Shown: positions 1 to 64,000 of the stretch, piece by piece
Numbering within the stretch: the stretch's first letter is position 1
Layout: the number at the start of each line of letters is the position of its first letter
DNA from: an uncultured Porphyromonas sp.
GTDB taxonomy: Bacteria; Bacteroidota; Bacteroidia; Bacteroidales; Porphyromonadaceae
DNA: 64,000 bases
Direction: 5' to 3'
NCBI GenBank assembly: GCA_934364985.1
Contig: CAKRMU010000002.1
Location: 62,001 to 126,000 of the forward strand
Program-made: the position numbers and the translations under genes
The notes under the pieces: model-generated
Told to the model about the DNA's origin: nothing
Databases searched by the model: none
Seen by the model: the letters and a program-made list of their open reading frames with translations, nothing else

Positions 1-2
1 TG

Positions 3-260
3 GCGCATCCCACCAAGCAAGCCGTGAATTATATCATAGAAAGGTTTACCCAATATGCACTCCAGCCAATGGACGATATAGCTCTTCACTGGCAACGAAT
101 TCTCCCTCAGCTTGCACATCGTCCCTTAAGTAAAGACCCGCGGGAGGCAACCCGGTATTACCTTCGTCTCCAAAAAGAACTTGAGGAAATGTACAAAAAA
201 GCACCCCATCCATACATAAAAGAGCAACTCAATGCCATAGATCAAAAGCTACTGCAATGA
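3..260 (+). CDS. C-terminal end of a GSCFA-domain-like protein (5' partial)
   Basis: The reading frame is open from the first bases of the window, so this is the tail of a gene that starts outside it; the GTG at 24 is not a credible start. The tail reads AHPTKQAVNYIIERF followed by a charged helical end, which resembles the last part of Bacteroidetes GSCFA-domain proteins (a HP-x-x-x-AVxYI-x-x-RF pattern). The stop overlaps the murF-alr start by four bases (ATGA), so the two are probably co-transcribed, an arrangement I recall from other Bacteroidales. The family name is inferred from a short tail and from the neighbour; the enzymatic role is unknown. Confidence 0.6.
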   Translation, partial: AHPTKQAVNYIIERFTQYALQPMDDIALHWQRILPQLAHRPLSKDPREATRYYLRLQKELEEMYKKAPHPYIKEQLNAIDQKLLQ

Positions 261-2743
261 ATATCATCCATCACTCATCCTGCCAAAATCTAAGCGAGAT
301 AGCGTCACTCCTCGGCACCGATTGCACGGACTCTCGTGACATCCAATACTTACTTACGGACAGTCGAAGCCTTACATTCCCTGAGGCTACCCTGTTTTTT
401 GCTCTCGTCACAGAGCGGGGCAATGGGCACACATATATCCCCACTCTTTACGAGTCAGGCGTGCGAGCGTTTGTAGTGTCGCAAGATATCCCTAACGACA
501 TATTTCCGGAAGCGACCTTCATCAAGGTTAAAGACACCCTCATGGCACTTCAGGAAGTAGCAGCTCATCATAGGGCAATGCTCAGCTACCCCATCCTGAG
601 TATCACCGGCAGCAATGGTAAGACGACGCTTAAAGAACTGCTGTATCAGCTACTCTCCACATGCCACTCCATTGGTCGCTCGCCCCGAAGCTACAACTCA
701 CAGATAGGTGTTCCTCTCTCCCTTTGGAGTCTACCGGCCACTCTTGACTTGGGGATTATCGAGGCAGGGATTTCGCAAATTGGCGAGATGAATAGGTTAG
801 AAAAGATCATCGCTCCTACCTACGGAGCGATTACGAATATCGGCGAAGCCCACCAGCTACATTTCAATTCGCTACAAGAGAAGGCACGCGAAAAGTTGAG
901 CTTATTTAGGCATTGCAAACTTATTTTTGCTCCATACGATGACCCTATTATACGTGAAACCATTGAGGAAATGGGGCTAACTAAAAATACAAAATTCTGG
1001 AGTAGAGAGTGTAAAGATGCCACTCTTTTCGTAGAGAGTACCACAGACGACGTCAATGGCACGACGATTACGCTGCTCCTTGACGGAGAAAAGAAAGAAC
1101 TCAGACTGCCATTTTTGGACAAAGGTAGTATAGATGACTGCTTGCTGGCTCTGCTCATCACTAAACACCTATTTCCGGAGACAGTGGAAGACTTATCGCC
1201 ATTTGCCCACCTAACCCCGATATCTATGCGTCTCGAGGTATTGGAGGGGAAAGCAGGGACACTCCTCATCAATGACACCTACAATTCAGATTACGACTCC
1301 CTCAGCATCGCTTTAGACTTTCAGAAACGGCGGAATAACGATGCACAGCCTACAGCACTCATCCTTGCCCAGATTGAGGATAGCACTGAGGAGCCACGGC
1401 AATTGCTCCAAAGGGTTAGCCAATTAATCAACCGATACCACCTCAATAAACTCTACCTCGTAGGGGCAGACCTACAAGCTTACCTGTCGCTATTCCCCAC
1501 GCTGACTCAGTGGTTCCCCACATCCGTAGAGTTAGATAAAGGTCTGCCTATCGACACATTATCAGGCTATAATATCCTATTTAAGGGAGGAAGTAATGCA
1601 CACTTCGACAAGGTTATAGAGAATTGGCGACAACAAACGCATCAGACTATCCTTAGCATTAACCTCACTAGTTTGGCACACAATTTCCAGACACTCAAGG
1701 CTCAGCTACCGCCACACACCGAGACCATATCCATGATCAAAGCCAATGGTTATGGAGCCGGTGCCTACGAAGTAGCACGCACTCTGGAGCGAGCAGGTAC
1801 CGATTACCTCGCAGTGGCAGTGGCTGATGAGGGAAAAGAGCTTAGGAAAAAAGGCATCACCCTCCCTATCATCGTGATGAATCCGGAGTTGTCTAACCTC
1901 CGCACGATTATCTCCTACCATCTTCAGCCGGAGATATACAGCTTTGAATTGCTTCAGCAATACGAGAAAACGGCGATGGCTTATAGCGACCACGTACTCC
2001 CCATACACCTCAAGTGGAATACAGGAATGAATAGACTCGGCTTTGCCCCCACACAAGTACAGGAGGTTGCCAAGCGGCTCGGTGCATCTACGACACTTCG
2101 TGTAGCGAGTATATTCACCCACTTAGCCGTTGCAGACGATCCAAGTGAGGATGCTTTCACTCTTAGGCAATTGGAGACACTTGATCAGATACACCGAGAA
2201 TTGTCTACAGCCCTAAATTACACCCCCAAAAAGCACGCTCTGAATACCGCTGGGGCGATTCGTTTTCCTCGCTATCAATCCGATATTATACGCCTTGGGA
2301 TTGGACTTTATGGCATTTCACCACTCAGCAAAGACCAATTGGGCTTAGAGCCAATAGCCACTCTCACCACGCAAATACTACAGATACAAGACCTAAGGCA
2401 GGGGGATACCATCGGCTACGGAAGACGGGGCAAAGCAGACCGACCAAGTCGTATTGCCATCATCCCCATTGGGTACGCTGATGGCTTGCCACGGCTGTTA
2501 GGGAATGGTCATATCACCTTTCAGCTCCCCGATGGGTCGTTAGTCCCCACGATTGGCAATATATGTATGGATACCTTAATGCTGGATGTCACTGATGCCC
2601 CCTCGGCAACTACGGGTACTGAAGTGACGATATTCAGTGATAAGCTTCCCATCACACGTTTATCTGATGTGTGCCAAACAATACCTTACGAGACCCTGTC
2701 TCGGCTCTCCTCTCGTATAGCTCGCCATTACTTCACGGAGTAA
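257..2743 (+). CDS. murF-alr: Bifunctional MurF ligase / alanine racemase
   Basis: A fusion of two cytoplasmic peptidoglycan enzymes. The N-terminal half (about residues 1-455) is UDP-N-acetylmuramoyl-tripeptide:D-Ala-D-Ala ligase, with the ATP loop GSNGKTT at residues 118-124. The C-terminal half (about 465-828) is a PLP alanine racemase: the PLP lysine is K495 in MIKANGYGAGAYEVA, followed by GIGLYG, YADGLPR and GNICMD motifs. One chain therefore makes D-Ala from L-Ala and attaches the D-Ala-D-Ala dipeptide to the muropeptide precursor. The fusion is known from Bacteroidetes. The start overlaps the previous stop. A strong hairpin follows the gene at 2768-2820. Confidence 0.95.
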   Translation: MNIIHHSSCQNLSEIASLLGTDCTDSRDIQYLLTDSRSLTFPEATLFFALVTERGNGHTYIPTLYESGVRAFVVSQDIPNDIFPEATFIKVKDTLMALQEVAAHHRAMLSYPILSITGSNGKTTLKELLYQLLSTCHSIGRSPRSYNSQIGVPLSLWSLPATLDLGIIEAGISQIGEMNRLEKIIAPTYGAITNIGEAHQLHFNSLQEKAREKLSLFRHCKLIFAPYDDPIIRETIEEMGLTKNTKFWSRECKDATLFVESTTDDVNGTTITLLLDGEKKELRLPFLDKGSIDDCLLALLITKHLFPETVEDLSPFAHLTPISMRLEVLEGKAGTLLINDTYNSDYDSLSIALDFQKRRNNDAQPTALILAQIEDSTEEPRQLLQRVSQLINRYHLNKLYLVGADLQAYLSLFPTLTQWFPTSVELDKGLPIDTLSGYNILFKGGSNAHFDKVIENWRQQTHQTILSINLTSLAHNFQTLKAQLPPHTETISMIKANGYGAGAYEVARTLERAGTDYLAVAVADEGKELRKKGITLPIIVMNPELSNLRTIISYHLQPEIYSFELLQQYEKTAMAYSDHVLPIHLKWNTGMNRLGFAPTQVQEVAKRLGASTTLRVASIFTHLAVADDPSEDAFTLRQLETLDQIHRELSTALNYTPKKHALNTAGAIRFPRYQSDIIRLGIGLYGISPLSKDQLGLEPIATLTTQILQIQDLRQGDTIGYGRRGKADRPSRIAIIPIGYADGLPRLLGNGHITFQLPDGSLVPTIGNICMDTLMLDVTDAPSATTGTEVTIFSDKLPITRLSDVCQTIPYETLSRLSSRIARHYFTE

Positions 2744-2767
2744 GAAGAGGATCAAAGAGATGAGCTT

Positions 2768-2820
2768 AATAGCACTCCCCACTGCTCGTATAAGTTAAGC
2801 GAGCAGTGGGGAGTGCTATT
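2768..2820 (+). terminator. Strong inverted repeat after murF-alr
   Basis: A perfect 21-bp stem (arms 2768-2788 and 2800-2820) with an 11-base loop lies 24 bases after the stop codon. It is likely the transcript end of murF-alr. There is no clear U-run after the stem, only the TATT inside it. Confidence 0.7.
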
Positions 2821-2871
2821 TCATAAAGGTCAGGAGCCGTAAATCGTTGTCCTCCGTACTACTTGACAGAA

Positions 2872-3004
2872 TCACTTGGGAATCCTGTAAAACTAATACC
2901 TGATATTAGTCGGGACGAATATAGGGAATCCGCCAAAGCTAATACCAAGTATTCGTTTCGACGAATATAGGGTATTCGTTTCGTAGCATTTTGACTAAGT
3001 ATTC
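2872..3004. repeat. 23-bp palindromic repeat array 1
   Basis: Four clear units start at 2895, 2918, 2941 and 2964, exactly 23 bp apart. The cores are AATACCTGATATT, AATATAGGGAATC, AATACCAAGTATT and AATATAGGGTATT. A degenerate half unit sits one period earlier at 2872, and an AAGTATTC remnant follows near 2997 after TTTTGAC (2989-2995). The gap 2744-3291 otherwise holds only the hairpin and the fimbrial promoter. Confidence 0.9.
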
Positions 3005-3104
3005 TTGTATTGTGTGAGAAAGGGGAATACACGGAGTATCGTGATGAGTGTGATAGGTGGTATAGTTATCATAAAATATCAGCCTTCTTTAATTATATTA
3101 AAAG

Positions 3105-3136
3105 CTTGTAAAAGTGGCATTGTTTTTGTATTTTTG
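3105..3136 (+). promoter_or_regulatory. Bacteroidetes-type promoter of the fimbrial operon
   Basis: The -7 element TATTTTTG is at 3129-3136. The -33-like element CTTG (one mismatch to TTTG) is at 3105-3108, with a 20-base spacer. Transcription would start near 3143, leaving a leader of about 150 bases before the ATG at 3292. Confidence 0.6.
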
Positions 3137-3291
3137 TGTCACTTTTGGTATGGTGGTGTCGCTTGCTCCTCTTTGTAGGAATAGTTAGCTATAGATTTAT
3201 CGCCATGCACACTATGCAATAAATGAAAGAACCATAATGCTCTCCCTTATTGAGGGGCGGGTGCTCAAATATCAACAAAAAAAAGAAGTCA

Positions 3292-5802
3292 ATGTACAGA
3301 ATCATCACATCTCGGGCTTGCCTTTTGGTATGTCTCCTATCGATGCTGTCATGTGTGGGATGTCAGAGACAGAGGGAAATAGATGAGCCTGAGGCTCGGA
3401 GTGAGATACAGTTTCATGCTTTCGTCAGTAACCAATTGAAAGGAGCAAACGAGACCCTCTCAACACTATCAAAGAGTGGCTTTAATATCCGAGCTTACGG
3501 ACAGGGACAGCTCTACTTTGAGGATAGGGTGACCGCCACCGAGACAGGTGCCGGCACCGGCGTTTGGAATACTACAAGTACCCATATGTGGCCAAGCTAT
3601 GATCTTGACTTTATTGGGTACAATGGTCTTGGTGTCTATGGCACATTAGATATTGACGCTTCAAATAAGAGCATAAAGCTGAGTACTCCTGAGCAGGTGG
3701 AGCAGCAAGTGGATCTTCTTGTAGCTCGCACGATGGGGCGAGTAGCTGAGCATGGCATAGATGGAGTACCGCTTTACTTTAAGCACCTCCTCTCTCAGAT
3801 TTCTGTGCAGGCAAAAAATAGCAATAAAGCATATCAGATAGAGGTGGCGGGTGTAAAGATCGCACGCATACTATCACAGGGTACTTTCGCACTTCCTTCC
3901 GAGATAAAGCTCAGCGATGAGCTAACCAGTTACACCGATCTAAGTACCCCTAAGAGTTTCGGGATGAGTACCCCTAAGGTGCTTACTTTGGGCGAAACAC
4001 CTCAGTGGATCGGCAATAGTGCCAAGGGTAACTTTATGCTCATCCCTCAGTTGCTTACAGCGTGGAATAGAGCAACGGAGGCGGGGGGAGCGAAGGACAA
4101 CGAGGGTGCCTACATCGGATTATTGCTTAGGATCACCACACCGGCAGGAGCACAATACTATCCACTCGAGAAGGGGAAGTATGCCTATGTAGCGGTGCCA
4201 CTCTCCATACCCGGAGGTATGAAGGCTGGAGTTCACTATAAGGTGACACTGGATCTTAGCAAGGGAGCAGGCTATCAAGAGCCTAAGCTTGGCAATGGTG
4301 TACCTACCGACTTGCCTGAGGGAGTGGAGGTAAGCACTAAGCCTTGGGGCGGAATGGAGAAACCAGGCGAAGCAATATTAGGTGGAGCGATTGCGTTTGA
4401 CGTATCGGTTGAGCCATGGAAAGATAAGAGCATCGACCTTCAGCTGGAAGCCGATCAGCGAAAGCCTATCACGATGCAATATGGTAGTTTACGAAAAGTC
4501 TTCTCGATCCCCAAGGATGCTACCGAGCTAAAGGAGAGCGATATTCCGAAGGTAATAATGCCCGGGCGGAAGTTTATCCGCTGGGAAGATGGCAAGGGAA
4601 ATGCCATTACATTCCCATACCCCCTAACGAATGACTTTGTACTCACCGCCAAATTGGAGTCTTACTATGCGACGTTAGTCGTACCACAGGGGTTCCAATT
4701 CAAGAGCGATAAATCAACCGGCAATAAGCGGTTGGAATTGACCGAAGAGGGACACTTGCCAGAGTTACCAGAGTTAGAAGCAAAGAAAGGAACGGTCTCT
4801 AACCCTCAAGATACGAGAGGCTTTGTAGGGTGGACTAAAGATACCAACCCGACCATTGACTCCGAAGTGGTGTCAAAGAAGACGATATTGGATAGTGATG
4901 TAGAGCTACATGCCATTCTTACATCAGGAGTCGTTTCCAAAACCACAGGTGCCGAACTCTATTATATACCGGGGACAGGTGGGTCACGGCCAAAGTTCTT
5001 TACCTTTGCACGTGGTGTGACCTCTCATAGTGGATTAGATGGAATTGAAATACAAAATCTCTATGTGGCAAAATACCCCGTCACTCAAGCAGAGTATCAG
5101 CAGGTAATGGGCAGTAACCCATCCTACTTCTCAGACCCAGACAAATCCCGTTTCGCAGGCAATCGCTTTAATGGAGTAACTCGTACAAAAGCAAGCGAGA
5201 GACCTGTAGAGTCGGTCACCTGGATGGATGCCATACGGTTCTGCAATAAGCTTAGCGAAAGGGATGGCTTAACTGCCGTCTACACTATAATGGGTGACGC
5301 ACCGGAGCAGGTGACACGCGATCCTAATGCCAATGGCTACCGTCTTCCTACTGAGGCCGAGTGGATATGGATATCCACTTCTGCAAGTGGAGAGAATGAC
5401 AGAAGCATAGCTCTCCAAAGGGCCGTAGCTATTCCTGCCAACTTTGCTTGGTTTAGAGATAATGCAATGCTTGGTGCTGAAAAAAGTCTGAATTCAAAGG
5501 TATGGCAGGCATTTACTAATCCTGAATATGGCACGAAACCAGTAGGGAGGAAGCAACCTAATGAGCTGGGAATCTACGATATGAGCGGGAATGTGTGGGA
5601 ATGGGTCGAAGACTGGTATGGGGAGCGCACCTACGAGCGTGACAATGGACCTTTGAGTGGCACTTATAAGGTGCTGAAAGGTGGTAGCTTCCACTCAGAT
5701 AAGAAGTTCCTTAAAGTGGATTACCGAAAGAAATACTTGCCCGACCGTACCGATAAGGTGATCGGCTTCCGAGTCGTCCGTAATGTGAGAGCTATCAACT
5801 AA
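3292..5802 (+). CDS. Fimbrillin-family lipoprotein fused to an FGE/SUMF1-like domain
   Basis: The 836-residue protein has a lipoprotein signal (MYRIITSRACLLVCLL, candidate lipid Cys at 21 or 24). It continues with a fimbrillin/Mfa-like region (about 35-380) closely similar in order and wording to the protein at 8435-9598, for example KHLLSQI and VAGVKI. Two InlB-B-repeat-like segments follow (about 390-540). The C-terminal domain (about 575-832) looks like a formylglycine-generating-enzyme/sulfatase-modifying fold: YPVTQAEYQQVMG, RLPTEAEW, GNVWEWVEDWYG, LKGGSF, IGFRVVR. ATG 3292 is preferred over the in-frame TTG 3250 because it begins the signal peptide. It heads the operon and could be a tip adhesin or minor pilin. 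Catalysis by the FGE-like part is unproven. Confidence 0.8.
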   Translation: MYRIITSRACLLVCLLSMLSCVGCQRQREIDEPEARSEIQFHAFVSNQLKGANETLSTLSKSGFNIRAYGQGQLYFEDRVTATETGAGTGVWNTTSTHMWPSYDLDFIGYNGLGVYGTLDIDASNKSIKLSTPEQVEQQVDLLVARTMGRVAEHGIDGVPLYFKHLLSQISVQAKNSNKAYQIEVAGVKIARILSQGTFALPSEIKLSDELTSYTDLSTPKSFGMSTPKVLTLGETPQWIGNSAKGNFMLIPQLLTAWNRATEAGGAKDNEGAYIGLLLRITTPAGAQYYPLEKGKYAYVAVPLSIPGGMKAGVHYKVTLDLSKGAGYQEPKLGNGVPTDLPEGVEVSTKPWGGMEKPGEAILGGAIAFDVSVEPWKDKSIDLQLEADQRKPITMQYGSLRKVFSIPKDATELKESDIPKVIMPGRKFIRWEDGKGNAITFPYPLTNDFVLTAKLESYYATLVVPQGFQFKSDKSTGNKRLELTEEGHLPELPELEAKKGTVSNPQDTRGFVGWTKDTNPTIDSEVVSKKTILDSDVELHAILTSGVVSKTTGAELYYIPGTGGSRPKFFTFARGVTSHSGLDGIEIQNLYVAKYPVTQAEYQQVMGSNPSYFSDPDKSRFAGNRFNGVTRTKASERPVESVTWMDAIRFCNKLSERDGLTAVYTIMGDAPEQVTRDPNANGYRLPTEAEWIWISTSASGENDRSIALQRAVAIPANFAWFRDNAMLGAEKSLNSKVWQAFTNPEYGTKPVGRKQPNELGIYDMSGNVWEWVEDWYGERTYERDNGPLSGTYKVLKGGSFHSDKKFLKVDYRKKYLPDRTDKVIGFRVVRNVRAIN

Positions 5803-5840
5803 GTAAGCGAATAAAGAATATAGATAAGTAAGTGAGACTT

Positions 5841-6812
5841 ATGAGGACTAATATATTAGTAACCCTACTCTTTGGTACACTCATAGTGGCGTGGGGGGCA
5901 TCACCTCTCTATGGGCAAGTGCTACAGGAGAATTGGTGGAGAAACGGCAAGTATACGATAGAGGATGTTGCCGACCCGGTCTACGCCTATGACGAAGAAT
6001 TTATGCGAGACGCCCCAAATATCTATCTACCAATTGAAAAAAACGGGAAGCTTCCTGCGGTCATCGTGATTCATGGATATGGTGCAACGAAAGATCAGAT
6101 GCGACCAACGGCACAACTTCTTGCGTCGCATGGAATGATTGTATTGGTTTATACAGCAATGGATCAGAACCAACCATTTCAATGGTTAGACGGACTTGTC
6201 GCGGCCTTTCATCTACTTGAGGGAGAGAACCGCCGTCCTGAGTCAAAAATATATAATAGAGTAGACTTTCAGAGGATTGGTCTACTCGGACACTCTATGG
6301 GAGGTGCAGGGGTATTGCATTCGGCAGCGATGGAGAAACCCAATGGGCTACAGGGAAAGATTAAGACAGTGGTGGGTATGATGCCTTACCACGGAACGAC
6401 TAGTGCCTTCACTGATGAGATCGCAGGTGGAAAAGATAAGCTTGGCTGTGACATTTCTACCACTCCAAATGCTACACTTATCATCTCCGGAGAGGTCGAC
6501 AATACAAATGAACCTATAGGTGGCTATGAGTTTTATCAGACACTAAAGAAGAATAAGAGAGTCTTCTTTTCTCTGAAAGGAACAAGCCACATTGACTGGA
6601 TGAATAAGTCTGGCATAAACTCTAAGTATTATCCGGTGGCAATGCCTGTCATTACTGCTTGGATGCTCACTTACCTCTGTGGGGAAAATCAGTATGAAAG
6701 CTACTTCAAAGAGGGAGGACTTTATTTTGAGATGTGGGTACGCCCTACGCTCAAAGGAAATGTTAAAGAGGGTAGAGGAGAATTCCCTGCTTTTGAAATA
6801 AAAGAACCTTAA
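5841..6812 (+). CDS. Secreted alpha/beta hydrolase (dienelactone hydrolase/PETase-like fold)
   Basis: The protein is 323 residues with an N-terminal signal peptide (MRTNILVTLLFGTLIVAWG) and so should act in the periplasm or outside. The fold is shown by the oxyanion segment VIVIHGYGATKDQ, the nucleophile elbow GHSMGGAG, the acid-bearing strand LIISGEVDNTNEP and a late His in GTSHIDWM. This set resembles the chlorophyllase, dienelactone-hydrolase and cutinase-like polyester hydrolase group. ATG 5841 is chosen over GTG 5832, nine bases upstream. It lies 38 bases after the fimbrillin-FGE gene and 6 bases before the DUF3575 gene, inside the fimbrial operon, where a hydrolase is unusual. Its substrate cannot be told from sequence. 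Confidence 0.8.
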   Translation: MRTNILVTLLFGTLIVAWGASPLYGQVLQENWWRNGKYTIEDVADPVYAYDEEFMRDAPNIYLPIEKNGKLPAVIVIHGYGATKDQMRPTAQLLASHGMIVLVYTAMDQNQPFQWLDGLVAAFHLLEGENRRPESKIYNRVDFQRIGLLGHSMGGAGVLHSAAMEKPNGLQGKIKTVVGMMPYHGTTSAFTDEIAGGKDKLGCDISTTPNATLIISGEVDNTNEPIGGYEFYQTLKKNKRVFFSLKGTSHIDWMNKSGINSKYYPVAMPVITAWMLTYLCGENQYESYFKEGGLYFEMWVRPTLKGNVKEGRGEFPAFEIKEP

Positions 6813-6818
6813 AAAGGA

Positions 6819-7454
6819 ATGAAGAGAGATATGAGGTATAATAATGCGATACGATGCTTATTTATTGCATTATTATCGCTGTGTACTAAGCCCCTTATGG
6901 GACAAGCAAGGCAGATATTAGAAGAGCAACAGGCTCCCTCTGAGGTGCGTCGAAGCTGGCTTTCTGTACGGAGCAATGCTTTGGCAGATATAGCATTGGT
7001 GCCTAATTTAGGCTTAGAAGCATTCATAGGAGAGCATTGGAGCTGTGAGGTCTCCGGCTATGGTGCGTGGTGGGCAAAGCCTAAGGCCAACTTCTTCTAT
7101 CGTCTAAGAGGCTTAGAGAGTGAGGTCAAGTATTGGCTTGGACAGAGGGAGCAAGGGGGCATAGGACATCACATTGGGCTCTATGCTCTACTCTTTGATT
7201 ACAACTTTCAAGTGGGAGGAAAAGGGATATTAGGCGATAGCCCTCACTTTGGTGTAGGTGTGGCATATGGTTATGCTTGGAGCCTTGGTAAGCAGTGGTC
7301 TTTAGAGGGGACCATAGGGATAGGTTATCTCCATGGCATTTTTAAGCAGTATGGGAAGCAGACAAATGGTTGTTTTCCGTGGGAGGCAACGAAACGACTC
7401 GATTTTGTCGGGCCGACCAAGCTTTCACTTTCACTCGTATATAGGTTATGGTAA
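6819..7454 (+). CDS. DUF3575-like fimbrial-operon outer-membrane protein
   Basis: The protein is 211 residues with a signal peptide ending near PLMGQA. It then has alternating hydrophobic and aromatic strands (GLEAFIGEHWSCEVSGYGAWW, GIGHHIGLYALLFDYNFQ, SLEGTIGIGYLHGIF, KLSLSLVYRLW) that suggest a small outer-membrane beta-barrel. The pattern and the place immediately before a DUF5119-like gene match the DUF3575 family found in Bacteroidales fimbrial loci. The stop overlaps the next start (ATGGTAA), implying coupled translation. It probably helps surface assembly or anchoring, but this is inferred from context. Confidence 0.75.
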   Translation: MKRDMRYNNAIRCLFIALLSLCTKPLMGQARQILEEQQAPSEVRRSWLSVRSNALADIALVPNLGLEAFIGEHWSCEVSGYGAWWAKPKANFFYRLRGLESEVKYWLGQREQGGIGHHIGLYALLFDYNFQVGGKGILGDSPHFGVGVAYGYAWSLGKQWSLEGTIGIGYLHGIFKQYGKQTNGCFPWEATKRLDFVGPTKLSLSLVYRLW

Positions 7455-8392
7455 AGGGACTAAAATATATCGTGCTGCTCCTGCTCCCGCTTCTCTTTGT
7501 CCAGTGCCGGCACATAGAGCTTTGCTACTCCGAGGCGGTAGAGGTGGAAGTTCGTTTTGATTGGTCTCAAGTACCTGAGCCACACGTGGCAGGCATGACC
7601 ACTTACTTCTTTCCTTTGGATAATGGTTCCACACCAGTGCGACGAGATTTCAAAGATAAGACAGGAGGATCCACAACGTTGCGTGACGGAAGCTATAGAG
7701 TGGTAGCATTCAACAACACCTCAAGCATTCTACAGCACAGGGGTGAAGAGCGATATGAGACATTAGAGAGCTTTACTCGTGATTGCAACCCACTTTCAGG
7801 AGCACTTCTATCACTGAGGGATCCATCGTGGGATGCCGGGAAGGACTTCCGATTACAGCCTGAGCCTTTTTATGCAGGACGAATAAAGGAGACGAAGATT
7901 GTGCCACAAGCCGATGGCACACCTCGGCAAGTGGTGACTATAGTGATGGAACCACGTTATAGGGAAGTGCGTATCCGATTGACCAATGTGCAGGGCTTGC
8001 AGGGAGTATATGGCATCTCGGCAGGCTTTGGAGGCGTAGTGCCAAGCTACTTTATAGGGTTGGATAAGTGGCACGAGGGGAGCGTCTACCATCCTGTAGC
8101 CATGAATATCAAGGGACAGGAAGTAGAGGGCAATATGTTGACCTATGGATTGCTTCCCAGAGCAAAGGGCGGGCAACAAGAGCTAATCCTCTATGTAGTG
8201 ATGGCTGATGGCAAAGGCTATACTTACAGCTTTGATGTTACAGATCAAGTGGAGAAGCAAAAGGGAAAAGCTGTGGTTGATATAAAATTGGAAGAAGAGT
8301 TGAAATTACCTCGGATAGACGAATCGGTTCGTAGTGGACTTAGCATCACAGTGGAAAGCTGGAGGAAAGTCTACGTAAACATTAAGATGTAA
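7448..8392 (+). CDS. DUF5119-like fimbrial lipoprotein
   Basis: The 314-residue lipoprotein begins MVKGLKYIVLLLLPLLFVQC, with Cys20 as the lipid site although the residue before it (Gln) is atypical. The early RHIELCYSEAVEVEVRFDW stretch matches the start of DUF5119 proteins as I know them. The rest is a beta-rich domain like those of fimbrillin-associated anchor or assembly proteins. It overlaps the DUF3575 gene by seven bases and lies 42 bases before the fimbrillin at 8435. A role as fimbrial anchor or accessory protein, comparable to FimB or Mfa2, is an inference from position. Confidence 0.7.
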   Translation: MVKGLKYIVLLLLPLLFVQCRHIELCYSEAVEVEVRFDWSQVPEPHVAGMTTYFFPLDNGSTPVRRDFKDKTGGSTTLRDGSYRVVAFNNTSSILQHRGEERYETLESFTRDCNPLSGALLSLRDPSWDAGKDFRLQPEPFYAGRIKETKIVPQADGTPRQVVTIVMEPRYREVRIRLTNVQGLQGVYGISAGFGGVVPSYFIGLDKWHEGSVYHPVAMNIKGQEVEGNMLTYGLLPRAKGGQQELILYVVMADGKGYTYSFDVTDQVEKQKGKAVVDIKLEEELKLPRIDESVRSGLSITVESWRKVYVNIKM

Positions 8393-8434
8393 GGACTCTT
8401 AATAAGTAAATACATAAATTAATAGAAAGAGAAT

Positions 8435-9598
8435 ATGAAAAGAGTAATGACATGGGCAGTACTTGCCATCGCTTCACTCGTGATGCTTGCTTCGTGTAGC
8501 AAAATAACAGACGTAGCAGAGCCGGCAAGAGAGCAGGGACAAATTGGTTTCACCCCCTTTATCGCTAATAGTCTCCGTGCTACAGAGTTTGATATAACGG
8601 CTCTTAAGGGTACAGGTTTTACCGTATCGGCTTTTGGTAATGGAGCAGTCTATTTTGAGGGGAAGACCATGAAGCCAGAGAATACAGGCGACCTATGGGC
8701 TCCCGAAGGTGGCGATATCCCTTGGCCGGGCTTTGAGCTGGATTTCATTGCTTATGCTAACCTTGGAGATTATGCAAAGGCAACGATCGCACAGAATGGT
8801 TCAAAGCTGGAATTAACGACACCAACTGAAGTCGCAAAGCAAGTAGATGTAATCGTAGCTCGTAGTAAAGGGAACGCTACCGATCATGCTACTACTGGCG
8901 TGCCATTGAACTTCAAGCATGTACTCTCACAGATTGAGGTAAAAGCTGTGAATAGTAATACCAATTCCAACTACAAGATCAAGGTGGCTGGTGTGAAGAT
9001 TGGTCGCATTGTCAAAAAAGCAACGTTTATGTATCCAACCGATACCAAGACCACTACCACTCTAAGTAATTATACTCTCGACACCGACAAAGAGACGTTT
9101 GCTGATGCGATGATAGCAGCAAAGGAATTGTCTGTTTCCGCAGTTTCTCTAATGGGTAAGGATGGTAGCTTTATGTTTATCCCCCAAACGCTGACCAAGT
9201 GGGACGCTGCAAAGCACTTCGGAAATGGCACAGACAATAATGGTGTATACCTCTCAGTATTGGTAAGCATTACGACTAAGGACGATGTAGCTGTTTATCC
9301 TACCGACGGAAAGTATGCTTGGGCGGCAACTCCTTTGGAGATCACCGGCGGTCTTGAGGCAGGTAAGAAGTATGTGATTACACTGGACTTTAAGGATGGT
9401 GCTGGATATCAAGATCCAGAGGCAAATAAGCCCGCAGGCTTTACCCCAGCAACCGGAGTAGAGATCTCTAATGATCCCGTTAAACCAGCAACACCAAAGC
9501 CAGGTGCTCCTATCCTAACAAACAAGCCAATTAAGTTCACAGTAAAAGTGGAGGGCTGGCAAGATAGCACTAATACCATAGATATGCCCAACGCATAA
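8435..9598 (+). CDS. Fimbrillin family protein (likely main shaft pilin)
   Basis: The 387-residue lipoprotein precursor begins MKRVMTWAVLAIASLVMLASC (lipid Cys21). It has the same fimbrillin body as the first gene of the operon: IGFTPFIANSLRATEFDITAL, GFELDFIAYANLGDY, VPLNFKHVLSQIEV, YKIKVAGVKIGRI, FMFIPQTLTKW. Fimbrillins of this type are lipidated, exported and matured by an Arg-gingipain-like protease before donor-strand polymerisation; Arg residues early in the mature part (AREQG, SLRAT) could serve as such a site. Because it lacks extra domains and is followed by a stable hairpin, it is the best candidate for the major subunit. This is inference. Confidence 0.85.
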   Translation: MKRVMTWAVLAIASLVMLASCSKITDVAEPAREQGQIGFTPFIANSLRATEFDITALKGTGFTVSAFGNGAVYFEGKTMKPENTGDLWAPEGGDIPWPGFELDFIAYANLGDYAKATIAQNGSKLELTTPTEVAKQVDVIVARSKGNATDHATTGVPLNFKHVLSQIEVKAVNSNTNSNYKIKVAGVKIGRIVKKATFMYPTDTKTTTTLSNYTLDTDKETFADAMIAAKELSVSAVSLMGKDGSFMFIPQTLTKWDAAKHFGNGTDNNGVYLSVLVSITTKDDVAVYPTDGKYAWAATPLEITGGLEAGKKYVITLDFKDGAGYQDPEANKPAGFTPATGVEISNDPVKPATPKPGAPILTNKPIKFTVKVEGWQDSTNTIDMPNA

Positions 9599-9621
9599 CA
9601 TATGTAATAGCCATGGATCAT

Positions 9622-9658
9622 GCTGTGCCTGACTCCATTTTCGGATGTTAGGCACAGC
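9622..9658 (+). terminator. Hairpin between the two fimbrillin genes
   Basis: Arms 9622-9633 (GCTGTGCCTGAC) and 9647-9658 pair over 12 bp with one mismatch. No U-run follows, so it may stabilise the 3' end of the upstream fimbrillin message or act as a partial terminator that lowers expression of the next gene. Confidence 0.5.
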
Positions 9659-9696
9659 AGGATCCGAATTAAATAATAAGTAAAAAGGCGAAGAGA

Positions 9697-10518
9697 ATGA
9701 AGAAGTACTTAGGCTGGTGTCTTATGGCACTCTTGCCACTCCTATGTAGCTGTGCTGAGGGTGACAGCCCCGACGAGAGCAAGATGATTGCTTTTGATAT
9801 GAACTGGGTAGATATGAGGAGTGGAATAGTGGAAGATCAAGATAATTTCCACGAAGATATGCAGGTGACGGCTTTTCTACAAACCAGAGATGGTAGCTCC
9901 ATGGGTACTTTATTTGAAGACCTTCAAGTGACTAAAGTATCAGGTTGGGGGACAGACTATCCTTGGTTGGGTAGCGAGGCAGACAGACAGCTGAGCTTTT
10001 TTGCTTTTGCTCCGTATGGAGCACTCACACCAGCGTGGAATCAAAGGAGCTATACCCTTAAAGAGAATAGCGGGGAAGTAGATATTGTAGCTGCAGAAAA
10101 GGTAGTGTCCGCTCATTATGGTAAGCCTGTACCACTTCACTTTCAGCATTTACTCACAGGGGTGAGCTTTGTCGTTCATCAAGACACCCCTAATATGACC
10201 ATCTACTCGGTAGAGCTACATGGTATTCCATCCACGGCAACTTACTCTATTGAGGGTCGTCAATGGGCAGACTACTCCGACCCTAAGAACTATACTTGGT
10301 CTGGTGAAGTGGAGCATATTGCTGGCAATACGGCAGATACACCCTTGACCCGTACCCCCTTCTTTCTTCTTCCTCAAACCTTGTCAGACGAAATGAAGCT
10401 AATCGTGAAGCTCAAGAGACCTGCCGATAGTGACACTGAACTAAAAGAACTCTCACTAAAAGGCAAGGTCCTCGAGATAGGGCAACATTATGTAATCCGT
10501 CTCCAGCTCACGAAATAG
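9697..10518 (+). CDS. Fimbrillin family lipoprotein (minor subunit candidate)
   Basis: The 273-residue lipoprotein starts MKKYLGWCLMALLPLLCSC. The body carries fimbrillin signatures: KMIAFDMNWVDMRSGIVEDQDNF near the start, LSFFAFAPYG, VPLHFQHLLTGVSFVVH and FFLLPQTLSDEMKLIVKLK. It is shorter than the other two fimbrillins and is separated from them by a hairpin, which fits a less abundant tip or accessory pilin. It is the last gene of the operon; the next gene faces it on the other strand after 90 bases that show no clear terminator. The family call is solid, the role is inferred. Confidence 0.8.
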   Translation: MKKYLGWCLMALLPLLCSCAEGDSPDESKMIAFDMNWVDMRSGIVEDQDNFHEDMQVTAFLQTRDGSSMGTLFEDLQVTKVSGWGTDYPWLGSEADRQLSFFAFAPYGALTPAWNQRSYTLKENSGEVDIVAAEKVVSAHYGKPVPLHFQHLLTGVSFVVHQDTPNMTIYSVELHGIPSTATYSIEGRQWADYSDPKNYTWSGEVEHIAGNTADTPLTRTPFFLLPQTLSDEMKLIVKLKRPADSDTELKELSLKGKVLEIGQHYVIRLQLTK

Positions 10519-10608
10519 GCAAAGCGACCCTCCCATTTCAGCTATTTGTACAGCAGAACGCTTCTTTTTTGTTATCCTTCCTCGGAATATCGTTGTCTTT
10601 ACTTCGAT

Positions 10609-11694
10609 TTATTGGAATAATTGAAGGAGAGGAAATAGACTTGAAGACTTAATTCTATCCTGTTTCCCTTGGGGAATAATAATAGAAGCTGTTAGAGCTT
10701 GACGGTGAAAGAGCTGACCTTCTGAGTAATGTAACGTGTAGGTAAGCCGGATATCTACCCCCCTACCCTGCACAAACTGGAGATACCATTTGCTCTGAGC
10801 ATACTTTCCGTCTCTGAGGAATTGATTGCCCCAGTAAAGGTTATTCTCGTACTCTGGGTAGAGACCGAGGTGGGGGGCACCGATATAAAAGGTGTTCTTC
10901 GTACCAATACCAAAAGCACTGATATCCAAAAGGGTGAGCCAACCTATATTGGCTTTGGCGTAATTAGTACTCCGGTCTTGTTCGAGTCCAAGAAGAATCC
11001 CCGTTGATGCTTCGTATGAAAGACCTCCCCACGAATCCTTACCTCCGAGAATGCCGAGAGTGGCTTGGAGCATGCCGTGGTCCAATACACCCACCCCATC
11101 TTTAGGGGGATTGCAACCAGCGTAGTGGAAATAACGCAACTTGGTATCGGCAAATAAACTCTTCCATTGACCGCGAGCCGTGGCCCCGACTTGAAAGCTT
11201 TCGCGTTGCTCTTTTCCTGCCATACTCGTCCAGTCAAGCCATATTGTGGCATCGTAGATATTGGACTTGTAAAACTCTAAAGTAAAACCCTCAAGAAGCG
11301 GACGGTGGTATCTAAGGGAGTCCGTAAAGAAAAAGTCGTTATACCTTTTCATGATATCACGATTAGGCAATGCTCCGATTCGGAAGCGGAAATGCTCCAC
11401 TTCGTACTGGTAGAAAGCAGAGATTTCCACCTCGTTTATTGCCTTTGGCATTCCTTGTCTTTTAAGACCTAATACAGATGCTTTTAGAGTATGCCTATTA
11501 TCCCATTTGTAACCAACTGAACCGGTAATCCAGATCCCACCTGTGGTATTTGGTCGCAAAAAGTGGCTGTCTTGATACTCATTATTCTCAAAGAAGTAAT
11601 CCATACGGGCGTCCCAAAATAGATGTTCCTGAGCGTTAACTTTAATGCTAAAGAGTAGAAATATTGCCCCTACGATGGTCTCTATTCTGTACAT
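10609..11694 (-). CDS. Predicted outer-membrane beta-barrel protein
   Basis: The 361-residue protein has a signal peptide (MYRIETIVGAIFLLFSIKVNAQ). It then shows repeated amphipathic strands with aromatic girdles (TGGIWITGSVGYKW, EISAFYQYEVEHFRFRIGA, WGGLSYEASTGILLGL, NTFYIGAPHLGLYPEY, KWYLQFVQGRGVDIRLTYTLHY), the appearance of a porin-like or assembly barrel. I do not recognise a named family. It overlaps the upstream phosphopantetheinyl transferase gene by 13 bases and ends the minus-strand ssb-gldE group. The sequence between strands (PNRDIMKRYNDFFF) suggests loops rather than a globular domain. Function unknown. Confidence 0.7.
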   Translation of the reverse strand: MYRIETIVGAIFLLFSIKVNAQEHLFWDARMDYFFENNEYQDSHFLRPNTTGGIWITGSVGYKWDNRHTLKASVLGLKRQGMPKAINEVEISAFYQYEVEHFRFRIGALPNRDIMKRYNDFFFTDSLRYHRPLLEGFTLEFYKSNIYDATIWLDWTSMAGKEQRESFQVGATARGQWKSLFADTKLRYFHYAGCNPPKDGVGVLDHGMLQATLGILGGKDSWGGLSYEASTGILLGLEQDRSTNYAKANIGWLTLLDISAFGIGTKNTFYIGAPHLGLYPEYENNLYWGNQFLRDGKYAQSKWYLQFVQGRGVDIRLTYTLHYSEGQLFHRQALTASIIIPQGKQDRIKSSSLFPLLQLFQ

Positions 11695-12224
11695 GATATC
11701 TGTAGTTTAATGATATTCTCAGGGAGTGTGTGTGCCAAAACGAACCCATTTCTTTGCACCCAATGCACATCTTGAAAGAGGCATTCGCCACTATCGTTTA
11801 TCGCTCGAAAGTGGTACCCACCTATCCATTCGATTTGATTAATGCCCCTACTCAATTGCTCTGAATAGGCTTTATAAACAGCTTCTTTTGCGGTCCAAAG
11901 CTCAATCGGTGCCCTATTAAATTCTCTCAAAAGTTGCCTTTCGTTAGGTGTGCTATAACGATCAAGGATTCGAGAAGCTTGATCTGCCTTCTCCTCAATA
12001 TCAATACCCACCGGCTGCGTGTATGGGCAATTGACTCCTATCGCAATCCAGTGAAGAGAGTGCGAGATGGAGATGCTGACATTGTAAGACTTAGGGAGAT
12101 ATGGTCTGCCAGTGGCGGTATAATGAAGGTCACTTCCAAGTATCTCATGCTTTAGTGTGGCAATGGCGTCTTGCCTCGGTAGACTTTCGTTGATGCGTGC
12201 GATGACTATTTGGTGGGGGTCCAT
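11682..12224 (-). CDS. 4'-phosphopantetheinyl transferase (Sfp-type)
   Basis: The 180-residue protein carries the Sfp/AcpT-type signature: SISHSLHWIAIGV, then the Mg-binding GIDIEEKAD, then WTAKEAVYKAYS. It transfers the 4'-phosphopantetheine arm from CoA to an acyl or peptidyl carrier protein in the cytosol. No AcpS-type gene is seen here, and in Bacteroidetes this enzyme is commonly found beside gldE and ssb, so it may be the main holo-ACP synthase. It lies two bases after gldE and overlaps the downstream barrel gene, so the cluster looks co-transcribed. Confidence 0.85.
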   Translation of the reverse strand: MDPHQIVIARINESLPRQDAIATLKHEILGSDLHYTATGRPYLPKSYNVSISISHSLHWIAIGVNCPYTQPVGIDIEEKADQASRILDRYSTPNERQLLREFNRAPIELWTAKEAVYKAYSEQLSRGINQIEWIGGYHFRAINDSGECLFQDVHWVQRNGFVLAHTLPENIIKLQISCTE

Positions 12225-12226
12225 CG

Positions 12227-13567
12227 TTACTCGTCAGGTGTCGGTTCCTGAATTTTCTGAGGGTAAAACTGTACTTTTGCGATACGTCTTTTGCCCATTT
12301 CTCTTACCACAAAGCGATATCCGTGTATCTTTATCTCCTCACCTACTGTCGGGAAGTCGCCCTTAGCTTCGAGCAGCATTCCGCCAAGCGTATCCACCTC
12401 TTCCATCTCTTCCTCAATCTCTTTATAGTCCTCAATTTTAGTGACACGCAGGAAGTCTATGATGGTTATTTTGGCATCAAAAATATAGCTGCCATCGGAT
12501 TGAAGAGCATACAGAGCCTCCTCATCGGTATCGTATTCATCCTCTATTTCGCCTACTATTTCCTCAAGGAGGTCCTCCATAGTTACGAGACCACTTGTGC
12601 CTCCAAATTCATCAACGACAATCGCCATGTGGATTTTCTCCTCCCTAAACTCCTGCAAAAGGGTATTGATACGTTTGCTCTCAGGCACGAAGAATGCCTC
12701 TCTCATCAAGCCTGCCCATTGATATTCTGAGCCTTCGTTTAGGTGAGGAAGTAGGTCTTTGGCATAAAGGACACCTTTGATATTATCTACCCGCTCTTCA
12801 TAGACCGGCATACGAGAATAACCCGTTTCGGCTATACACTTTTTAATCTCCTCAAAAGAGTCCGATACCTCTACTGCCACCATATCCATGCGTGGCGTCA
12901 TCACCTCGTTGGCGGTTTTGCGATGAAAACGGACGATACCGTTGAGTAACTCTTGCTCCTCTTCATTCTCTGTGGTAAGCTCGATTGCCTTTTCAAGGTC
13001 GGTTTCGGTCACCATACTCTCCTTTGAGGTGAGGGGCTTTGTCACTTTATTACCGATGCCCACGAGGAGCCTGACTATGGGTCGGGTAGCTTTCATAAAG
13101 CCATTAAGGGAGGTAATGATATGCCTCGTAGCCCCGAGAGCATGGTTTTGAAAATAAACTTTAGGGATAATCTCACCAAAAAGAAGTATGACAAAAGTGA
13201 TGCCGATAACTTGTACTATAAATCCAAGGTTGGGTACCTGACTAAAGTCATATAGCCTCTCTACCGCGTAGCTTGTGAGCATTGTCATGGTAATGTTGAC
13301 GAAATTATTCATCACCAAAATCGTACCGAGGAGGTAATCAGAGGTTGAGAGAGCGTCAAGGATATTACGATCCTTTTTGTCTCCGCTATCCTCAAGAGCT
13401 TCGATATCTTTCGGTTGGAGTGAAAAGAAAGCTACTTCAGAGCCGGAGAAATAGGCACTGAGAAGAAGGCAAATAAAGGCTCCTATGAGAGCAATAATAA
13501 CACTTGTGGTAAGCGGGTGTACCACCACGCTACTAAAAAGACTGGATAAAAAACTCGGGTCGTCCAA
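12227..13567 (-). CDS. gldE: GldE-like membrane protein with CNNM, CBS and CorC domains
   Basis: The 446-residue protein has the HlyC/CorC layout. Four hydrophobic segments lie in the first 170 residues (DUF21/CNNM, with YFSGSEVAFFSL in the first). A CBS pair follows (about 215-335; TPRMDMVAVEV, YSRMPVYEE, VVDEFGGTSGLVTMEDLLEEIVGEI), then a C-terminal CorC/transporter-associated domain (360-440). In Bacteroidetes this protein in the ssb-gldE-PPTase order is annotated as gliding-motility-associated GldE, although many members, including non-gliding species, have it. A role in Mg/Co or other ion handling is likely for the family. It is 43 bases downstream of ssb. Confidence 0.85.
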   Translation of the reverse strand: MDDPSFLSSLFSSVVVHPLTTSVIIALIGAFICLLLSAYFSGSEVAFFSLQPKDIEALEDSGDKKDRNILDALSTSDYLLGTILVMNNFVNITMTMLTSYAVERLYDFSQVPNLGFIVQVIGITFVILLFGEIIPKVYFQNHALGATRHIITSLNGFMKATRPIVRLLVGIGNKVTKPLTSKESMVTETDLEKAIELTTENEEEQELLNGIVRFHRKTANEVMTPRMDMVAVEVSDSFEEIKKCIAETGYSRMPVYEERVDNIKGVLYAKDLLPHLNEGSEYQWAGLMREAFFVPESKRINTLLQEFREEKIHMAIVVDEFGGTSGLVTMEDLLEEIVGEIEDEYDTDEEALYALQSDGSYIFDAKITIIDFLRVTKIEDYKEIEEEMEEVDTLGGMLLEAKGDFPTVGEEIKIHGYRFVVREMGKRRIAKVQFYPQKIQEPTPDE

Positions 13568-13610
13568 AATATCTATACTCTAAGTTTACCGAAAGCGTGC
13601 GTTTAATGTG

Positions 13611-14057
13611 CTAAAAAGGGAGACCATCTGTGTTCTCCGAAAGGGTTTCAAAATACTGACGATATCTCTCAGATTTCGTTTTTTCTTGACCCTTTATTGA
13701 TGCTTTAGGAGGTTGCTTTTTATTGATAAGCTCGACGTCGTGGGCAATAATAATGGCAGAGATATGCTCCTCGCCCCTTGCGTTGTACCACTTTCGGTAA
13801 GTAAGCCGCCCGGCTACCGCAATCTTATCGCCTGTTACCATGGCATCCGCTACCTTAAGAGCCACTGCCCTATAGCATATCACTCGGTGCCAATCGGTGC
13901 TATCCCCATCGCATTCTATTCCCTCCTCAGTGAGATAGGTATGCTCGTTTGTAGCTATTGAAAGGGTGGCAACGCAAGTCTCCGGATCGTACCAGCGTAT
14001 GACAGGATCGCTTCCTAAATAGCCTACAAGGTGGATACTATTCTCAGTATTATTCAT
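13611..14057 (-). CDS. ssb: Single-stranded DNA-binding protein
   Basis: An OB-fold SSB of 148 residues, read from ATG 14057 (MNNTENSIHLVGYLGSDP). The longer in-frame start at 14087 is rejected because it would lie in the predicted -7 element 14085-14092 and adds ten residues unlike SSB. The core shows TDWHRVICY, GDKIAVAGRLTYRKW and the acidic-hydrophobic C-terminal tip ending DGLPF (the usual form is DLPF), which binds partner proteins. It coats single-stranded DNA during replication and repair. It is first in the ssb-gldE-PPTase group. Confidence 0.9.
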   Translation of the reverse strand: MNNTENSIHLVGYLGSDPVIRWYDPETCVATLSIATNEHTYLTEEGIECDGDSTDWHRVICYRAVALKVADAMVTGDKIAVAGRLTYRKWYNARGEEHISAIIIAHDVELINKKQPPKASIKGQEKTKSERYRQYFETLSENTDGLPF

Positions 14058-14084
14058 CACTAAATGCTCCGCATAATAACGCTT

Positions 14085-14092
14085 CAAAGATA
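14085..14092 (-). promoter_or_regulatory. -7 element of the ssb-gldE operon
   Basis: TATCTTTG is read on the minus strand, matching TAnnTTTG, 27 bases before the ssb ATG. No good -33 TTTG was found at the usual spacing. It helps to place the ssb start at 14057. Confidence 0.45.
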
Positions 14093-14152
14093 CCTATTTT
14101 TAGGATATGGGAATAGAGGTCCCCTAAATTGCTTTTTACGATGACTTGGTGC

Positions 14153-15283
14153 TCAGTGAATATTTGTGCTTGAAGAAAGCCCTTTGAGTGTGTCAGATAA
14201 TCTCTGGCGAATGGCATTGTATTCCTTCTTCGTAGGAGCTTTTGTATAAAGGGTGTGAAGGGGTATGAACCGGCTACGCTCCATAGCCCAATTGTCTTCG
14301 TTCTCCACATCGCCCCATCGTTGCCAAAAAGAATCCTCATCATTGACCTGTACTTTAGATGTAAAGGATGTAGACTTATTCCCCTTTTCGTATAGCTCTA
14401 AGAGGTCAATTTCTTCGGAATACGATAAGAGCAATCGGTAAGGAAGCATTTGGCGGTATTCCTTTGGCAAAGCGATCAGGGCATTCTTCGTCTCTACCCA
14501 CAGCTCATTGTCATAGAGTATCGGTAATAGTTGCTGAAGGGCATAATCCCGCCATCCGGAGGCAGCAAAAGATAACAATCGATCTGTCGCATCTCTCAAT
14601 TGCTGAGGGTCTTTATACCTTTTGGCTTGTACGAAAGTCGCCCACGCCTCCTCTTCTTTATTCGTTGGCTTCGCCTCGCCTAATATACATAGGTGTAAAT
14701 AACGTTCCCAAGGGCTAAGGCTTTGTGTCGCTAAATACCTATGTGGCACCTCATTTTCGTCGTCAAGTAGCACCCAAAGTCGTGCCGCTCGCGTACCTAC
14801 CGCTCGAGTGGGGTTATTAGATAACACCTTATCCAATGCGTTGATACATCCTAAGGTGTCGCCCTCATTTAGAGCTACGAGAGCTAAGGTAGGAGGGTCA
14901 GGAGATTGGCACATACCCATCAGCCTCCTCGCTTCGGAGCCATTGCCCATCAGGAGGTATCCATTGGCAAGCATCGTGGTATCGGAGCTTAGCGACACCA
15001 CTCTTTCACCATCGCCCATTAAGAATGCAATGTGGATAGCGAGCCTTTCGTCACTCTTTGAATAATCTGAAAGGGCTTTGAGCCGTGCATAATAGCTCCC
15101 TTTGTCATCCGTCATATATAGGGTCTTAGGAATCGTAAAAGAGGGTTCGCTTTTTGACAGAGCAGCTTCTATCGTTTGTAATTCTGCGTGGGTATAATAC
15201 CGCTCGTTGAGTCCCTTTGCTCCCTCTAACAGACTACACGAGACTACAAGTGGGATGGCTAATAATCCCCAAATACTACGCAC
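14153..15283 (-). CDS. Uncharacterised lipoprotein
   Basis: The 376-residue protein starts with a lipoprotein signal (MRSIWGLLAIPLVVSC, lipid Cys16). The rest is mostly helical, with pairs of alternating Ala/Leu-rich helices (TLALVALNEGDTLGCINALDKVLSNNP and similar) that look like TPR-type repeats, but no exact family is recognised. The start overlaps the end of the metal ABC permease gene by eight bases, so it is probably made from the same transcript and may be a periplasmic partner, but that is only positional evidence. Confidence 0.65.
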   Translation of the reverse strand: MRSIWGLLAIPLVVSCSLLEGAKGLNERYYTHAELQTIEAALSKSEPSFTIPKTLYMTDDKGSYYARLKALSDYSKSDERLAIHIAFLMGDGERVVSLSSDTTMLANGYLLMGNGSEARRLMGMCQSPDPPTLALVALNEGDTLGCINALDKVLSNNPTRAVGTRAARLWVLLDDENEVPHRYLATQSLSPWERYLHLCILGEAKPTNKEEEAWATFVQAKRYKDPQQLRDATDRLLSFAASGWRDYALQQLLPILYDNELWVETKNALIALPKEYRQMLPYRLLLSYSEEIDLLELYEKGNKSTSFTSKVQVNDEDSFWQRWGDVENEDNWAMERSRFIPLHTLYTKAPTKKEYNAIRQRLSDTLKGLSSSTNIH

Positions 15284-16097
15284 AGTGGTGTCGCTTATTG
15301 CGGAGGCTGATCATCAGCTTGCTGATGAGATAAAGGACGGATAGGAGCAACACTGCTACCACACCTGTAGGGAGATTAAAGAAGTAGCTGATAAAGAGTG
15401 CTATCAGCACTGCCACAATACTCGTGACCGAACTATAGGTCATCATCCCCCGAACGCTCTCCGTCCATTGCCCCACCATCATCTGTGGAAGTGTGAGCAT
15501 ACTCATCAGCATCATAATACCCATCACCCGAATACTTAGCACTATGCCGATGCTGATCCACGCAATGATCAAATACTGATAGAACCGGCACCGCATCCCT
15601 CGCACCTCCATAAATTGTGGATCAAAGGATAGGTAGACGAGCGGTCTGTACCACCGAATCACCACGAATAGACTCAAAATGGCATACCCAAGTAGCAACC
15701 AAAGCTCTAAGGGACTCACTAATAGAATGTTGCCAAAAAGAAAACTGCTGAGACCGGGAGTATATCCCGGCGTGAGAAAAGTAAACAATACCCCTAATGC
15801 CATACCAAGTGACCAAATGGCAGCAATTGCAGAATCCTCCCGAACCCTTCCCCAACGGCTGAGCCACTCCACACCTAAACCACTCAAAAGGGCTGCTCCC
15901 ATTGCGTAAAGGAGAGGATTGTGACCTAAAAAAAATCCTAATCCTAACCCTGCAAAAGAGCTGTGCGTGATACCTCCTGAGACAAATACCATTCGCCGTA
16001 CAACTACGATACTCCCAATGATCCCTGTAATAAGACCCGTGAGCAGTACAGCTATGGCTGAGTGCAAGAAAAAATCGTAACTAAAGAGCGACATCAT
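15276..16097 (-). CDS. Zinc/manganese-type ABC transporter permease (ZnuB/MntB family)
   Basis: The 273-residue integral inner-membrane protein has about eight hydrophobic helices and the family signatures VVVRRMVFVSGGITHSSFAG near the start and IGIVLSIRVMGIMMLMSMLTLPQM later. Such permeases pair with an ATPase and a metal-binding lipoprotein to import Zn or Mn. Neither partner gene is in this window, so it either works with components coded elsewhere or has lost them. It is preceded by a small Cys-rich membrane protein (15 bases) and overlaps the following lipoprotein gene. The exact metal cannot be told. Confidence 0.85.
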   Translation of the reverse strand: MMSLFSYDFFLHSAIAVLLTGLITGIIGSIVVVRRMVFVSGGITHSSFAGLGLGFFLGHNPLLYAMGAALLSGLGVEWLSRWGRVREDSAIAAIWSLGMALGVLFTFLTPGYTPGLSSFLFGNILLVSPLELWLLLGYAILSLFVVIRWYRPLVYLSFDPQFMEVRGMRCRFYQYLIIAWISIGIVLSIRVMGIMMLMSMLTLPQMMVGQWTESVRGMMTYSSVTSIVAVLIALFISYFFNLPTGVVAVLLLSVLYLISKLMISLRNKRHHCA

Positions 16098-16112
16098 ACT
16101 TTTATCTCCTCG

Positions 16113-16511
16113 TTATTCCTTAAGCATTCTACGTAACTCTTCCTCAACTTTTGGGGGCATAGATAAGTGTCGAAGCCTTATGCTTCTTTGCCATGGAGCC
16201 AATTCCTCCTTCCTTAATGTCTTTAAGACTTCCAGCCACTCCTCCACGTCGCCTTGCGTATAATCCTCGCCCTTTCTGTTGCGGAATCGGTCTAATTCTT
16301 CATCCTCAAAGTAAACCACTCTCGGTGGCGTCCCTATCCCGGCATTGAAGCACGAAGTACCCCCACAACACCCACTACACTTGTGCTCGGAGTACTGGTT
16401 ACGCCCCTCAGGTATTGCCCCATTCGCCCGCCGCACACGTCTCAGATAGACCATTCCCACGATAGCGATGATGAGCAAAACGAATACTATTCCCATTGTC
16501 GTCCAATCCAT
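16113..16511 (-). CDS. Small membrane-anchored Cys-rich protein
   Basis: The 132-residue protein has one N-terminal membrane helix (TTMGIVFVLLIIAIVGMVYL), then a basic stretch and a Cys cluster (HKCSGCCGGTSCF) that could bind metal or form disulfides. The C-terminal half is charged and helical (GDVEEWLEVLKTLRKEELAPWQRSIRLRHLSMPPKVEEELRR). The Cys motif after a single helix recalls FeoB-associated Cys-rich proteins, but the rest does not. It is first in a three-gene minus-strand group with the metal permease, which suggests a metal-related role. I do not recognise the family. Confidence 0.6.
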   Translation of the reverse strand: MDWTTMGIVFVLLIIAIVGMVYLRRVRRANGAIPEGRNQYSEHKCSGCCGGTSCFNAGIGTPPRVVYFEDEELDRFRNRKGEDYTQGDVEEWLEVLKTLRKEELAPWQRSIRLRHLSMPPKVEEELRRMLKE

Positions 16512-16535
16512 ATCTATTTTTCCTCTTCACCAATA

Positions 16536-16543
16536 CAAAGATA
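16536..16543 (-). promoter_or_regulatory. -7 element for the metal permease group
   Basis: TATCTTTG is read on the minus strand, 25 bases before the start of the Cys-rich protein gene. It matches TAnnTTTG; no clear -33 was found. Confidence 0.4.
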
Positions 16544-16592
16544 CCAAAAAAGCCCAACCCTTTGAGTCTTTGTCCTCGTCAACAAAAAATCG

Positions 16593-16698
16593 GATACCTG
16601 ATATTAGCCTAAGGAAATACCCGGTATCCGTCAGAGCTAATTCCCTATATCCGCCAAGACGAATATAGGGAATCCGTTTTTGTGAAATATAGGGCAAT
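16593..16698. repeat. 23-bp palindromic repeat array 2
   Basis: Units start at 16593, 16616, 16639 and 16662 (exact 23-bp steps), and a fifth degenerate unit begins near 16686. Cores include GATACCTGATATT, AATACCCGGTATC, AATTCCCTATATC and AATATAGGGAATC. It lies in the divergent gap 16512-16932. Flanks are a GTCAACAAAAAATCGG start and a CCGTTTTTGTGA end, which are partly inverted copies of each other. Confidence 0.9.
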
Positions 16699-16860
16699 GG
16701 GTCGGAGGTGTATAATTACACCAATGTGCCGTGCCGATTATTCCTATTGATATTAGTTTACAAGTCCCTATAGAATAGGGGGAACGACCTTTTTATCGTC
16801 CTATTTCAAGTGAAGAAAGCTAAAGACTTCGGAATCTCTAAGTAAGATATTCCCCTAACG

Positions 16861-16892
16861 TTAGGTGGAAAGTCGCAATATTATTATATTTG
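16861..16892 (+). promoter_or_regulatory. Promoter of the methionine gamma-lyase gene
   Basis: The -7 element TATATTTG is at 16885-16892, with TTAG (one mismatch to TTTG) at 16861-16864 and a 20-base spacer. The ATG follows about 40 bases later. Confidence 0.6.
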
Positions 16893-16932
16893 CTAACCAC
16901 ATTATTTTAATCTGTAACAATACGTAATTATT

Positions 16933-18132
16933 ATGAGTAATGACAATAAGAAGTCGGAGTACGGATTCGACACGATGGCGGTGCATGGCATGCCACATAA
17001 GAACCCTTTCGGGGCTCTATCTACACCTATCTATCAAACCTCTACCTATGTCTTTGATAGTGCAGAGCAAGGTGGAGCCCGCTTCGCTCTCGAAGAGCCG
17101 GGGTACATATATAGCAGATTGGGCAACCCTTCTTGCACACATGTAGAGGAGAAATTGGCTCTTTTAGAGGGGGCTGAGGCGGCTATTGCTTGTTCATCAG
17201 GTATGGGTGCTATCACGTCTGCACTTTGGGTGCTTCTACAACAGGGTGACCACATGGTGGCACATAAGACGCTTTATGGGTGTACCTACGCCTACTTCTC
17301 TCACGGCTTAAGCCGTTATGGCATTGATGTGAGTTTCGTAGATATGACCGACCCGGAGGAGGTGAGGAAAGCCATCCGACCCAATACTAAGGTCGTTTAC
17401 TTTGAGAGTCCTGCTAATCCTACTATGGATATGGTGGATATCGAAGCTATCACAAAGATCGCCCACGAGCAGGAGGGCATTACTGTAGTGGCTGATAATA
17501 CCTACTGCACTCCTTACCTATGTAGACCTATGGAGTATGGCGTAGATGTGGTGGTGCATTCTGCCACTAAGTACCTCAATGGTCATGGAGACGTGATCGC
17601 GGGATTTGTAGTAGGTAGCAGCGAATACATCACTCAAGTGCGTTTGGTGGGGGTTAAAGATCTGACCGGGGCTTGCCTTGGCCCACACGAAGCTTTCCTT
17701 ATCGATAGAGGGATGAAGACGCTATCAATCCGGATGGATAGGCATTCAGAAAACGCTCAAAAGGTAGCAGAGTTTCTCGAAAGTCACCCCAAGGTACTAA
17801 GTGTAGAGTATCCGGGGCTTAGTAGCTTTAAGTACAAAGCATTGGCTGATAAGTATATGAAACTCCCCGGAGGTATGATCTCTTTTGAAGTCAAAGGCGG
17901 AAAGCCTGCCGGTCAAAAGCTGATTGACACGTGCAAATTATGCTCTGTGGCTGTGAGCTTAGGGGATACCGAGACGCTGATACAGCACCCTGCAAGCATG
18001 ACCCACTCACCATATACCGAGGAGGAGTGTGCCGCAGCAGGTATTTCTCAAGGGTTAATACGTTTGTCTGTAGGTCTGGAGTGCGTCGAGGACATCATTG
18101 CTGACCTTGACCAAGCATTGCAGGCAATCTGA
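16933..18132 (+). CDS. mgl: Methionine gamma-lyase (PLP)
   Basis: The 399-residue Cys/Met-metabolism PLP enzyme splits L-methionine into methanethiol, 2-oxobutyrate and ammonia. The PLP lysine is K213 in HSATKYLNGHGD. The Cys at 117 in LYGCTYAYFSHGL marks methionine gamma-lyases as against cystathionine beta/gamma enzymes, and the length equals the P. gingivalis enzyme as I recall it. Further motifs are YSRLGNPS, CSSGMGAIT and VVADNTYCTPYL. It stands alone with its own promoter and terminator (18163-18204). It would supply volatile sulfur and 2-oxoacid for the ferredoxin-linked oxidoreductase coded at 30-32.9 kb. A cystathionine gamma-synthase or lyase is the alternative. Confidence 0.88.
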   Translation: MSNDNKKSEYGFDTMAVHGMPHKNPFGALSTPIYQTSTYVFDSAEQGGARFALEEPGYIYSRLGNPSCTHVEEKLALLEGAEAAIACSSGMGAITSALWVLLQQGDHMVAHKTLYGCTYAYFSHGLSRYGIDVSFVDMTDPEEVRKAIRPNTKVVYFESPANPTMDMVDIEAITKIAHEQEGITVVADNTYCTPYLCRPMEYGVDVVVHSATKYLNGHGDVIAGFVVGSSEYITQVRLVGVKDLTGACLGPHEAFLIDRGMKTLSIRMDRHSENAQKVAEFLESHPKVLSVEYPGLSSFKYKALADKYMKLPGGMISFEVKGGKPAGQKLIDTCKLCSVAVSLGDTETLIQHPASMTHSPYTEEECAAAGISQGLIRLSVGLECVEDIIADLDQALQAI

Positions 18133-18162
18133 AGATAGTTTAGGGGAGTGGATAACGGCCGG

Positions 18163-18204
18163 GTGTTATGCAAGGGTTTGTAAAATGACCCTTTTGCATA
18201 ACAC
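18163..18204 (+). terminator. Terminator after mgl
   Basis: Arms 18163-18177 (GTGTTATGCAAGGGT) and 18188-18204 form a long stem, imperfect by a two-base bulge, followed directly by TTTT. Confidence 0.75.
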
Positions 18205-18303
18205 TTTTGTCGTATCATTTTGTATCGTACTCTATATTAATAAGAGGAAAGAACGTGGGAGCCTACATAATTTAGATAATGGCACATTTTCTCATCTTAT
18301 ATA

Positions 18304-18335
18304 TTTGCAATTGAATTAAAAAAGTGGTACCTTTG
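18304..18335 (+). promoter_or_regulatory. Consensus promoter of the ferritin gene
   Basis: TTTG at 18304-18307 and TACCTTTG at 18328-18335 with exactly 20 bases between them form a perfect match to the Bacteroidetes promoter. The ATG at 18377 follows 41 bases later. Confidence 0.8.
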
Positions 18336-18376
18336 GAATTAGTAATAAATTTCACTTTTAGATAAAATTGAATGTT

Positions 18377-18862
18377 ATGATTAAGAAAGAGCTACAAGCT
18401 AAAATAAACGACCAGATTAACTTTGAGTACGAGTCGGCATTACTATACAAGCAGATGTCTATACAGATGGATACTATTGGGTGGGCCGGCTTCGCACAAT
18501 GGTTCCATACCCAGTATCACGAAGAGATAGCACATGCTGAGGATATGGTGAGATATATGCTTTCTCGTGGGGAGACACCTGTCCTCAAGGATATCAAGAT
18601 CCAGAAGCCTAAAACCGCCGATGTAATAGCCTATTTTGAGGCTGCTTATAAGCACGAGTGTACGGTCTCTGATAGGATTGATGACATCGTTACGGAGGCA
18701 ATCACAGCAAAAGACTATGCGACTGAAAACTTCTTCCGTAAGTACGTTGACGAGCAAGTAGAGGAAGAGGAGACGGTAGCCGGTATCGTGGATCGTCTGA
18801 AGTTGGCTAATGGTACTGCCGGCTTTGTAGTGATCGATTCGCAATTGGGAAATCGGAAATAA
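18377..18862 (+). CDS. ftn: Ferritin
   Basis: The 161-residue bacterial ferritin-like protein is read from ATG 18377 (the TTG at 18368 is an extension of three codons without merit). Ferroxidase-centre residues are seen as E17 in NFEYES, the ExxH in HEEIAHAEDM, and E/Q residues in KHECTVSDRI and KYVDEQVEEEETV. It oxidises ferrous iron and stores it in a 24-subunit cytoplasmic shell. It is a single gene between a perfect promoter and a terminator at 18888-18920. Regulation by iron or oxidative stress is usual for the family, but no operator was recognised. Confidence 0.92.
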   Translation: MIKKELQAKINDQINFEYESALLYKQMSIQMDTIGWAGFAQWFHTQYHEEIAHAEDMVRYMLSRGETPVLKDIKIQKPKTADVIAYFEAAYKHECTVSDRIDDIVTEAITAKDYATENFFRKYVDEQVEEEETVAGIVDRLKLANGTAGFVVIDSQLGNRK

Positions 18863-18887
18863 GGTCATTTTTTGATCGTTCGAGTGT

Positions 18888-18920
18888 AAGGGTATGCCTT
18901 TAAGCATAGGGCATACCCTT
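18888..18920 (+). terminator. Terminator after ferritin
   Basis: Perfect 11-bp arms AAGGGTATGCC (18888-18898) and 18910-18920 with an 11-base loop are followed by TTTCCTTTTTT. Confidence 0.85.
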
Positions 18921-19020
18921 TTCCTTTTTTGTGCTTATGAGCGTTTGTATAGGGGGATTACTTGGTAGAATAATCGGATTTTATTATCTTGCACTTGGTA
19001 AATCATTTAACTGATAGAGG

Positions 19021-20172
19021 ATGAAAGGTAATCATAGATATTTACTCGTAGGGGCATTCGCCAGCGTGATGTCGCTACTCGCAGGGTGTGGCTTATTTGC
19101 TCCGGATCATTCGGGAGAAGTGACCGGGAGAAGTGCCACTTTGGTGGAGAAGCAATTGATACTCGTCGGGACATATACCGATAAAGGGTCGGAGGGTGTT
19201 TATTCATTTACTTACACCCCAAACCAGCAACAGATACGGCATACCGGCACTTTTATTACGCCCAATCCTACCTATTTGGCATACGACAAATCTAAAGGAG
19301 TCGTCTTTATTTCTAACGAAGAGAGCTCCACAGATAAGGCTATGGTCACAGCCGCAAGCCTTGATGGCAGGAGTGGAAGGCTCACTGCTCTAAACAGCTC
19401 ATATACGCTGGGTGTTTCGCCCTCTTCCATAGCTACCGACAGCCGTAATTATGTAGTAACTGCCAATAATGGATCAGGATCACTCACGCTATTTAAGGTA
19501 GATGGTCATGGACTTTTGGGACAACCGGACTGGAATATAGTAATGGACCAGCAAGAGGATGCTCGCCCTCAATGTGTCCTTTTCTCTCCCAATAATAAGG
19601 AGCTTTTCCTAACGGATAGGGGGCTAGATAAGGTTTATCATTTCAACGTCAGTGCCAATAACCCACCCCTTACCATTGACACAAACTCGATGTCTCTGCC
19701 CACGGGTACAGCCCCAATATGTATGACGTTGGATGCTAAAGGCGAATACGCTTATCTATTATCAGGAAACACACCCTACATCTATGTGTATCGCCATCGT
19801 GATGGCAGCCTGGATGAGGTGCAGAGATATGAATTATCCGTGCCTGCTCATTCCCATGGTCAGCATTTAGCCCTTAGCGGTGACGGCAAGTTTTTGTACG
19901 CTTCACACTCTGGAGCGACTAACGCCGTTAGCATTTTCAAAGTGGAGCCAACTAATGGGACGATTAGGGAAGTAGGACAAAAAAAAGTGGGTGCAATGCC
20001 ACGACATTTTGCGATAAGTCCCGACGGGCAAATGCTGGTCATAGCTTGTATGGACAGTAACAAAATAGAGTTTTACCATCGAGATATGACCACGGGGCTT
20101 CTTACAGATGCCAAGTCGCTCGGTGTCAGTATGAGTCGCCCGGCGTATGTACTTTGGTTGGAGCAGTTTTAA
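19021..20172 (+). CDS. Lactonase-family beta-propeller lipoprotein (6-phosphogluconolactonase-like)
   Basis: The 383-residue protein has a lipoprotein signal ending LLAGC (Cys23) and then a seven-bladed beta-propeller of the YbhE/lactonase type: LILVGTYTDKGSEGVYSF, NPTYLAYDKSKGVVFISNEE, VLFSPNNKELFLTDRGLDKVYHF, LALSGDGKFLYASHSG, FAISPDGQMLVIACMDSNKIEFY. Cytoplasmic members hydrolyse 6-phosphogluconolactone. The lipid anchor here argues against a role in the pentose phosphate pathway and for action on another lactone or a binding role at the membrane. It is a single gene that ends in a hairpin at 20176-20208. Confidence 0.8.
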   Translation: MKGNHRYLLVGAFASVMSLLAGCGLFAPDHSGEVTGRSATLVEKQLILVGTYTDKGSEGVYSFTYTPNQQQIRHTGTFITPNPTYLAYDKSKGVVFISNEESSTDKAMVTAASLDGRSGRLTALNSSYTLGVSPSSIATDSRNYVVTANNGSGSLTLFKVDGHGLLGQPDWNIVMDQQEDARPQCVLFSPNNKELFLTDRGLDKVYHFNVSANNPPLTIDTNSMSLPTGTAPICMTLDAKGEYAYLLSGNTPYIYVYRHRDGSLDEVQRYELSVPAHSHGQHLALSGDGKFLYASHSGATNAVSIFKVEPTNGTIREVGQKKVGAMPRHFAISPDGQMLVIACMDSNKIEFYHRDMTTGLLTDAKSLGVSMSRPAYVLWLEQF

Positions 20173-20175
20173 AGA

Positions 20176-20208
20176 CACTTTTTTAGTTTGTTTCTAAGTA
20201 AAAAAGTG
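20176..20208 (+). terminator. Hairpin after the lactonase gene
   Basis: Perfect 10-bp arms CACTTTTTTA (20176-20185) and 20199-20208 lie four bases after the stop codon. The T-rich arm serves as its own U-tract in one direction. Confidence 0.6.
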
Positions 20209-20265
20209 CCTATGTGGCTATTTTTGACGACATTTGCCAAAATATAGAATCCATAACTACGAGAT

Positions 20266-21105
20266 ATGAAGCGGGATGAATTGATACGGGAGATAGGGCG
20301 GAAGCACAGTTTTCTTTGCGTAGGATTGGATAGCGATCCTCAAAAACTCCCAAAGCACCTGACGCGAGATGCCGAAGGTATGCTTACTTTTAACCAAGCA
20401 ATAATAGACGCTACACGCGAATATACCATCGCCTATAAGCCGAATATAGCATTTTATGAAGCCTTAGGCAGCGAGGGGATCGTGGCACTTGAGCAGACCG
20501 TAAGCTACCTCCGAGCAAAAGCCCCAGAGTGTTTTGTAATACTTGATGCCAAGAGAGGAGACATCGGGAATACCTCCGGTCTATATGCACGGATGGCATT
20601 TGAGCAGTTAGGAGTAGACGCTATCACCGTTGCTCCATATATGGGAAGAGACAGCGTGGAGCCCTTTTTACAATACCCCGATAAGTGGGTTGTCCTCCTC
20701 GCCCTTACCAGCAATAGCGGTTCGCAAGATTTCGAACAAATAGAGACAAAAGATGGCGACAAAGTGTACGAGCGTGTGCTTCGGACATCAAGTGAGTGGG
20801 CATCTTCGCAAGAAATGATGTACGTCGTCGGAGCCACTAAAGCCGAATATCTCGAGGGAATCAGACGTATCATTCCTGACCATTTTTTACTGGTTCCCGG
20901 AGTGGGTGCACAGGGAGGTTCTCTAAAAGAAGTGGCAAAGTATGGCATGACGAGTGACTGCGGACTTTTAGTGAATAGCTCACGTGGCATAATCTTTGCA
21001 AGTAATAACGAAGATTTTGATGCCGTAGCAGGAGCTAAGGCTTCCGAACTTCAGCAGGAGATGAGTCGTTATTTAGATGAGTACGCAACCAATATTATAA
21101 GGTGA
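20266..21105 (+). CDS. pyrF: Orotidine 5'-phosphate decarboxylase
   Basis: The 279-residue type-2 OMP decarboxylase makes UMP from OMP, the last step of pyrimidine synthesis. The active-site motif ILDAKRGDIGNTSGLYA (Asp-Lys-x-x-Asp) is intact, with CVGLDSDPQKLPKHL at the N-terminus and FLLVPGVGAQGG near the end. It overlaps lpxD by one base (TGATG), so it heads a transcript that continues into lipid A synthesis genes. Confidence 0.95.
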   Translation: MKRDELIREIGRKHSFLCVGLDSDPQKLPKHLTRDAEGMLTFNQAIIDATREYTIAYKPNIAFYEALGSEGIVALEQTVSYLRAKAPECFVILDAKRGDIGNTSGLYARMAFEQLGVDAITVAPYMGRDSVEPFLQYPDKWVVLLALTSNSGSQDFEQIETKDGDKVYERVLRTSSEWASSQEMMYVVGATKAEYLEGIRRIIPDHFLLVPGVGAQGGSLKEVAKYGMTSDCGLLVNSSRGIIFASNNEDFDAVAGAKASELQQEMSRYLDEYATNIIR

Positions 21106-22178
21106 TGAAGTATACAGCCGAAGAGATAGCTAACCATTTAGGGGGTGTCGTAGAGGGCGATCCATCAGTCGTTCTTACCGATTTCAGTAGTTTGGAAAAA
21201 GGGAAAAAGGGCGACCTCTCTTTCTTATCTAATATGCAGTATGAGAGCTATCTGTACACAACGGATAGCAGTGCCGTTCTCGTTAATAGCGACTTTCATC
21301 CTACCGAAGAGGTACACACCACATTGATACGTGTGACTAATGCCTATACCGCACTTGCTGATCTTCTGAAGCTACGTGACGCACATAGCGAGAAGCCTAC
21401 CGGCATTTCGCCTTTGGCTTTTGTGGATCCCACAGCTACAATAGGTAAGGATTGCTACATAGGTCCTTTCGCATTTATCGGTCGCGAATGTAGCATTGGC
21501 GATGGTGTGCGAATATGGCCTCAGGCTTTTGTAGGCAAGCACGTAGTGATTGGCAATAATTGTCGCATCTATGCGATGGCTGTAGTATGCGACCGCACAA
21601 GGATAGGACAGCGTTGCGTGATTCATTCGGGAGCGGTCATCGGTGCGGATGGCTTTGGTTTTGCTCCAGATGAGGATGGCTACCACAAGATACCGCAGAC
21701 AGGGCGAGTAGTTTTAGAGGATGATGTAGAGATAGGTGCCAATGCGTGTGTAGATAGAGCCGTTATTGATACAACAATTATCCGTAAAGGGGTGAAGCTT
21801 GATAACTTAGTTCAGATAGGGCATAATTCCGAAGTCAAGGAACACACAGTGATAGCTGCCCAGAGTGGAATAGCCGGGTCTACGACTATCGGAGCGTGGA
21901 ATATGCTTGCAGGGCAGGTGGGCATTGCGGGTCATCTAAAGACGACCGACCACGTGACGTTTGCCGCAAAAACAGGTGTGCTGAGTGATATCAACGAGGC
22001 AGGCACTGTGTGGTTTGGCTATCCTGCACAGCCACACGTAAGGGCGATGAAAGCCTCAGCTAAGTTTGCCAAATTGCCCGAGATGGATAAAGAGATATAC
22101 GCATTGCGTAAAGAAGTTGAGGCACTTAGAGACGAATTAAACAGCCTTAAAAAGAAAAATAATGGCACAAAAGAGTGA
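21105..22178 (+). CDS. lpxD: UDP-3-O-acylglucosamine N-acyltransferase
   Basis: The 357-residue enzyme adds the second 3-hydroxyacyl chain, on N-2 of UDP-3-O-acyl-glucosamine, in lipid A synthesis. After an N-terminal uridine-binding domain (about 1-95; TAEEIANHLGG, LSFLSN) come many left-handed beta-helix hexapeptides (for example VDPTATIGKDCYIGPFAFIG) and a C-terminal coiled-coil (ALRKEVEALRDELNSLKKK). The catalytic His is in LVQIGHNSEV. ATG 21105 is preferred to GTG 21102 because it forms the TGATG overlap with pyrF. It overlaps lpxC-fabZ by 17 bases. Confidence 0.95.
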   Translation: MKYTAEEIANHLGGVVEGDPSVVLTDFSSLEKGKKGDLSFLSNMQYESYLYTTDSSAVLVNSDFHPTEEVHTTLIRVTNAYTALADLLKLRDAHSEKPTGISPLAFVDPTATIGKDCYIGPFAFIGRECSIGDGVRIWPQAFVGKHVVIGNNCRIYAMAVVCDRTRIGQRCVIHSGAVIGADGFGFAPDEDGYHKIPQTGRVVLEDDVEIGANACVDRAVIDTTIIRKGVKLDNLVQIGHNSEVKEHTVIAAQSGIAGSTTIGAWNMLAGQVGIAGHLKTTDHVTFAAKTGVLSDINEAGTVWFGYPAQPHVRAMKASAKFAKLPEMDKEIYALRKEVEALRDELNSLKKKNNGTKE

Positions 22179-23583
22179 AACGACAGGCAACACTCTGAAG
22201 CAACAAACCCTCGGGGGCACTTTCGAGTTAGAGGGTAAGGGGTTGCATACGGGGTTGGATATTAAGGTGAAGTTTAGCCCGGCAAAAGAGGGTCATGGTA
22301 TCAAGATATGTAGGGTGGATCTTCCCGATAAACCCACCATTCCGGCCTTAGCTGAGTATGTTACGAAGACGGTAAGAGGCACTGTACTTTCAGATAAATC
22401 GCTTCAGGTGAGTACTGTAGAGCATGCACTTTCTGCTCTATATGCGATGAAGATAGATAACTGTCTCATAGAGGTTAATGCCCCTGAGATGCCTATTTTT
22501 GACGGCAGTGCAAGGGAGTATATAGAGAATATTCTTAAGGTTGGAATCCAGGAACAAAATGCGGTTCGGGAGGTATATGTTGTGAAGCGAAAGATAGAAG
22601 TTCGCGACGAGGAGGGTAACGCTCACCTCACGATACTTCCCGATAGCTCCTTTGGTGTACATGTACTTATCTCCTTTAATTCTCGCGTATTATCGAATCA
22701 ATATGCTACACTTGAGCAAATGGAGGATTATCCAGAAGAGATTGCTTCAGCACGTACTTTTGTATTCGTCCGTGAGATAGAAGGCTTATTAGATAGCAAT
22801 CTCATCAAGGGCGGAGACCTTGATAATGCCATCGTCATTTACGACCAAGAAATTTCTCAGGACAAGATGGATAAGCTTGCAGCTATGGTAGGCACGACGT
22901 CCAAGCCTGCAGGCGAATTGGGTTACATCAATAATAAACCCCTCAAGTATATCAATGAACCAGCTCGCCATAAGCTCCTTGACCTTATCGGGGATTTAGC
23001 ACTTATCGGCAGGCAATTGCAGGGACGTGTCATTGCCACCTGCCCGGGGCATTCGATAAATACCCGGATGGCGAAACTTATTCGTAAGGATATTCGCCTA
23101 AATGAGACCCAATCTCCGGTTTACGATCCTAACGAAGAGCCTTTGCTGAATGTCCAAAATGTCAAAGCTTTATTACCACATCGGTATCCAATGCTTTTGG
23201 TGGATAAAGTGATTGAGATAGGGCCTGAGCATATCGTGGGTATCAAAAACGTGACGAGCAATGAGCCATTCTTCCCAGGTCATTTTCCCGATGAGCCCGT
23301 ATTGCCGGGGGTATTACAGATAGAGAGTATGGCACAGGTCGGGGGCTTGCTTATACTGAATCAGCTTGAGAATCCCGAGGAATATTCTACTTACTTCCTC
23401 ACAATTGACAATGTTAAGTTTAGGCACAAGGTGGTCCCAGGGGATACTTTGGTCATCAAAGTGGTGCTAATGAGCCCACTTCGTAGGAATATAGCCAATA
23501 TGCGAGGGCTTATTTTTGTAGGGGAGAAATTGGTATGTGAGGCTGAGTTTATGGCTCAGATTGTCCAGAATAATAAGAGATAA
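22162..23583 (+). CDS. lpxC-fabZ: Bifunctional LpxC deacetylase / FabZ dehydratase
   Basis: A 473-residue fusion. Residues 1-300 are LpxC, the zinc enzyme that deacetylates UDP-3-O-acyl-GlcNAc and commits the cell to lipid A synthesis: TVEHALSAL (H88), FDGSAREYI and RHKLLDLIGDLALIG. Residues 325-473 are FabZ, the 3-hydroxyacyl-ACP dehydratase of fatty acid synthesis (LLPHRYPMLLVDKV, EPFFPGHFPDEPVLPGVLQIESMAQ; the His and Glu catalytic pair is present). The fusion is typical of Bacteroidetes and places the two enzymes that compete for 3-hydroxyacyl-ACP in one chain. It is flanked by lpxD and lpxA. Confidence 0.96.
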   Translation: MAQKSETTGNTLKQQTLGGTFELEGKGLHTGLDIKVKFSPAKEGHGIKICRVDLPDKPTIPALAEYVTKTVRGTVLSDKSLQVSTVEHALSALYAMKIDNCLIEVNAPEMPIFDGSAREYIENILKVGIQEQNAVREVYVVKRKIEVRDEEGNAHLTILPDSSFGVHVLISFNSRVLSNQYATLEQMEDYPEEIASARTFVFVREIEGLLDSNLIKGGDLDNAIVIYDQEISQDKMDKLAAMVGTTSKPAGELGYINNKPLKYINEPARHKLLDLIGDLALIGRQLQGRVIATCPGHSINTRMAKLIRKDIRLNETQSPVYDPNEEPLLNVQNVKALLPHRYPMLLVDKVIEIGPEHIVGIKNVTSNEPFFPGHFPDEPVLPGVLQIESMAQVGGLLILNQLENPEEYSTYFLTIDNVKFRHKVVPGDTLVIKVVLMSPLRRNIANMRGLIFVGEKLVCEAEFMAQIVQNNKR

Positions 23584-23588
23584 AAGCT

Positions 23589-24383
23589 ATGAAAAATGTG
23601 AATATCAGTCCGCTCGCTGTCATACATCCCGACGCTGTTTTGGGAGATGGTGTGCAGGTAGGTCCCTTTGCTATCATTGAGGATAACGTAGAGGTGGGCG
23701 AAGGCACAGAGATTAAGTCTGGTGCTATCCTCAGGTATGGGGCGAGGATCGGTAAGGGATGTGTTATTCATCCCTACGCAGTTATTTCGGGCGAGCCTCA
23801 GGATCTCAAATTTAAAGGAGAGGATACCGTTGCGATCATAGGTGACGGCACGACGATTCGGGAGTACGCTACGATCAGTAGAGGTACCGCATCAAAGGGC
23901 TTTACGAAGGTTGGTTCGGATGTGCTTATTATGGCGTATGCCCACGTGGCACACGACTGTGAGGTTGCAGATAAAGTGATCATCGGCAATGCTTGCCAAG
24001 TAGCTGGCGAAGTAGAGATTGCTGAGCATGCTATCTTAGGAGGTGGCACACTGGTTCACCAGTTTGTACGCATAGGTCGGCATTGTATGATACAGGGTGG
24101 TACGCGGGTGACGAAAGATATTCCTCCGTATACGTTAATTGGTCGTGAGCCGGCGATGTATTGTGGTATCAATATTGTGGGGTTGCGGCGCCGAGAGTTT
24201 ACTAAGGAGCAAATCTACCTTATCAATGATATCTACCGCACGCTCTATACACGTGGTCTTAATAATACCGAAGCCGTTCAAGTGATAAAGGACGAATACG
24301 AAGATCTCCCTGAGAAAAAAGCCATCCTTGATTTCATAGTAACATCACGGCGAGGTATTGTACGTGGGGGGTCGGTAGACTAA
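23589..24383 (+). CDS. lpxA: UDP-N-acetylglucosamine O-acyltransferase
   Basis: The 264-residue enzyme transfers a 3-hydroxyacyl chain from ACP to O-3 of UDP-GlcNAc, the first step of lipid A synthesis. A long left-handed beta-helix built of hexapeptides (ISPLAVIHPDAVLGDGVQVGPF) is followed by AHVAHDCEV, which carries the catalytic His, and by a helical C-terminal domain (GLRRREFTKEQIYLINDIYRTLY). Length equals the family norm. It lies five bases after lpxC-fabZ, completing lpxD-lpxCfabZ-lpxA. Confidence 0.96.
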   Translation: MKNVNISPLAVIHPDAVLGDGVQVGPFAIIEDNVEVGEGTEIKSGAILRYGARIGKGCVIHPYAVISGEPQDLKFKGEDTVAIIGDGTTIREYATISRGTASKGFTKVGSDVLIMAYAHVAHDCEVADKVIIGNACQVAGEVEIAEHAILGGGTLVHQFVRIGRHCMIQGGTRVTKDIPPYTLIGREPAMYCGINIVGLRRREFTKEQIYLINDIYRTLYTRGLNNTEAVQVIKDEYEDLPEKKAILDFIVTSRRGIVRGGSVD

Positions 24384-24431
24384 TTTGGGGAGGAATAGAT
24401 TAAAAAATCTCTTTATTTGTAATAGCACAAA

Positions 24432-25004
24432 ATGATATACCGCTTGGTGATGGTGAGCGACGAAGCTCCCGACTTTTTATTAGAGATACGTATCGATGGC
24501 ACTGATTCTTTTAAGTCACTTCATGATGCCATTATTAAGGCTGCGGGATATAGCGAGGGCGAGCTTTCCAGTTTTTTCGTTGCTGATAAGTATTGGCATC
24601 CCCATCAAGAGATCCTATTGATGGATATGGGATTGCGAGGTACCGATGAGGATTATTATCTCATGAAAGATACCTATATAGATGAATTTTTGGAGGACAA
24701 GGGGGATCGTTTGCTATTCCAATTTGACCAATTGGGCGACCGATATTTCTTTATTGAACTAAAGGAGATAATCTTGGGGGATACCTTAAAAGCCCCTCAA
24801 TGTACTCGTAAAAAAGGCACGGCTCCAAAGCAGACTTCAGACGTCGAGGAGCTACTTCAGAGTGCCACCATCTCTAAGGCTAAGCAACCAGTGGCTCAGG
24901 CTCTTACTCCTGAGGAGGACGATGAATTTGCGTCGGATGAGTACGACTTAGAGGACCTTGATAGCGAGGGTATGGATATCATTGATACCGAGGAAAATCT
25001 TTAA
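24432..25004 (+). CDS. Plasmid pRiA4b ORF-3-like protein
   Basis: The 190-residue protein begins MIYRLVMVSDEAPDFLLEIRI and continues SFKSLHDAIIKAAGYSEGELSSFF, FVADKYW, LLMDMG and DRLLFQFDQLGDRYFFIELKEI. This is the pattern of the pRiA4b ORF-3-like family (PF07929-type), whose function is unknown. The C-terminal 60 residues are low-complexity and very acidic (EEDDEFASDEYDLEDLDSEG) and probably disordered. It sits between lpxA (48 bases) and miaA (3 bases) and is likely in the same transcript. Confidence 0.75.
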   Translation: MIYRLVMVSDEAPDFLLEIRIDGTDSFKSLHDAIIKAAGYSEGELSSFFVADKYWHPHQEILLMDMGLRGTDEDYYLMKDTYIDEFLEDKGDRLLFQFDQLGDRYFFIELKEIILGDTLKAPQCTRKKGTAPKQTSDVEELLQSATISKAKQPVAQALTPEEDDEFASDEYDLEDLDSEGMDIIDTEENL

Positions 25005-25007
25005 GAC

Positions 25008-25892
25008 GTGCCACATAGGCTCATAGTGGTTATAGGACCTACGGGGGTGGGGAAGTCAGCCTATGCCATTCGTCTGGCACAGGATTTACATTGCCCGATA
25101 ATCTCATCCGATAGTAGACAGGTATATAGGGGGATGACCATAGGTACCGATGCTCCCCGCGAATCTCTTCTGAATACTATTCCCCATTATTTAGTGGCTT
25201 GCAGGGAGGTGTGGCAACCATATAGCGCGAGTGATTTTGCACACGACGCAGAGCGACTTCTTGATGATTTTGCCCCTATATATCCTGATATTGTGATGGT
25301 GGGAGGTAGTATGCTGTACCTCCAAGCCCTTCTTTTCGGACTTAGCGATGCCCCTGCCGCTTCTCCTGAAGTGAGGCAAGCTCTTTGGCGTGAATACCAT
25401 GCGTACGGGGCTACGCCCTTAAGGGAGCGACTAAAAGTGGTCGATCCTGTGTACCTAAGTCAGATAGACCCGAATAATCATAAGCGAATCATTAGAGCTT
25501 TAGAGGTCTACGAGACTACAGGTAAGCCCTTTTCAAGTTATCACAAAGAGAGCTATCCACGACCCTTGGGTTACGATGTAGAGCTCCATTTAGTGACCCG
25601 TCCTCGCCCTCAGCTGTACGAAAGGATTAATGCCCGAGTGGCACAAATGATGGATCGGGGATTAGTTGAGGAGGTGAAACGTTTAGCTCCTTATCGCAAC
25701 GAAAATGCCCTCAATACCATCGGCTATAAAGAGGTATTCCAATACCTTGATGGCGATATTCCGCTCCACGAAGCACAATCTCTAATCGCTAAACACACAC
25801 GTACTTACGCTCGTCAGCAGATATCCTTTTTCACGAAGTGGTGCAAGGAGGGGAGCCCATTCCGCTATCAAATTGTCAGCCTTACTGATTAA
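25008..25892 (+). CDS. miaA: tRNA dimethylallyltransferase
   Basis: The 294-residue enzyme adds a dimethylallyl group to N6 of A37 in tRNAs that read codons starting with U. Seen motifs are the P-loop GPTGVGKS (residues 10-17), the conserved SSDSRQVYRGMTIGTDAP, the GGSMLYLQAL segment and TIGYKEV near the end. The start codon is GTG at 25008; no in-frame ATG is close. It follows the ORF-3-like gene by three bases and closes the pyrF-lpx-miaA run. Slightly short but complete. Confidence 0.95.
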   Translation: MPHRLIVVIGPTGVGKSAYAIRLAQDLHCPIISSDSRQVYRGMTIGTDAPRESLLNTIPHYLVACREVWQPYSASDFAHDAERLLDDFAPIYPDIVMVGGSMLYLQALLFGLSDAPAASPEVRQALWREYHAYGATPLRERLKVVDPVYLSQIDPNNHKRIIRALEVYETTGKPFSSYHKESYPRPLGYDVELHLVTRPRPQLYERINARVAQMMDRGLVEEVKRLAPYRNENALNTIGYKEVFQYLDGDIPLHEAQSLIAKHTRTYARQQISFFTKWCKEGSPFRYQIVSLTD

Positions 25893-25966
25893 TAGAGGGC
25901 GTTTAAAGGGGCTATACAGGGAGTCCCTTTATATTCTTTAAATCCATATTATTACTATAGTCTTAA

Positions 25967-26071
25967 GGTATCAAGTATCAGCTCAGGAGGATACCTGGTA
26001 TTAGCTCCGACGAATATAGGGAATTCGTCTCGACTAATATCAGGTATCCGCTAAGCCTAATAGCATCCTAT
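25967..26071. repeat. 23-bp palindromic repeat array 3
   Basis: Units start at 25967, 25990, 26013, 26036 and 26059, all 23 bp apart. Cores are GGTATCAAGTATC, GATACCTGGTATT, AATATAGGGAATT, AATATCAGGTATC and the degenerate AATAGCATCCTAT. It fills the centre of the 298-base gap between miaA and cdd. Confidence 0.9.
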
Positions 26072-26190
26072 TTAGTTTCAGATGCCTTATCAAGAGACGT
26101 TTTTATGTTAATTTATGCCATAAAGGGCCTGCTTTTATCCGTAATTATTGGTACCTTTATGCTCAGTATATATGAGTAATACGACAACCT

Positions 26191-26667
26191 ATGAATAAGA
26201 CAGAGATAATTATTCCGATAGAGGAGAAGGATTTTTCAGAGCTTACTCCAGAGGAGCTTGAAATCGTGGAGGCCGCTCGTGATATAGCAAAAAGAGCGTA
26301 TGCCCCATACTCTCAATTTAGAGTGGGAGCAGCACTAAGGCTACAAAGTGGGCGAATAGTCACCGGCTCTAATCAGGAGAATGCCGCCTATCCATCTGGC
26401 TTGTGTGCCGAACGGACTGCCTTATTCTACGCTGGGGCTAACTATCCCGATGACCCCGTTATGGCACTCGTAATCACCGCGATGAGGGCTGATGATAAGT
26501 ACGTGGCATTAGCAGCGCCTTGTGGGGGATGTCGTCAAGTGATTCTTGAGACAGCCGATAGATACAAGCACCCATTCCCTATTTATCTCGCAGGCCCTTC
26601 GTCCGTTAAAATCGTCCGAGACTGCCGACAGCTATTGCCTATTAACTTTGATGCTTCGTCATTATAG
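26191..26667 (+). CDS. cdd: Cytidine deaminase
   Basis: The 158-residue zinc enzyme deaminates cytidine and deoxycytidine to the uridine forms in pyrimidine salvage. The zinc and proton-shuttle motif is C72-A-E74 in GLCAERTALFY, with the two further Cys ligands in PCGGCRQ (C111, C114). YSQFRVGAAL and NQENAAYPSG bind substrate. It lies 11 bases before the dnaX start. A -7-like TACCTTTA at 26152-26159 may be its promoter (one mismatch). Confidence 0.94.
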   Translation: MNKTEIIIPIEEKDFSELTPEELEIVEAARDIAKRAYAPYSQFRVGAALRLQSGRIVTGSNQENAAYPSGLCAERTALFYAGANYPDDPVMALVITAMRADDKYVALAAPCGGCRQVILETADRYKHPFPIYLAGPSSVKIVRDCRQLLPINFDASSL

Positions 26668-26678
26668 GAGGTTTTTTG

Positions 26679-28415
26679 ATGAGCGACTTCGTAGTATCAG
26701 CAAGAAAATATCGTCCAAGTACCTTTGAGAGTGTTGTGGGGCAGAAAGCTCTTACAACGACCCTTAAAAATGCCATTGCTCAGGATAAGCTCTCGCACGC
26801 TTACTTATTTTGCGGTCCGAGAGGTGTGGGCAAAACATCGTGTGCGAGGATATTTGCCAAAACCATCAATTGCCAAAATAGAACACCGGAAGGGGAGGCG
26901 TGCAACGAGTGTGAGAGCTGTATTGCAGCTAACGAGCAGCGGTCTTACAACATTATGGAGCTCGATGCCGCCTCCAATAACTCCGTAGCCGATATCCGCC
27001 AATTAATTGATCAAGTCTATATAGCTCCCACAGAGGGCAAGTACCGAGTGTACATCATCGATGAGGTGCATATGCTATCCAGTAGTGCCTTTAATGCCTT
27101 CCTAAAGACACTCGAAGAACCACCTAAGCACGCCATATTTATATTGGCGACGACCGAAAAACACAAAGTACTCCCCACAATTATCTCGAGATGCCAGGTG
27201 CATGATTTCAGTAGAATCACGAGCCAAGATATAGCTGATCACTTAGCTAATATCGCATCAAAAGAGGGGATAATGGCTGAGGCAGAAGCCCTGCAGATGA
27301 TAGGCATCGCCGCGGATGGAGGGATGCGCGACGCCCTAAGTATGTTTGACCAAATAGCTGGTTTTGGGGGTGGTCACGTCACGATGGAAGGAGTCCGTCA
27401 GAATCTTAACTTATTAGATGAGGACGAATACTTTAAGTTGCTCGCCTTTGTATTGGAGGGAGCCCACACCAAGACCCTAATCCTCATCAACGACTTACTT
27501 AATCGGGGGTACGATGGGGAGGTAATTATGCGGGGCTTCTCAAACTTTTTGCGTAACGTTTTACTGGCACAATCTCCGGATACCATCGCATTAATTGACA
27601 CCCCCATCAGCATTAAGGAGAGGATGCAAAAGGCCGGTGCTTACTCCTCGACAAGTCTTCTGTGGAGATACCTTAAGATAAGCAGTAGCTTCGGGTTACA
27701 GACAAAAGGGAGTACGGAGACGCGGTTAGCCCTCGAGGTAGCATTAATGAAGATGTGCGAACTATGTGGTAATAGCCCCCTCGCAGTGCCTATACCCCCT
27801 ACCCCCAAAGACACTCTGAGAGAAGGAACCTATCCGTCCACGTCTAATGCCGATAACTCTTCTGAGATAAATGCTTCTCAGATGGTTCGCCAGCCCATAA
27901 AAACCTATTCCAAAACCACACAAAAAGCTCCGGAAATCCCTAAGGCAAAAGGGACAGATGTCCAAAAAAGGTACGACTTCTCTGTACTAACCGGTCAGTC
28001 TGCAATGCAAAGTGAGCGGCAAGGAGATCTCTCAAAGAGTAAGACTCAACGGCGTGAAAGCTATACCGAAGAGCAATTACGGCAAAGCTGGCATAAGGCA
28101 TTATCGATGATAAATAGCCCAATGGCGAAAGGACAATTGGAGCACTTTGAGCCACATAAAACTGAGGATGATAAGATCACAATAGTAGTTTCAAATAACA
28201 CCTTTCGTTTACAAATCGAGGAGGTAGTGGACGATTTGCTTGAGATAATTCATAACGAATTGCAGAATGACCACGTGAGTATTGCCATCGTTGTGGATGT
28301 AAAAGCTCGTGAGCAATTGCCACAGACACCTCAGGAAAAACTCACATTCCTATCTAACGAAAACCCTTGGTTGGCAACATTTGTAACCGACTTAGGGCTA
28401 AGACCAAGGACGTAA
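26679..28415 (+). CDS. dnaX: DNA polymerase III gamma/tau subunit
   Basis: The 578-residue clamp-loader ATPase opens and loads the sliding clamp. The N-terminal AAA+ module has the P-loop GPRGVGKT (46-53), a zinc-binding set C65/C75/C78/C81, the DEVHMLS Walker B and the sensor ATTEKHKVLPTIISRC with the SRC arginine finger. Residues beyond about 370 form a variable, partly disordered tau-like tail. ATG 26679 is chosen over TTG 26676. No slippery heptamer for a gamma frameshift was noticed. It follows cdd closely. Confidence 0.95.
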   Translation: MSDFVVSARKYRPSTFESVVGQKALTTTLKNAIAQDKLSHAYLFCGPRGVGKTSCARIFAKTINCQNRTPEGEACNECESCIAANEQRSYNIMELDAASNNSVADIRQLIDQVYIAPTEGKYRVYIIDEVHMLSSSAFNAFLKTLEEPPKHAIFILATTEKHKVLPTIISRCQVHDFSRITSQDIADHLANIASKEGIMAEAEALQMIGIAADGGMRDALSMFDQIAGFGGGHVTMEGVRQNLNLLDEDEYFKLLAFVLEGAHTKTLILINDLLNRGYDGEVIMRGFSNFLRNVLLAQSPDTIALIDTPISIKERMQKAGAYSSTSLLWRYLKISSSFGLQTKGSTETRLALEVALMKMCELCGNSPLAVPIPPTPKDTLREGTYPSTSNADNSSEINASQMVRQPIKTYSKTTQKAPEIPKAKGTDVQKRYDFSVLTGQSAMQSERQGDLSKSKTQRRESYTEEQLRQSWHKALSMINSPMAKGQLEHFEPHKTEDDKITIVVSNNTFRLQIEEVVDDLLEIIHNELQNDHVSIAIVVDVKAREQLPQTPQEKLTFLSNENPWLATFVTDLGLRPRT

Positions 28416-28451
28416 TAATATTGTATCAATAACTAAATAACAATTACCGAA

Positions 28452-29654
28452 ATGAAGAAATTAACTACATTACTTTCTGTAGCTATCCTATCTTTGGGAT
28501 TGGTATTCCCTGCATCTGCTCAGGAAGAAAAGAGCAACGAGTATCAGTTTACCATTGTTAAGGAGTTGCCAATTACTCCTATCCAGAATCAGGCTCACTC
28601 CAGTACTTGTTGGGCATTTAGTGGCCTCGGATTCTTTGAGATGGAAGTCCTTCGTACCACAGGTAAGAGCGTCGTACTTTCGCCAATGCACGTGGTTTCA
28701 CATTCGTGGAAAGACAAAGCCGATAATTATGTACGCTACCACGGATATGCCAATTTTGCCCCTGGTGGATCCTTTTACGACGTACTTTACTCTATGAAGC
28801 ACTACGGCATCGTACCTATGAGCGAGATGGAGGGTCTCAACTATGGCTCTGAGCGTCATAACCATAACGAACTGGATAATATGACTTCTGCCTATATGAC
28901 CGCCCTCGTAAAAGCCATGGAGAGAGAGGGGCTTACGCCTGCTTGGAAAAAAGGGTTTGATGCAATCGTAGACGCATATCTTGGCGAAGAGCCTCAGACA
29001 TTCGTCTATGAGGGTAAGACATATACCCCTCAGAGCTTTATGAAGTCTCTCGGGCTAAATCTTGATGATTATGTGTCTCTTACCAGCTTTACTCACCATC
29101 CTTTCTACACTAAATTCTCCATCGAAATCCCTGACAACTGGCGTCATGGTCTCTCCTATAACATTCCTTTGGATGAGTTTATGAAGGTCATCGATAGTGC
29201 CCTTAACAATGGTTATGGTGTGGCTTGGGGTTCAGACGTGAGCGAAGTAGGCTTCAACCGCAATGGGCTTGGTGTCCTTGTAGATATAGATGCAGCTGAG
29301 AAGACCGGTTCTGATCAAGCACGCTGGGTCGGTGCTTCGGCAACAGACAAAAAAGCAATGATTCAAGAGTTAGTCAATAACCCAAGTACCCCGGAAATCA
29401 ACGTAACCCAAGAAAATAGGCAAAAAGGCTTTGATTACCTTGAGACTACTGACGATCACGGAATGCTACTATTCGGAATCGCTAAAGATCAGAATGGCAA
29501 GAAGTTTTATATGGTCAAGAATTCTTGGGGTGACGCAGGTAAGTACAAAGGTGTATGGTATGTGTCTGAAGCATTTGTTGCCAGCAAGACCATCAATATC
29601 CTTGTACACAAAAACGCAGTACCTAAAGATATCCGAGCTAAGTTAGGCATCTAA
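28452..29654 (+). CDS. Secreted C1B (bleomycin hydrolase/PepC-like) cysteine peptidase
   Basis: The 400-residue papain-fold peptidase has a signal peptide (MKKLTTLLSVAILSLGLVFPASAQ), so it acts outside the cytoplasm, unlike most PepC enzymes. Catalytic residues are visible: oxyanion Gln47 and Cys53 in PIQNQAHSSTCWAFSG, a His near 336 in TTDDHGMLLFG and an Asn near 356 in MVKNSWGDAG. The long insert between them is usual for bleomycin hydrolases. It probably trims peptides in the periplasm of a peptide-using organism. It is a single gene with a perfect terminator at 29690-29723. Confidence 0.88.
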   Translation: MKKLTTLLSVAILSLGLVFPASAQEEKSNEYQFTIVKELPITPIQNQAHSSTCWAFSGLGFFEMEVLRTTGKSVVLSPMHVVSHSWKDKADNYVRYHGYANFAPGGSFYDVLYSMKHYGIVPMSEMEGLNYGSERHNHNELDNMTSAYMTALVKAMEREGLTPAWKKGFDAIVDAYLGEEPQTFVYEGKTYTPQSFMKSLGLNLDDYVSLTSFTHHPFYTKFSIEIPDNWRHGLSYNIPLDEFMKVIDSALNNGYGVAWGSDVSEVGFNRNGLGVLVDIDAAEKTGSDQARWVGASATDKKAMIQELVNNPSTPEINVTQENRQKGFDYLETTDDHGMLLFGIAKDQNGKKFYMVKNSWGDAGKYKGVWYVSEAFVASKTINILVHKNAVPKDIRAKLGI

Positions 29655-29689
29655 GCTTTAAGAGCTTGCACATAGGAAAACATACTTTC

Positions 29690-29723
29690 GCCCACCTCAG
29701 AAACGATCGTTTCTAAGGTGGGC
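29690..29723 (+). terminator. Terminator after the C1B peptidase gene
   Basis: A nearly perfect palindrome (GCCCACCT arm at 29690 paired with the arm ending at 29723) is followed by ATTTTTTATT. Confidence 0.85.
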
Positions 29724-29854
29724 ATTTTTTATTCGGTAGCAATATCGTACGTACTCCTATTTCTCCAAATCAGCAGTGGTATAATAGTAGGGGTACTATT
29801 TCCCCAAAAGTAGACTGCTATGAGACGAACACTCTTTGTATGGATAGAAACTAA

Positions 29855-29889
29855 AAAGAGGGCTGCGAAGTAGTATCGCAGCCCTCTTT
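29855..29889 (-). terminator. Terminator of the 2-oxoacid oxidoreductase operon
   Basis: Perfect 14-bp arms at 29855-29868 and 29876-29889. On the minus strand the stem is followed by a run of five T. It lies 24 bases beyond the stop of the last gene. Confidence 0.85.
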
Positions 29890-29913
29890 AATTTAGGTTG
29901 TTAGTGCTAATGA

Positions 29914-30477
29914 TTATAGCTCTGCCACACGCTCTTGTTTGACAATCTCCATACCTCTTAGCAAGGCTTCCTTATTAAGTGGTATCAGTTTGTGGTGTCT
30001 CTCAGGTAGAGTTTTCTTAAGACCTGCCTCTACATTTGATACATCGATCATAGGAGCAACCTTAAGAAGTCCACCCAATACAATCATATTAAACACTTTG
30101 GTATTATTCATCTTGACACTCTCGTCAACGGCATCAACGCGATAGACATTGACGTCTTTTCTGTCGGGGATAGTGTGCACACCATTGCTATCATAGAGCA
30201 TAATACCGCCCTTCTTAACAAGGGGCATAAACTTATCCATTGAAGGCTGATTGAGGACAATCGCTACATCGTACTCGTTGAGGATTGGCGAACTAATTTG
30301 CTCATCGTTAATAATAACGGTGACATTAGCTGTACCTCCGCGCTGCTCTGGACCGTACGAAGGCATCCAACTCACTTCTTTTCCACCCATAAGTCCGGAG
30401 TAGGCAAGTATCTTACCCATAGAAAGCACACCCTGACCTCCGAATCCTGAAATAACTATCTCGTATGTCTTTTTCAT
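29914..30477 (-). CDS. 2-oxoacid:ferredoxin oxidoreductase, gamma subunit
   Basis: The 187-residue gamma-type subunit has the family start EIVISGFGGQGVLSMGKILA and SYGPEQRGGTANVTVI. In this enzyme class the gamma domain binds CoA. Together with the alpha and beta genes upstream it forms a CoA-acylating oxidoreductase that turns a 2-oxoacid into acyl-CoA, CO2 and reduced ferredoxin. Annotations for similar Bacteroidales operons vary between 2-oxoglutarate (Kor) and branched-chain 2-oxoisovalerate (Vor), and the substrate cannot be settled here. It is the last gene of the operon. Confidence 0.9.
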   Translation of the reverse strand: MKKTYEIVISGFGGQGVLSMGKILAYSGLMGGKEVSWMPSYGPEQRGGTANVTVIINDEQISSPILNEYDVAIVLNQPSMDKFMPLVKKGGIMLYDSNGVHTIPDRKDVNVYRVDAVDESVKMNNTKVFNMIVLGGLLKVAPMIDVSNVEAGLKKTLPERHHKLIPLNKEALLRGMEIVKQERVAEL

Positions 30478-30498
30478 ATCACTTAGTAAAAATGTAGA

Positions 30499-31296
30499 TT
30501 AGATATCCTTCAGGTCGCCCAGTGGATAAGCTGGGAACATGTTCTCACTTAGCCATTCGTTAGCCTTCTCTGGCGACTTTTTCCAACCGCTATTGCAAGT
30601 AGAAACGATCTCTACAACTGATGTCCCCTTACGTGCCATGGAGTTGTCAAATGCCTTACGGATAGCTTTCTTTGCCTTACGGATATTCGCAGGAGTATGT
30701 ACACTCTGACGGGTCACATAGCAAGTACCAGGCAATTCTTTTAGGAGGTTAGTAATGTTAAGTGGGTAACCATTTAACTCTACATTCCTACCTGCTGGAC
30801 AAGTAGTCGTAGGCATACCTTCAAGAGTTGTAGGTGCCATCTGACCACCAGTCATACCATAGATAGCATTATTGATGAAAATAATAGTAATGTTTTCGCC
30901 TCTATTAGCAGCGTGAATTGTTTCTGCAGTACCAATAGCCGCGAGGTCACCATCACCCTGATAGGTAAATACTAAGTTATCGGGGCATAGTCTCTTAATA
31001 GCTGTTGCCAAGGCAGGTGCCCGTCCGTGTGCAGCTTCTTGGAAATCAATATCTATATAGTTGTATGCAAATACGGAGCATCCTACAGGAGCAACGCCCA
31101 CTGCACGATCTTTCATACCCATATCTGCGATCACTTCAGCCACAAGCTTATGCACTACGCCATGGCTACATCCAGGGCAATAGTGTAGCACCGCATCGGT
31201 GAGAAGCTTAGGCCTCTCGTATACTAAATTCTCGGGCTTTACTAACTGTGATACATCCACAGAGGTCTCGCCCATTACTTGTTGCATATTACTCAT
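30499..31296 (-). CDS. 2-oxoacid:ferredoxin oxidoreductase, beta (TPP) subunit
   Basis: The 265-residue subunit carries the thiamine diphosphate site: HYCPGCSHGVVHKL, then GDGDLAAIGTAETIHAANRG and NNAIYGMTGGQMAPTT, the GDG...NN motif that binds Mg-TPP. A VAPVGCSVFAYNY segment is typical of KorB/VorB. It is separated from the alpha gene by a small membrane-protein gene and lies 21 bases before the gamma gene. Confidence 0.93.
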   Translation of the reverse strand: MSNMQQVMGETSVDVSQLVKPENLVYERPKLLTDAVLHYCPGCSHGVVHKLVAEVIADMGMKDRAVGVAPVGCSVFAYNYIDIDFQEAAHGRAPALATAIKRLCPDNLVFTYQGDGDLAAIGTAETIHAANRGENITIIFINNAIYGMTGGQMAPTTLEGMPTTTCPAGRNVELNGYPLNITNLLKELPGTCYVTRQSVHTPANIRKAKKAIRKAFDNSMARKGTSVVEIVSTCNSGWKKSPEKANEWLSENMFPAYPLGDLKDI

Positions 31297-31315
31297 ATTC
31301 TTTTTATTTATAAGG

Positions 31316-31528
31316 TCAAATATCTCTTTGGGGGTTAATGTCTTTACGTACTTTCTTTTTCACGACTACTCTTCTACCATATTGGAATAGCCGAATAGCC
31401 ACTGCGATGCCACCCACCCAGTAAAAGGGGATGCGGCTGGAGACCACAAAGAATATCACTATTGCAGCTACTGCTAATAGCATAAATACTGCTGTGAGCA
31501 ATTGGTCAATACTATCGCTGACGTACAT
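31316..31528 (-). CDS. Small two-helix membrane protein within the oxidoreductase operon
   Basis: The 70-residue protein has two hydrophobic helices (SIDQLLTAVFMLLAVAAIVIFF and FYWVGGIAVAIRLF) and a basic C-terminal tail (RRVVVKKKVRKDINPQRD). It sits between the alpha and beta subunit genes with short gaps (31 and 19 bases) on the same strand, so it is probably translated from the operon mRNA. I do not know the family. It might anchor the soluble complex at the inner membrane, but that is only a guess from location. Confidence 0.6.
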   Translation of the reverse strand: MYVSDSIDQLLTAVFMLLAVAAIVIFFVVSSRIPFYWVGGIAVAIRLFQYGRRVVVKKKVRKDINPQRDI

Positions 31529-31559
31529 AATGCTAACCTCCTTCTGCTCTAATGGCTAA

Positions 31560-32639
31560 TTACCACTCAAAGCATTTACCCATAGCGTCTTTGATCTCGC
31601 CTGGTGCGAATATCATACCGCCCATACGACCGTAGTGATGTACAGGCACTTTACCATTAACGGCAAGACGTACGTCCTCTACCATCTGCCCTGCATTAAG
31701 CTCGACACTGATAAAGCCCTTTGCTTGATTAGCCAGCTCAGCAATACGCTTTGTTGGGAATGGCCAAAGAGTAATAGGACGCAAAAGACCTACCTTTTTA
31801 CCCTCGGCTCGGCACAGCTCTACCACTTTTTGGCAGATGCGGCTACTCGAACCGAATGCCACGATGATATACTCTGCGTCGTCGGTCATAAACTCCTCGT
31901 AACGGACTTCATTCTCCTCTATCTGCCTAAACTTAGCTTGAAAGCGGTGGTTATTCTCCTCCATCACCTGAGATTGTAGTTCTAGTGAAGTGATGACAGA
32001 GCGTTCGTCGCCATCGTGACCAATGGTTGCCCATTTGTACTTAGCACGAATCTCCTCGTCTGTCATCCGAGGTTTCTGCTCTGGCAAAACGACTTTCTCC
32101 ATCATCTGACCAATCACACCATCAGATAGGATCATGACAGGATTGCGATACTTAAAGGCAAGGTCGAAACCAAGACCTACGAAATCAGCCATCTCCTGTA
32201 CAGAGTTAGGAGCAATCACAATAAAGTGATAGTCACCATGACCTCCGCCCTTAACGGCCTGGAAATAGTCGCCTTGGCTTGGCTGGATGGTCCCTAAACC
32301 AGGACCGCCTCGCATCACATTAGCTACGACGCAAGGCAACTCTGCACCTGCAATATAGCTGGCACCCTCCTGCATAAGGCTCCACCCTGGGCTGGAGGTC
32401 GTCGTCATCACTTTTTTGCCGCAAGCGGCACCACCATAAACCATATTGATAGATGCCACCTCGCTCTCAGCTTGCAACACTACCATACCTGTGGTTTTCC
32501 AGGGCTCTACTTCCATCAAACACTCCAGCACCTCACTCTGTGGGGTGATTGGATAACCAAAGTAACCATCCGCACCTGCACGGATAGCACCATGAGCAAG
32601 GGCTTCATTGCCCTTCATCAGTTTTACTTCTCTTTCCAT
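31560..32639 (-). CDS. 2-oxoacid:ferredoxin oxidoreductase, alpha subunit (VorB/KorA-like)
   Basis: The 359-residue alpha subunit begins EVKLMKGNEALAHGAIRAGADGYFGYPITPQSEVLE, the typical start, with TTSSPGWSLMQEGASYIAGAELPCVV and RGGPGLGTIQPSQGDYFQAVKGGGHGD after it. It pairs with the beta subunit to form the substrate pocket. It is 36 bases after the ferredoxin gene. Close Bacteroidales relatives are often named 3-methyl-2-oxobutanoate dehydrogenase VorB; 2-oxoglutarate remains possible. Confidence 0.92.
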   Translation of the reverse strand: MEREVKLMKGNEALAHGAIRAGADGYFGYPITPQSEVLECLMEVEPWKTTGMVVLQAESEVASINMVYGGAACGKKVMTTTSSPGWSLMQEGASYIAGAELPCVVANVMRGGPGLGTIQPSQGDYFQAVKGGGHGDYHFIVIAPNSVQEMADFVGLGFDLAFKYRNPVMILSDGVIGQMMEKVVLPEQKPRMTDEEIRAKYKWATIGHDGDERSVITSLELQSQVMEENNHRFQAKFRQIEENEVRYEEFMTDDAEYIIVAFGSSSRICQKVVELCRAEGKKVGLLRPITLWPFPTKRIAELANQAKGFISVELNAGQMVEDVRLAVNGKVPVHHYGRMGGMIFAPGEIKDAMGKCFEW

Positions 32640-32675
32640 ATACCTTTCTCTTTTTGATTAACGTCTTTGTAAATA

Positions 32676-32903
32676 CTACTTTGCCCTATAGACGGTGATA
32701 CATCCATCGGGGCATACAAGCCCGCAACTGGCACACCCAATGCAATTCTCTGGGTGAGCCATGTAAGAGAAATGGTACCCCTTATCGTTGATCTCAACGG
32801 GGTGCATGGCCAACGTACTTGTAGGACAAGCAACGGCACAAAGGTTACAACCCTTGCAACGCACTTGATCAATAACTACAGTACCTTTTACTTCTTTTGT
32901 CAT
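32676..32903 (-). CDS. 2[4Fe-4S] ferredoxin subunit
   Basis: The 75-residue protein has two cluster motifs, CKGCNLCAVACP (about residues 16-27) and CIGCASCGLVCP (about 54-65). It acts as the delta, ferredoxin-like subunit that takes electrons from the TPP subunit. It is first in the four-subunit operon, with a promoter about 75-110 bases upstream. Similar arrangements (ferredoxin, alpha, beta, gamma) are common in Bacteroidales. Confidence 0.93.
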   Translation of the reverse strand: MTKEVKGTVVIDQVRCKGCNLCAVACPTSTLAMHPVEINDKGYHFSYMAHPENCIGCASCGLVCPDGCITVYRAK

Positions 32904-32980
32904 GTGGTTTTCAGTTATGGGTTAAACTTCTATTATCATCAAGTAAGGGAGAGTGACAAGACTGCCACACTCCACACCCT

Positions 32981-33012
32981 CAAAGGTACTAAAAGCTTTT
33001 GGAATAAACGAA
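32981..33012 (-). promoter_or_regulatory. Promoter of the 2-oxoacid oxidoreductase operon
   Basis: On the minus strand the -7 element TACCTTTG is at 32988-32981. TTCG (one mismatch to TTTG) is at 33012-33009, with a 20-base spacer. Confidence 0.6.
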
Positions 33013-33078
33013 TTTTTTGAATTATTTTCTCGCTCCTCAATTTTCGCATCGCACGAATAATCATCCTCACAATTAAGG

Positions 33079-33112
33079 GTGCTATGCATAGGTACGCTCT
33101 CGAGCATAGCAC
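33079..33112. repeat. Inverted repeat in the 32.9-33.3 kb gap
   Basis: Perfect 9-bp arms GTGCTATGC (33079-33087) and 33104-33112 with a 16-base loop lie between the oxidoreductase promoter and repeat array 4. No U-run follows clearly; it may be a weak terminator for the lipoprotein gene read from the right. Confidence 0.35.
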
Positions 33113-33174
33113 TAAGTCTCTCTTTAGCTTATCATCCTTATGATGACAAAATGAATCATTTCACCTCGCTACCG

Positions 33175-33256
33175 GATACTTGAGATGCAGAGGGCTGAGA
33201 ATCCGATATTAGTACTAAAAGATACCCGATATCCATAGATGCTGATATCGGGTACT
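33175..33256. repeat. 23-bp palindromic repeat array 4
   Basis: Units start at 33175, 33198, 33221 and 33244, exact 23-bp steps. Cores are GATACTTGAGATG, AGAATCCGATATT, GATACCCGATATC and GATATCGGGTACT. It lies about 85 bases beyond the end of the small lipoprotein gene. Confidence 0.85.
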
Positions 33257-33340
33257 TTCTAACTTATTATGCGATATAGTATATCAAATACACCTATTGT
33301 AAAAGCTGAACTACAACGGCAAATTGCAATTTCATACCTT

Positions 33341-33934
33341 TTACTTTAAAGGGAAGGTCAATTGCCTTTGGCCTGAGAGATGGAAGATCAATAGAAACTC
33401 ATGCTCTTCTGATAGGGGTTTAGAACCTTCATATCTCAAGACAAAGTAACCGACCAACCAAGTAATATCATTTGCACTAAAATTACTAAGAGGTTTTCTG
33501 ATCAATTCAATTTCATTTTCTTCCTTTTTTTCTATGGCTTTCTTTATTGAGAAATAGTCAATCTCAAACTCATTAGATACATTATCACCAGACTTTTTAT
33601 CTACTACGATAATCTTATTGATATCAATAGGCATTGAGTATTGTGGATGTATCAAAATATACTCTTTATCGCCCAATTCGCTATGTTCAAGTGCCAAACG
33701 AGCAAATTCTTCTGGGTTATTCTTTAACGATATGCTCTGATTGGGAGACATGTCAACTCTCCAACTATGCTCTGTTCTTTCAACAATGCCAACATTTCCC
33801 AAAGTATAATAAGGATCAATGAGATACCTTACCCGAGTTTCATAACCTTCAATAAGGTCGCTTCTATAATTGCAACTAAATAGTAAAGTACTAAAAAGAG
33901 CAACAACACAGAATATATTTAACTTTTTCATCAT
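33341..33934 (-). CDS. Small lipoprotein downstream of the C10 protease
   Basis: The 197-residue protein begins MMKKLNIFCVVALFSTLLFSC (lipid Cys21), so it is an envelope lipoprotein. The mature part is AT-rich in codons (many Asn, Ile, Lys, Glu) and probably beta-rich (TRVRYLIDPYYTLGNVGIVER, FLLIFHLSGQRQLTFPLK). No family is recognised. It lies 26 bases after the C10 protease gene on the same strand, the place where streptopain-type proteases of other bacteria carry a dedicated inhibitor gene (Spi, or the Bfi inhibitors of Bacteroides). An inhibitor or partner role is therefore a hypothesis. Confidence 0.65.
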   Translation of the reverse strand: MMKKLNIFCVVALFSTLLFSCNYRSDLIEGYETRVRYLIDPYYTLGNVGIVERTEHSWRVDMSPNQSISLKNNPEEFARLALEHSELGDKEYILIHPQYSMPIDINKIIVVDKKSGDNVSNEFEIDYFSIKKAIEKKEENEIELIRKPLSNFSANDITWLVGYFVLRYEGSKPLSEEHEFLLIFHLSGQRQLTFPLK

Positions 33935-33960
33935 TTATATGCATTTAAAATGTTCATGAC

Positions 33961-35334
33961 CTAGTACTGATAATAATCTGGAATATTTGTTTCTTCGCCA
34001 GCATCGCTCAAAATAGTAGGATGGTTAGAGTCAAAAACTCCAGGGGTAAAATATCCATCATTTAGACCACCCCAGCCCCAATTACAATGAACAAAAATTC
34101 TATTCTCAATATGACTTGCAATAACTTTATTAGTATTATTGTCAATAGTCTTCCTTTCCCTTTCTTGCACTACTAAACCATCTACAAGCCAAGCATGACC
34201 TCCTTTATAAATGGTTTTTGGATGTTTGAAAATCCACCATCCTACCATCTCTTTTCCACGCTCAGAATTACCCCTCATAATGACAGGTCTGAGTTGCTTT
34301 ATACTATTAATAAGTCCTTGTTCAAAATAGGGTGTCAAATCAGACGGATTTTTATACCCCATATTCCTCAACATTGAAACAATGTTACCAGTATATGCTT
34401 TTGTACCTGTAGTACCCCAAGAGTTTCCTAATTCGTCACCAATTGTCCTAAGATATTGAGACACCTGCTTTGCATATTTTTGATAATCATCATTGAAATA
34501 ATCACTAAAAGAAGAATACTTATTTAAATAATCCCAATCTAAATCAATACCTTTGAATGAAATAGGATAATGATAGTACGATGTGAATTGTGCTGCGGCA
34601 ATAGCCACACAACCAGCCACTGCTCGTTTCCCATTTATTAACGGAGCACAATCATTGTATGGATAACCTTGACTCCATGTCACCTTTATCAGAGGCTTAA
34701 CTTCGGACTTCGTCTCCCAATTAGTATACTCAAATCTACACGAAATACCGGGGGAATCTCCATCTAATAAAGAATCACACGCTTGACTATTATCATTGTT
34801 TCTTTGCCTTGAGTCATATTCTTTCACCTTTTGGATATAATATATAGGCAACCTGGATAGATAAACGGCAAATCCAAAATTGTCTATTACTTCATCTTTA
34901 TCTAAGTGACCAGAATCCGTATAAAGTAGCAATTCCGATACTCTTTTATCACCCCAAACAACAACTACACCTCCATTATTCTTCTTATTAAGGATATAAA
35001 GTATAGTATCAACTGGTATGATATCTGAAGCGTCAGAATTTGATCTTAGTGAACCATTGCTAAGAACGACATCCACATCAAATTCGCTATCATCACAACG
35101 AGTTCTTAGCCCATCGCCATTTTGAATACTCTTTGCTATGAGAATTGCTTCTTCAATGCTTCTCTGTGGATTTAAGTTCACATCATCCCCATTGTTGTCG
35201 TCCACGCCTCTAAATGTAGGCACAGGATCAGAAGCACTCAGCTCTAATGAGCCACGTTGGGAGCAAGATATTAAAAGTATCTCGCCAATGGCTAATAAAA
35301 AAGTCAGCAATAAGCTTTGAATAATCTTATTCAT
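33961..35334 (-). CDS. C10 family (streptopain/PrtT/interpain-like) cysteine protease precursor
   Basis: The 457-residue protein has a lipoprotein-like signal (lipid Cys24 in LLISC). A propeptide region to about residue 205 follows, including RSIEEAILIAKSIQ as in Spi_C10 prodomains. The catalytic domain starts near VTWSQGYPYNDCAPLING. The nucleophile is Cys242 in AVAGCVAIAAAQ, and the His is H380 in YKGGHAWLVDGL, followed by HCNWGWGGLNDGYF. Such secreted proteases degrade host or dietary proteins and activate by removing the propeptide. Base composition is visibly more AT-rich than neighbouring genes, which suggests acquisition. It has its own promoter and a downstream lipoprotein partner. 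Confidence 0.9.
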   Translation of the reverse strand: MNKIIQSLLLTFLLAIGEILLISCSQRGSLELSASDPVPTFRGVDDNNGDDVNLNPQRSIEEAILIAKSIQNGDGLRTRCDDSEFDVDVVLSNGSLRSNSDASDIIPVDTILYILNKKNNGGVVVVWGDKRVSELLLYTDSGHLDKDEVIDNFGFAVYLSRLPIYYIQKVKEYDSRQRNNDNSQACDSLLDGDSPGISCRFEYTNWETKSEVKPLIKVTWSQGYPYNDCAPLINGKRAVAGCVAIAAAQFTSYYHYPISFKGIDLDWDYLNKYSSFSDYFNDDYQKYAKQVSQYLRTIGDELGNSWGTTGTKAYTGNIVSMLRNMGYKNPSDLTPYFEQGLINSIKQLRPVIMRGNSERGKEMVGWWIFKHPKTIYKGGHAWLVDGLVVQERERKTIDNNTNKVIASHIENRIFVHCNWGWGGLNDGYFTPGVFDSNHPTILSDAGEETNIPDYYQY

Positions 35335-35374
35335 AAAAACTCCACTAAAATAATTAAACTTTATCTAATTGCTC

Positions 35375-35406
35375 CAAATATAACAACAAAATATTAGAAT
35401 AACAAG
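35375..35406 (-). promoter_or_regulatory. Promoter of the C10 protease gene
   Basis: On the minus strand TATATTTG is at 35382-35375 and CTTG (one mismatch) at 35406-35403, with a 20-base spacer, ending about 40 bases before the start codon. Confidence 0.6.
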
Positions 35407-35908
35407 CTATTATACAATTATAAATCTCTTAAAAGTGAAATAAAGGTAATGCTTAAAATAAGACCATTGTTGCACTATCACGAGATATGACATAAAAGAT
35501 CAATTATTGCATCTTAGATAACTATTGTGGTATTTCCAAGACCTTCTTGAGGATATATGCAACACACGATTGAAGTATTACAAAATAGGGATACCTGAGA
35601 TATAGAGGGGTAAAAAACTGCTTTACTTGTCGTGAACTACGAGTTTGCCTCAAAAAAAAACTGAGAGGTGGGGCAATATCTGATGTCTATTTTTTGAAGT
35701 GGAGTATTAGCAACAGCATGGAGAATAAGGCAGAAAAGTGTATCTTTACGATACAAAACGTCTGACAATGATCGGCGTATGAAGCTTGCAGGAAGCGGAC
35801 TTTAGGATTACAAAATTCCATATGTAGTAATAACGTGTGTGGGGATTAGAAAAGACGAAAAGATAGTTAAGGATGTTTTCATCCTCTGCATCCTGAGGGT
35901 AATAAAGC
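35407..35908. other. AT-rich gene-free stretch
   Basis: The part of the divergent gap beyond the C10 protease promoter holds no open frame of note, no 23-bp array and no clear RNA gene. The first part is very AT-rich like the protease pair. The second part (from about 35640) returns to average composition and must contain the promoter of the recombinase gene, but no good TAnnTTTG was found. Confidence 0.5.
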
Positions 35909-36949
35909 ATGCCGAATGTCATACGAATATCATTGGCAGACTATAATCTATCGGGTATAGGGCAGAAAACTATGGATTTAATAGAGCGTTACGAAGGGTA
36001 CCTTAGGTACGAGCGGGGTATGTCTGAGCTGACGATAAAGGCATACTTAAATGACCTCCACAAGTGGCTTTCCTTAGAGGAGAAAGAGGGAGCAACGGAG
36101 GAGGAGCTTAGAGCATTCATTTCATCGGTAGATAACCGTCGGGCACGCAAAGCCCTGATAAAGCTTATGGATGGTCCCGACAGCGTGCGGAGCGTCAAGC
36201 GGTATCTAAGCACCCTCAGGGGCTTCTACAACTATCTGATGAAGATATCTGTCGTAGAGCATAACCCTTTTAGGAATGTCCAAGTACCTAAGGATGGGCA
36301 ATATCTCCCCACTTTTGTCAATGCAGATGTATTGACAACGCATATTGAGACGCTATATAAAGAAGCAGCACTACTCGAAATCGCGGAGGAAAGAGAGCAC
36401 TCTTGGTGCCATGCTTTTGTGGTAGACTTATTATTTCAGACAGGGATGAGAGAGGGTGAGTTATTAGGTCTTCGCCTTAAAGATATTGACACGAAAGGAG
36501 GGCATCTCAAGGTATTAGGAAAGAGGCATAAGGAACGTATTATACCTCTGGGACCATTGATCTGTGACAAGATTGAGCTTTACCTCAGCTACCGAACACC
36601 CAAACGCGAGCCCTGCGATGCCTTTTTGCTCAACGATACCGGGGAGCCGGCAAATGCACAATATATATATAAGGTAGTCACAACTGCCCTCGCCCCCCTC
36701 CCGCAATACTCACGAAAGAGCCCTCACGTGCTGAGACACAGCTTTGCCACTGCTATGCTTAATAATGGTGCCGATCTAATGAGCGTTAAGGAATTATTGG
36801 GTCACGAGTCGATTTCAAGCACAGCTATCTACACCCACACTACCTTTGAGGAGCTTCGGAAGTCGTATCAAGCTCATCCCCGTAATCGCTTTGAAACTAA
36901 GGCTAAAGTGGAGGACGACGAGAGAGACGACGAGCATTCGGAAGATTAA
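35909..36949 (+). CDS. Tyrosine recombinase, XerC/XerD-like
   Basis: The 346-residue protein has an N-terminal SAM-like core-binding domain (YEGYLRYERGMSELTIKAYLNDL) and a catalytic domain with all expected residues: R181 (GMREGELLGLRL), K205 (GKRHKERIIPL), H273 and R276 (SPHVLRHSFATAML), H299 (LLGHESISS) and Tyr308 (TAIYTHT). Xer enzymes resolve chromosome dimers at dif. The next gene is hpf, an order common in Bacteroidetes for the housekeeping XerC, so this is not a mobile-element integrase. ATG 35972 (MDLIERY) would give a more typical length; ATG 35909 is kept as the longest form. An insert around residues 143-165 (ETLYKEAALLEIAEER) lengthens it. Confidence 0.85.
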   Translation: MPNVIRISLADYNLSGIGQKTMDLIERYEGYLRYERGMSELTIKAYLNDLHKWLSLEEKEGATEEELRAFISSVDNRRARKALIKLMDGPDSVRSVKRYLSTLRGFYNYLMKISVVEHNPFRNVQVPKDGQYLPTFVNADVLTTHIETLYKEAALLEIAEEREHSWCHAFVVDLLFQTGMREGELLGLRLKDIDTKGGHLKVLGKRHKERIIPLGPLICDKIELYLSYRTPKREPCDAFLLNDTGEPANAQYIYKVVTTALAPLPQYSRKSPHVLRHSFATAMLNNGADLMSVKELLGHESISSTAIYTHTTFEELRKSYQAHPRNRFETKAKVEDDERDDEHSED

Positions 36950-36995
36950 CCATTCCGGCATTGCACCCAAGGACTACACTAAGCAGGGAAAAACA

Positions 36996-37100
36996 AATAC
37001 TTACTATTCGCTACAGCGTATTCCTGATATCCGCAAAAGTAAATACTTGGTATTCGCCGAGACGAATACCAAGTATTAGCTGAGCCTAATTCCAAGTATC
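36996..37100. repeat. 23-bp palindromic repeat array 5
   Basis: Units start at 36996, 37019, 37042, 37065 and 37088, all 23 bp apart. Cores are AATACTTACTATT, TATTCCTGATATC, AATACTTGGTATT, AATACCAAGTATT and AATTCCAAGTATC. It begins 47 bases after the recombinase stop and ends just before TTTTGAC (37104-37110). Confidence 0.9.
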
Positions 37101-37198
37101 CACTTTTGACTATTTCTGAAAAAGATAATAGTACTTTCAAGGATAAACATCTTCAAAGTTACAACTCAAGTGCCACAGAAATAATAATGCCCTCTAAA

Positions 37199-37230
37199 GT
37201 TGTACAAATAAAAAAATAAGATTATATTTG
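37199..37230 (+). promoter_or_regulatory. Promoter of hpf
   Basis: TATATTTG at 37223-37230 with GTTG (one mismatch) at 37199-37202 and a 20-base spacer. The resulting leader of about 130 bases before ATG 37369 is long for this window. Confidence 0.55.
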
Positions 37231-37368
37231 TCATACAGAAGACCAAAGGTTGGTGGGCAAGTACCGGATTGCCATACGAGCCGCGAGTACCATCCTTTGA
37301 GGTGCTTCGGAAATTGTATTATAGTTTTACCCCTTATGGGTTAACTTAAGAAAGAAAGGAGAACGACG

Positions 37369-37665
37369 ATGAAGACAAAAGTACAAGCTGTAAACTTTGA
37401 GATCTCCGAACAGCTTAAGGCGTTTGTAGAGAAAAAAGTGGGGAAATTGGAGCGATTCTGCACTGATATCATAGATGCCGAAGTGGCTCTCACCGTAGAG
37501 AAGCCTGAGCAAGCCAAAAATAAACGAGCAAGGATTACCTTGGCGATCAAAGGCCCGGACCTATTTAGTGAAAAGGTAGCCGATAGCTTCGAGGAAGCAG
37601 TTACCGAGGCTTGCGAAGCTTTAGAGCGTCAGCTCGAGAAGCACAAGGCAGGTACAAAGAAATAA
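37369..37665 (+). CDS. hpf: Ribosome hibernation-promoting factor (short HPF/RaiA type)
   Basis: The 98-residue protein has the S30AE/HPF fold: KVQAVNFEISEQLKAFVEKKVGKLERF, DAEVALTVEKPEQAKNKRARITLAIKGPDLFSEKVADSFEEAVTEACEALERQLEKHK. It binds the 30S subunit and silences ribosomes in stationary phase. It lacks the C-terminal dimerisation domain of long HPF, so 100S formation would need another factor. It follows the XerC-like gene, as in other Bacteroidetes, but has its own promoter and terminator. Confidence 0.92.
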   Translation: MKTKVQAVNFEISEQLKAFVEKKVGKLERFCTDIIDAEVALTVEKPEQAKNKRARITLAIKGPDLFSEKVADSFEEAVTEACEALERQLEKHKAGTKK

Positions 37666-37703
37666 TGCAATGTTTTTTCAGATTAATAATTTTTGAAAAA
37701 AGA

Positions 37704-37729
37704 GGGAGCAGGTAGCGATATCCGCTCCC
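37704..37729 (+). terminator. Hairpin after hpf
   Basis: Arms GGGAGC (37704-37709) and GCTCCC (37724-37729) are followed by CCCTTATTTTAT. Confidence 0.6.
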
Positions 37730-37908
37730 CCTTATTTTATATCAGCGACACCAAGACACACCCCCATTTCAAAAAACTACAATAACCCACAAAAACGACT
37801 AACACGTGGCACTAACCTAAGCGATATGTAGTGGTGCTTCGCAGACCCTTAGCAGATCCTTTTCATCCGAATTAAAGTCGAAATAATCCCCCTTTGTATC
37901 TTTTTTGG

Positions 37909-37916
37909 TAGCTTTG
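37909..37916 (+). promoter_or_regulatory. -7 element of pta-ackA
   Basis: TAGCTTTG matches TAnnTTTG, 53 bases before the pta ATG. A TTTG exists at 37893-37896 but only 12 bases away, too close for a normal -33. Confidence 0.4.
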
Positions 37917-37969
37917 TAAACAACATCTAAAAGGAGATATTTTACACACATATAACACATTACAGCATT

Positions 37970-38983
37970 ATGCAGATATTAGACAAAATAGTGGCAAACG
38001 CTAAGGCCAATAAACGCCGAATCGTATTGCCTGAGGGGCTTGAAGAGCGTACACTACGTGCAGCCGACAGGATTATAGCAGAGGGCGTAGCCGATATCAT
38101 CTTGATTGGCAACCCGGACGAGATCAAAGCTAAGGCAAAGGAGCTTGGACTCACACACATTGCCGACGGAGCCAAACTGGTCTGCCCTAAGGGCAACCCC
38201 GATAAAGAGAAATATGCTAATATCCTATACGAGCTTCGCAAGAAAAAAGGCATGACCATCGAGGAGGCTACCTCATTAGCCGAGAACCCCCTATACCTCG
38301 GTTGCTTGATGATAAAAGCAGGTGACGCTGATGGTGAAGTAGCAGGTGCACAAAACACCACTGGCAATGTACTCCGCCCCGCTCTCCAAATCATCAAGAC
38401 CGCCCCTGGCGTTAAGGTAGTGAGCGGTGCCTTTATCCTCATCACCAAAGCCAGCCAATATGGTGCCGAGGGTACACTTCTTTTCGGCGATTGTGCCGTT
38501 ATGCCCAATCCTAATGCCGAAGAATTGGCTCAGATCGCTGTCTCCTCAGCTGCAACCGCAAGGACACTTGTGGGCATCGAACCTAAGATAGCAATGCTCA
38601 GCTTTAGCACAAAAGGAAGTGCCAAACACGAAAATGTAGACAAAGTAACTGAGGCAACTAAGCTCGCCAAAGAAATGGCTCCGGAGCTGAATCTTGACGG
38701 AGAACTTCAGGTCGATGCCGCACTCGACCCCAAGACAGGTGCCAGCAAAGCTCCGGGTAGTACCGTAGCCGGGAAAGCCAACGTACTGATATTCCCCGAC
38801 CTTCAAGCCGGCAATATCGGGTACAAGTTAGTGCAAAGGCTTGGCGGTGCAGAGGCAATTGGCCCTATCCTACAAGGCATAGCTATGCCTGTAAATGACC
38901 TAAGCCGTGGTTGCTCAGTTGACGATGTGTACTATATGGTAGCTATCACCAGCAACCAAGCTACGGCAGCTCTAAAACACTAA
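37970..38983 (+). CDS. pta: Phosphate acetyltransferase
   Basis: The 337-residue short-form phosphotransacetylase interconverts acetyl-CoA and acetyl-phosphate. Motifs are RIVLPEGLEERTLRAADRI, VAGAQNTTGNVLRPALQII, KVVSGAFIL and TKGSAKHENVDKV, with LIFPDLQAGNIGYKLVQRLGGA near the end. It lacks the N-terminal regulatory domain of long Pta proteins. It is 29 bases upstream of ackA, and together they make ATP and acetate from the acyl-CoA produced by 2-oxoacid oxidation. Confidence 0.96.
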   Translation: MQILDKIVANAKANKRRIVLPEGLEERTLRAADRIIAEGVADIILIGNPDEIKAKAKELGLTHIADGAKLVCPKGNPDKEKYANILYELRKKKGMTIEEATSLAENPLYLGCLMIKAGDADGEVAGAQNTTGNVLRPALQIIKTAPGVKVVSGAFILITKASQYGAEGTLLFGDCAVMPNPNAEELAQIAVSSAATARTLVGIEPKIAMLSFSTKGSAKHENVDKVTEATKLAKEMAPELNLDGELQVDAALDPKTGASKAPGSTVAGKANVLIFPDLQAGNIGYKLVQRLGGAEAIGPILQGIAMPVNDLSRGCSVDDVYYMVAITSNQATAALKH

Positions 38984-39012
38984 TATTTGGATAAGAAGAT
39001 AGTAATATTGAT

Positions 39013-40206
39013 ATGAAAATTTTAGTACTCAACTGCGGGAGCTCATCCGTGAAGTATAAACTCTACGACATGAGCAACGAAAAGGAGATCGCAAGTGGTG
39101 GTGTCGAGAAAATCGGACTCCCAGACTCCTTTCTTAAATTTAAGACACAAGACGGCGAAAAAGTACTCATTGAGCAGAAGCTACCTACACAATCCGAGGC
39201 AGTACAATTGATACTTGACACGCTCGTAGACCCTAAATACTCCTTCATTAAGAGCTACGATGAGATAGGGGCTGTTGGGCACAGAGTAGTACACGGAGGC
39301 GAGAAATTCAGCGAGAGCGTCCTCATCAATGACGAAGTGCTTAAGACCATTGACGAATTGAGTATTCTCGCACCCCTCCATAACCCAGCTAATATAAAAG
39401 GTGTAGAGGCGATCTCTAAACTACTTCCCAATATCAAGCAAGTAGCCGTATTTGATACCGCATTCCACCAAACGATGGAGCCTTATGCTTACCAGTACGC
39501 ACTTCCCTATCGCATGTATCGTGACCTCAAAGTACGTCGCTACGGATTCCACGGCACAAGCCATAGATACGTGAGCCGTCGGGCGTGCGAGATCTTAGGA
39601 TTAGACTACGACAAAGCCAAGATCATCACCTGCCATATCGGCAATGGAGGCTCGGTAGCTGCCGTAAAAGGCGGTAAAGTCATTGACACCTCGATGGGGT
39701 TGACACCTACCGAAGGACTCATCATGGGTACGCGTTCGGGCGATGTAGATCCAGGTGCATTGGTATTCATTATGGAGCAAGAAGGACTCGATGCAAAGGG
39801 TCTTAGCAAGCTCGTTAATAAAGAGTCCGGCATCGCCGGCTTCTCCGAAATATCCAGCGACATGCGGGATATCGAAGACGCTATCGAGGCAGGAAACGAG
39901 AGAGCTCAGCTCGCTATGGAGATGTACAATTACCGCGTTAAAAAGTACGTAGGTGCCTACTTAGCCGCCCTTGATGGAGCTGATGCCATCGTCTTCACCG
40001 GCGGGGTGGGCGAAAATGGTTCACTAACCCGCGAGTACGTATGCAGTAATATGAACTATGCAGGTATCGAAATAGATAAAGACCTCAATAACTCCGTACG
40101 AGCTAAAGAAGTGGTACTATCTACCGACAATAGCAAGATCAAAGTACTCATCGTACCTACAGACGAAGAGCTGATGATAGCACGCGACACCCTCGCACTC
40201 GTATAA
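39013..40206 (+). CDS. ackA: Acetate kinase
   Basis: The 397-residue ASKHA-fold kinase makes ATP and acetate from acetyl-phosphate and ADP. Seen are VLNCGSSSVKYKLYD at the start, GHRVVHGGEKFSESV, FDTAFHQTM, YGFHGTSHRYVSRRA, HIGNGGSVAAVKGGK, DTSMGLTPTEGLIMGTRSGDVDPG and FTGGVGENG, all family signatures. Length is normal. It is the second gene of the pta-ackA operon and is followed by a 36-bp palindromic terminator. Confidence 0.97.
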   Translation: MKILVLNCGSSSVKYKLYDMSNEKEIASGGVEKIGLPDSFLKFKTQDGEKVLIEQKLPTQSEAVQLILDTLVDPKYSFIKSYDEIGAVGHRVVHGGEKFSESVLINDEVLKTIDELSILAPLHNPANIKGVEAISKLLPNIKQVAVFDTAFHQTMEPYAYQYALPYRMYRDLKVRRYGFHGTSHRYVSRRACEILGLDYDKAKIITCHIGNGGSVAAVKGGKVIDTSMGLTPTEGLIMGTRSGDVDPGALVFIMEQEGLDAKGLSKLVNKESGIAGFSEISSDMRDIEDAIEAGNERAQLAMEMYNYRVKKYVGAYLAALDGADAIVFTGGVGENGSLTREYVCSNMNYAGIEIDKDLNNSVRAKEVVLSTDNSKIKVLIVPTDEELMIARDTLALV

Positions 40207-40233
40207 AACCACTTCCAAAAAGTAGAAAATCAA

Positions 40234-40269
40234 AAAGGGCAAGCCTTCACATGTGAAGGCTTGCCCTTT
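40234..40269 (+). terminator. Palindromic terminator after ackA
   Basis: A perfect 36-bp palindrome AAAGGGCAAGCCTTCACA... reads the same on both strands, with a stem ending in TTT. It lies 27 bases after the ackA stop. Confidence 0.8.
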
Positions 40270-40320
40270 AACTATTCCACTCCATAAAGCGACAAATCCC
40301 CAAAACCAATACCACAATAG

Positions 40321-40421
40321 GTCAAAAAGGATACCAGGTATTACCGAGAGCAAATACCGGGAATTCCTTTGACCAAATACCTGGAATTCATTAAGGCATA
40401 TTACGGATATTCATTTTTGAC
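40321..40421. repeat. 23-bp palindromic repeat array 6 with terminal inverted repeats
   Basis: Units start at 40330, 40353, 40376 and 40399, exact 23-bp steps. Cores are GATACCAGGTATT, AATACCGGGAATT, AATACCTGGAATT and TATTACGGATATT. It is bounded by a perfect 8-bp inverted repeat: GTCAAAAA at 40321-40328 and TTTTTGAC at 40414-40421, the clearest element-like ends of any array here. Confidence 0.9.
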
Positions 40422-40495
40422 GTCATCTACCATCCCCCGATGCGAAGACTATCTTTACAATCCTTAATAATAGGTCAAGTCTCAACTAAAATTAT

Positions 40496-40503
40496 TATAT
40501 TTG
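40496..40503 (+). promoter_or_regulatory. -7 element of the DUF4831 gene
   Basis: TATATTTG lies 27 bases before ATG 40531. It overlaps the in-frame TTG at 40501, which therefore cannot be the start codon. No good -33 was seen. Confidence 0.5.
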
Positions 40504-40530
40504 TCCAAAACTATTTTTGAGCAAAAAGTA

Positions 40531-41616
40531 ATGCGGAGAAAGATATACATTGCGTGCACACTACTTCTAAGCTTATGTGGCATCGCCACTGCACAAAAAG
40601 TAGAGCGGTACGAGGTAGCGGTCCTTACCGATAACAGGGTGATTTACGCACTGCCCCTCACGAAACTCTATTTACTTGTGGAGAGCGAAGAAGTACACGA
40701 GACACCGGGCGAACTTGCCCTATATGCCGAGAGGTATTTAGGGCGAACAGATGCCATCCTTGAGGAACACACCTACCATCACCTTAAGGGCATTCAAATG
40801 GATGCTTACGGAATACCCGACGAGCAATATCGCTACGCCATCGACTTCAGTGCGAGAAGCAACGCCACCAATGTCACCCTTTCCGAGGATGGAATCCTCA
40901 TCGGCATCAATAAAGACATCGAAACACTCAATAACGGGTTGCCTACCCCAAAGCAATCAACAGCAGGGAAGACGAGTCGTGCAAGTAGCATTCCCCTACC
41001 TTCAGAATACATACAAGCAACCACGACAGCCACAAAAGCAGCCATCTTAGCAGATGAAATCTATCGTACCAGAGACAGCAAAAATATCGTGGCGAGTGGC
41101 GAAAGCGAGCAACCTTTTGCCGATGGAGAGGCACTCAGATTAGCCCTCAAAACCCTTGACGAAAGAGAGCAATCCTTTACGACACTATTCATGGGTAGCA
41201 GGGAGAAAACCACCAAGCAAGAAGTGGTCCAAGGAATATCCGCGACAGAAGAGGGCAAGAAAGTGGTAGCACGTTTTTCCAAACAAGAGGGACTCCTTCC
41301 CGCAGATGATTTGCGAGGAGAGCCGATATACCTCGACCTTAAAGTCGTTGAAGCGTCAGAAGAGATAGACGAACACACCCGAAAGAAACTCGAAAAAAAA
41401 TTAGAGCGAGGCATCGTATACCGCGTGCCTGGTAGAGTACACGCCACCATTAGCTTTAGGGGCAACATCGTCCTTGAAAAAGATATTGCAGTGGGGCAAC
41501 TCGGGTCATTGGAAGCTCTGGATATGATACTATTCAAAACCAAAGGAAAGGTAACATCCGTAGAGCTTTACCCACATAACGGAGGGCTAAAAGAGGTCAA
41601 AGAGCTCAACGAATAA
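40531..41616 (+). CDS. DUF4831 family secreted protein
   Basis: The 361-residue protein is read from ATG 40531, which begins a clean signal peptide (MRRKIYIACTLLLSLCGIATAQ). The upstream TTG 40501 lies in the promoter. The mature part VERYEVAVLTDNRVIYALPLTKLYLLVESEE and the PGELALYAERYLG segment match Bacteroidales DUF4831 proteins as I know them. The function is unknown. The middle (about 130-200) is Thr/Ser-rich and likely a linker, and the end is beta-rich (VYRVPGRVHATISFRGNIVLEKDIAVGQLG). It lies 58 bases before the peptide transporter gene. Confidence 0.75.
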   Translation: MRRKIYIACTLLLSLCGIATAQKVERYEVAVLTDNRVIYALPLTKLYLLVESEEVHETPGELALYAERYLGRTDAILEEHTYHHLKGIQMDAYGIPDEQYRYAIDFSARSNATNVTLSEDGILIGINKDIETLNNGLPTPKQSTAGKTSRASSIPLPSEYIQATTTATKAAILADEIYRTRDSKNIVASGESEQPFADGEALRLALKTLDEREQSFTTLFMGSREKTTKQEVVQGISATEEGKKVVARFSKQEGLLPADDLRGEPIYLDLKVVEASEEIDEHTRKKLEKKLERGIVYRVPGRVHATISFRGNIVLEKDIAVGQLGSLEALDMILFKTKGKVTSVELYPHNGGLKEVKELNE

Positions 41617-41674
41617 CACAATTTCCATAGACAATTATTGACTAAGTATTCACTGATAATAAGAACTTAACAAC

Positions 41675-43228
41675 ATGTTTAAAGATCATCCAAAAGGTTT
41701 AATACCTGCAGCTCTCTCCAACATGGGTGAGCGCTTCGGGTATTATATTATGAATGCAGTACTCCTGCTATTCCTGGTATCCAAGTTTGGAATTAGCGAC
41801 CAATGGAGTGGCGTTATTTACTCCGTATTTTACGCACTTATCTATGTTCTCAGCCTCGTAGGTGGTATAATCGCCGATCGCAAGAACAACTATAAGGGCG
41901 TGATTATGACAGGTCTTATCGTAATGGCAGCAGGGTATATCCTCCTCTCTATTCCGATTACTTCCACCTCCGACAATATCAGTTGGCTTCTGCCATTTAC
42001 CTGCGTATCTCTCCTCTTGATAGCTTTCGGTAACGGACTATTTAAGGGTAACCTCCAGGCAATAGTGGGTCAAATGTACGACGATCTCGAAACTGAGGCT
42101 GCTAAAAAGGGACCGGAAGCACTACGTATCGCCAAAACAAAGCGTGACGCAGGCTTTCAAATCTTTTACGTTTTTATCAATATCGGCGGACTAATTGCCC
42201 CATTCGTTGCTCCATTGCTCCGTAGCTGGTGGTTAGGGAAAAACGGATTTACATACAATGCAGGTCTACCTGAGCTTTGCCATAAGGTCATCAAGGGGAT
42301 ATCAATGTCGGCAGATGAATTGGCTAATCTTACCAAGTGGACCACAGAAGTGGGCGGTACTGTCGCTACCCCAGAGTTCTGCCAGAACTATCTGGAAGTG
42401 TTCAACACTGGTGTGCATTACTCATTCATTGCATCCGTAGTGGCAATGTTGATCTCGTTAATTATCTTCATCTCCACACGTCATCTCTACCCAGAGCCAC
42501 CTAAAAAGGTACAAATGGAGGCACAGAGTTATACTGCAGAGGAAAAGAAAGCTATGGCCAGCGAGATCAAACAGCGTATGTACGCTCTTTTTGCTGTGCT
42601 TGGAGTTGCTGTTTTCTTCTGGTTCTCGTTCCACCAAAATGGGCAATCACTCTCTATCTTTGCTCGTGACTTCATCAAGACGGATGCCATACCTCCAGAG
42701 ATTTGGCAGGCGGTTAATCCTTTCTTTGTGATCGTACTTACGCCTATCATTATGGTGATATTCAGTAATCTTGCTCGCAAGGGTAAGAGCATCTCTACAC
42801 CCAAAAAGATTGTGTACGGAATGTTTATAGCAGCCCTTGCATATGTATTCCTTATCGCCATCTCAGTGTCATATGGTTATCCATCAGGTACCGAATTCCG
42901 TGCTTTGGATGCCGACACTCAAGCTGCGATGAAAGCAGGACCTTGGGTGCTTATTGTCACCTATTTCTTCCTCACCGTTGCTGAGCTATTCATCTCGCCA
43001 TTGGGACTATCTTTTGTCTCCAAGGTTGCACCTAAGCATCTTCAAGGTCTATGTCAGGGATTATGGCTATCGGCTACAGCTATTGGTAACCTCCTGATCT
43101 GGCTTGGTCCGGTGATGTATAACAAATGGCCATTATGGATATGCTGGACGGTATTTGCTGCGGTCTGCGTCATCTCTATGACCATAATGCTCTCGATGGT
43201 TAAGTGGCTTGAAAGAGTGACTAAGTAA
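41675..43228 (+). CDS. POT/PTR family proton-dependent oligopeptide transporter
   Basis: The 517-residue inner-membrane protein has 12 or more helices. The POT signature ExxER appears as NMGERFGYYIMNAVLLLFL in helix 1, with GGIIADRKNNYKGV and NIGGLIAPFVAPLL later. It imports di- and tripeptides with protons. A long soluble insert (about 190-240) with Cys residues lies between the two halves, which is usual for Bacteroidetes members. It fits a peptide-fermenting life together with the secreted peptidases at 28.4 and 34 kb. Confidence 0.92.
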   Translation: MFKDHPKGLIPAALSNMGERFGYYIMNAVLLLFLVSKFGISDQWSGVIYSVFYALIYVLSLVGGIIADRKNNYKGVIMTGLIVMAAGYILLSIPITSTSDNISWLLPFTCVSLLLIAFGNGLFKGNLQAIVGQMYDDLETEAAKKGPEALRIAKTKRDAGFQIFYVFINIGGLIAPFVAPLLRSWWLGKNGFTYNAGLPELCHKVIKGISMSADELANLTKWTTEVGGTVATPEFCQNYLEVFNTGVHYSFIASVVAMLISLIIFISTRHLYPEPPKKVQMEAQSYTAEEKKAMASEIKQRMYALFAVLGVAVFFWFSFHQNGQSLSIFARDFIKTDAIPPEIWQAVNPFFVIVLTPIIMVIFSNLARKGKSISTPKKIVYGMFIAALAYVFLIAISVSYGYPSGTEFRALDADTQAAMKAGPWVLIVTYFFLTVAELFISPLGLSFVSKVAPKHLQGLCQGLWLSATAIGNLLIWLGPVMYNKWPLWICWTVFAAVCVISMTIMLSMVKWLERVTK

Positions 43229-43257
43229 TAACTATCCCATGTCTAAAACAGGCAGTT

Positions 43258-43560
43258 GTGCAGAAGTATAAGGGCATAATACTGAGACAGGTACTCCACT
43301 TCAATCGCTGGAGTAGGAATGCAGCCGCCACCTTTCATTCGGTAAAGAATGTGGTGAATATTGGGCATCTCCATGCCAATGTATTAGAGCGGATTGCCCC
43401 GAAATCCTCCTATGCCCTCCGCCTCCTCCGTGCTATATGCTTGGAGCTTTGGGCAGAGAGTGAGGAGCGAGAGACGGGATACGATCCGTGGGATGGCCCT
43501 CTCGCACAGGTGTTGATACCTATTGACACGGCCGAGAGCTCTGCCATTCTACCTATTTAG
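43258..43560 (+). CDS. Small uncharacterised ORF before bioB
   Basis: A possible 100-residue protein with a GTG start (QKYKGIILRQVLHFNRWSRNAAATFHSVKNVVNIGHLHANVLERI). The FxRWSRx3A...S...V.IG pattern recalls short Bacteroidales ORFs with an RWSRK motif that I remember near TonB-receptor genes, but this is not checked. The C-terminal part is acidic (LWAESEERETGYDPWDG). It begins 29 bases after the transporter gene and ends just before a terminator (43576-43613) that separates it from bioB. There is no signal peptide. Confidence 0.5.
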   Translation: MQKYKGIILRQVLHFNRWSRNAAATFHSVKNVVNIGHLHANVLERIAPKSSYALRLLRAICLELWAESEERETGYDPWDGPLAQVLIPIDTAESSAILPI

Positions 43561-43575
43561 ACACTCAATATACAG

Positions 43576-43613
43576 ATGGGTGCCAAGGGTATTTTATACG
43601 CCTTGGCACCCAT
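43576..43613 (+). terminator. Terminator or attenuator immediately before bioB
   Basis: Perfect 13-bp arms ATGGGTGCCAAGG (43576-43588) and 43601-43613 with a 12-base loop are followed by TTCTTATTT. It lies 15 bases after the stop of the small ORF and 25 bases before the bioB ATG, with no room for a separate promoter between. Confidence 0.75.
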
Positions 43614-43638
43614 TTCTTATTTAGAAGAAATCGCATTA

Positions 43639-44613
43639 ATGAATATTGCAGAAAGGATTATAGGGGGGGAGAGAATCACCTCAGAGGAGGAGCTGCTTAG
43701 GATTATTGAAGAGACTCCGAGGAAAGAGCTCTATGAGTTTTGCCACACAATAACCCGCACGCTATGCGGAAATGCCTTTGACACTTGCTCCATTATCAAC
43801 GTGAAAAGTGGCAGATGTAGCGAGGATTGTCATTGGTGTACACAGAGCGGTCACTATCACACCTCGTGCGATAATTACCCCGTACTTCCCCCATCCGAAG
43901 TCCTTGCTCTGGGAAAGCATAATGACGAAGTAGGCATCAAGAGGTACAGCCTTGTGGCGAGCGGCAAACGCCCTATTACCAAGGAGGTATCGGCATACGT
44001 AGCGATGTACCGAGAGCTAAGAAAAAAAACGAATCTGCATCTGTGTGCGTCACTTGGGCTTATTGGTAAAGACGACCTACAGGCTCTCAAAGACGCCGGG
44101 TGTACCACCTACCACTGCAATATGGAGAGTGCCCCCTCTTACTTTCCCCATCTCTGCTCCACACATACGCAAGACGAAAAAGCAGCGACCTTGAAAGCCG
44201 CCGGTGAAGTGGGGATGCGACGGTGCAGTGGCGGCATCATCGGGATGGGCGAATCACTCGCTCAGCGTGCCGAGTTTGCCCTTTTCCTCGCTTCTATGGG
44301 TATAGAGAGCATTCCCATCAATATGCTACATCCCATGCCGGGTACCCCTTTAGAGCATCAAAGAGTGATGACTGCTGACGAACTACTTCTCACTATATGC
44401 CTATTTCGTTTGGCAAATCCTACTGCCTTCCTTCGCTTCAGCGGAGGAAGAGCATTGATGGATATTGACACCCAAAAGCAGGCATTATATATCGGCATAA
44501 ACGCTGCTATTACAGGAGGATTGCTCACCACGACCGCCTCAGTAGCCGAGAAAGATATGGAGCTATTCCGCCAAGCAGGCTACGACCCTACGGCACCTAC
44601 AACGTGGGAATAG
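43639..44613 (+). CDS. bioB: Biotin synthase
   Basis: The 324-residue radical SAM enzyme inserts sulfur into dethiobiotin to make biotin. The 4Fe-4S motif is C60/C64/C67 in GRCSEDCHWCTQS. NVKSGRC, HLCASLG, YHCNMES, CSGGIIGMGES and LHPMPGTPL are family signatures, the last two binding SAM and cluster. ATG 43639 (MNIAERIIGG) is chosen; the in-frame ATG 43576 lies inside a terminator stem and adds unrelated residues. It is followed by a 261-base gap with repeat array 7 before bioA, so the two may be transcribed separately. Confidence 0.95.
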   Translation: MNIAERIIGGERITSEEELLRIIEETPRKELYEFCHTITRTLCGNAFDTCSIINVKSGRCSEDCHWCTQSGHYHTSCDNYPVLPPSEVLALGKHNDEVGIKRYSLVASGKRPITKEVSAYVAMYRELRKKTNLHLCASLGLIGKDDLQALKDAGCTTYHCNMESAPSYFPHLCSTHTQDEKAATLKAAGEVGMRRCSGGIIGMGESLAQRAEFALFLASMGIESIPINMLHPMPGTPLEHQRVMTADELLLTICLFRLANPTAFLRFSGGRALMDIDTQKQALYIGINAAITGGLLTTTASVAEKDMELFRQAGYDPTAPTTWE

Positions 44614-44698
44614 CAAGCATCCTATGATCTTATTTATACCTCTCACGTACCATTACAACGCACTAAGACTACAGAAGATATAACCATCGCCGAAAATG

Positions 44699-44780
44699 AA
44701 TACCTGGTATTAGCCGAGACAAATACCCTGAATTCCCTTAGGCGAAGACCCTATATTCGTTGAGGCGAATACCCGGTATC
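44699..44780. repeat. 23-bp palindromic repeat array 7
   Basis: Units start at 44699, 44722, 44745 and 44768, exact 23-bp steps. Cores are AATACCTGGTATT, AATACCCTGAATT, AAGACCCTATATT and AATACCCGGTATC. It splits the biotin genes between bioB and bioA. The sequence right after it (CATATTTG at 44791-44798) is one base off a -7 element, so the array end could help to form the bioA promoter. Confidence 0.9.
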
Positions 44781-44874
44781 CGTTTCGCCTCATATTTGCG
44801 ACCTTAGTGCAACGACTCCCGCCTTTGATGACTACCCTTAGAGCAATAACGCAAAACATACAGTGAAACCAACG

Positions 44875-46161
44875 ATGATGACAACCGCAGACTTACTCCG
44901 GTGGGATAGACAACACCTATGGCATCCCTATACCTCGACCATTGACCCCTTGCAGGTATATCCTGTAAAGAGTGCCAAAGGGTGTACCATCGAATTAGAG
45001 GATGGGCGCAAGCTTATTGACGGAATGAGTTCGTGGTGGGCAGCACTCCACGGGTACAATGTACCCGAACTGAATGAAGCGATTACTCAACAGCTCTCAG
45101 AGATGTCTCATATCATGTTTGGCGGATTCACCCACCGCCCTGCAGTAGACTTGGGGCAACTCCTGACGGAAAGGATACTCCCACGTACCTTTACTCAGCT
45201 CTTCTATGCCGATAGCGGCTCAGTCGCTGTCGAGGTAGCCCTAAAGATGGCTATTCAGTATCAGCAATCCATGGGGCAAAAGAGTCGCAAACACTTCGCC
45301 ACTATCCGCAGTGGCTACCATGGGGATACTTGGCATGCGATGTCGGTTTGTGACCCCCATACAAGTATGCACAGCTACTTCTCGGGGACTCTTCCCGTAC
45401 AATACTTCGTGCCACAACCCAAAAGTCGCTTCGAGGGCGAGTGGGACGAAAGCGATTTAATCCCCATCCGTAGATTACTCGAGAAGCATAGTAGTGACCT
45501 CGCAGGTATCATCGTGGAGCCAATAGTTCAGGGAGCAGGTGGAATGTACTTCTACCACGCAGAATACCTTAATCAGCTCCGAAGACTGGCCGATAACTAT
45601 GGTTGTCTACTCATATTTGACGAAATCGCCACGGGTTTTGGTAGGACAGGGAAACTATTAGCTACCTACCACACAGATATACTTCCCGATATCATCTGCA
45701 TCGGGAAAAGCCTCACCGGAGGGTATATGACGCTATCCGCAGTAGCGACAACAAAAGCAATCGCCGACACGATATGCGGAGGAGAGGCGGGGTGTTTTAT
45801 GCACGGGCCCACCTTTATGGCCAATCCATTAGCGTGTGCAGTAGCCAAACGCTCAGTAGAATTGCTACTTGAGAGCGATTGGCAGGCACGAGTGGCACGG
45901 GTCGAGAGCCAATTACGAGAGGGACTAATGCTACTCTCCGGTCTTCCCTCTGTCGCCGAAGTCCGCGTCTTAGGGGCTATTGGTGTGGTGGAGATGAAGC
46001 AACCGGTAGATATGGCGACCCTCATCCCGCAGTTCGTAGATGAGGGCATTTGGGTAAGACCTTTCGGCAAACTCGTTTACCTAATGCCACCATTTCTCGC
46101 AATTCAAAAGGAAGAATTACAACAACTTATTTCAGGTTTCACCCATGTCCTCAGCCGATAG
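44875..46161 (+). CDS. bioA: Adenosylmethionine-8-amino-7-oxononanoate aminotransferase
   Basis: The 428-residue class-III PLP aminotransferase converts KAPA to DAPA using SAM as amino donor. Signatures are LWHPYTS at the start, [56 protein letters not shown] and the PLP lysine in [19 protein letters not shown] 44875 is chosen over GTG 44863. It overlaps bioF by 17 bases and opens the tight bioA-F-G-C-D run, each gene overlapping or nearly touching the next. Confidence 0.95.
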
Positions 46162-47290
46162 ATATGCCGACGCATTACGCTCTTGCCACGAAAATGGCAC
46201 CTACCGCACCATCCCTAACCTCCGAAATAATGGGAAGCAGGTAGTGGTAGACGGCTCCACGTTGATCAACCTCAATAGCAACGACTACCTCGGACTATTA
46301 GACAGCCCCGCCCTATTTCACGAATTCATAGAGACACACGGATCTCACCTCGCTCCCTCAAGTGCCTCCTCTCGATTACTCACCGGCAACGACGATAGTT
46401 ACCGGCTTTTCGAAAGCGAAATCGCCAAAGCCTACCGGCGTGAGACCGCACTTCTTTGGGATAGCGGTTACCATGCCAATAGTGGGATATTACCTGTAAT
46501 TGCCCTCCCTAATACACTATTCATCGCAGACAAATGGGTACACGCCAGCATCATTGACGGCATTCGTCTCTCCGGTATCCCCTACCAAAGGTTTCGGCAC
46601 AACGACCTATCGCACCTCCAAAAGATACTACAACGATACGCACAGGACTATCAAACGATATGGCTCATCACCGAAAGCCTTTTCAGCATGGATGGCGATA
46701 GAGCACCCCTTATGGAGCTAATCCGCCTCAAAGAAGAGTACCCTCAGCTACACCTTTACGTCGACGAAGCCCACGCTGTAGGTGTATTTGGCGAACAAGG
46801 ATTGGGGATAGCCGAAAGCCTCGATATCGTAGATAAAATAGACGTGATTGTGGGAACTCTCGGCAAGGCATTAGGCTCTCAAGGGGCATATTCACTGCAA
46901 AGTCAAACACTACGAGAGCTATTTGTGAGCCAAGCAAGACCCCTAATCTTCTCTACCGCACTTCCACCATTCAACATCGCTTGGAGCCATTTCATCTTTA
47001 ACAAAGTACGAAATATGGGCGATCGTAGAGTGCATCTACTCCACCTCATAGAGCTATTTAACAGAGAGATGAATACCGCATTTCCCTCACAGATAATCCC
47101 TATAATCTTGCCTGGTGATAGGCAAGTCAATCAAGGAGCAGAGCTATTTCGGCAACACGGATATTACGTAAGACCCATCCGCAAACCTACGGTACCAGCT
47201 GGCACGGAGAGGCTAAGAATCTCCCTCACAAGTGCTATGACAGACGAAGAGATTATACACATAACAGAGCTATGCAGACGACTATCCTAA
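46145..47290 (+). CDS. bioF: 8-amino-7-oxononanoate synthase
   Basis: The 381-residue alpha-oxoamine synthase (PLP) joins pimeloyl-ACP and alanine to make KAPA. Seen are [64 protein letters not shown] and the PLP lysine in [16 protein letters not shown]. Length is normal for the family. It overlaps bioA (17 bases) and bioG (19 bases), implying translational coupling. Confidence 0.95.
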
Positions 47291-47940
47291 GGACAGGAGA
47301 GGGCAATCCTCGGCTCCTGATATTCTTTACCGGCTGGGGTACAACCCCAGAGGTAGCCGATCATTTATTACTACCTAACAAATGCGATTACCTGACAGCC
47401 TACGACTTTCGCACCCTCTATCCACTCCCCCAAATACCCGAATACGAGGAGGTCTATATGGTAGGTTGGAGCATGGGTGTATGGGCATTGGATCAGCTTG
47501 CTTCCCTACTTCCGGCTCCCACTAAAGCCATTGCCATTAATGGTACTCCTATACCTATGAATGACCAATATGGCATCCCGCGTGACATTTTTATAGGTAC
47601 TCTTGAGGGTTTAGATGACACTAATAGGGAGCGTTTCAATAGACGGATGTGTGGCGGGAGGGCACTTCTCTCGGTTTTCAATACTTTTGCCCAACGCTCT
47701 ACTGCGGACTTAAGGGACGAGCTATATGGCTCTTACCTCAAAGCAAAAGACATAGACCCTGACGCTTCGCCCCGACTTAGGTGGACTAAAGCACTCACAA
47801 GCGAAAAGGATCTTATCGTACCCCCTCAAAACCAGCTGCGGTATTGGGGCAAGCATGGTGTACCGGTTACCGAGTTAAAAGGGTGCGGTCACTATCCTCT
47901 ACAATCGTACAGCACATGGGAGGAGATATTAGATCTATGA
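47272..47940 (+). CDS. bioG: Pimeloyl-ACP methyl ester esterase, BioG type
   Basis: The 222-residue alpha/beta-fold protein of the BioG (DUF452) type frees pimeloyl-ACP from its methyl ester after chain elongation started by BioC. The nucleophile motif is VGWSMGVWA, with FTGWGTTPEVADHLLL near the start and a late His in GCGHYPL. BioG replaces BioH in some Gram-negatives and Bacteroidetes, often next to or fused with bioC. Its stop overlaps the bioC start (ATGA). Confidence 0.92.
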   Translation: MQTTILRTGEGNPRLLIFFTGWGTTPEVADHLLLPNKCDYLTAYDFRTLYPLPQIPEYEEVYMVGWSMGVWALDQLASLLPAPTKAIAINGTPIPMNDQYGIPRDIFIGTLEGLDDTNRERFNRRMCGGRALLSVFNTFAQRSTADLRDELYGSYLKAKDIDPDASPRLRWTKALTSEKDLIVPPQNQLRYWGKHGVPVTELKGCGHYPLQSYSTWEEILDL

Positions 47941-48701
47941 CAATAGATAGGCAGTTAGTCAGTCAGCGTTTTGGTAATGCCTTAAAGACGTATGACGCAT
48001 CAGCGGTAGCTCAAGAGGCAATTGCAAAACGCTTGGCACGGCTTCTTTCGGAGCGGATGTCTCTTTCGCCCGAAACTATTTTCGAGATTGGTTGCGGTAC
48101 AGGGCTATTAACGGCTGAGCTACATAGCTATTACCCCGAAGCTCACTTTGTACTCAATGACCTCGTGAAGGCGAGTGAAGGTGTGATAAAAGCGAAACTT
48201 CCGCTTATGGATTATGATTTCATGACGGGCGACGCTGAAAATATGTCGTGGCAGTGTGGTTACTCGCTGATAGCGAGCTCAAGTGTAATCCAGTGGTGGG
48301 ATGCTCCTACACACTTCATTGATAAGGCATTCCATAGTCTTCAAGATGGCGGGTGGCTGGCTGTTAGTACCTTCCTTCCCGATAATCTTTTCGAGATAAC
48401 ACCGCTCCTTAGTGAGTCTTTGCCCTACCCCGAAGCTAAGGATTACGGCAAAGCGTTGTCGGTTTTTCGCTTCTCAGAGATAGTGGAAGAGAGTATTACG
48501 ATACACTTCCCCACTCTTTACGCACTCCTAAAGCACCTCAAGTCGACAGGCACCAACGCCCTCCCCATTGCCCAAAAAGGGCTTCTCACTCCTCGTCGAT
48601 TGAAAACTATGGAGGCGAGCATTCGCAGCCATTTAGGGCTTAATGAATCCGAACTTATTCCGCTCACATATAGAGCCATTATCATAATAGCACAAAAATA
48701 A
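47937..48701 (+). CDS. bioC: Malonyl-ACP O-methyltransferase
   Basis: The 254-residue SAM methyltransferase methylates malonyl-ACP to start pimelate synthesis. The N-terminal VSQRFGNALKTYDASAVAQEAIAKRLARLL and motif I IFEIGCGTGLLTAEL are characteristic. ATG 47937 is chosen because it overlaps the bioG stop and begins the conserved region; the long frame from 47844 only extends back into bioG. It lies one base before bioD. Confidence 0.93.
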   Translation: MTIDRQLVSQRFGNALKTYDASAVAQEAIAKRLARLLSERMSLSPETIFEIGCGTGLLTAELHSYYPEAHFVLNDLVKASEGVIKAKLPLMDYDFMTGDAENMSWQCGYSLIASSSVIQWWDAPTHFIDKAFHSLQDGGWLAVSTFLPDNLFEITPLLSESLPYPEAKDYGKALSVFRFSEIVEESITIHFPTLYALLKHLKSTGTNALPIAQKGLLTPRRLKTMEASIRSHLGLNESELIPLTYRAIIIIAQK

Positions 48702-48702
48702 T

Positions 48703-49371
48703 ATGAGACTAAATGAAATCCTTGACCGCAAAATATACTTCGTCAGTGGCATAGATACGGATGCGGGAAAGACCATTGCCACAGGCTGGATCAGCCGACA
48801 ACTCCTCACAGAAGGGGTGAATGTCATCACTCAGAAGTTGATCCAAACGGGGTGCGAAGAGTTTAGCGACGACATCCTGATGCATCGCAAGATAGAGGAT
48901 AGAGCTCTCACTCCTGAAGACCTTAATCACACCACTCACCCTATCCTATTTAGCAAGCCCGCATCTCCACATATCGCGGCAGAGCTTGAGGATACCACTA
49001 TCGATATCAGCCTGGCTACCGAAGCCTCTCAGCAACTATTGGGAAAATACGACAAAGTATTACTGGAGGGAGCAGGCGGACTTATGGTCCCTATTACGCG
49101 GCATTTACTCACAATAGAATACATAGAGAGGCAAAAACTCCCCACGATATTGGTGACTACAGCCCAATTAGGGAGCATCAATCATACACTCCTTAGCCTT
49201 GAAGCCCTCACGCATCGGGGCATAGAGATACCACTCGTTATCTACAACGAGGGTCTAACATACGACCCCATCGTCACTGATGATAGCCGAGAATATCTCC
49301 GCAGTTACTTAAGGAGCCATTACCCAGATACACACTTTCAGGTGATGCCACTCCTGACACTTCCTAAGTGA
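48703..49371 (+). CDS. bioD: Dethiobiotin synthetase
   Basis: The 222-residue P-loop enzyme closes the ureido ring of DAPA with CO2 and ATP. The nucleotide loop is GIDTDAGKT (residues 16-24), followed by QKLIQTGC and LLEGAGGLMVPI, all typical. It is the last gene of the biotin run bioB-(array)-A-F-G-C-D, which gives every step from malonyl-ACP to biotin. No BirA or biotin operator was seen in the window. Confidence 0.94.
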   Translation: MRLNEILDRKIYFVSGIDTDAGKTIATGWISRQLLTEGVNVITQKLIQTGCEEFSDDILMHRKIEDRALTPEDLNHTTHPILFSKPASPHIAAELEDTTIDISLATEASQQLLGKYDKVLLEGAGGLMVPITRHLLTIEYIERQKLPTILVTTAQLGSINHTLLSLEALTHRGIEIPLVIYNEGLTYDPIVTDDSREYLRSYLRSHYPDTHFQVMPLLTLPK

Positions 49372-49430
49372 ATTGAGGCGTAATAGCCAAACTACATTCA
49401 GCATCAACTGATTTATATCACTATGTCAAA

Positions 49431-49498
49431 CCAATTGGTTATTATAATATTAGCACCTTGAATTTGGCACCACGAAGAAGTCTATTATAACCAATTGA
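49431..49498. repeat. Imperfect inverted repeat between bioD and lctP
   Basis: CCAATTGGTTATTATAATA (49431-49449) and an inverted partner, TATTATAACCAATTGA (49483-49498), match over about 16 positions with a 3-base insertion. The left arm has its own palindrome ACCAATTGGT. It lies at the meeting point of two convergent genes, so it could be a terminator or the relic of a small element. Confidence 0.4.
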
Positions 49499-49527
49499 TT
49501 TACAGGATATCATAACGCCTAAAAACG

Positions 49528-49609
49528 GATACCCTATATTCGACTGAACGGATACCTGTAATACGCCCCGACTAATTCCCTAAATCAGCCGAGGCATATT
49601 ACGGGTATC
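49528..49609. repeat. 23-bp palindromic repeat array 8
   Basis: Units start at 49528, 49551, 49574 and 49597, exact 23-bp steps. Cores are GATACCCTATATT, GATACCTGTAATA, AATTCCCTAAATC and TATTACGGGTATC. It begins CCTAAAAACGGATACC and ends GGGTATCCGTTTTTTTTTA, an inverted pair of ends. It lies between the convergent bioD and lctP genes. Confidence 0.9.
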
Positions 49610-49648
49610 CGTTTTTTTTTATCTACAGAAATAAATAGGGAATATCCA

Positions 49649-51205
49649 CTAAATGATACCGACCGAGAAGTACACCATCACTCCTGCAAGTACAATATAG
49701 CCAATGGCGTATGGCAATGCAGAAGCCAGTATCTTGCCGTCTTCGCCCTCCATACCACACGACGCCGTCGCTATCGCAATGCTCTGTGGCGAAATGATTT
49801 TCCCCCCGGTAGCACCTGCCGTATTAGCAGCTACAAGCCAATTTGGATCTGCATAATTGATTTGCGTAGCTACGTTGGCCTGCAACTTGCCAAATAGGAT
49901 ATTTGCCGAAGTATCGCTACCCGTTACAAATGTGCCAATAGCACCAATGAGTGGAGCAAATAGAGGATAATAAGCCCCCGTTGCCTCAGCCAAAGCCGTG
50001 GCAATGACGAGTATCATCCCCGAGTAACTCATCACAGAAGCGATAGAAACTAAGCTAAGGATCGTAACGACTGTCTTCTTTAGATTCACGATAGTAGTAC
50101 CTAAGACGTGCATCAGTTCCCTAAAACTAAGGCCTTGTATCAGCCCTCCAATCACCGTGCCAAGGAATAGCATCAGCCCCGCATTGGATATCCACCCAAA
50201 GCTAAATACCTTGCCCTCTGCATAGATAGGCAAAGCGACCTGACTGACTAAGTGACTTTTGAGGAACGTATTCACCGCCGGCACCAGTGGACCACTGATA
50301 ACGATGAAAAAGAGCACGAAGAAATAAACACTCCACGCCCTCAATGCTTCCTTTAGCGTTGCAGTCGTCTCGCCCTCCTTTTTGCCACTCTTCGTAAATA
50401 GTTTGGCATATATGATGATGGCCAATATTGAGGCAATGCTACCGAAGATAGCAGGGGTCTCTGCCCCCAAATAGCGTGCGGAGACAAATTGCACCACCAA
50501 TGAAACCACTCCCACCCATAGGGCTAAGAGGATGTTTTTTACCAAAGCTTTCTTACTGTGATCGGTAAGCATCAAGATGATAAAAGGGAGAATGAGCATC
50601 AAAGGAGATAATTGTACCACCACTTTACTTGAGATATCAAGGAGGTTTTCGTGCGTGGCAACACCCGTCTCAGCTACCTCATTAGCCAGTGTCGTGACGG
50701 GGACTCCCACCGCACCAAAGCCCGTGGGGACACTATTGGCAATAAGGGATACCAACGCACTAAATCCAGGCTTAAAGCCCAATGATATAAGGATAGCAGC
50801 AGGGATCGCCACCGCTGTTCCAAAGCCCGCCATGCCCTCTAAGAGTCCACCAAAGCCCCAAACGAGCAATAAGACTGTGACCCCTTTGTCGTCCGATAAT
50901 GAGACAAACTGACGCTTGATAACCTCTATCTCTCCACTCTTCAATAGCACATTATAGCTATAGATAGCCATTAAGATAATGATGAGGATGGGGAATGTCG
51001 CCTTGAGTAATCCCTCAACAACTGCCCACCAAACACCACTTACTTCGTAAGTCTGTGGGGCAAAACCGAACTGATTAGGTAGGAATAAAGCAATCAAGAT
51101 GGTCACGATAAGCGTGGCTAAAGCACTGATATGCCCCGGAAGCTTAAACGCCAACATCAAGATGAAAAGTAGGACAATCGGCAGGATCGAAAATAGGACA
51201 TCCAT
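49649..51205 (-). CDS. lctP: L-lactate permease
   Basis: The 518-residue inner-membrane protein has about 13-14 helices and belongs to the LctP/LldP lactate permease family: VWWAVVEGLLKATFPILIIILMAIYSYNVLLKSG, GFGGLLEGMAGFGTAVAIPAAIL, FVTGSDTSANILFGKLQ and ANTAGATGGKIISPQSIAIATA. It imports lactate with protons. It is the last gene of the minus-strand lutA-lutB-lutC-lctP operon (21 bases after lutC), so uptake and oxidation are coded together. Confidence 0.94.
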   Translation of the reverse strand: MDVLFSILPIVLLFILMLAFKLPGHISALATLIVTILIALFLPNQFGFAPQTYEVSGVWWAVVEGLLKATFPILIIILMAIYSYNVLLKSGEIEVIKRQFVSLSDDKGVTVLLLVWGFGGLLEGMAGFGTAVAIPAAILISLGFKPGFSALVSLIANSVPTGFGAVGVPVTTLANEVAETGVATHENLLDISSKVVVQLSPLMLILPFIILMLTDHSKKALVKNILLALWVGVVSLVVQFVSARYLGAETPAIFGSIASILAIIIYAKLFTKSGKKEGETTATLKEALRAWSVYFFVLFFIVISGPLVPAVNTFLKSHLVSQVALPIYAEGKVFSFGWISNAGLMLFLGTVIGGLIQGLSFRELMHVLGTTIVNLKKTVVTILSLVSIASVMSYSGMILVIATALAEATGAYYPLFAPLIGAIGTFVTGSDTSANILFGKLQANVATQINYADPNWLVAANTAGATGGKIISPQSIAIATASCGMEGEDGKILASALPYAIGYIVLAGVMVYFSVGII

Positions 51206-51226
51206 AACTAACGACTTATAAGATGG

Positions 51227-51823
51227 TTAAACAAGTAATACGACAGTCTCTTTCGCCCCGTGGGCACCTTTCACCAGTGCCTGCTCAATATCCGCCGTCT
51301 TTGATGGCCCGGAAATAAAGCCCCTATACTCCATCGGATGCTCCTTCGGTACCCTCTCAAAAGCTTCGTGCATCGTATCAACGAGAGCCTCTTTGTCAAG
51401 AAGGATAACCATTGATTCAGATATAAAGTATATGGCACGATGCTTATAGGCTTGCTCGTAATAGATAGCACCATTCTCGCATACCCCAAAAAGCCCTCGC
51501 ATAATAACCAAGTCCGTGCCATTAAGTTCGCGAGGTGTCTCAATGTTATCAGGGTTATAGGTCGCAATAGTTACCTCAGGGAGATTGCAAGCTATCCGTC
51601 TCGCCTCAGGGAAAAGTCTATTTATGGCATCGTCAATCGTCTCATTAACAGCCTTGACTTCGGCTCTCCCACCCACCATGTTCGTCACTTCGATGAATTG
51701 TTGTAGGCGATCAGGGTAAGTAGTATGGGGGAATGTGAGATCGGGCATATCATACACTTCGTGCGTGTTTCTCCGAATATTGTCTAATATTATTTGCTTA
51801 CTTTTATCCATAGAATTACTCAT
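51227..51823 (-). CDS. lutC: Lactate utilisation protein C (LUD domain)
   Basis: The 198-residue LUD-domain protein (KQIILDNIRRNTHEVYDMPDLTFPHTTYPDRLQQFIEV; NGTDLVIMRGLFGVCENGAIYYEQ; GFISGPSKTADIEQALVKGAHGAKETVVLLV) matches LutC/YkgG, the third component of the L-lactate oxidation complex. ATG 51823 (MSNSMDKSKQ) overlaps the lutB stop by eight bases and is preferred to the longer frame, which only runs back into lutB. Its exact chemical role in the complex is not settled. Confidence 0.9.
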   Translation of the reverse strand: MSNSMDKSKQIILDNIRRNTHEVYDMPDLTFPHTTYPDRLQQFIEVTNMVGGRAEVKAVNETIDDAINRLFPEARRIACNLPEVTIATYNPDNIETPRELNGTDLVIMRGLFGVCENGAIYYEQAYKHRAIYFISESMVILLDKEALVDTMHEAFERVPKEHPMEYRGFISGPSKTADIEQALVKGAHGAKETVVLLV

Positions 51824-53192
51824 TATTCTCCTTGTTATTGTGCTTCCACCAACTGTTGAATGACTGCTTTGCGAAGTGAGGAAGTTCCCTCGCAGCTCCC
51901 CATACATTCAGCTTATTGTAGACTATAGGTCGGGCTAAGTGATTCACGATATGCGATATCGACAACGCACTATTGAATAATTTAGGGCTGTTAAGTACAG
52001 GTGTCATCGCATTTATCATTGTCTTTTTCTCGTTGTTAGCAGTACCTAAGCCATCGAGTTTTTGCCTCCAAAGGTAAATCTGTTCGCCTAAATCCACCAT
52101 CGCAGGGCATACATTGGAGCACGAGAGACATAAAGAACAGGCGGACACATTGCCACTATGCTCCTTTGGATTACGAAGCATGCCGAGGTTGATACCGATA
52201 GGTCCAGGGATGAAATAGCTATATGAGTAGCCTCCACTTCGGCGATATACCGGGCAGGTATTCATACATGCCCCGCAACGGATGCAGTTAAGAATCTTTC
52301 GGTGTTCGGGGTGTCCGAGGATGTCTGAACGACCATTATCGACGAGGATAAAGTGCTGCTCACCACCCTTATGAGGGCGACCAAAGTGCGAGGTATAGGT
52401 GGTAATCGGCTGACCTGTTGCGGATCTTGCGAGGAGCCGAGTAAATACTGCGAGGGAGTCTCTATTGGGTATTAGTTTATCGATACCGAAGGCTGTGATG
52501 TTGAGGTTTTGGCACGACATCCCCATGTCGGCATTACCTTCGTTGGTGCAAACTACTACTTCGCCTGTCTCTGCTATGGCAAAATTTCCTCCTGTCATGG
52601 CGGCATCTGCTCCGAGGAAGTGTTCTCTGAGTGCTCGCCGAGCTTGATGTGTGAGGTAGGTAGGGTCGTAATTTCCCTTTTCGCTTCCTAATTTTTCCTC
52701 GAAGAGTCGCCCCACTGCTTCGCGTTTAATATGTATTGCAGGCATTACGATGTGGCTGGGGTGGATGCCCATAAGTTGCAATATTCTTTCGCCTAAGTCG
52801 CTCTCAACGACATCTATACCCCGCTCTATGAGGTAGCTATTTAGCTCACACTCTTCTGAGAGCATTGACTTGCTCTTAACCAGTCTTTGTACTTTGTGGC
52901 TGACTAAGATCCCGTGTATGATCTCTCTATATTCCGCTGCGTCTTTAGCGAAATGCACCACACAACCATTAGCCGTAGCGTTTTTCTCAAACTCCTCGAT
53001 CAGCTCACAAAGGTGCGAAGTGCTGTACATCTTGATATCATGAGCGGCGTGCCTGAGGGCTTCCCATTCGGGTATCTGCTTACTAAGTCTATCCCTTTTC
53101 TCACGGACAAGCCAGAGAGTCTCGTCGTGCCATTGGGCATTCTCTCTATCTTTTTGAAAGGCTTTAGCAGCCTTGGCATGTGCAGTACTCAT
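51816..53192 (-). CDS. lutB: Lactate utilisation iron-sulfur protein B
   Basis: The 458-residue protein has an N-terminal LUD domain (about 60-290; ESDLGERILQLMGIHPSHIVMPAIH) and a C-terminal pair of 4Fe-4S motifs, CIRCGACMNTCPVYRRSGG and CSLCLSCSNVCPAMVDLGEQIYLWR. This is LutB/YkgF, which carries electrons in the oxidation of L-lactate to pyruvate. It overlaps lutA by four bases and lutC by eight. Confidence 0.93.
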   Translation of the reverse strand: MSTAHAKAAKAFQKDRENAQWHDETLWLVREKRDRLSKQIPEWEALRHAAHDIKMYSTSHLCELIEEFEKNATANGCVVHFAKDAAEYREIIHGILVSHKVQRLVKSKSMLSEECELNSYLIERGIDVVESDLGERILQLMGIHPSHIVMPAIHIKREAVGRLFEEKLGSEKGNYDPTYLTHQARRALREHFLGADAAMTGGNFAIAETGEVVVCTNEGNADMGMSCQNLNITAFGIDKLIPNRDSLAVFTRLLARSATGQPITTYTSHFGRPHKGGEQHFILVDNGRSDILGHPEHRKILNCIRCGACMNTCPVYRRSGGYSYSYFIPGPIGINLGMLRNPKEHSGNVSACSLCLSCSNVCPAMVDLGEQIYLWRQKLDGLGTANNEKKTMINAMTPVLNSPKLFNSALSISHIVNHLARPIVYNKLNVWGAARELPHFAKQSFNSWWKHNNKENNE

Positions 53193-53950
53193 AAGTCACC
53201 AGTTAGTATTTGAAGAAAATGAATTGTCTGAATCGGTAGATGCTCTCGGTCAATTATCCCTTGCATGTGCATAAGGCAGGAGCTATCTGCTCCGGTAATA
53301 TACTCGGCACCGGTACTCATGTGATCACGAAGCTTATCGCGACCCATGCAGGCAGATACCTCAGGCTCCTCTACGGCAAATAGTCCTCCGAAGCCACAGC
53401 ACTCGTCCACTCGCTCAGGCTCTTTTATGGTAATCCCATCAACCCGCTCAAGAAGCGACCGGATCTTATTATAGTATGGCTCCGTGCGTTCGGAGGGATT
53501 AGAGAGCCCCAATTCTCGCACCCCATGACAGCTATTGTGGATACTTACGATGTGGGGAAAGCTCACCGAGAAACGCTCTGGCTTTACAATATCATGCAAA
53601 AATTCCGTGATATCGTATAAATACTGTGCCGAATGGCACCGGTGTGGGTCGCGTCCCAAGATACTTGGATGAAACTCTCGGACAAATGCGACACAGCTTG
53701 CCGATGGTCCTACGATATAATCATAGTCCTTAAAAAGAGTCTCAAACCGCTCGGCTAAGTGTTTACTTTTCTGCTGGTAGCCACCATTAGCCATTGGCTG
53801 ACCACAGCAAGTTTGATCGATAGGATAGTCTACAGAAAGTCCGAAAGACTGTAATAGCTTATAGCACGCAATACCTACATTGGGGTAGACTGCATTGATG
53901 TAACAGGGGATAAAAAGCCCAATCTTTTTTTGAGTCAATTCCTCATTCAT
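53189..53950 (-). CDS. lutA: Lactate utilisation protein A (CCG domains)
   Basis: The 253-residue protein has two cysteine-rich CCG motifs, DQTCCGQPMANGG and DECCGFGGLFAVEEPEVS, of the kind found in heterodisulfide reductase and in LutA/YkgE. It works with LutB and LutC in L-lactate oxidation. ATG 53950 (MNEELTQKKIGLFIPCYINAV) is chosen; the longer frame from 54028 starts in the predicted promoter at 54026-54033. It is first in the operon. Confidence 0.93.
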   Translation of the reverse strand: MNEELTQKKIGLFIPCYINAVYPNVGIACYKLLQSFGLSVDYPIDQTCCGQPMANGGYQQKSKHLAERFETLFKDYDYIVGPSASCVAFVREFHPSILGRDPHRCHSAQYLYDITEFLHDIVKPERFSVSFPHIVSIHNSCHGVRELGLSNPSERTEPYYNKIRSLLERVDGITIKEPERVDECCGFGGLFAVEEPEVSACMGRDKLRDHMSTGAEYITGADSSCLMHMQGIIDREHLPIQTIHFLQILTGDL

Positions 53951-54025
53951 ACAACAGCTGTATAATAATAGTAAAAACAAAAGACCACAACGACACTTAG
54001 GATATGTCTCACTGCATTCCGTCTC

Positions 54026-54056
54026 CAAATATATATAAATAATTGATATAACCTAA
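54026..54056 (-). promoter_or_regulatory. Promoter of the lut operon
   Basis: On the minus strand TATATTTG is at 54033-54026, with TTAG (one mismatch) at 54056-54053 and a 19-base spacer. The lutA ATG is about 75 bases downstream. Confidence 0.5.
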
Positions 54057-54292
54057 CTTTTTGGGCGTTTTATTATTTACATTAAGGTCAGAATTTATTA
54101 CAAAAAGCCCATTATTTATGTGAAGTTATGATCAACCAATAAGAGAATAAAAGATGCGTAAATAACTAAATATGAGCTAAACAGAGCTATCATATACTCA
54201 AATACGATAGGCTTTTATGGTATAGCATTACTGAAGTAGCACTTTATAGGTACTGCCATACTGTAATGTAGATATGTAGCAATCCTAAACGG

Positions 54293-54420
54293 AATACCTG
54301 AAATCAGCCAAAACGGATACCCTGAATTCGTCTCGACTAATTCCCTATATTCGTTGTGACTAATACCAGATATCTTTTAGAGCGAATATAGGGTATCCGT
54401 TTGTAGCGATATTTTAATAG
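54293..54420. repeat. 23-bp palindromic repeat array 9 (longest)
   Basis: Six units start at 54293, 54316, 54339, 54362, 54385 and 54408, all 23 bp apart. Cores are AATACCTGAAATC, GATACCCTGAATT, AATTCCCTATATT, AATACCAGATATC, AATATAGGGTATC and a degenerate GATATTTTAATAG. The gap 53951-54901 also holds the lut promoter and the orphan transcription unit; the rest (about 54060-54290 and 54425-54660) is AT-rich with nothing recognised. Confidence 0.9.
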
Positions 54421-54667
54421 CTTGGATGCGTTGGTAGGAGCGAAAACACCATGACACCCTACTCACGAGCAACCAAATAATTCAGCAAAAGGCACCTTTA
54501 AGGGCTGCCCCTTACCTGACATCAGGCATATTGCTGTAGAATAATATTGAGGTACAATGAGGCGACATTGGCAATACAACAATATGACAAAACAACATTA
54601 TTTTTCTCGTATCACCATCATTTTACGAGTAAAATAAGACTTTTGTAAAGAAATTTATTAGGATTAT

Positions 54668-54699
54668 TTGGTAGATTAAAAAATAATTCCTACCTTTGC
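54668..54699 (+). promoter_or_regulatory. Consensus promoter of an orphan transcription unit
   Basis: TTTG at 54668-54671 and TACCTTTG at 54692-54699 with exactly 20 bases between, a perfect Bacteroidetes promoter. The sequence before it is AT-rich. No gene on the plus strand lies downstream. Confidence 0.75.
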
Positions 54700-54750
54700 A
54701 TTGTGGTTTTTTCATAATAGTATTAGATTATAGGTTAAAGTAAGATTGAG

Positions 54751-54768
54751 GGGTGTCGTGAGACACTC
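54751..54768 (+). terminator. First terminator of the orphan unit
   Basis: A seven-pair stem with a GTGA tetraloop (one G-U pair) is followed by five T and then CTATTAG. Confidence 0.65.
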
Positions 54769-54786
54769 TTTTTCTATTAGGAAAGC

Positions 54787-54824
54787 ATCAGCGTCATGTA
54801 TGCAATAGCATACATGACGCTGAT
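54787..54824 (+). terminator. Second terminator of the orphan unit
   Basis: Perfect 17-bp arms 54787-54803 and 54808-54824 with a four-base AATA loop are followed by CTTTTTTC. The U-run is on the plus side, so it serves the orphan unit rather than the convergent purine phosphorylase gene, though it may stop both. Confidence 0.85.
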
Positions 54825-54901
54825 CTTTTTTCATCGGCAGTTTTGCCCTATCTTTGGAGTGCTTTTAGGTCAAAGTCACCCCCATATGTGGCTACACTTT
54901 C

Positions 54902-55723
54902 TTAGTAAAGGGTCTTAATAAGCTTAGTAAACAGGCTCCCCATTTTTTCTGAAGCAGCATTTGCGGCACGTATGACATCGTCGCCATCGTTGACGAAGTC
55001 GTCCGCAAAGTGGTACCCCTCATTAGTGATAACAGACATCCCGAATACCCTTAGCCCACAATGGCGTGCTACGATAACTTCAGGCACGGTACTCATCCCC
55101 ACTGCAGTGGCTCCTATCAAACCAAAATAGCGATATTCGGCAGGTGTCTCATAGCTCGGACCTGTCCCCGCCACGTACACTCCTTTGTGCAGAGGTATAT
55201 CAAGGGCACGAGCCACTTCCTCAGCCTTACTAATCAATTCACGATCATAGGGGCGTGTCATATCGGGGAAGCGAGGACCAAATTCCTCCATATTAGGACC
55301 AATAAGTGGATTTGGAAGCATATTGATATGGTCACGAATGATCATCAGATCCCCTACCTTGTATTGGTCACAAATACCACCTGCCGCATTCGAGACGAAT
55401 AGATACTCAATGCCGAGGAGCTTAAACACGCGAACGTGAAAGGTCACCTTATCCATAGGGTAACCCTCATAGTAGTGGAAGCGTCCCTGCATAGCCACCA
55501 CAGGCGATCCCTCAAGTGTTCCCACAATAAGGTTACCCTTGTGACCAATCGCAGTAGACTTAGGGAAGTTTGGAATGTCTGTGTATGGGATTACTCGAGC
55601 GTTCTCAATCTTATCCGCTAGCTGACCGAGACCCGAACCGAGTGTAATTGCCACCTTGGTCTCACTGGGGATTAGCGGACGTAGATAGTCAGCGGCCTCT
55701 TGATATTGTTGGTAAGTCGTCAT
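54902..55723 (-). CDS. Purine nucleoside phosphorylase (trimeric PNP-I type)
   Basis: The 273-residue enzyme splits inosine and guanosine with phosphate to base and ribose-1-phosphate. The family motifs are [39 protein letters not shown] (phosphate and ribose), [27 protein letters not shown] (base pocket Glu) and [17 protein letters not shown]. Length matches the low-mass trimeric class. It is last in a group with the amidohydrolase (35 bases upstream) and the M20 dipeptidase, and would use the inosine produced by that deaminase family. Confidence 0.93.
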
Positions 55724-55758
55724 TATTTATATTGGTAATTTAAAGGTTATTATTTCTA

Positions 55759-57036
55759 TTACTTTCGAGCGAAAAGGTCACTTGCCACCTCGCGAGCTTC
55801 CTGCATTATCTCATCCTCATTTGGCACCTTACGGCCCCTCATAAGCACTTTACCATCCACGATAAGCGTATCCACGGCACTACCATTAGCCGAATACACG
55901 ACATTGGATATCAGGTTGTGACAAGGCGTCATCTCAGGAATATCAAGGTCAAGAAGTGCGAGATCAGCAAGCTTCCCTACCTCTATAGCACCCGCATCAA
56001 TACGGAGAATACCGGCCCCCATTTTAGTACCAGCCTCGTAGACAGTGGGGGCTGACGCAAGTGTCGGATCACCGCTCCACGCTTTTGCCAAGAAGGAGGT
56101 CAGCTTGAGGGCGGTGAACATATCTAAGTTGTTCGAACTTGAAGTACCATCCGTGCCAATGCCCACACGGATCCCCTTAGATCGCATCTCCTCCAGCTTG
56201 AATCGGTACCCACTGGCAAGCTTCATATTGGATGCAGGGTTATGAATACACGACACACCTCGATCGGATAGTATATTTAGTTCCTCGCTATCCATCCATA
56301 AGGAATGAGCAAGTACCACATTAGGCGAGAGTACACCCAATTTATCCAGATACCTAACGGGCGAAACGCCATGCTCCTTTATGCATTCATCCACCTCGCC
56401 TTTGGTCTCCGAGAGGTGCAGATGCACCAATACATCGTTAGCAACTGCGAAATCGTGCGTATATTTGAGCATAGGAGCCGTCACCGTATATATGGCATGA
56501 GGTCCCACGGAATACTGCACTCGGTCGGAGTAACGTGTAAATTCCTCAAGGTACCTTTGCATATTCCGCTTGTCAAGATTTGCTCTTTCGGCATCGCCTC
56601 TATCAAATATCGTGTAGGAGATATTTGCCCTTAAGCCCATCTCTTGCACCGCTCTGGCTGTGCCGTGAGGGAAGGAATACATATCGAGGAATGCCGTAGT
56701 ACCGCTTTTGATCATCTCGAGACACGCGAGCTTGGCTCCCACATATACGTCCTCCTCAGTCATGTGAGCCTCCACGGGCCATATCATATTATTGAGCCAA
56801 TCCATCAGCTTTAGGTCGTCGCCATAACCTCTGAAAAAGGTCATCGCAGCATGGGTATGGCAGTTGACCAATCCTGGTATCACGGCGAAGCGAGTAGCAT
56901 CTATGACTTCGGCACCGGTGGCTTTATCTTCAAGTGAACCGATATCTACGATCTTATTACCCTCGATAAGGATATCTTTTCGCACGCCATCCGGGTGCAG
57001 AGGGTTGCGGATAAGGAGTCTATTGTTTGTGTCCAT
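55759..57036 (-). CDS. Amidohydrolase, MTA/SAH deaminase-like
   Basis: The 425-residue metal-dependent amidohydrolase is read from ATG 57036 (MDTNNRLLIRN). Metal ligands are in GLVNCHTHAAMTFFRGYGDDL (HxH), VHLHLSETKGEVDECIKEHG, VLAHSLWM and GIGTDGTSSSNNLDMF. These and the W-x-x-x-x-x-WP pattern (LMDWLNNMIWPVE) match 5-methylthioadenosine/S-adenosylhomocysteine deaminase (MtaD/SahH-deaminase). It turns the adenosyl part to inosyl in methyl-cycle recycling. It overlaps the upstream dipeptidase by 17 bases and precedes purine nucleoside phosphorylase. Confidence 0.85.
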   Translation of the reverse strand: MDTNNRLLIRNPLHPDGVRKDILIEGNKIVDIGSLEDKATGAEVIDATRFAVIPGLVNCHTHAAMTFFRGYGDDLKLMDWLNNMIWPVEAHMTEEDVYVGAKLACLEMIKSGTTAFLDMYSFPHGTARAVQEMGLRANISYTIFDRGDAERANLDKRNMQRYLEEFTRYSDRVQYSVGPHAIYTVTAPMLKYTHDFAVANDVLVHLHLSETKGEVDECIKEHGVSPVRYLDKLGVLSPNVVLAHSLWMDSEELNILSDRGVSCIHNPASNMKLASGYRFKLEEMRSKGIRVGIGTDGTSSSNNLDMFTALKLTSFLAKAWSGDPTLASAPTVYEAGTKMGAGILRIDAGAIEVGKLADLALLDLDIPEMTPCHNLISNVVYSANGSAVDTLIVDGKVLMRGRKVPNEDEIMQEAREVASDLFARK

Positions 57037-58399
57037 ATCTTGAGTAGAATTCGGCAACTGTACGGATGCCGGTGTAGAAATTATGGAGTGGGAAATTCTC
57101 GTTGGGGGAGTGGATAGCATCGCTACCTAACCCGAAGCCCATTAGGATACTTTTGACACCTAATACTCGCTCAAAGGTGGCGATGATAGGGATACTACCG
57201 CCGGAGCGAGTGGCGAGTGGTCGCTTGCCGAATGTGGTCTCGTAAGCATCTTCTGCCACCTTATAAATAGGCAAATCACCGGGGCAGAGGTAAGGAGTAC
57301 CGCCATGCAGGTATTCGACTTTCACCTCTACGCCCTCCGGAGCTATTGACTTAACGTAGTCAATAAATGCTTGGGCGATCTTCTTTTCGTCCTGATTAGC
57401 CACAAGGCGAGTGGAAACTTTGGCAAAAGCTTTGCCGGGCAATATGGTCTTGGCTCCTTCGCCTTGGTAACCGCCCCATATGCCACATAGGTCGAAGCTG
57501 GGTCTTGAACCCGTCCGCTCAATCGTGTGGTAACCCTCTTCGCCGGATAGCTCCTTTACGCCAATCTCTTTTTTGTACTTATCCTCATCAAAAGGTATCC
57601 TTTTGGTCATCTCTCTATCGCTTTCAGTCATTTCGACGACATCATCATAGAAGCCCGGAATAGTGACCTTACCTTGCTCGTTCTGCATCTGAGCAATCAT
57701 CTTACATAGGGCATTAAGAGGGTTAGCCACAGCACCGCCATAGATACCAGAGTGGAGATCGTGGCTTGGACCTGTGACCTCTATCTGCCAGTAACATAGG
57801 CCTCGGAGCCCAACGGTCATGGATGGATGCTCCACGCTGAGCATACCCGTATCGCTTACTAATATATAGTCGCTTTTGAGCATCGCCTTATGCTCCTCGC
57901 AGAAAGCCTCAAGACTAACGGAGCCAATCTCCTCCTCTCCCTCAAGCATCACCTTGACATTACAGCGAAGGAGGTCGAGTTTAATCGCCGTCTCCAGCCC
58001 CTTTACCTGGCACATCGTTTGTCCCTTATCGTCATCCGCACCACGAGCATAGAGGACCCCATCACGCACCTCCGGCTCAAAGGCAGGTGACTTCCATAGC
58101 TCCAATGGCTCAGGAGGCATCACATCGTAATGCCCATAAACGAGTACCGTTGGGTAGCTCCGGTCAAGAATCTTCTCGGCATAAACCACCGAATTACCCT
58201 TAGTAGGCATTACCTCAGCTTTGTCCATTCCACTCTTTAGGAGTAGCTCTCGCCAATGCTGAGCACACCTATCCATATCCGGTTTGTGTGCCGATTGCGA
58301 GCTAACAGATGGGATACGAATCAATCCGAACAGCTCCTCTAAGAAACGCTCTTTATGCTCCTCTACGTAAGCATTAATCTTGTCAGTGTTGTTACTCAT
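57020..58399 (-). CDS. M20 family dipeptidase
   Basis: The 459-residue zinc peptidase is read from ATG 58399 (MSNNTDKINAYVEEH). Zinc ligands and the catalytic pair are in VLVYGHYDVMPPEP, RGADDDKGQTM, LEGEEEIGS, LVSDTGML and a late His in SDAIHSPNENFPLHNF. The dimerisation domain (about 200-310) has LHSGIYGGAVANPLNAL. Such cytosolic enzymes (PepV/CNDP-like) cut dipeptides brought in by the POT transporter. It is first in its group, with a promoter close upstream. Confidence 0.92.
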   Translation of the reverse strand: MSNNTDKINAYVEEHKERFLEELFGLIRIPSVSSQSAHKPDMDRCAQHWRELLLKSGMDKAEVMPTKGNSVVYAEKILDRSYPTVLVYGHYDVMPPEPLELWKSPAFEPEVRDGVLYARGADDDKGQTMCQVKGLETAIKLDLLRCNVKVMLEGEEEIGSVSLEAFCEEHKAMLKSDYILVSDTGMLSVEHPSMTVGLRGLCYWQIEVTGPSHDLHSGIYGGAVANPLNALCKMIAQMQNEQGKVTIPGFYDDVVEMTESDREMTKRIPFDEDKYKKEIGVKELSGEEGYHTIERTGSRPSFDLCGIWGGYQGEGAKTILPGKAFAKVSTRLVANQDEKKIAQAFIDYVKSIAPEGVEVKVEYLHGGTPYLCPGDLPIYKVAEDAYETTFGKRPLATRSGGSIPIIATFERVLGVKSILMGFGLGSDAIHSPNENFPLHNFYTGIRTVAEFYSRYGHKQ

Positions 58400-58452
58400 A
58401 ATAGTATGATGTATATATTCAAAATAAAAAGTCCGCACTTCCCTCCCAAACC

Positions 58453-58483
58453 CAAAGTTACTGATTTTCTACAAAACGGCAAG
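58453..58483 (-). promoter_or_regulatory. Promoter of the dipeptidase-deaminase-PNP operon
   Basis: On the minus strand TAACTTTG is at 58460-58453, with CTTG (one mismatch) at 58483-58480 and a 19-base spacer, ending about 53 bases before the ATG. Confidence 0.55.
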
Positions 58484-58551
58484 CGAATACCGAAATCCTT
58501 TGCCCCCAATGGACATACTTCCACCTACACGTGCATATATTAAACGAAATG

Positions 58552-58656
58552 AATACCCATAATACGCCTAAGCAAATACTTGGTATTCGTCAAAGCGTAT
58601 TCCCTATATTTGACCAGACGTATTCCGTATATCCGCTCTAGCGTATTACTTAAATC
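58552..58656. repeat. 23-bp palindromic repeat array 10
   Basis: Units start at 58552, 58575, 58598, 58621 and 58644, exact 23-bp steps. Cores are AATACCCATAATA, AATACTTGGTATT, TATTCCCTATATT, TATTCCGTATATC and TATTACTTAAATC. It fills the divergent gap between the dipeptidase and polysaccharide export promoters. Confidence 0.9.
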
Positions 58657-58770
58657 TACTTTTAGTGGTTTCTACCTCCATAAAATGGGATAGTCTACCA
58701 ATACTTTCACAAATAAAGGTTTGCATTTATGATTTATGCAACAAAAAAGTCTACTAAGCAATAATTTAAG

Positions 58771-58778
58771 TACATTTG
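58771..58778 (+). promoter_or_regulatory. -7 element of the polysaccharide export operon
   Basis: TACATTTG matches TAnnTTTG, 30 bases before ATG 58809, and overlaps the in-frame TTG at 58776. No -33 at the right spacing is clear. Confidence 0.5.
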
Positions 58779-58808
58779 CAGATAGGATTAAACCCTATAC
58801 TGATAATT

Positions 58809-59600
58809 ATGAGAAGAAAGGACTTTTCCGTAGCCATGATTTGGCTAATATTGATAGTGTTATGTGCCGGTGGTTGTGCTACCTCTAAAGACGTAGCCTA
58901 TATGCAATTTGCAGAGAATAGGATGCAGACCGAAGCGAAAGCCCTTCAGGATGCTACGATCAAGCCTAAAGACATCCTCACTGTGACCATACAAGCATCG
59001 CAGCCAGAATTAGTGGCAAGCTTCAACGGATTGTACTGGACCCCTCAGCAACAATACAGCTCTACACAGATGGGCATACGCACCTACCTCGTTGATAATA
59101 GTGGCACAATAGATCTGCCCATACTCAATAGGACCAATGTGGGAGGTCTTACCGTGAGAGACGCCGAGGAGTTAGTCAAGAAACAGCTAACGGCATATCT
59201 CAATGAGGAACCATCTGTAAATGTGCAGATTCAAAACTACCATTACTCAGTTATAGGTGAAGTGAAACGCCCCGGCTCATTCACTTCGGACAACGGCAAA
59301 GTGAGCCTTTTCGAAGCATTAGCCAATGCAGGAGACCTCACCATATATGGTATTAGGGACAATGTAAAGCTACTTCGGGAGAATCGCGATGGCTCCACGA
59401 CCATGGTGAGCCTCAACCTTAAAGATCCCGAGATAGTCAATTCGCCCTATTACTACCTACAACAAGGTGATGTGCTATATGTAATGCCCAATGATGCGAT
59501 TGCGTCATCGGCAAATATTAGTTCGGGTACAACGATTTGGATAAGCATCTCATCAATAGCCCTTACTATAGCCAATCTCATCGTCACCATTCTTAGATAA
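58809..59600 (+). CDS. Polysaccharide export lipoprotein (Wza-like)
   Basis: The 263-residue outer-membrane lipoprotein begins MRRKDFSVAMIWLILIVLCAGGC (lipid Cys23). It has the Poly_export domain (KPKDILTVTIQASQPELVASFNG ... YLVDNSGTIDLPILNRTNVGGLTVRDAEELVKKQLTAYL) and a SLBB segment (VIGEVKRPGSFTSDNGKVSLFEALANAGDLTIYG). A hydrophobic C-terminal segment (WISISSIALTIANLIVTIL) is present as in other Bacteroidetes members. It forms the export channel for capsule or exopolysaccharide. ATG 58809 is chosen over TTG 58776, which lies in the promoter. It is six bases upstream of the Wzc-like gene. Confidence 0.92.
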   Translation: MRRKDFSVAMIWLILIVLCAGGCATSKDVAYMQFAENRMQTEAKALQDATIKPKDILTVTIQASQPELVASFNGLYWTPQQQYSSTQMGIRTYLVDNSGTIDLPILNRTNVGGLTVRDAEELVKKQLTAYLNEEPSVNVQIQNYHYSVIGEVKRPGSFTSDNGKVSLFEALANAGDLTIYGIRDNVKLLRENRDGSTTMVSLNLKDPEIVNSPYYYLQQGDVLYVMPNDAIASSANISSGTTIWISISSIALTIANLIVTILR

Positions 59601-59606
59601 AGATGT

Positions 59607-62030
59607 ATGAATAATAGTTATTCCGACCCTTCGGAGAGGACCCCACGCAACAACATATCAGCAGAAAACGAAGTAGAGGAGATAGATCTACTATCAGCAG
59701 TAAATGAATATCTTCGCTACTGGCCCATATACCTAATCGCCATCGTAGCCTGCTTAGCCTTAGCGTGGATATACATAACCACACAAAAGCCGGCCTATCC
59801 CGTCAAAGCCTCAGTGCTATTTTTAGACCAAAAAGATAGCAAAAGTGCACAGATCCAAGGCCTTGATGTATTGGAGCTGGGTATGGGTGTGCAGAACGTC
59901 AATGTCGATAACGAGCTCGAGATACTACGCTCTCGAGAGATCCTCAAGAAGACCATCGAAGAGAGCTTAGAGTATGTCGAAGTGTACACTAGAGACAGAC
60001 TTCGGAAAAAGGTTTGGTACGAACACTTACCCTTTGAGATAACCATGGATCCCATTGGATTGAGCAAAATTGACCGTCCACTATCCTTCAACGTTCAGCC
60101 CAAAGGCGAAAACTCCTACGAAATCATCCCAGAGGAAGGCAACCCCATTTTAGTGGATTCCCTACCAAGTACCTTCTCACTCGGTGGAGGCATCGTCTCA
60201 ATATCAAAGCGAGATGTACCCGCAGATCAGACTACCGAAAACATAGCAGTGTATAACGTCAAGATATCTTCACCCCTCAAGCGAGCTATATATTACGCAG
60301 AAAAAGGTGGGCTAACAGCCGAAAGAGCTAACAAACAAAGCTCTGTCGCTATCCTCAGAATCAACACCTTTAATAGGGCAAAAGGAGAAGCCTTCCTTAA
60401 CAAACTTATCGAGGTCTACAATAGGGAACGAGCAATAGACAAGAACGCATCCGCTCAAAATACATATAACTTTATCAACGAACGTATTGAGCTTATCGGT
60501 AGAGAGCTTAGTGCAACAGAAGAAAAACTCGAAGCCGTAAAGAAGTCGCAAGGAGTTACCAGCTACGAAGACCTCGGAGTGGTAGTATCAAGTAGTGCCA
60601 CTATGGATATGCAACGCTCCGAAGCCGAGACACAGCTCAAGCTTGTTACCTTCCTTATCAACGACCTTGAGCAGAAACAAGATCGTTACGAGATCATACC
60701 TGGAAGCTTCGGATTTACCGATGGGACACTCCAGACTGCCGTCGACCTCTACAACCAAATGGTATTTGACCGCAACAACTTACTGGAATCCGCCAACCCT
60801 GATCACCCAAAAGTGCAGACGCTAACTAACAACTTAAAGGTGGCTCGCTCCAATATTTTGGAGGCGGCAAATGTCGCAAAACAAGGTCTTATGATCCAGC
60901 TATCCGGGCTTAAGGATCTTGAGAAAAGGTACAACTCAAAGATATCACAAGCCCCAACCTTTGAGCGTATAAGCACCGACATTGAGCGTCAACGTAGCAT
61001 CCGTTCAAACCTGTATTTAATGCTTCTGACAAGGAGAGAAGAGACATCCATAGAGTTAGCTGCGTCCTTGGAGAGTGCAAGAGTCATTGATGTCGCATTG
61101 GCAGATACGAAGCCTGCGACACCCAAAAAGACCATTATTTATCTCGTAGGACTATTATTTGGATTAGTGCTTCCGACACTATTTATATACCTTTATCGCC
61201 TAACGCGGACTAAGATAATGGTGGAGGATGATATCCGGAAGAATACCCACCTACCTATCGCAGGAAGCATACCTCGGACGGATGAAAACTCAAGCGAACT
61301 TGTGGTCAAGACAAGTGGCAATAGCGAGATGACGGAGGTCTTCCGTACACTACGAACGAATATCAGTTTCCTCACTCAGAACAAGCGACCTGTGGCATTA
61401 ATGGGGACTTCTACTGTGAGTGGGGAGGGGAAAACATTCGTCATGAGTAATCTTGCCATCTCGCTATCGGCTCTTAATGAGCGGGTACTTCTTCTGGGTC
61501 TTGACATACGTAACCCTCAGCTGAAGCGGACATTTGGCATTAAGAATAGTTCGGTAGGTGGAATGTCGGATCTACTCAATGATTCGTCTCTTGACCCACA
61601 TGACTTTATCCAGAAGCCCGATAACTACCCTAACTTATCTATCATCAACGCAGGTACGATTCCCCCCAATCCGCCAGAGCTACTTGCCCTACCAAGGCTT
61701 GAGGAGTTGTTTGAGATATTCCGTAGCGAATACGACTATATCATCATCGATAGTGCCCCAGTGGGGCCAGTGGTGGACTCATTAGTGCTCAGCAGGGTTG
61801 CCGACTATACGCTGTACGTCGTACGCTCGGGTAAGACGCAAAAGAAAGACTTTGAGTATATCAATTACCTTGATCAATACGATAAGCTACCAAATATTAG
61901 CATCGTGCTGAATGATATATACATCAAGGATTCTCTGCTTGTTAAGAGCTACGGCTATGGTTATGGTTATGGCTATGGTTATGGCTATGGTGGCGATCAA
62001 GATGCTAAGCACGGAGGGGAAAAGAAGTAA
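59607..62030 (+). CDS. Wzc-like chain-length regulator and tyrosine autokinase
   Basis: The 807-residue inner-membrane protein has a Wzz domain with two membrane helices (about 38-58 and 508-528) and a long periplasmic coiled-coil part (GNVR-type; RELSATEEKLEAVKKSQG). The cytoplasmic BY-kinase domain has Walker A GTSTVSGEGKT (near 600), Walker A' LLLGLDIRNPQ and Walker B YDYIIIDSAPVGPV. The C-terminal tail is a Tyr-Gly run followed by GGDQDAKHGGEKK, the autophosphorylation cluster. Phosphorylation there controls polymer length and export through the Wza partner. P. gingivalis has a comparable pair (Ptk1 and its Wza), as I recall. Confidence 0.93.
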   Translation: MNNSYSDPSERTPRNNISAENEVEEIDLLSAVNEYLRYWPIYLIAIVACLALAWIYITTQKPAYPVKASVLFLDQKDSKSAQIQGLDVLELGMGVQNVNVDNELEILRSREILKKTIEESLEYVEVYTRDRLRKKVWYEHLPFEITMDPIGLSKIDRPLSFNVQPKGENSYEIIPEEGNPILVDSLPSTFSLGGGIVSISKRDVPADQTTENIAVYNVKISSPLKRAIYYAEKGGLTAERANKQSSVAILRINTFNRAKGEAFLNKLIEVYNRERAIDKNASAQNTYNFINERIELIGRELSATEEKLEAVKKSQGVTSYEDLGVVVSSSATMDMQRSEAETQLKLVTFLINDLEQKQDRYEIIPGSFGFTDGTLQTAVDLYNQMVFDRNNLLESANPDHPKVQTLTNNLKVARSNILEAANVAKQGLMIQLSGLKDLEKRYNSKISQAPTFERISTDIERQRSIRSNLYLMLLTRREETSIELAASLESARVIDVALADTKPATPKKTIIYLVGLLFGLVLPTLFIYLYRLTRTKIMVEDDIRKNTHLPIAGSIPRTDENSSELVVKTSGNSEMTEVFRTLRTNISFLTQNKRPVALMGTSTVSGEGKTFVMSNLAISLSALNERVLLLGLDIRNPQLKRTFGIKNSSVGGMSDLLNDSSLDPHDFIQKPDNYPNLSIINAGTIPPNPPELLALPRLEELFEIFRSEYDYIIIDSAPVGPVVDSLVLSRVADYTLYVVRSGKTQKKDFEYINYLDQYDKLPNISIVLNDIYIKDSLLVKSYGYGYGYGYGYGYGGDQDAKHGGEKK
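61949..61992 (+). repeat. Hexamer-rich microsatellite in the tyrosine-kinase tail
   Basis: Seven successive Tyr-Gly codon pairs (TAC/TAT GGC/GGT) form an in-frame 6-bp repeat, with a 12-bp sub-period of GGCTATGGTTAT. Slippage by six bases would change the number of phosphorylatable tyrosines without breaking the frame. Confidence 0.8.
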
Positions 62031-62056
62031 TAAGCATTTACTAACATAGTTTTTCG

Positions 62057-62086
62057 GGTGGTGCGATCCTTGGTGGTCACACCACC
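62057..62086 (+). terminator. Hairpin between the kinase and porin genes
   Basis: Arms GGTGGTG (62057-62063) and CACCACC (62080-62086) pair over seven bp with a 16-base loop and are followed by TTATTA. It is a weak terminator or processing site. Confidence 0.4.
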
Positions 62087-62118
62087 TTATTATAAAACCC
62101 AAAGAGCATACACGCGAT

Positions 62119-63270
62119 ATGACACCTCAGAAAATCCTGATATCTTTCGTTGCCCTTACGGCAATATCTGCTAACTTATTTGCTCAACAAGAGCCTTTTG
62201 AGTCCGACACTTCGCTTGCCGAACGTATCGGTATCATCAAGCAGAAACAGGATAATTTTCAACTCTATTTTCACACCCACTTCTCTGGTGATTTACTATA
62301 TGACAAGAATGGCTTAGTGAATGGGGCTTTTCGGATGCCCGAAATACGGATTGAGTCACAGGCTAAGCTCACGAACCGGCTCTCCTTTAGGTGGAGACAG
62401 AGATTGAATAAAAACAATAAGGGGAGTAATAATGTCGATGCTCTTCCTCAGTCTATTGACATTGCAGGGCTGGGGATAACGCTCAGTGAGAAATGGAGTC
62501 TATTTATCGGGAAGCAGTGTGCAGCAGTTGGCGGATTTGAGTTTGATCTCAACCCTATTGAGGTCTACGAATTTAGCAATATGGGCGAATACATCAACCC
62601 TTACCTCACGGGTATCAGGGCTGTCTACCACCCTTCTGCTCGTCACGAGATACAAATAGAGGTGCTCAATTCGCTCAATGCTCCTTTTGCTGATAATTAC
62701 CCACTTGTGGAGGAGGTGCAGAATGCCAAGCTCCCTTTTGTCTACACGGTCAATTGGAATGGTCGGATGTGGGATCACTTTAGCACCCGTTGGAGCTATA
62801 GTTTTCTGCCACAAGGGGTGAAGGGCTCTCGGCATTATAATATGCACTACATCGCACTCGGAAATCAATTGGAGTTAGGCAAGGCCAAAAGCTATTTCGA
62901 TATCATGTACTCTAATGAGGGACTAAACCGCAAAGGGATCATCAGTAATCCTTATGATGTTGAGTACCTATCTTTTGTCCTTGAGATGCGATATGCCTTT
63001 AAACCCCAATGGCAATTTTTCCTAAAGGGTATGTACGAGACAGCAGGTGCAAAGGGTAGCAAAAGAAAGTCAAATACCCCACTTTGCTATCCCTTGATTA
63101 TGAATAGCTACGGCTACTCAGCGGGGATCGAGTATTACCCCCTTGTGGGTCAAAACCTGCATTTTTTCCTCACCTACGTGGGGAGAAGTCACCGACATGT
63201 GGACACCCGACTATCGAAAGATAGCCACCGTGCATCCCTCGGTTTCATTTATCAGATTCCGATATTCTAA
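62119..63270 (+). CDS. Outer-membrane porin, OprO/OprP-like
   Basis: The 383-residue protein has a signal peptide (MTPQKILISFVALTAISANLFAQ) and a beta-barrel ending in an aromatic residue (LGFIYQIPIF), as outer-membrane porins do. The pattern FQLYFHTHFSGDLLYD, FRMPEIRIESQAKLTNRLSFRWRQRLNK, LGITLSEKWSLFIGKQCAAVGGFEFDLNP resembles phosphate-selective porin O/P proteins of Bacteroidetes. It follows the Wzc-like gene by 88 bases with a weak hairpin between, so it may be partly co-transcribed. Whether it serves polysaccharide export or phosphate uptake is unknown. Confidence 0.75.
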   Translation: MTPQKILISFVALTAISANLFAQQEPFESDTSLAERIGIIKQKQDNFQLYFHTHFSGDLLYDKNGLVNGAFRMPEIRIESQAKLTNRLSFRWRQRLNKNNKGSNNVDALPQSIDIAGLGITLSEKWSLFIGKQCAAVGGFEFDLNPIEVYEFSNMGEYINPYLTGIRAVYHPSARHEIQIEVLNSLNAPFADNYPLVEEVQNAKLPFVYTVNWNGRMWDHFSTRWSYSFLPQGVKGSRHYNMHYIALGNQLELGKAKSYFDIMYSNEGLNRKGIISNPYDVEYLSFVLEMRYAFKPQWQFFLKGMYETAGAKGSKRKSNTPLCYPLIMNSYGYSAGIEYYPLVGQNLHFFLTYVGRSHRHVDTRLSKDSHRASLGFIYQIPIF

Positions 63271-63299
63271 ATTTTCTTATTGGGAATACAGTCAAGACG

Positions 63300-63404
63300 G
63301 ATACCCTATATTCATCGGGACAGATACCCTATATTCGTTAAAGCAAATACCCTATATTCGTCAAGACGAATATAGGGTATCCTATTTTTCTATTCCGGTA
63401 CTAT
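63300..63404. repeat. 23-bp palindromic repeat array 11 (most uniform)
   Basis: Units start at 63300, 63323, 63346 and 63369, exact 23-bp steps. The first three cores are almost identical (GATACCCTATATT twice, AATACCCTATATT) and the fourth, AATATAGGGTATC, is their near reverse complement. A degenerate copy follows near 63391 and possibly one precedes at 63277. It lies between the convergent porin and RluA-family genes. Confidence 0.9.
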
Positions 63405-63433
63405 GTAATTATGATGCTCTATATAGGGACGAC

Positions 63434-64000
63434 TTAGATGCTCTCAAAGAAAGCCCATAATGCGTCATCTTTTGGGTAGGGTGCCGTAATCTCAATAACG
63501 TCTTTTGTGACTGGGTGGATAAAGGATACCGCACGTGCATGAAGCGAAATGGAGCCATTAGGAAGACTTCGTTTGGCACCATACTTGAGGTCGCCCCGAA
63601 TCACAGCTCCTACACTACCTAATTGTACCCTTATCTGATGGTGCCTGCCAGTCTTAAGAGCTACCTCAAGCAGCGTGTAGCGATCGCTATGTCCAATCGT
63701 AGAATAGTCGAGGACGGCTTTTTTGGCACCTTTGGTTCCCTCTGGGACGATATAGGATTTATTCTGCTTTTGATTTTTAAGTAACCAGTTCTGGAGTGTC
63801 GCACTTGGTTGCTTAGGAGACTGCTCTACGATGGCATGGTATACCTTCTTCACCCTATCTTCTCTAAATTGTTCATTCATCCGAGATAGGGCTTTTGACG
63901 TTTTGGCAAAGATAACAATGCCACTCACGGGTCTATCAAGGCGATGTACTACACCTAAATAAACGTTGCCCGGTTTATGGTATTTCTCTTTTAGATAAGC
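63434..64000 (-). CDS. RluA-family pseudouridine synthase (5' partial)
   Basis: The minus-strand frame runs off the right edge, so the start is outside the window. The visible 188 residues include YLGVVHRLDRPVSGIVIFAKTSKAL, with the catalytic Asp in HRLDRPVSG, then YHAIVEQ, LLEVALKTGRHHQIRVQL and GAVIRGDLKYGAK, and a short end, IEITAPYPKD. These are signatures of RluA/RluC/RluD-type enzymes that convert uridine to pseudouridine in rRNA or tRNA. The target cannot be named from this part. The GTG at 63928 is internal and not a start. Confidence 0.9.
   Translation of the reverse strand, partial: AYLKEKYHKPGNVYLGVVHRLDRPVSGIVIFAKTSKALSRMNEQFREDRVKKVYHAIVEQSPKQPSATLQNWLLKNQKQNKSYIVPEGTKGAKKAVLDYSTIGHSDRYTLLEVALKTGRHHQIRVQLGSVGAVIRGDLKYGAKRSLPNGSISLHARAVSFIHPVTKDVIEITAPYPKDDALWAFFESI

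Follow-up and report, generated by a model that had tools for sequence, protein, structure and literature searches.

BrickBuilt is the closest described system to the arrays studied here. According to its published description, the 23-nt unit AGAYCATARTATCCTCTCRTRTG is repeated in tandem at intergenic sites dispersed in Porphyromonas gingivalis and P. gulae; the element has a leader and a tail together with IS5-like terminal repeats, and of its 19 copies in strain ATCC 33277, 4 have both repeats intact (PMC4596501). The same source mentions earlier descriptions of 22- and 23-nt tandem repeats in P. gingivalis W83, given without exact locations (PMC4596501). A sequence-only reading of a 64,000-nucleotide stretch from an uncultured Porphyromonas sp. 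(the whole stretch being hereafter called the window) had pointed to eleven intergenic arrays with an exact 23-bp period and had likened them to BrickBuilt, leaving homology open. This likeness holds for the period and the intergenic placement and fails for homology, which we rejected: the window unit RCGAATACCNGGTATTCGYYNNR has unrelated letters, its copies are diverged whereas those of BrickBuilt are nearly identical, and the window arrays, with flanks read by eye, share no arms or terminal repeats. The BrickBuilt pattern itself matched 2 of the 38 family genomes surveyed below (G018 and G020). Our literature search returned no description of the present array class.

The window contains 11 intergenic arrays with 47 units in total, weak in-phase units included; the initial range of four to six units per array is corrected to four or five. 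When the array regions were scanned iteratively with a weight matrix and the phase left unconstrained, 45 units were placed, and all 34 consecutive steps were of 23 bp. Every array was recovered with a leave-one-array-out matrix, the best three-unit chain reaching 18.6 to 68.9 bits per array and at most -2.3 bits outside the arrays, and 43 of the 47 units exceeded 5 bits under the same scoring. None of five Markov-resampled windows yielded an array. Among intergenic lags 12 to 60 of the window, lag 23 was dominant with 10 sites, followed by its double, lag 46 (5 sites), and lag 24 (1 site), all other lags having none. Tandem Repeats Finder detected only part of the window arrays because their units have diverged. 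Intergenic placement was borne out as well; the 105-aa frame at 63143-63460, which shares sequence with both the porin gene and array 11, was treated as spurious. As for the occupation of most gaps longer than 250 bp, arrays were present in 9 of 14 such gaps (10 of 16 gaps of at least 200 bp), and array 11 sits in a shorter one.

Four units of 23 bp make up array 1 (2892..2983), array 2 (16590..16681), flanked by divergent genes, and array 3 (25964..26055), whose first unit is weak and which array 9 matches as an inverted copy (pair I3). Array 4 (33172..33263) is degenerate and the weakest of the window, with four units in phase and one of the four above 5 bits. Five units were found in array 5 (36993..37107), array 9 (54290..54404) and array 10 (58549..58663), the last between divergent genes. 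The other four-unit arrays are array 6 (40327..40418), with ack on one side and a DUF4831 gene on the other, array 7 (44696..44787), between a biotin synthase gene and a class III aminotransferase gene, and arrays 8 (49525..49616) and 11 (63297..63388), both flanked by convergent genes. The 47 ORFs scanned in the window are ordinary chromosomal genes, with one XerC/D-like tyrosine recombinase and no transposase among them; neither a tRNA nor, at the gathering threshold, an Rfam match was found in the window. Long near-perfect, terminator-like hairpins, distinct from the arrays, adjoin arrays 1, 4 and 6 (2768-2820, 33069-33115 and 40236-40270, respectively). Near array 4, a gene at 33961-35334 belongs to the peptidase C10 family and also weakly matches a Spi-type inhibitor domain, and a single reading frame at 3250-5802 fuses a fimbrillin-like (Mfa_like_1) domain and an FGE-sulfatase domain.

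Each unit is a dyad, RCGAATACC-N-GGTATTCGYY, within the consensus R C G A A T A C C N G G T A T T C G Y Y N N R, i.e., a 17-bp odd palindrome followed by a 6-bp linker that is dyad-symmetric too. The unit matrix correlates with its own reverse complement at 0.95 on one axis and at no more than 0.19 on the other 22. The last unit of an array is frequently the inverted asymmetric variant, AATATAGGG in place of CCCTATATT, and array borders read by eye often show a run of A before and a run of T after the array. These A/T runs excepted, no shared flanks or terminal repeats were seen by eye within 60 bp on each side of the 11 arrays. Since dyads can fold and several arrays are near gene ends, the arrays could be transcribed RNA hairpins, e.g., terminators or small RNAs. 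Yet the two arms of a unit pair below the permuted level both in the window (231 of 423 pairs versus 252 expected from permuted arms) and in the related genome G005 (914 of 1152 versus 940, p(<=)=0.0005). Half-sites thus avoid perfect palindromes, which may occur for a protein-bound dyad and not for a stem. Moreover, a linker-centred stem gave no signal (p 0.26), the covariation term of RNAalifold was -0.04 kcal/mol, and independent strong hairpins adjoin some arrays; dyad arms without covariation argue against RNA hairpins. Together with the lack of an Rfam match in the window, RNAalifold and the arm-pairing tests in two species led us to rule out an RNA hairpin or terminator, a reading to which we give almost no credence.

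Relatives reached through BioB (P. somerae, P. levii, a Porphyromonas MAG and Porphyromonadaceae FC4) opened a set of 38 family genomes. Scanning them for the window motif, as the sequence-only reading had suggested, gave 0 to 2 loose matches per genome, with any match in 11 of the 38, compared to 0 to 3 for the reversed control and 6 in the 64 kb of the window: the window motif is lineage-specific, and what the relatives have is arrays of similar period in other letters. Over 783 kb of family sequence scanned for intergenic periodicity (lags 12-60, stretches shorter than 2.5 kb omitted and L246-L250 of G009, G006, G012 and G010 not scanned), 48 of 70 sites fell at lags 21-23, and 12 of the other 22 were a lag-12 repeat on one 2.9-kb contig. 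The same lags account for 5 of 20 sites in 266 kb of other Bacteroidales. Thirty family genomes were sampled over at least 10 kb each, and by the automatic criterion (thresholds of 34, 33 and 32 of 60 in successive scans) 24 of them have at least one site at lags 21-23, G030 and G022 being counted though weak by eye; the scanned stretches of G002, G006, G021, G027 and G031 have no such site, and that of Porphyromonadaceae FC4 (G004) shows the doubled lag only.

Judged by eye, the family arrays displayed are mostly short runs of dyads whose letters differ between genomes. Idealised units are CTAATACCGGTATTAG in G005 and G008 (period 22, the window half-site on an even centre), TTATTCCTAGGAATAA in P. 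levii (period 22), CGAGTTACCATAACTCG and GAGGTATC-GATACCTC in G014 (period 23), GAGGGATATCCCTC in G029 (period 22), CCGACCWATATWGGTCGG in G023 (period 22), CGACCTACAGTAGGTCG in G025 (period 23) and TTGAATATATATATTCAA in G015 (period 21), with further letter variants elsewhere in the family. Besides its two families, G014 has a third array type of 22 bp with alternating dyads, GTGCATCAGCACCGTATATTGG (L087 from 14452). Near-identical 22-bp tandem repeats with more units than the diverged arrays, found in G016 (L166 from ~7796) and in G007 (contig C1 near 144290), resemble young, expanding minisatellites of the same period. G013 and G038, in which no Lrp gene was detected, have in common a 21-bp-period region (L038:12128-12315 and L049:11918-12085) that mixes CCACGTGG and CTTCGGAG-like dyads, with opposite orientations.

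Of the relatives, G005 was sampled most fully: its 520 kb contain 48 arrays, of which 36 have four units, 12 have three and none has more, plus one isolated strong site; this search chained in-phase units only, so that it would overlook a single off-phase unit next to a three-unit array. Genome-wide, the G005 core pattern occurs at 369 places with at most 2 mismatches, and its reversed control at none. Mean pairwise identity among the 36 four-unit arrays is 0.84 for cores, 0.45 for linkers and 0.27 for the far flank: the cores are constrained, the linkers much less. These four-unit arrays are directional and have a short conserved left arm around CTGGTTATCAG. Scanned with the G005 matrix, G008 has arrays of two or three units only, and of two G005 arrays in alignable G008 regions, one is partly kept and one is lost. 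Sites therefore turn over, both genomes being still evenly spaced.

In the sister genomes G007 and G011, three arrays correspond in position, out of 4 found on the G011 contig and 5 on the corresponding G007 stretch; they are embedded in a conserved noncoding dispersed element of ~550 bp with dozens of copies in G007. Unit letters have partly changed between the two; a clean one-letter concerted change, suspected at one locus, was dropped since the genome-wide list shows a mixed shift in G011 (AACAGGTT, AACCCGTT and AACACGTT). Two P. levii arrays occupy gaps that hold arrays in the window, and a 22-bp P. levii array with unlike letters stands directly before the DUF4831 gene, the gene that window array 6 adjoins. 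Thirty loci of each kind were compared: lag 22 or 23 was the best periodicity in the gap preceding the DUF4831 gene at 5 loci and in the gap following the bioD-like gene at 1, with some arrays hidden by small spurious ORFs and the known P. levii array missed. Gap-by-gap conservation is therefore weak, the sisters G007 and G011 excepted, and we gave up conserved position as general evidence.

Along the chromosome, arrays keep their distance from one another more evenly than chance. An exclusion zone with filling describes the pattern best; strict periodicity is not evident. Gap-based nulls covered the window, G005, G008, G014 and a 100-kb stretch of G029. In them, arrays were redistributed randomly among the intergenic gaps of our own ORF maps, with a minimum gap length of 100, 150 or 200 bp and with or without weighting by length. 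For G005 (37 intervals between the 48 arrays, minimum 5554 bp, median 9228 bp, CV 0.40), the CV or the minimum was reached in 0 of 2000 trials under each of the six nulls, whose mean CV was 0.69-0.76. The 10 intervals of the window have a minimum of 3.3 kb and seven of them measure 3.3-4.8 kb (p(min) <=0.0002, p(CV) 0.007-0.013), and the 8 arrays of two or three units in G008 have a CV of 0.22 (p <=0.0004). For G014, with 12 of 13 matches used (one of two 252 bp apart being dropped), p(CV) was 0.03-0.04 and p(min) 0.07-0.09, two same-family arrays lying 2.3 kb apart. Eight lag-found sites in the 100-kb stretch of G029 were not even (p(CV) 0.86-0.92, p(min) 0.16-0.21).

The complete genome G029 has at least 104 distinct arrays according to a five-array model, with 150 of 1300 candidates scored and listed matches within 100 bp merged. 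Among the arrays listed, each 100 kb of chromosome holds 2-12, no array-empty region was seen, and 3 of 103 intervals are shorter than 4 kb, whereas uniform placement predicts 17.9 and gave so few in none of 5000 trials; the CV has p 0.035 against the same null. On contig C5 of G007, the one contig of that genome tested for spacing, 36 listed arrays have a minimum interval of 6.96 kb versus a mean minimum of 0.68 kb under uniform placement, after 6 of 42 listed matches were dropped (3 without the array linker, 2 from an already-counted array and 1 second block). As exceptions to the otherwise wide spacing, G007 has double blocks 83-98 bp apart at three places (C5, 772964 and 773062; C11, 55855 and 55938, 137531 and 137615), and the C5 minimum depends on counting the C5 double block (98 bp) as one array. 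Exclusion may act across motifs in G014, where other-motif arrays lie at least 5.1 kb from the arrays of one family (p 0.0008-0.009); cross-exclusion between two families was not seen in G007 (p 0.33-0.42).

The most serious rival explanation of the arrays is an old mobile element that excludes its neighbours. The arrays would be remnants of dispersed non-autonomous elements, MITE-like and of the BrickBuilt sort, and target immunity or purging of close copies, not host function, would keep them apart. An exclusion zone alone would account for the intervals, true periodicity being unneeded; the window motif is confined to its lineage, the four-unit G005 arrays have a direction and a left arm, and the ~550-bp element around the G007 and G011 arrays looks mobile in origin. 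BrickBuilt is moreover described as a MITE (PMC4596501). On the other hand, window arrays show no common flanks or terminal repeats by eye, and cores conserved relative to linkers with all window steps in phase are unlike neutral decay. A Mu-type transposase domain (PF09299) was detected barely above its cut-off of 21.7 bits in G005 (25.9 bits) and G004 (23.2 bits), both of them array-bearing, and is missing from the 36 other genomes, including the array-bearing G003, G007, G014 and G029; we rejected Tn7/Mu-like immunity on account of this distribution. Nor would element-specific immunity predict that other-motif arrays of G014 avoid one family. The window ORFs scanned include no transposase, one window array searched against phages and plasmids had no match, and 143 viral loci, drawn from 164 pattern-matching stretches (63 + 101 from two exact-pattern viral scans), contained no array, on which grounds a phage or plasmid origin was set aside. 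Overall, we regard a mobile origin as rather doubtful.

Selfish palindromes of the REP/BIME type, spread by a RAYT transposase, would likewise be short, intergenic, palindromic and in high copy. REPs, however, are described as mostly hairpin doublets or singlets, with a few tandem arrays and those at other spacings (PMC3116915). Direct arrays of 3-5 units in fixed phase, with arms avoiding perfect pairing, make this origin very improbable here.

The genes around the arrays bear on a further alternative, that of local operators which regulate the adjacent gene or operon and together form one large regulon. Repressor operators built of tandem dyads offer a parallel, e.g., those of phage lambda with 17 bp plus a 6-7 bp spacer, and arrays 1, 4 and 6 adjoin terminator-like hairpins. 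In the window, however, seven arrays have codirectional, two divergent and two convergent neighbours, and in G005 the arrangements of neighbouring genes (11, 9, 8 and 7 among 35 four-unit arrays) are neutral, 7 of the 35 lying between convergent genes, about as many as for each other arrangement. The genes flanking the window arrays have no common theme, and a regulon does not predict exclusion spacing. We consider local operators unlikely. That arrays exclude one another and disregard gene direction suggests a role at the level of the chromosome, which fits the spacing better than control of adjacent genes.

We propose, with about an even chance of being right, that the arrays are composite binding sites of a predicted oligomeric DNA-binding protein that probably organises the chromosome. 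The sequence shows dyad units, a rigid phase, a small and near-constant number of units, exclusion spacing and an intergenic placement indifferent to orientation, with a similar architecture in other letters in relatives; from these features we infer the protein, its oligomeric state and its architectural function. The phase of about two helical turns, the dyads, their small constant number, the constrained cores and the lack of stem covariation argue for a protein binding as side-by-side dimers. A putative sequence-specific protein would bind each 23-bp unit as a dimer, adjacent dimers would join, and one array would carry some four or five dimers assembled together, the DNA being wrapped or stacked so that each dimer takes up about two helical turns. 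Recurring every several kilobases with an exclusion zone, arrays may serve as anchors of loops or supercoil domains. A broader and more tentative possibility is a family-wide ruler, in which one multi-dimer complex would be kept every few kilobases, its letters rewritten by lineage as architecture and spacing persist, and arrays of unrelated sequence would be interchangeable.

An Lrp octamer could hold four dyads, and Lrp/AsnC was attractive as the cognate protein because its four dimers match four dyads. This candidate, the one protein tested, was rejected: its recognition helix and the motif do not track, the helix being nearly identical in G014, G023 and G029, whose motifs differ (23 of 28 sequences aligned), and PF01037, present in 28 of the 38 genomes, was not found in the array-bearing G007 and G010, though draft assemblies could hide the gene.

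Should the arrays prove to be bound and structural, they would constitute a sequence-marked system of chromosome organisation with exclusion spacing, making the spacing of bacterial chromosomal domains directly testable in a family that includes a main periodontal pathogen. If they are mobile, an exclusion rule of several kilobases, in one genome across motif families, would be unexplained by the transposons searched here. On either reading, this array class bears on the annotation and assembly of Porphyromonadaceae genomes.

Among known systems, REP, BIME and REPIN sequences are alike in being intergenic palindromes in high copy (PMC3116915) and unlike the present direct arrays with their exact phase, exclusion spacing and lack of hairpin constraint. 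BrickBuilt shares a tandem 23-nt unit and a dispersed intergenic location; its rotated unit is, on our reading of the published letters, an imperfect dyad, and as a class it resembles the G007 and G011 arrays, which also lie within a dispersed element. It differs from the window arrays, which have 4-5 diverged units and, by eye, no shared leader, tail or terminal repeats. Unlike CRISPR, the arrays advance in 23-bp unit steps with 6-bp linkers and no spacers. The sites of matS/MatP, SlmA and Noc are also chromosome-dispersed dyads, mostly independent of gene control; they are single sites, whereas the arrays have 3-5 units per site and letters that vary by species. Lrp octamer and phage CI operator arrays come close in local architecture, with tandem dyads about two helical turns apart and about four dimers, and differ in number, dozens to more than 100 arrays being present per genome here. 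The class extends beyond BrickBuilt.
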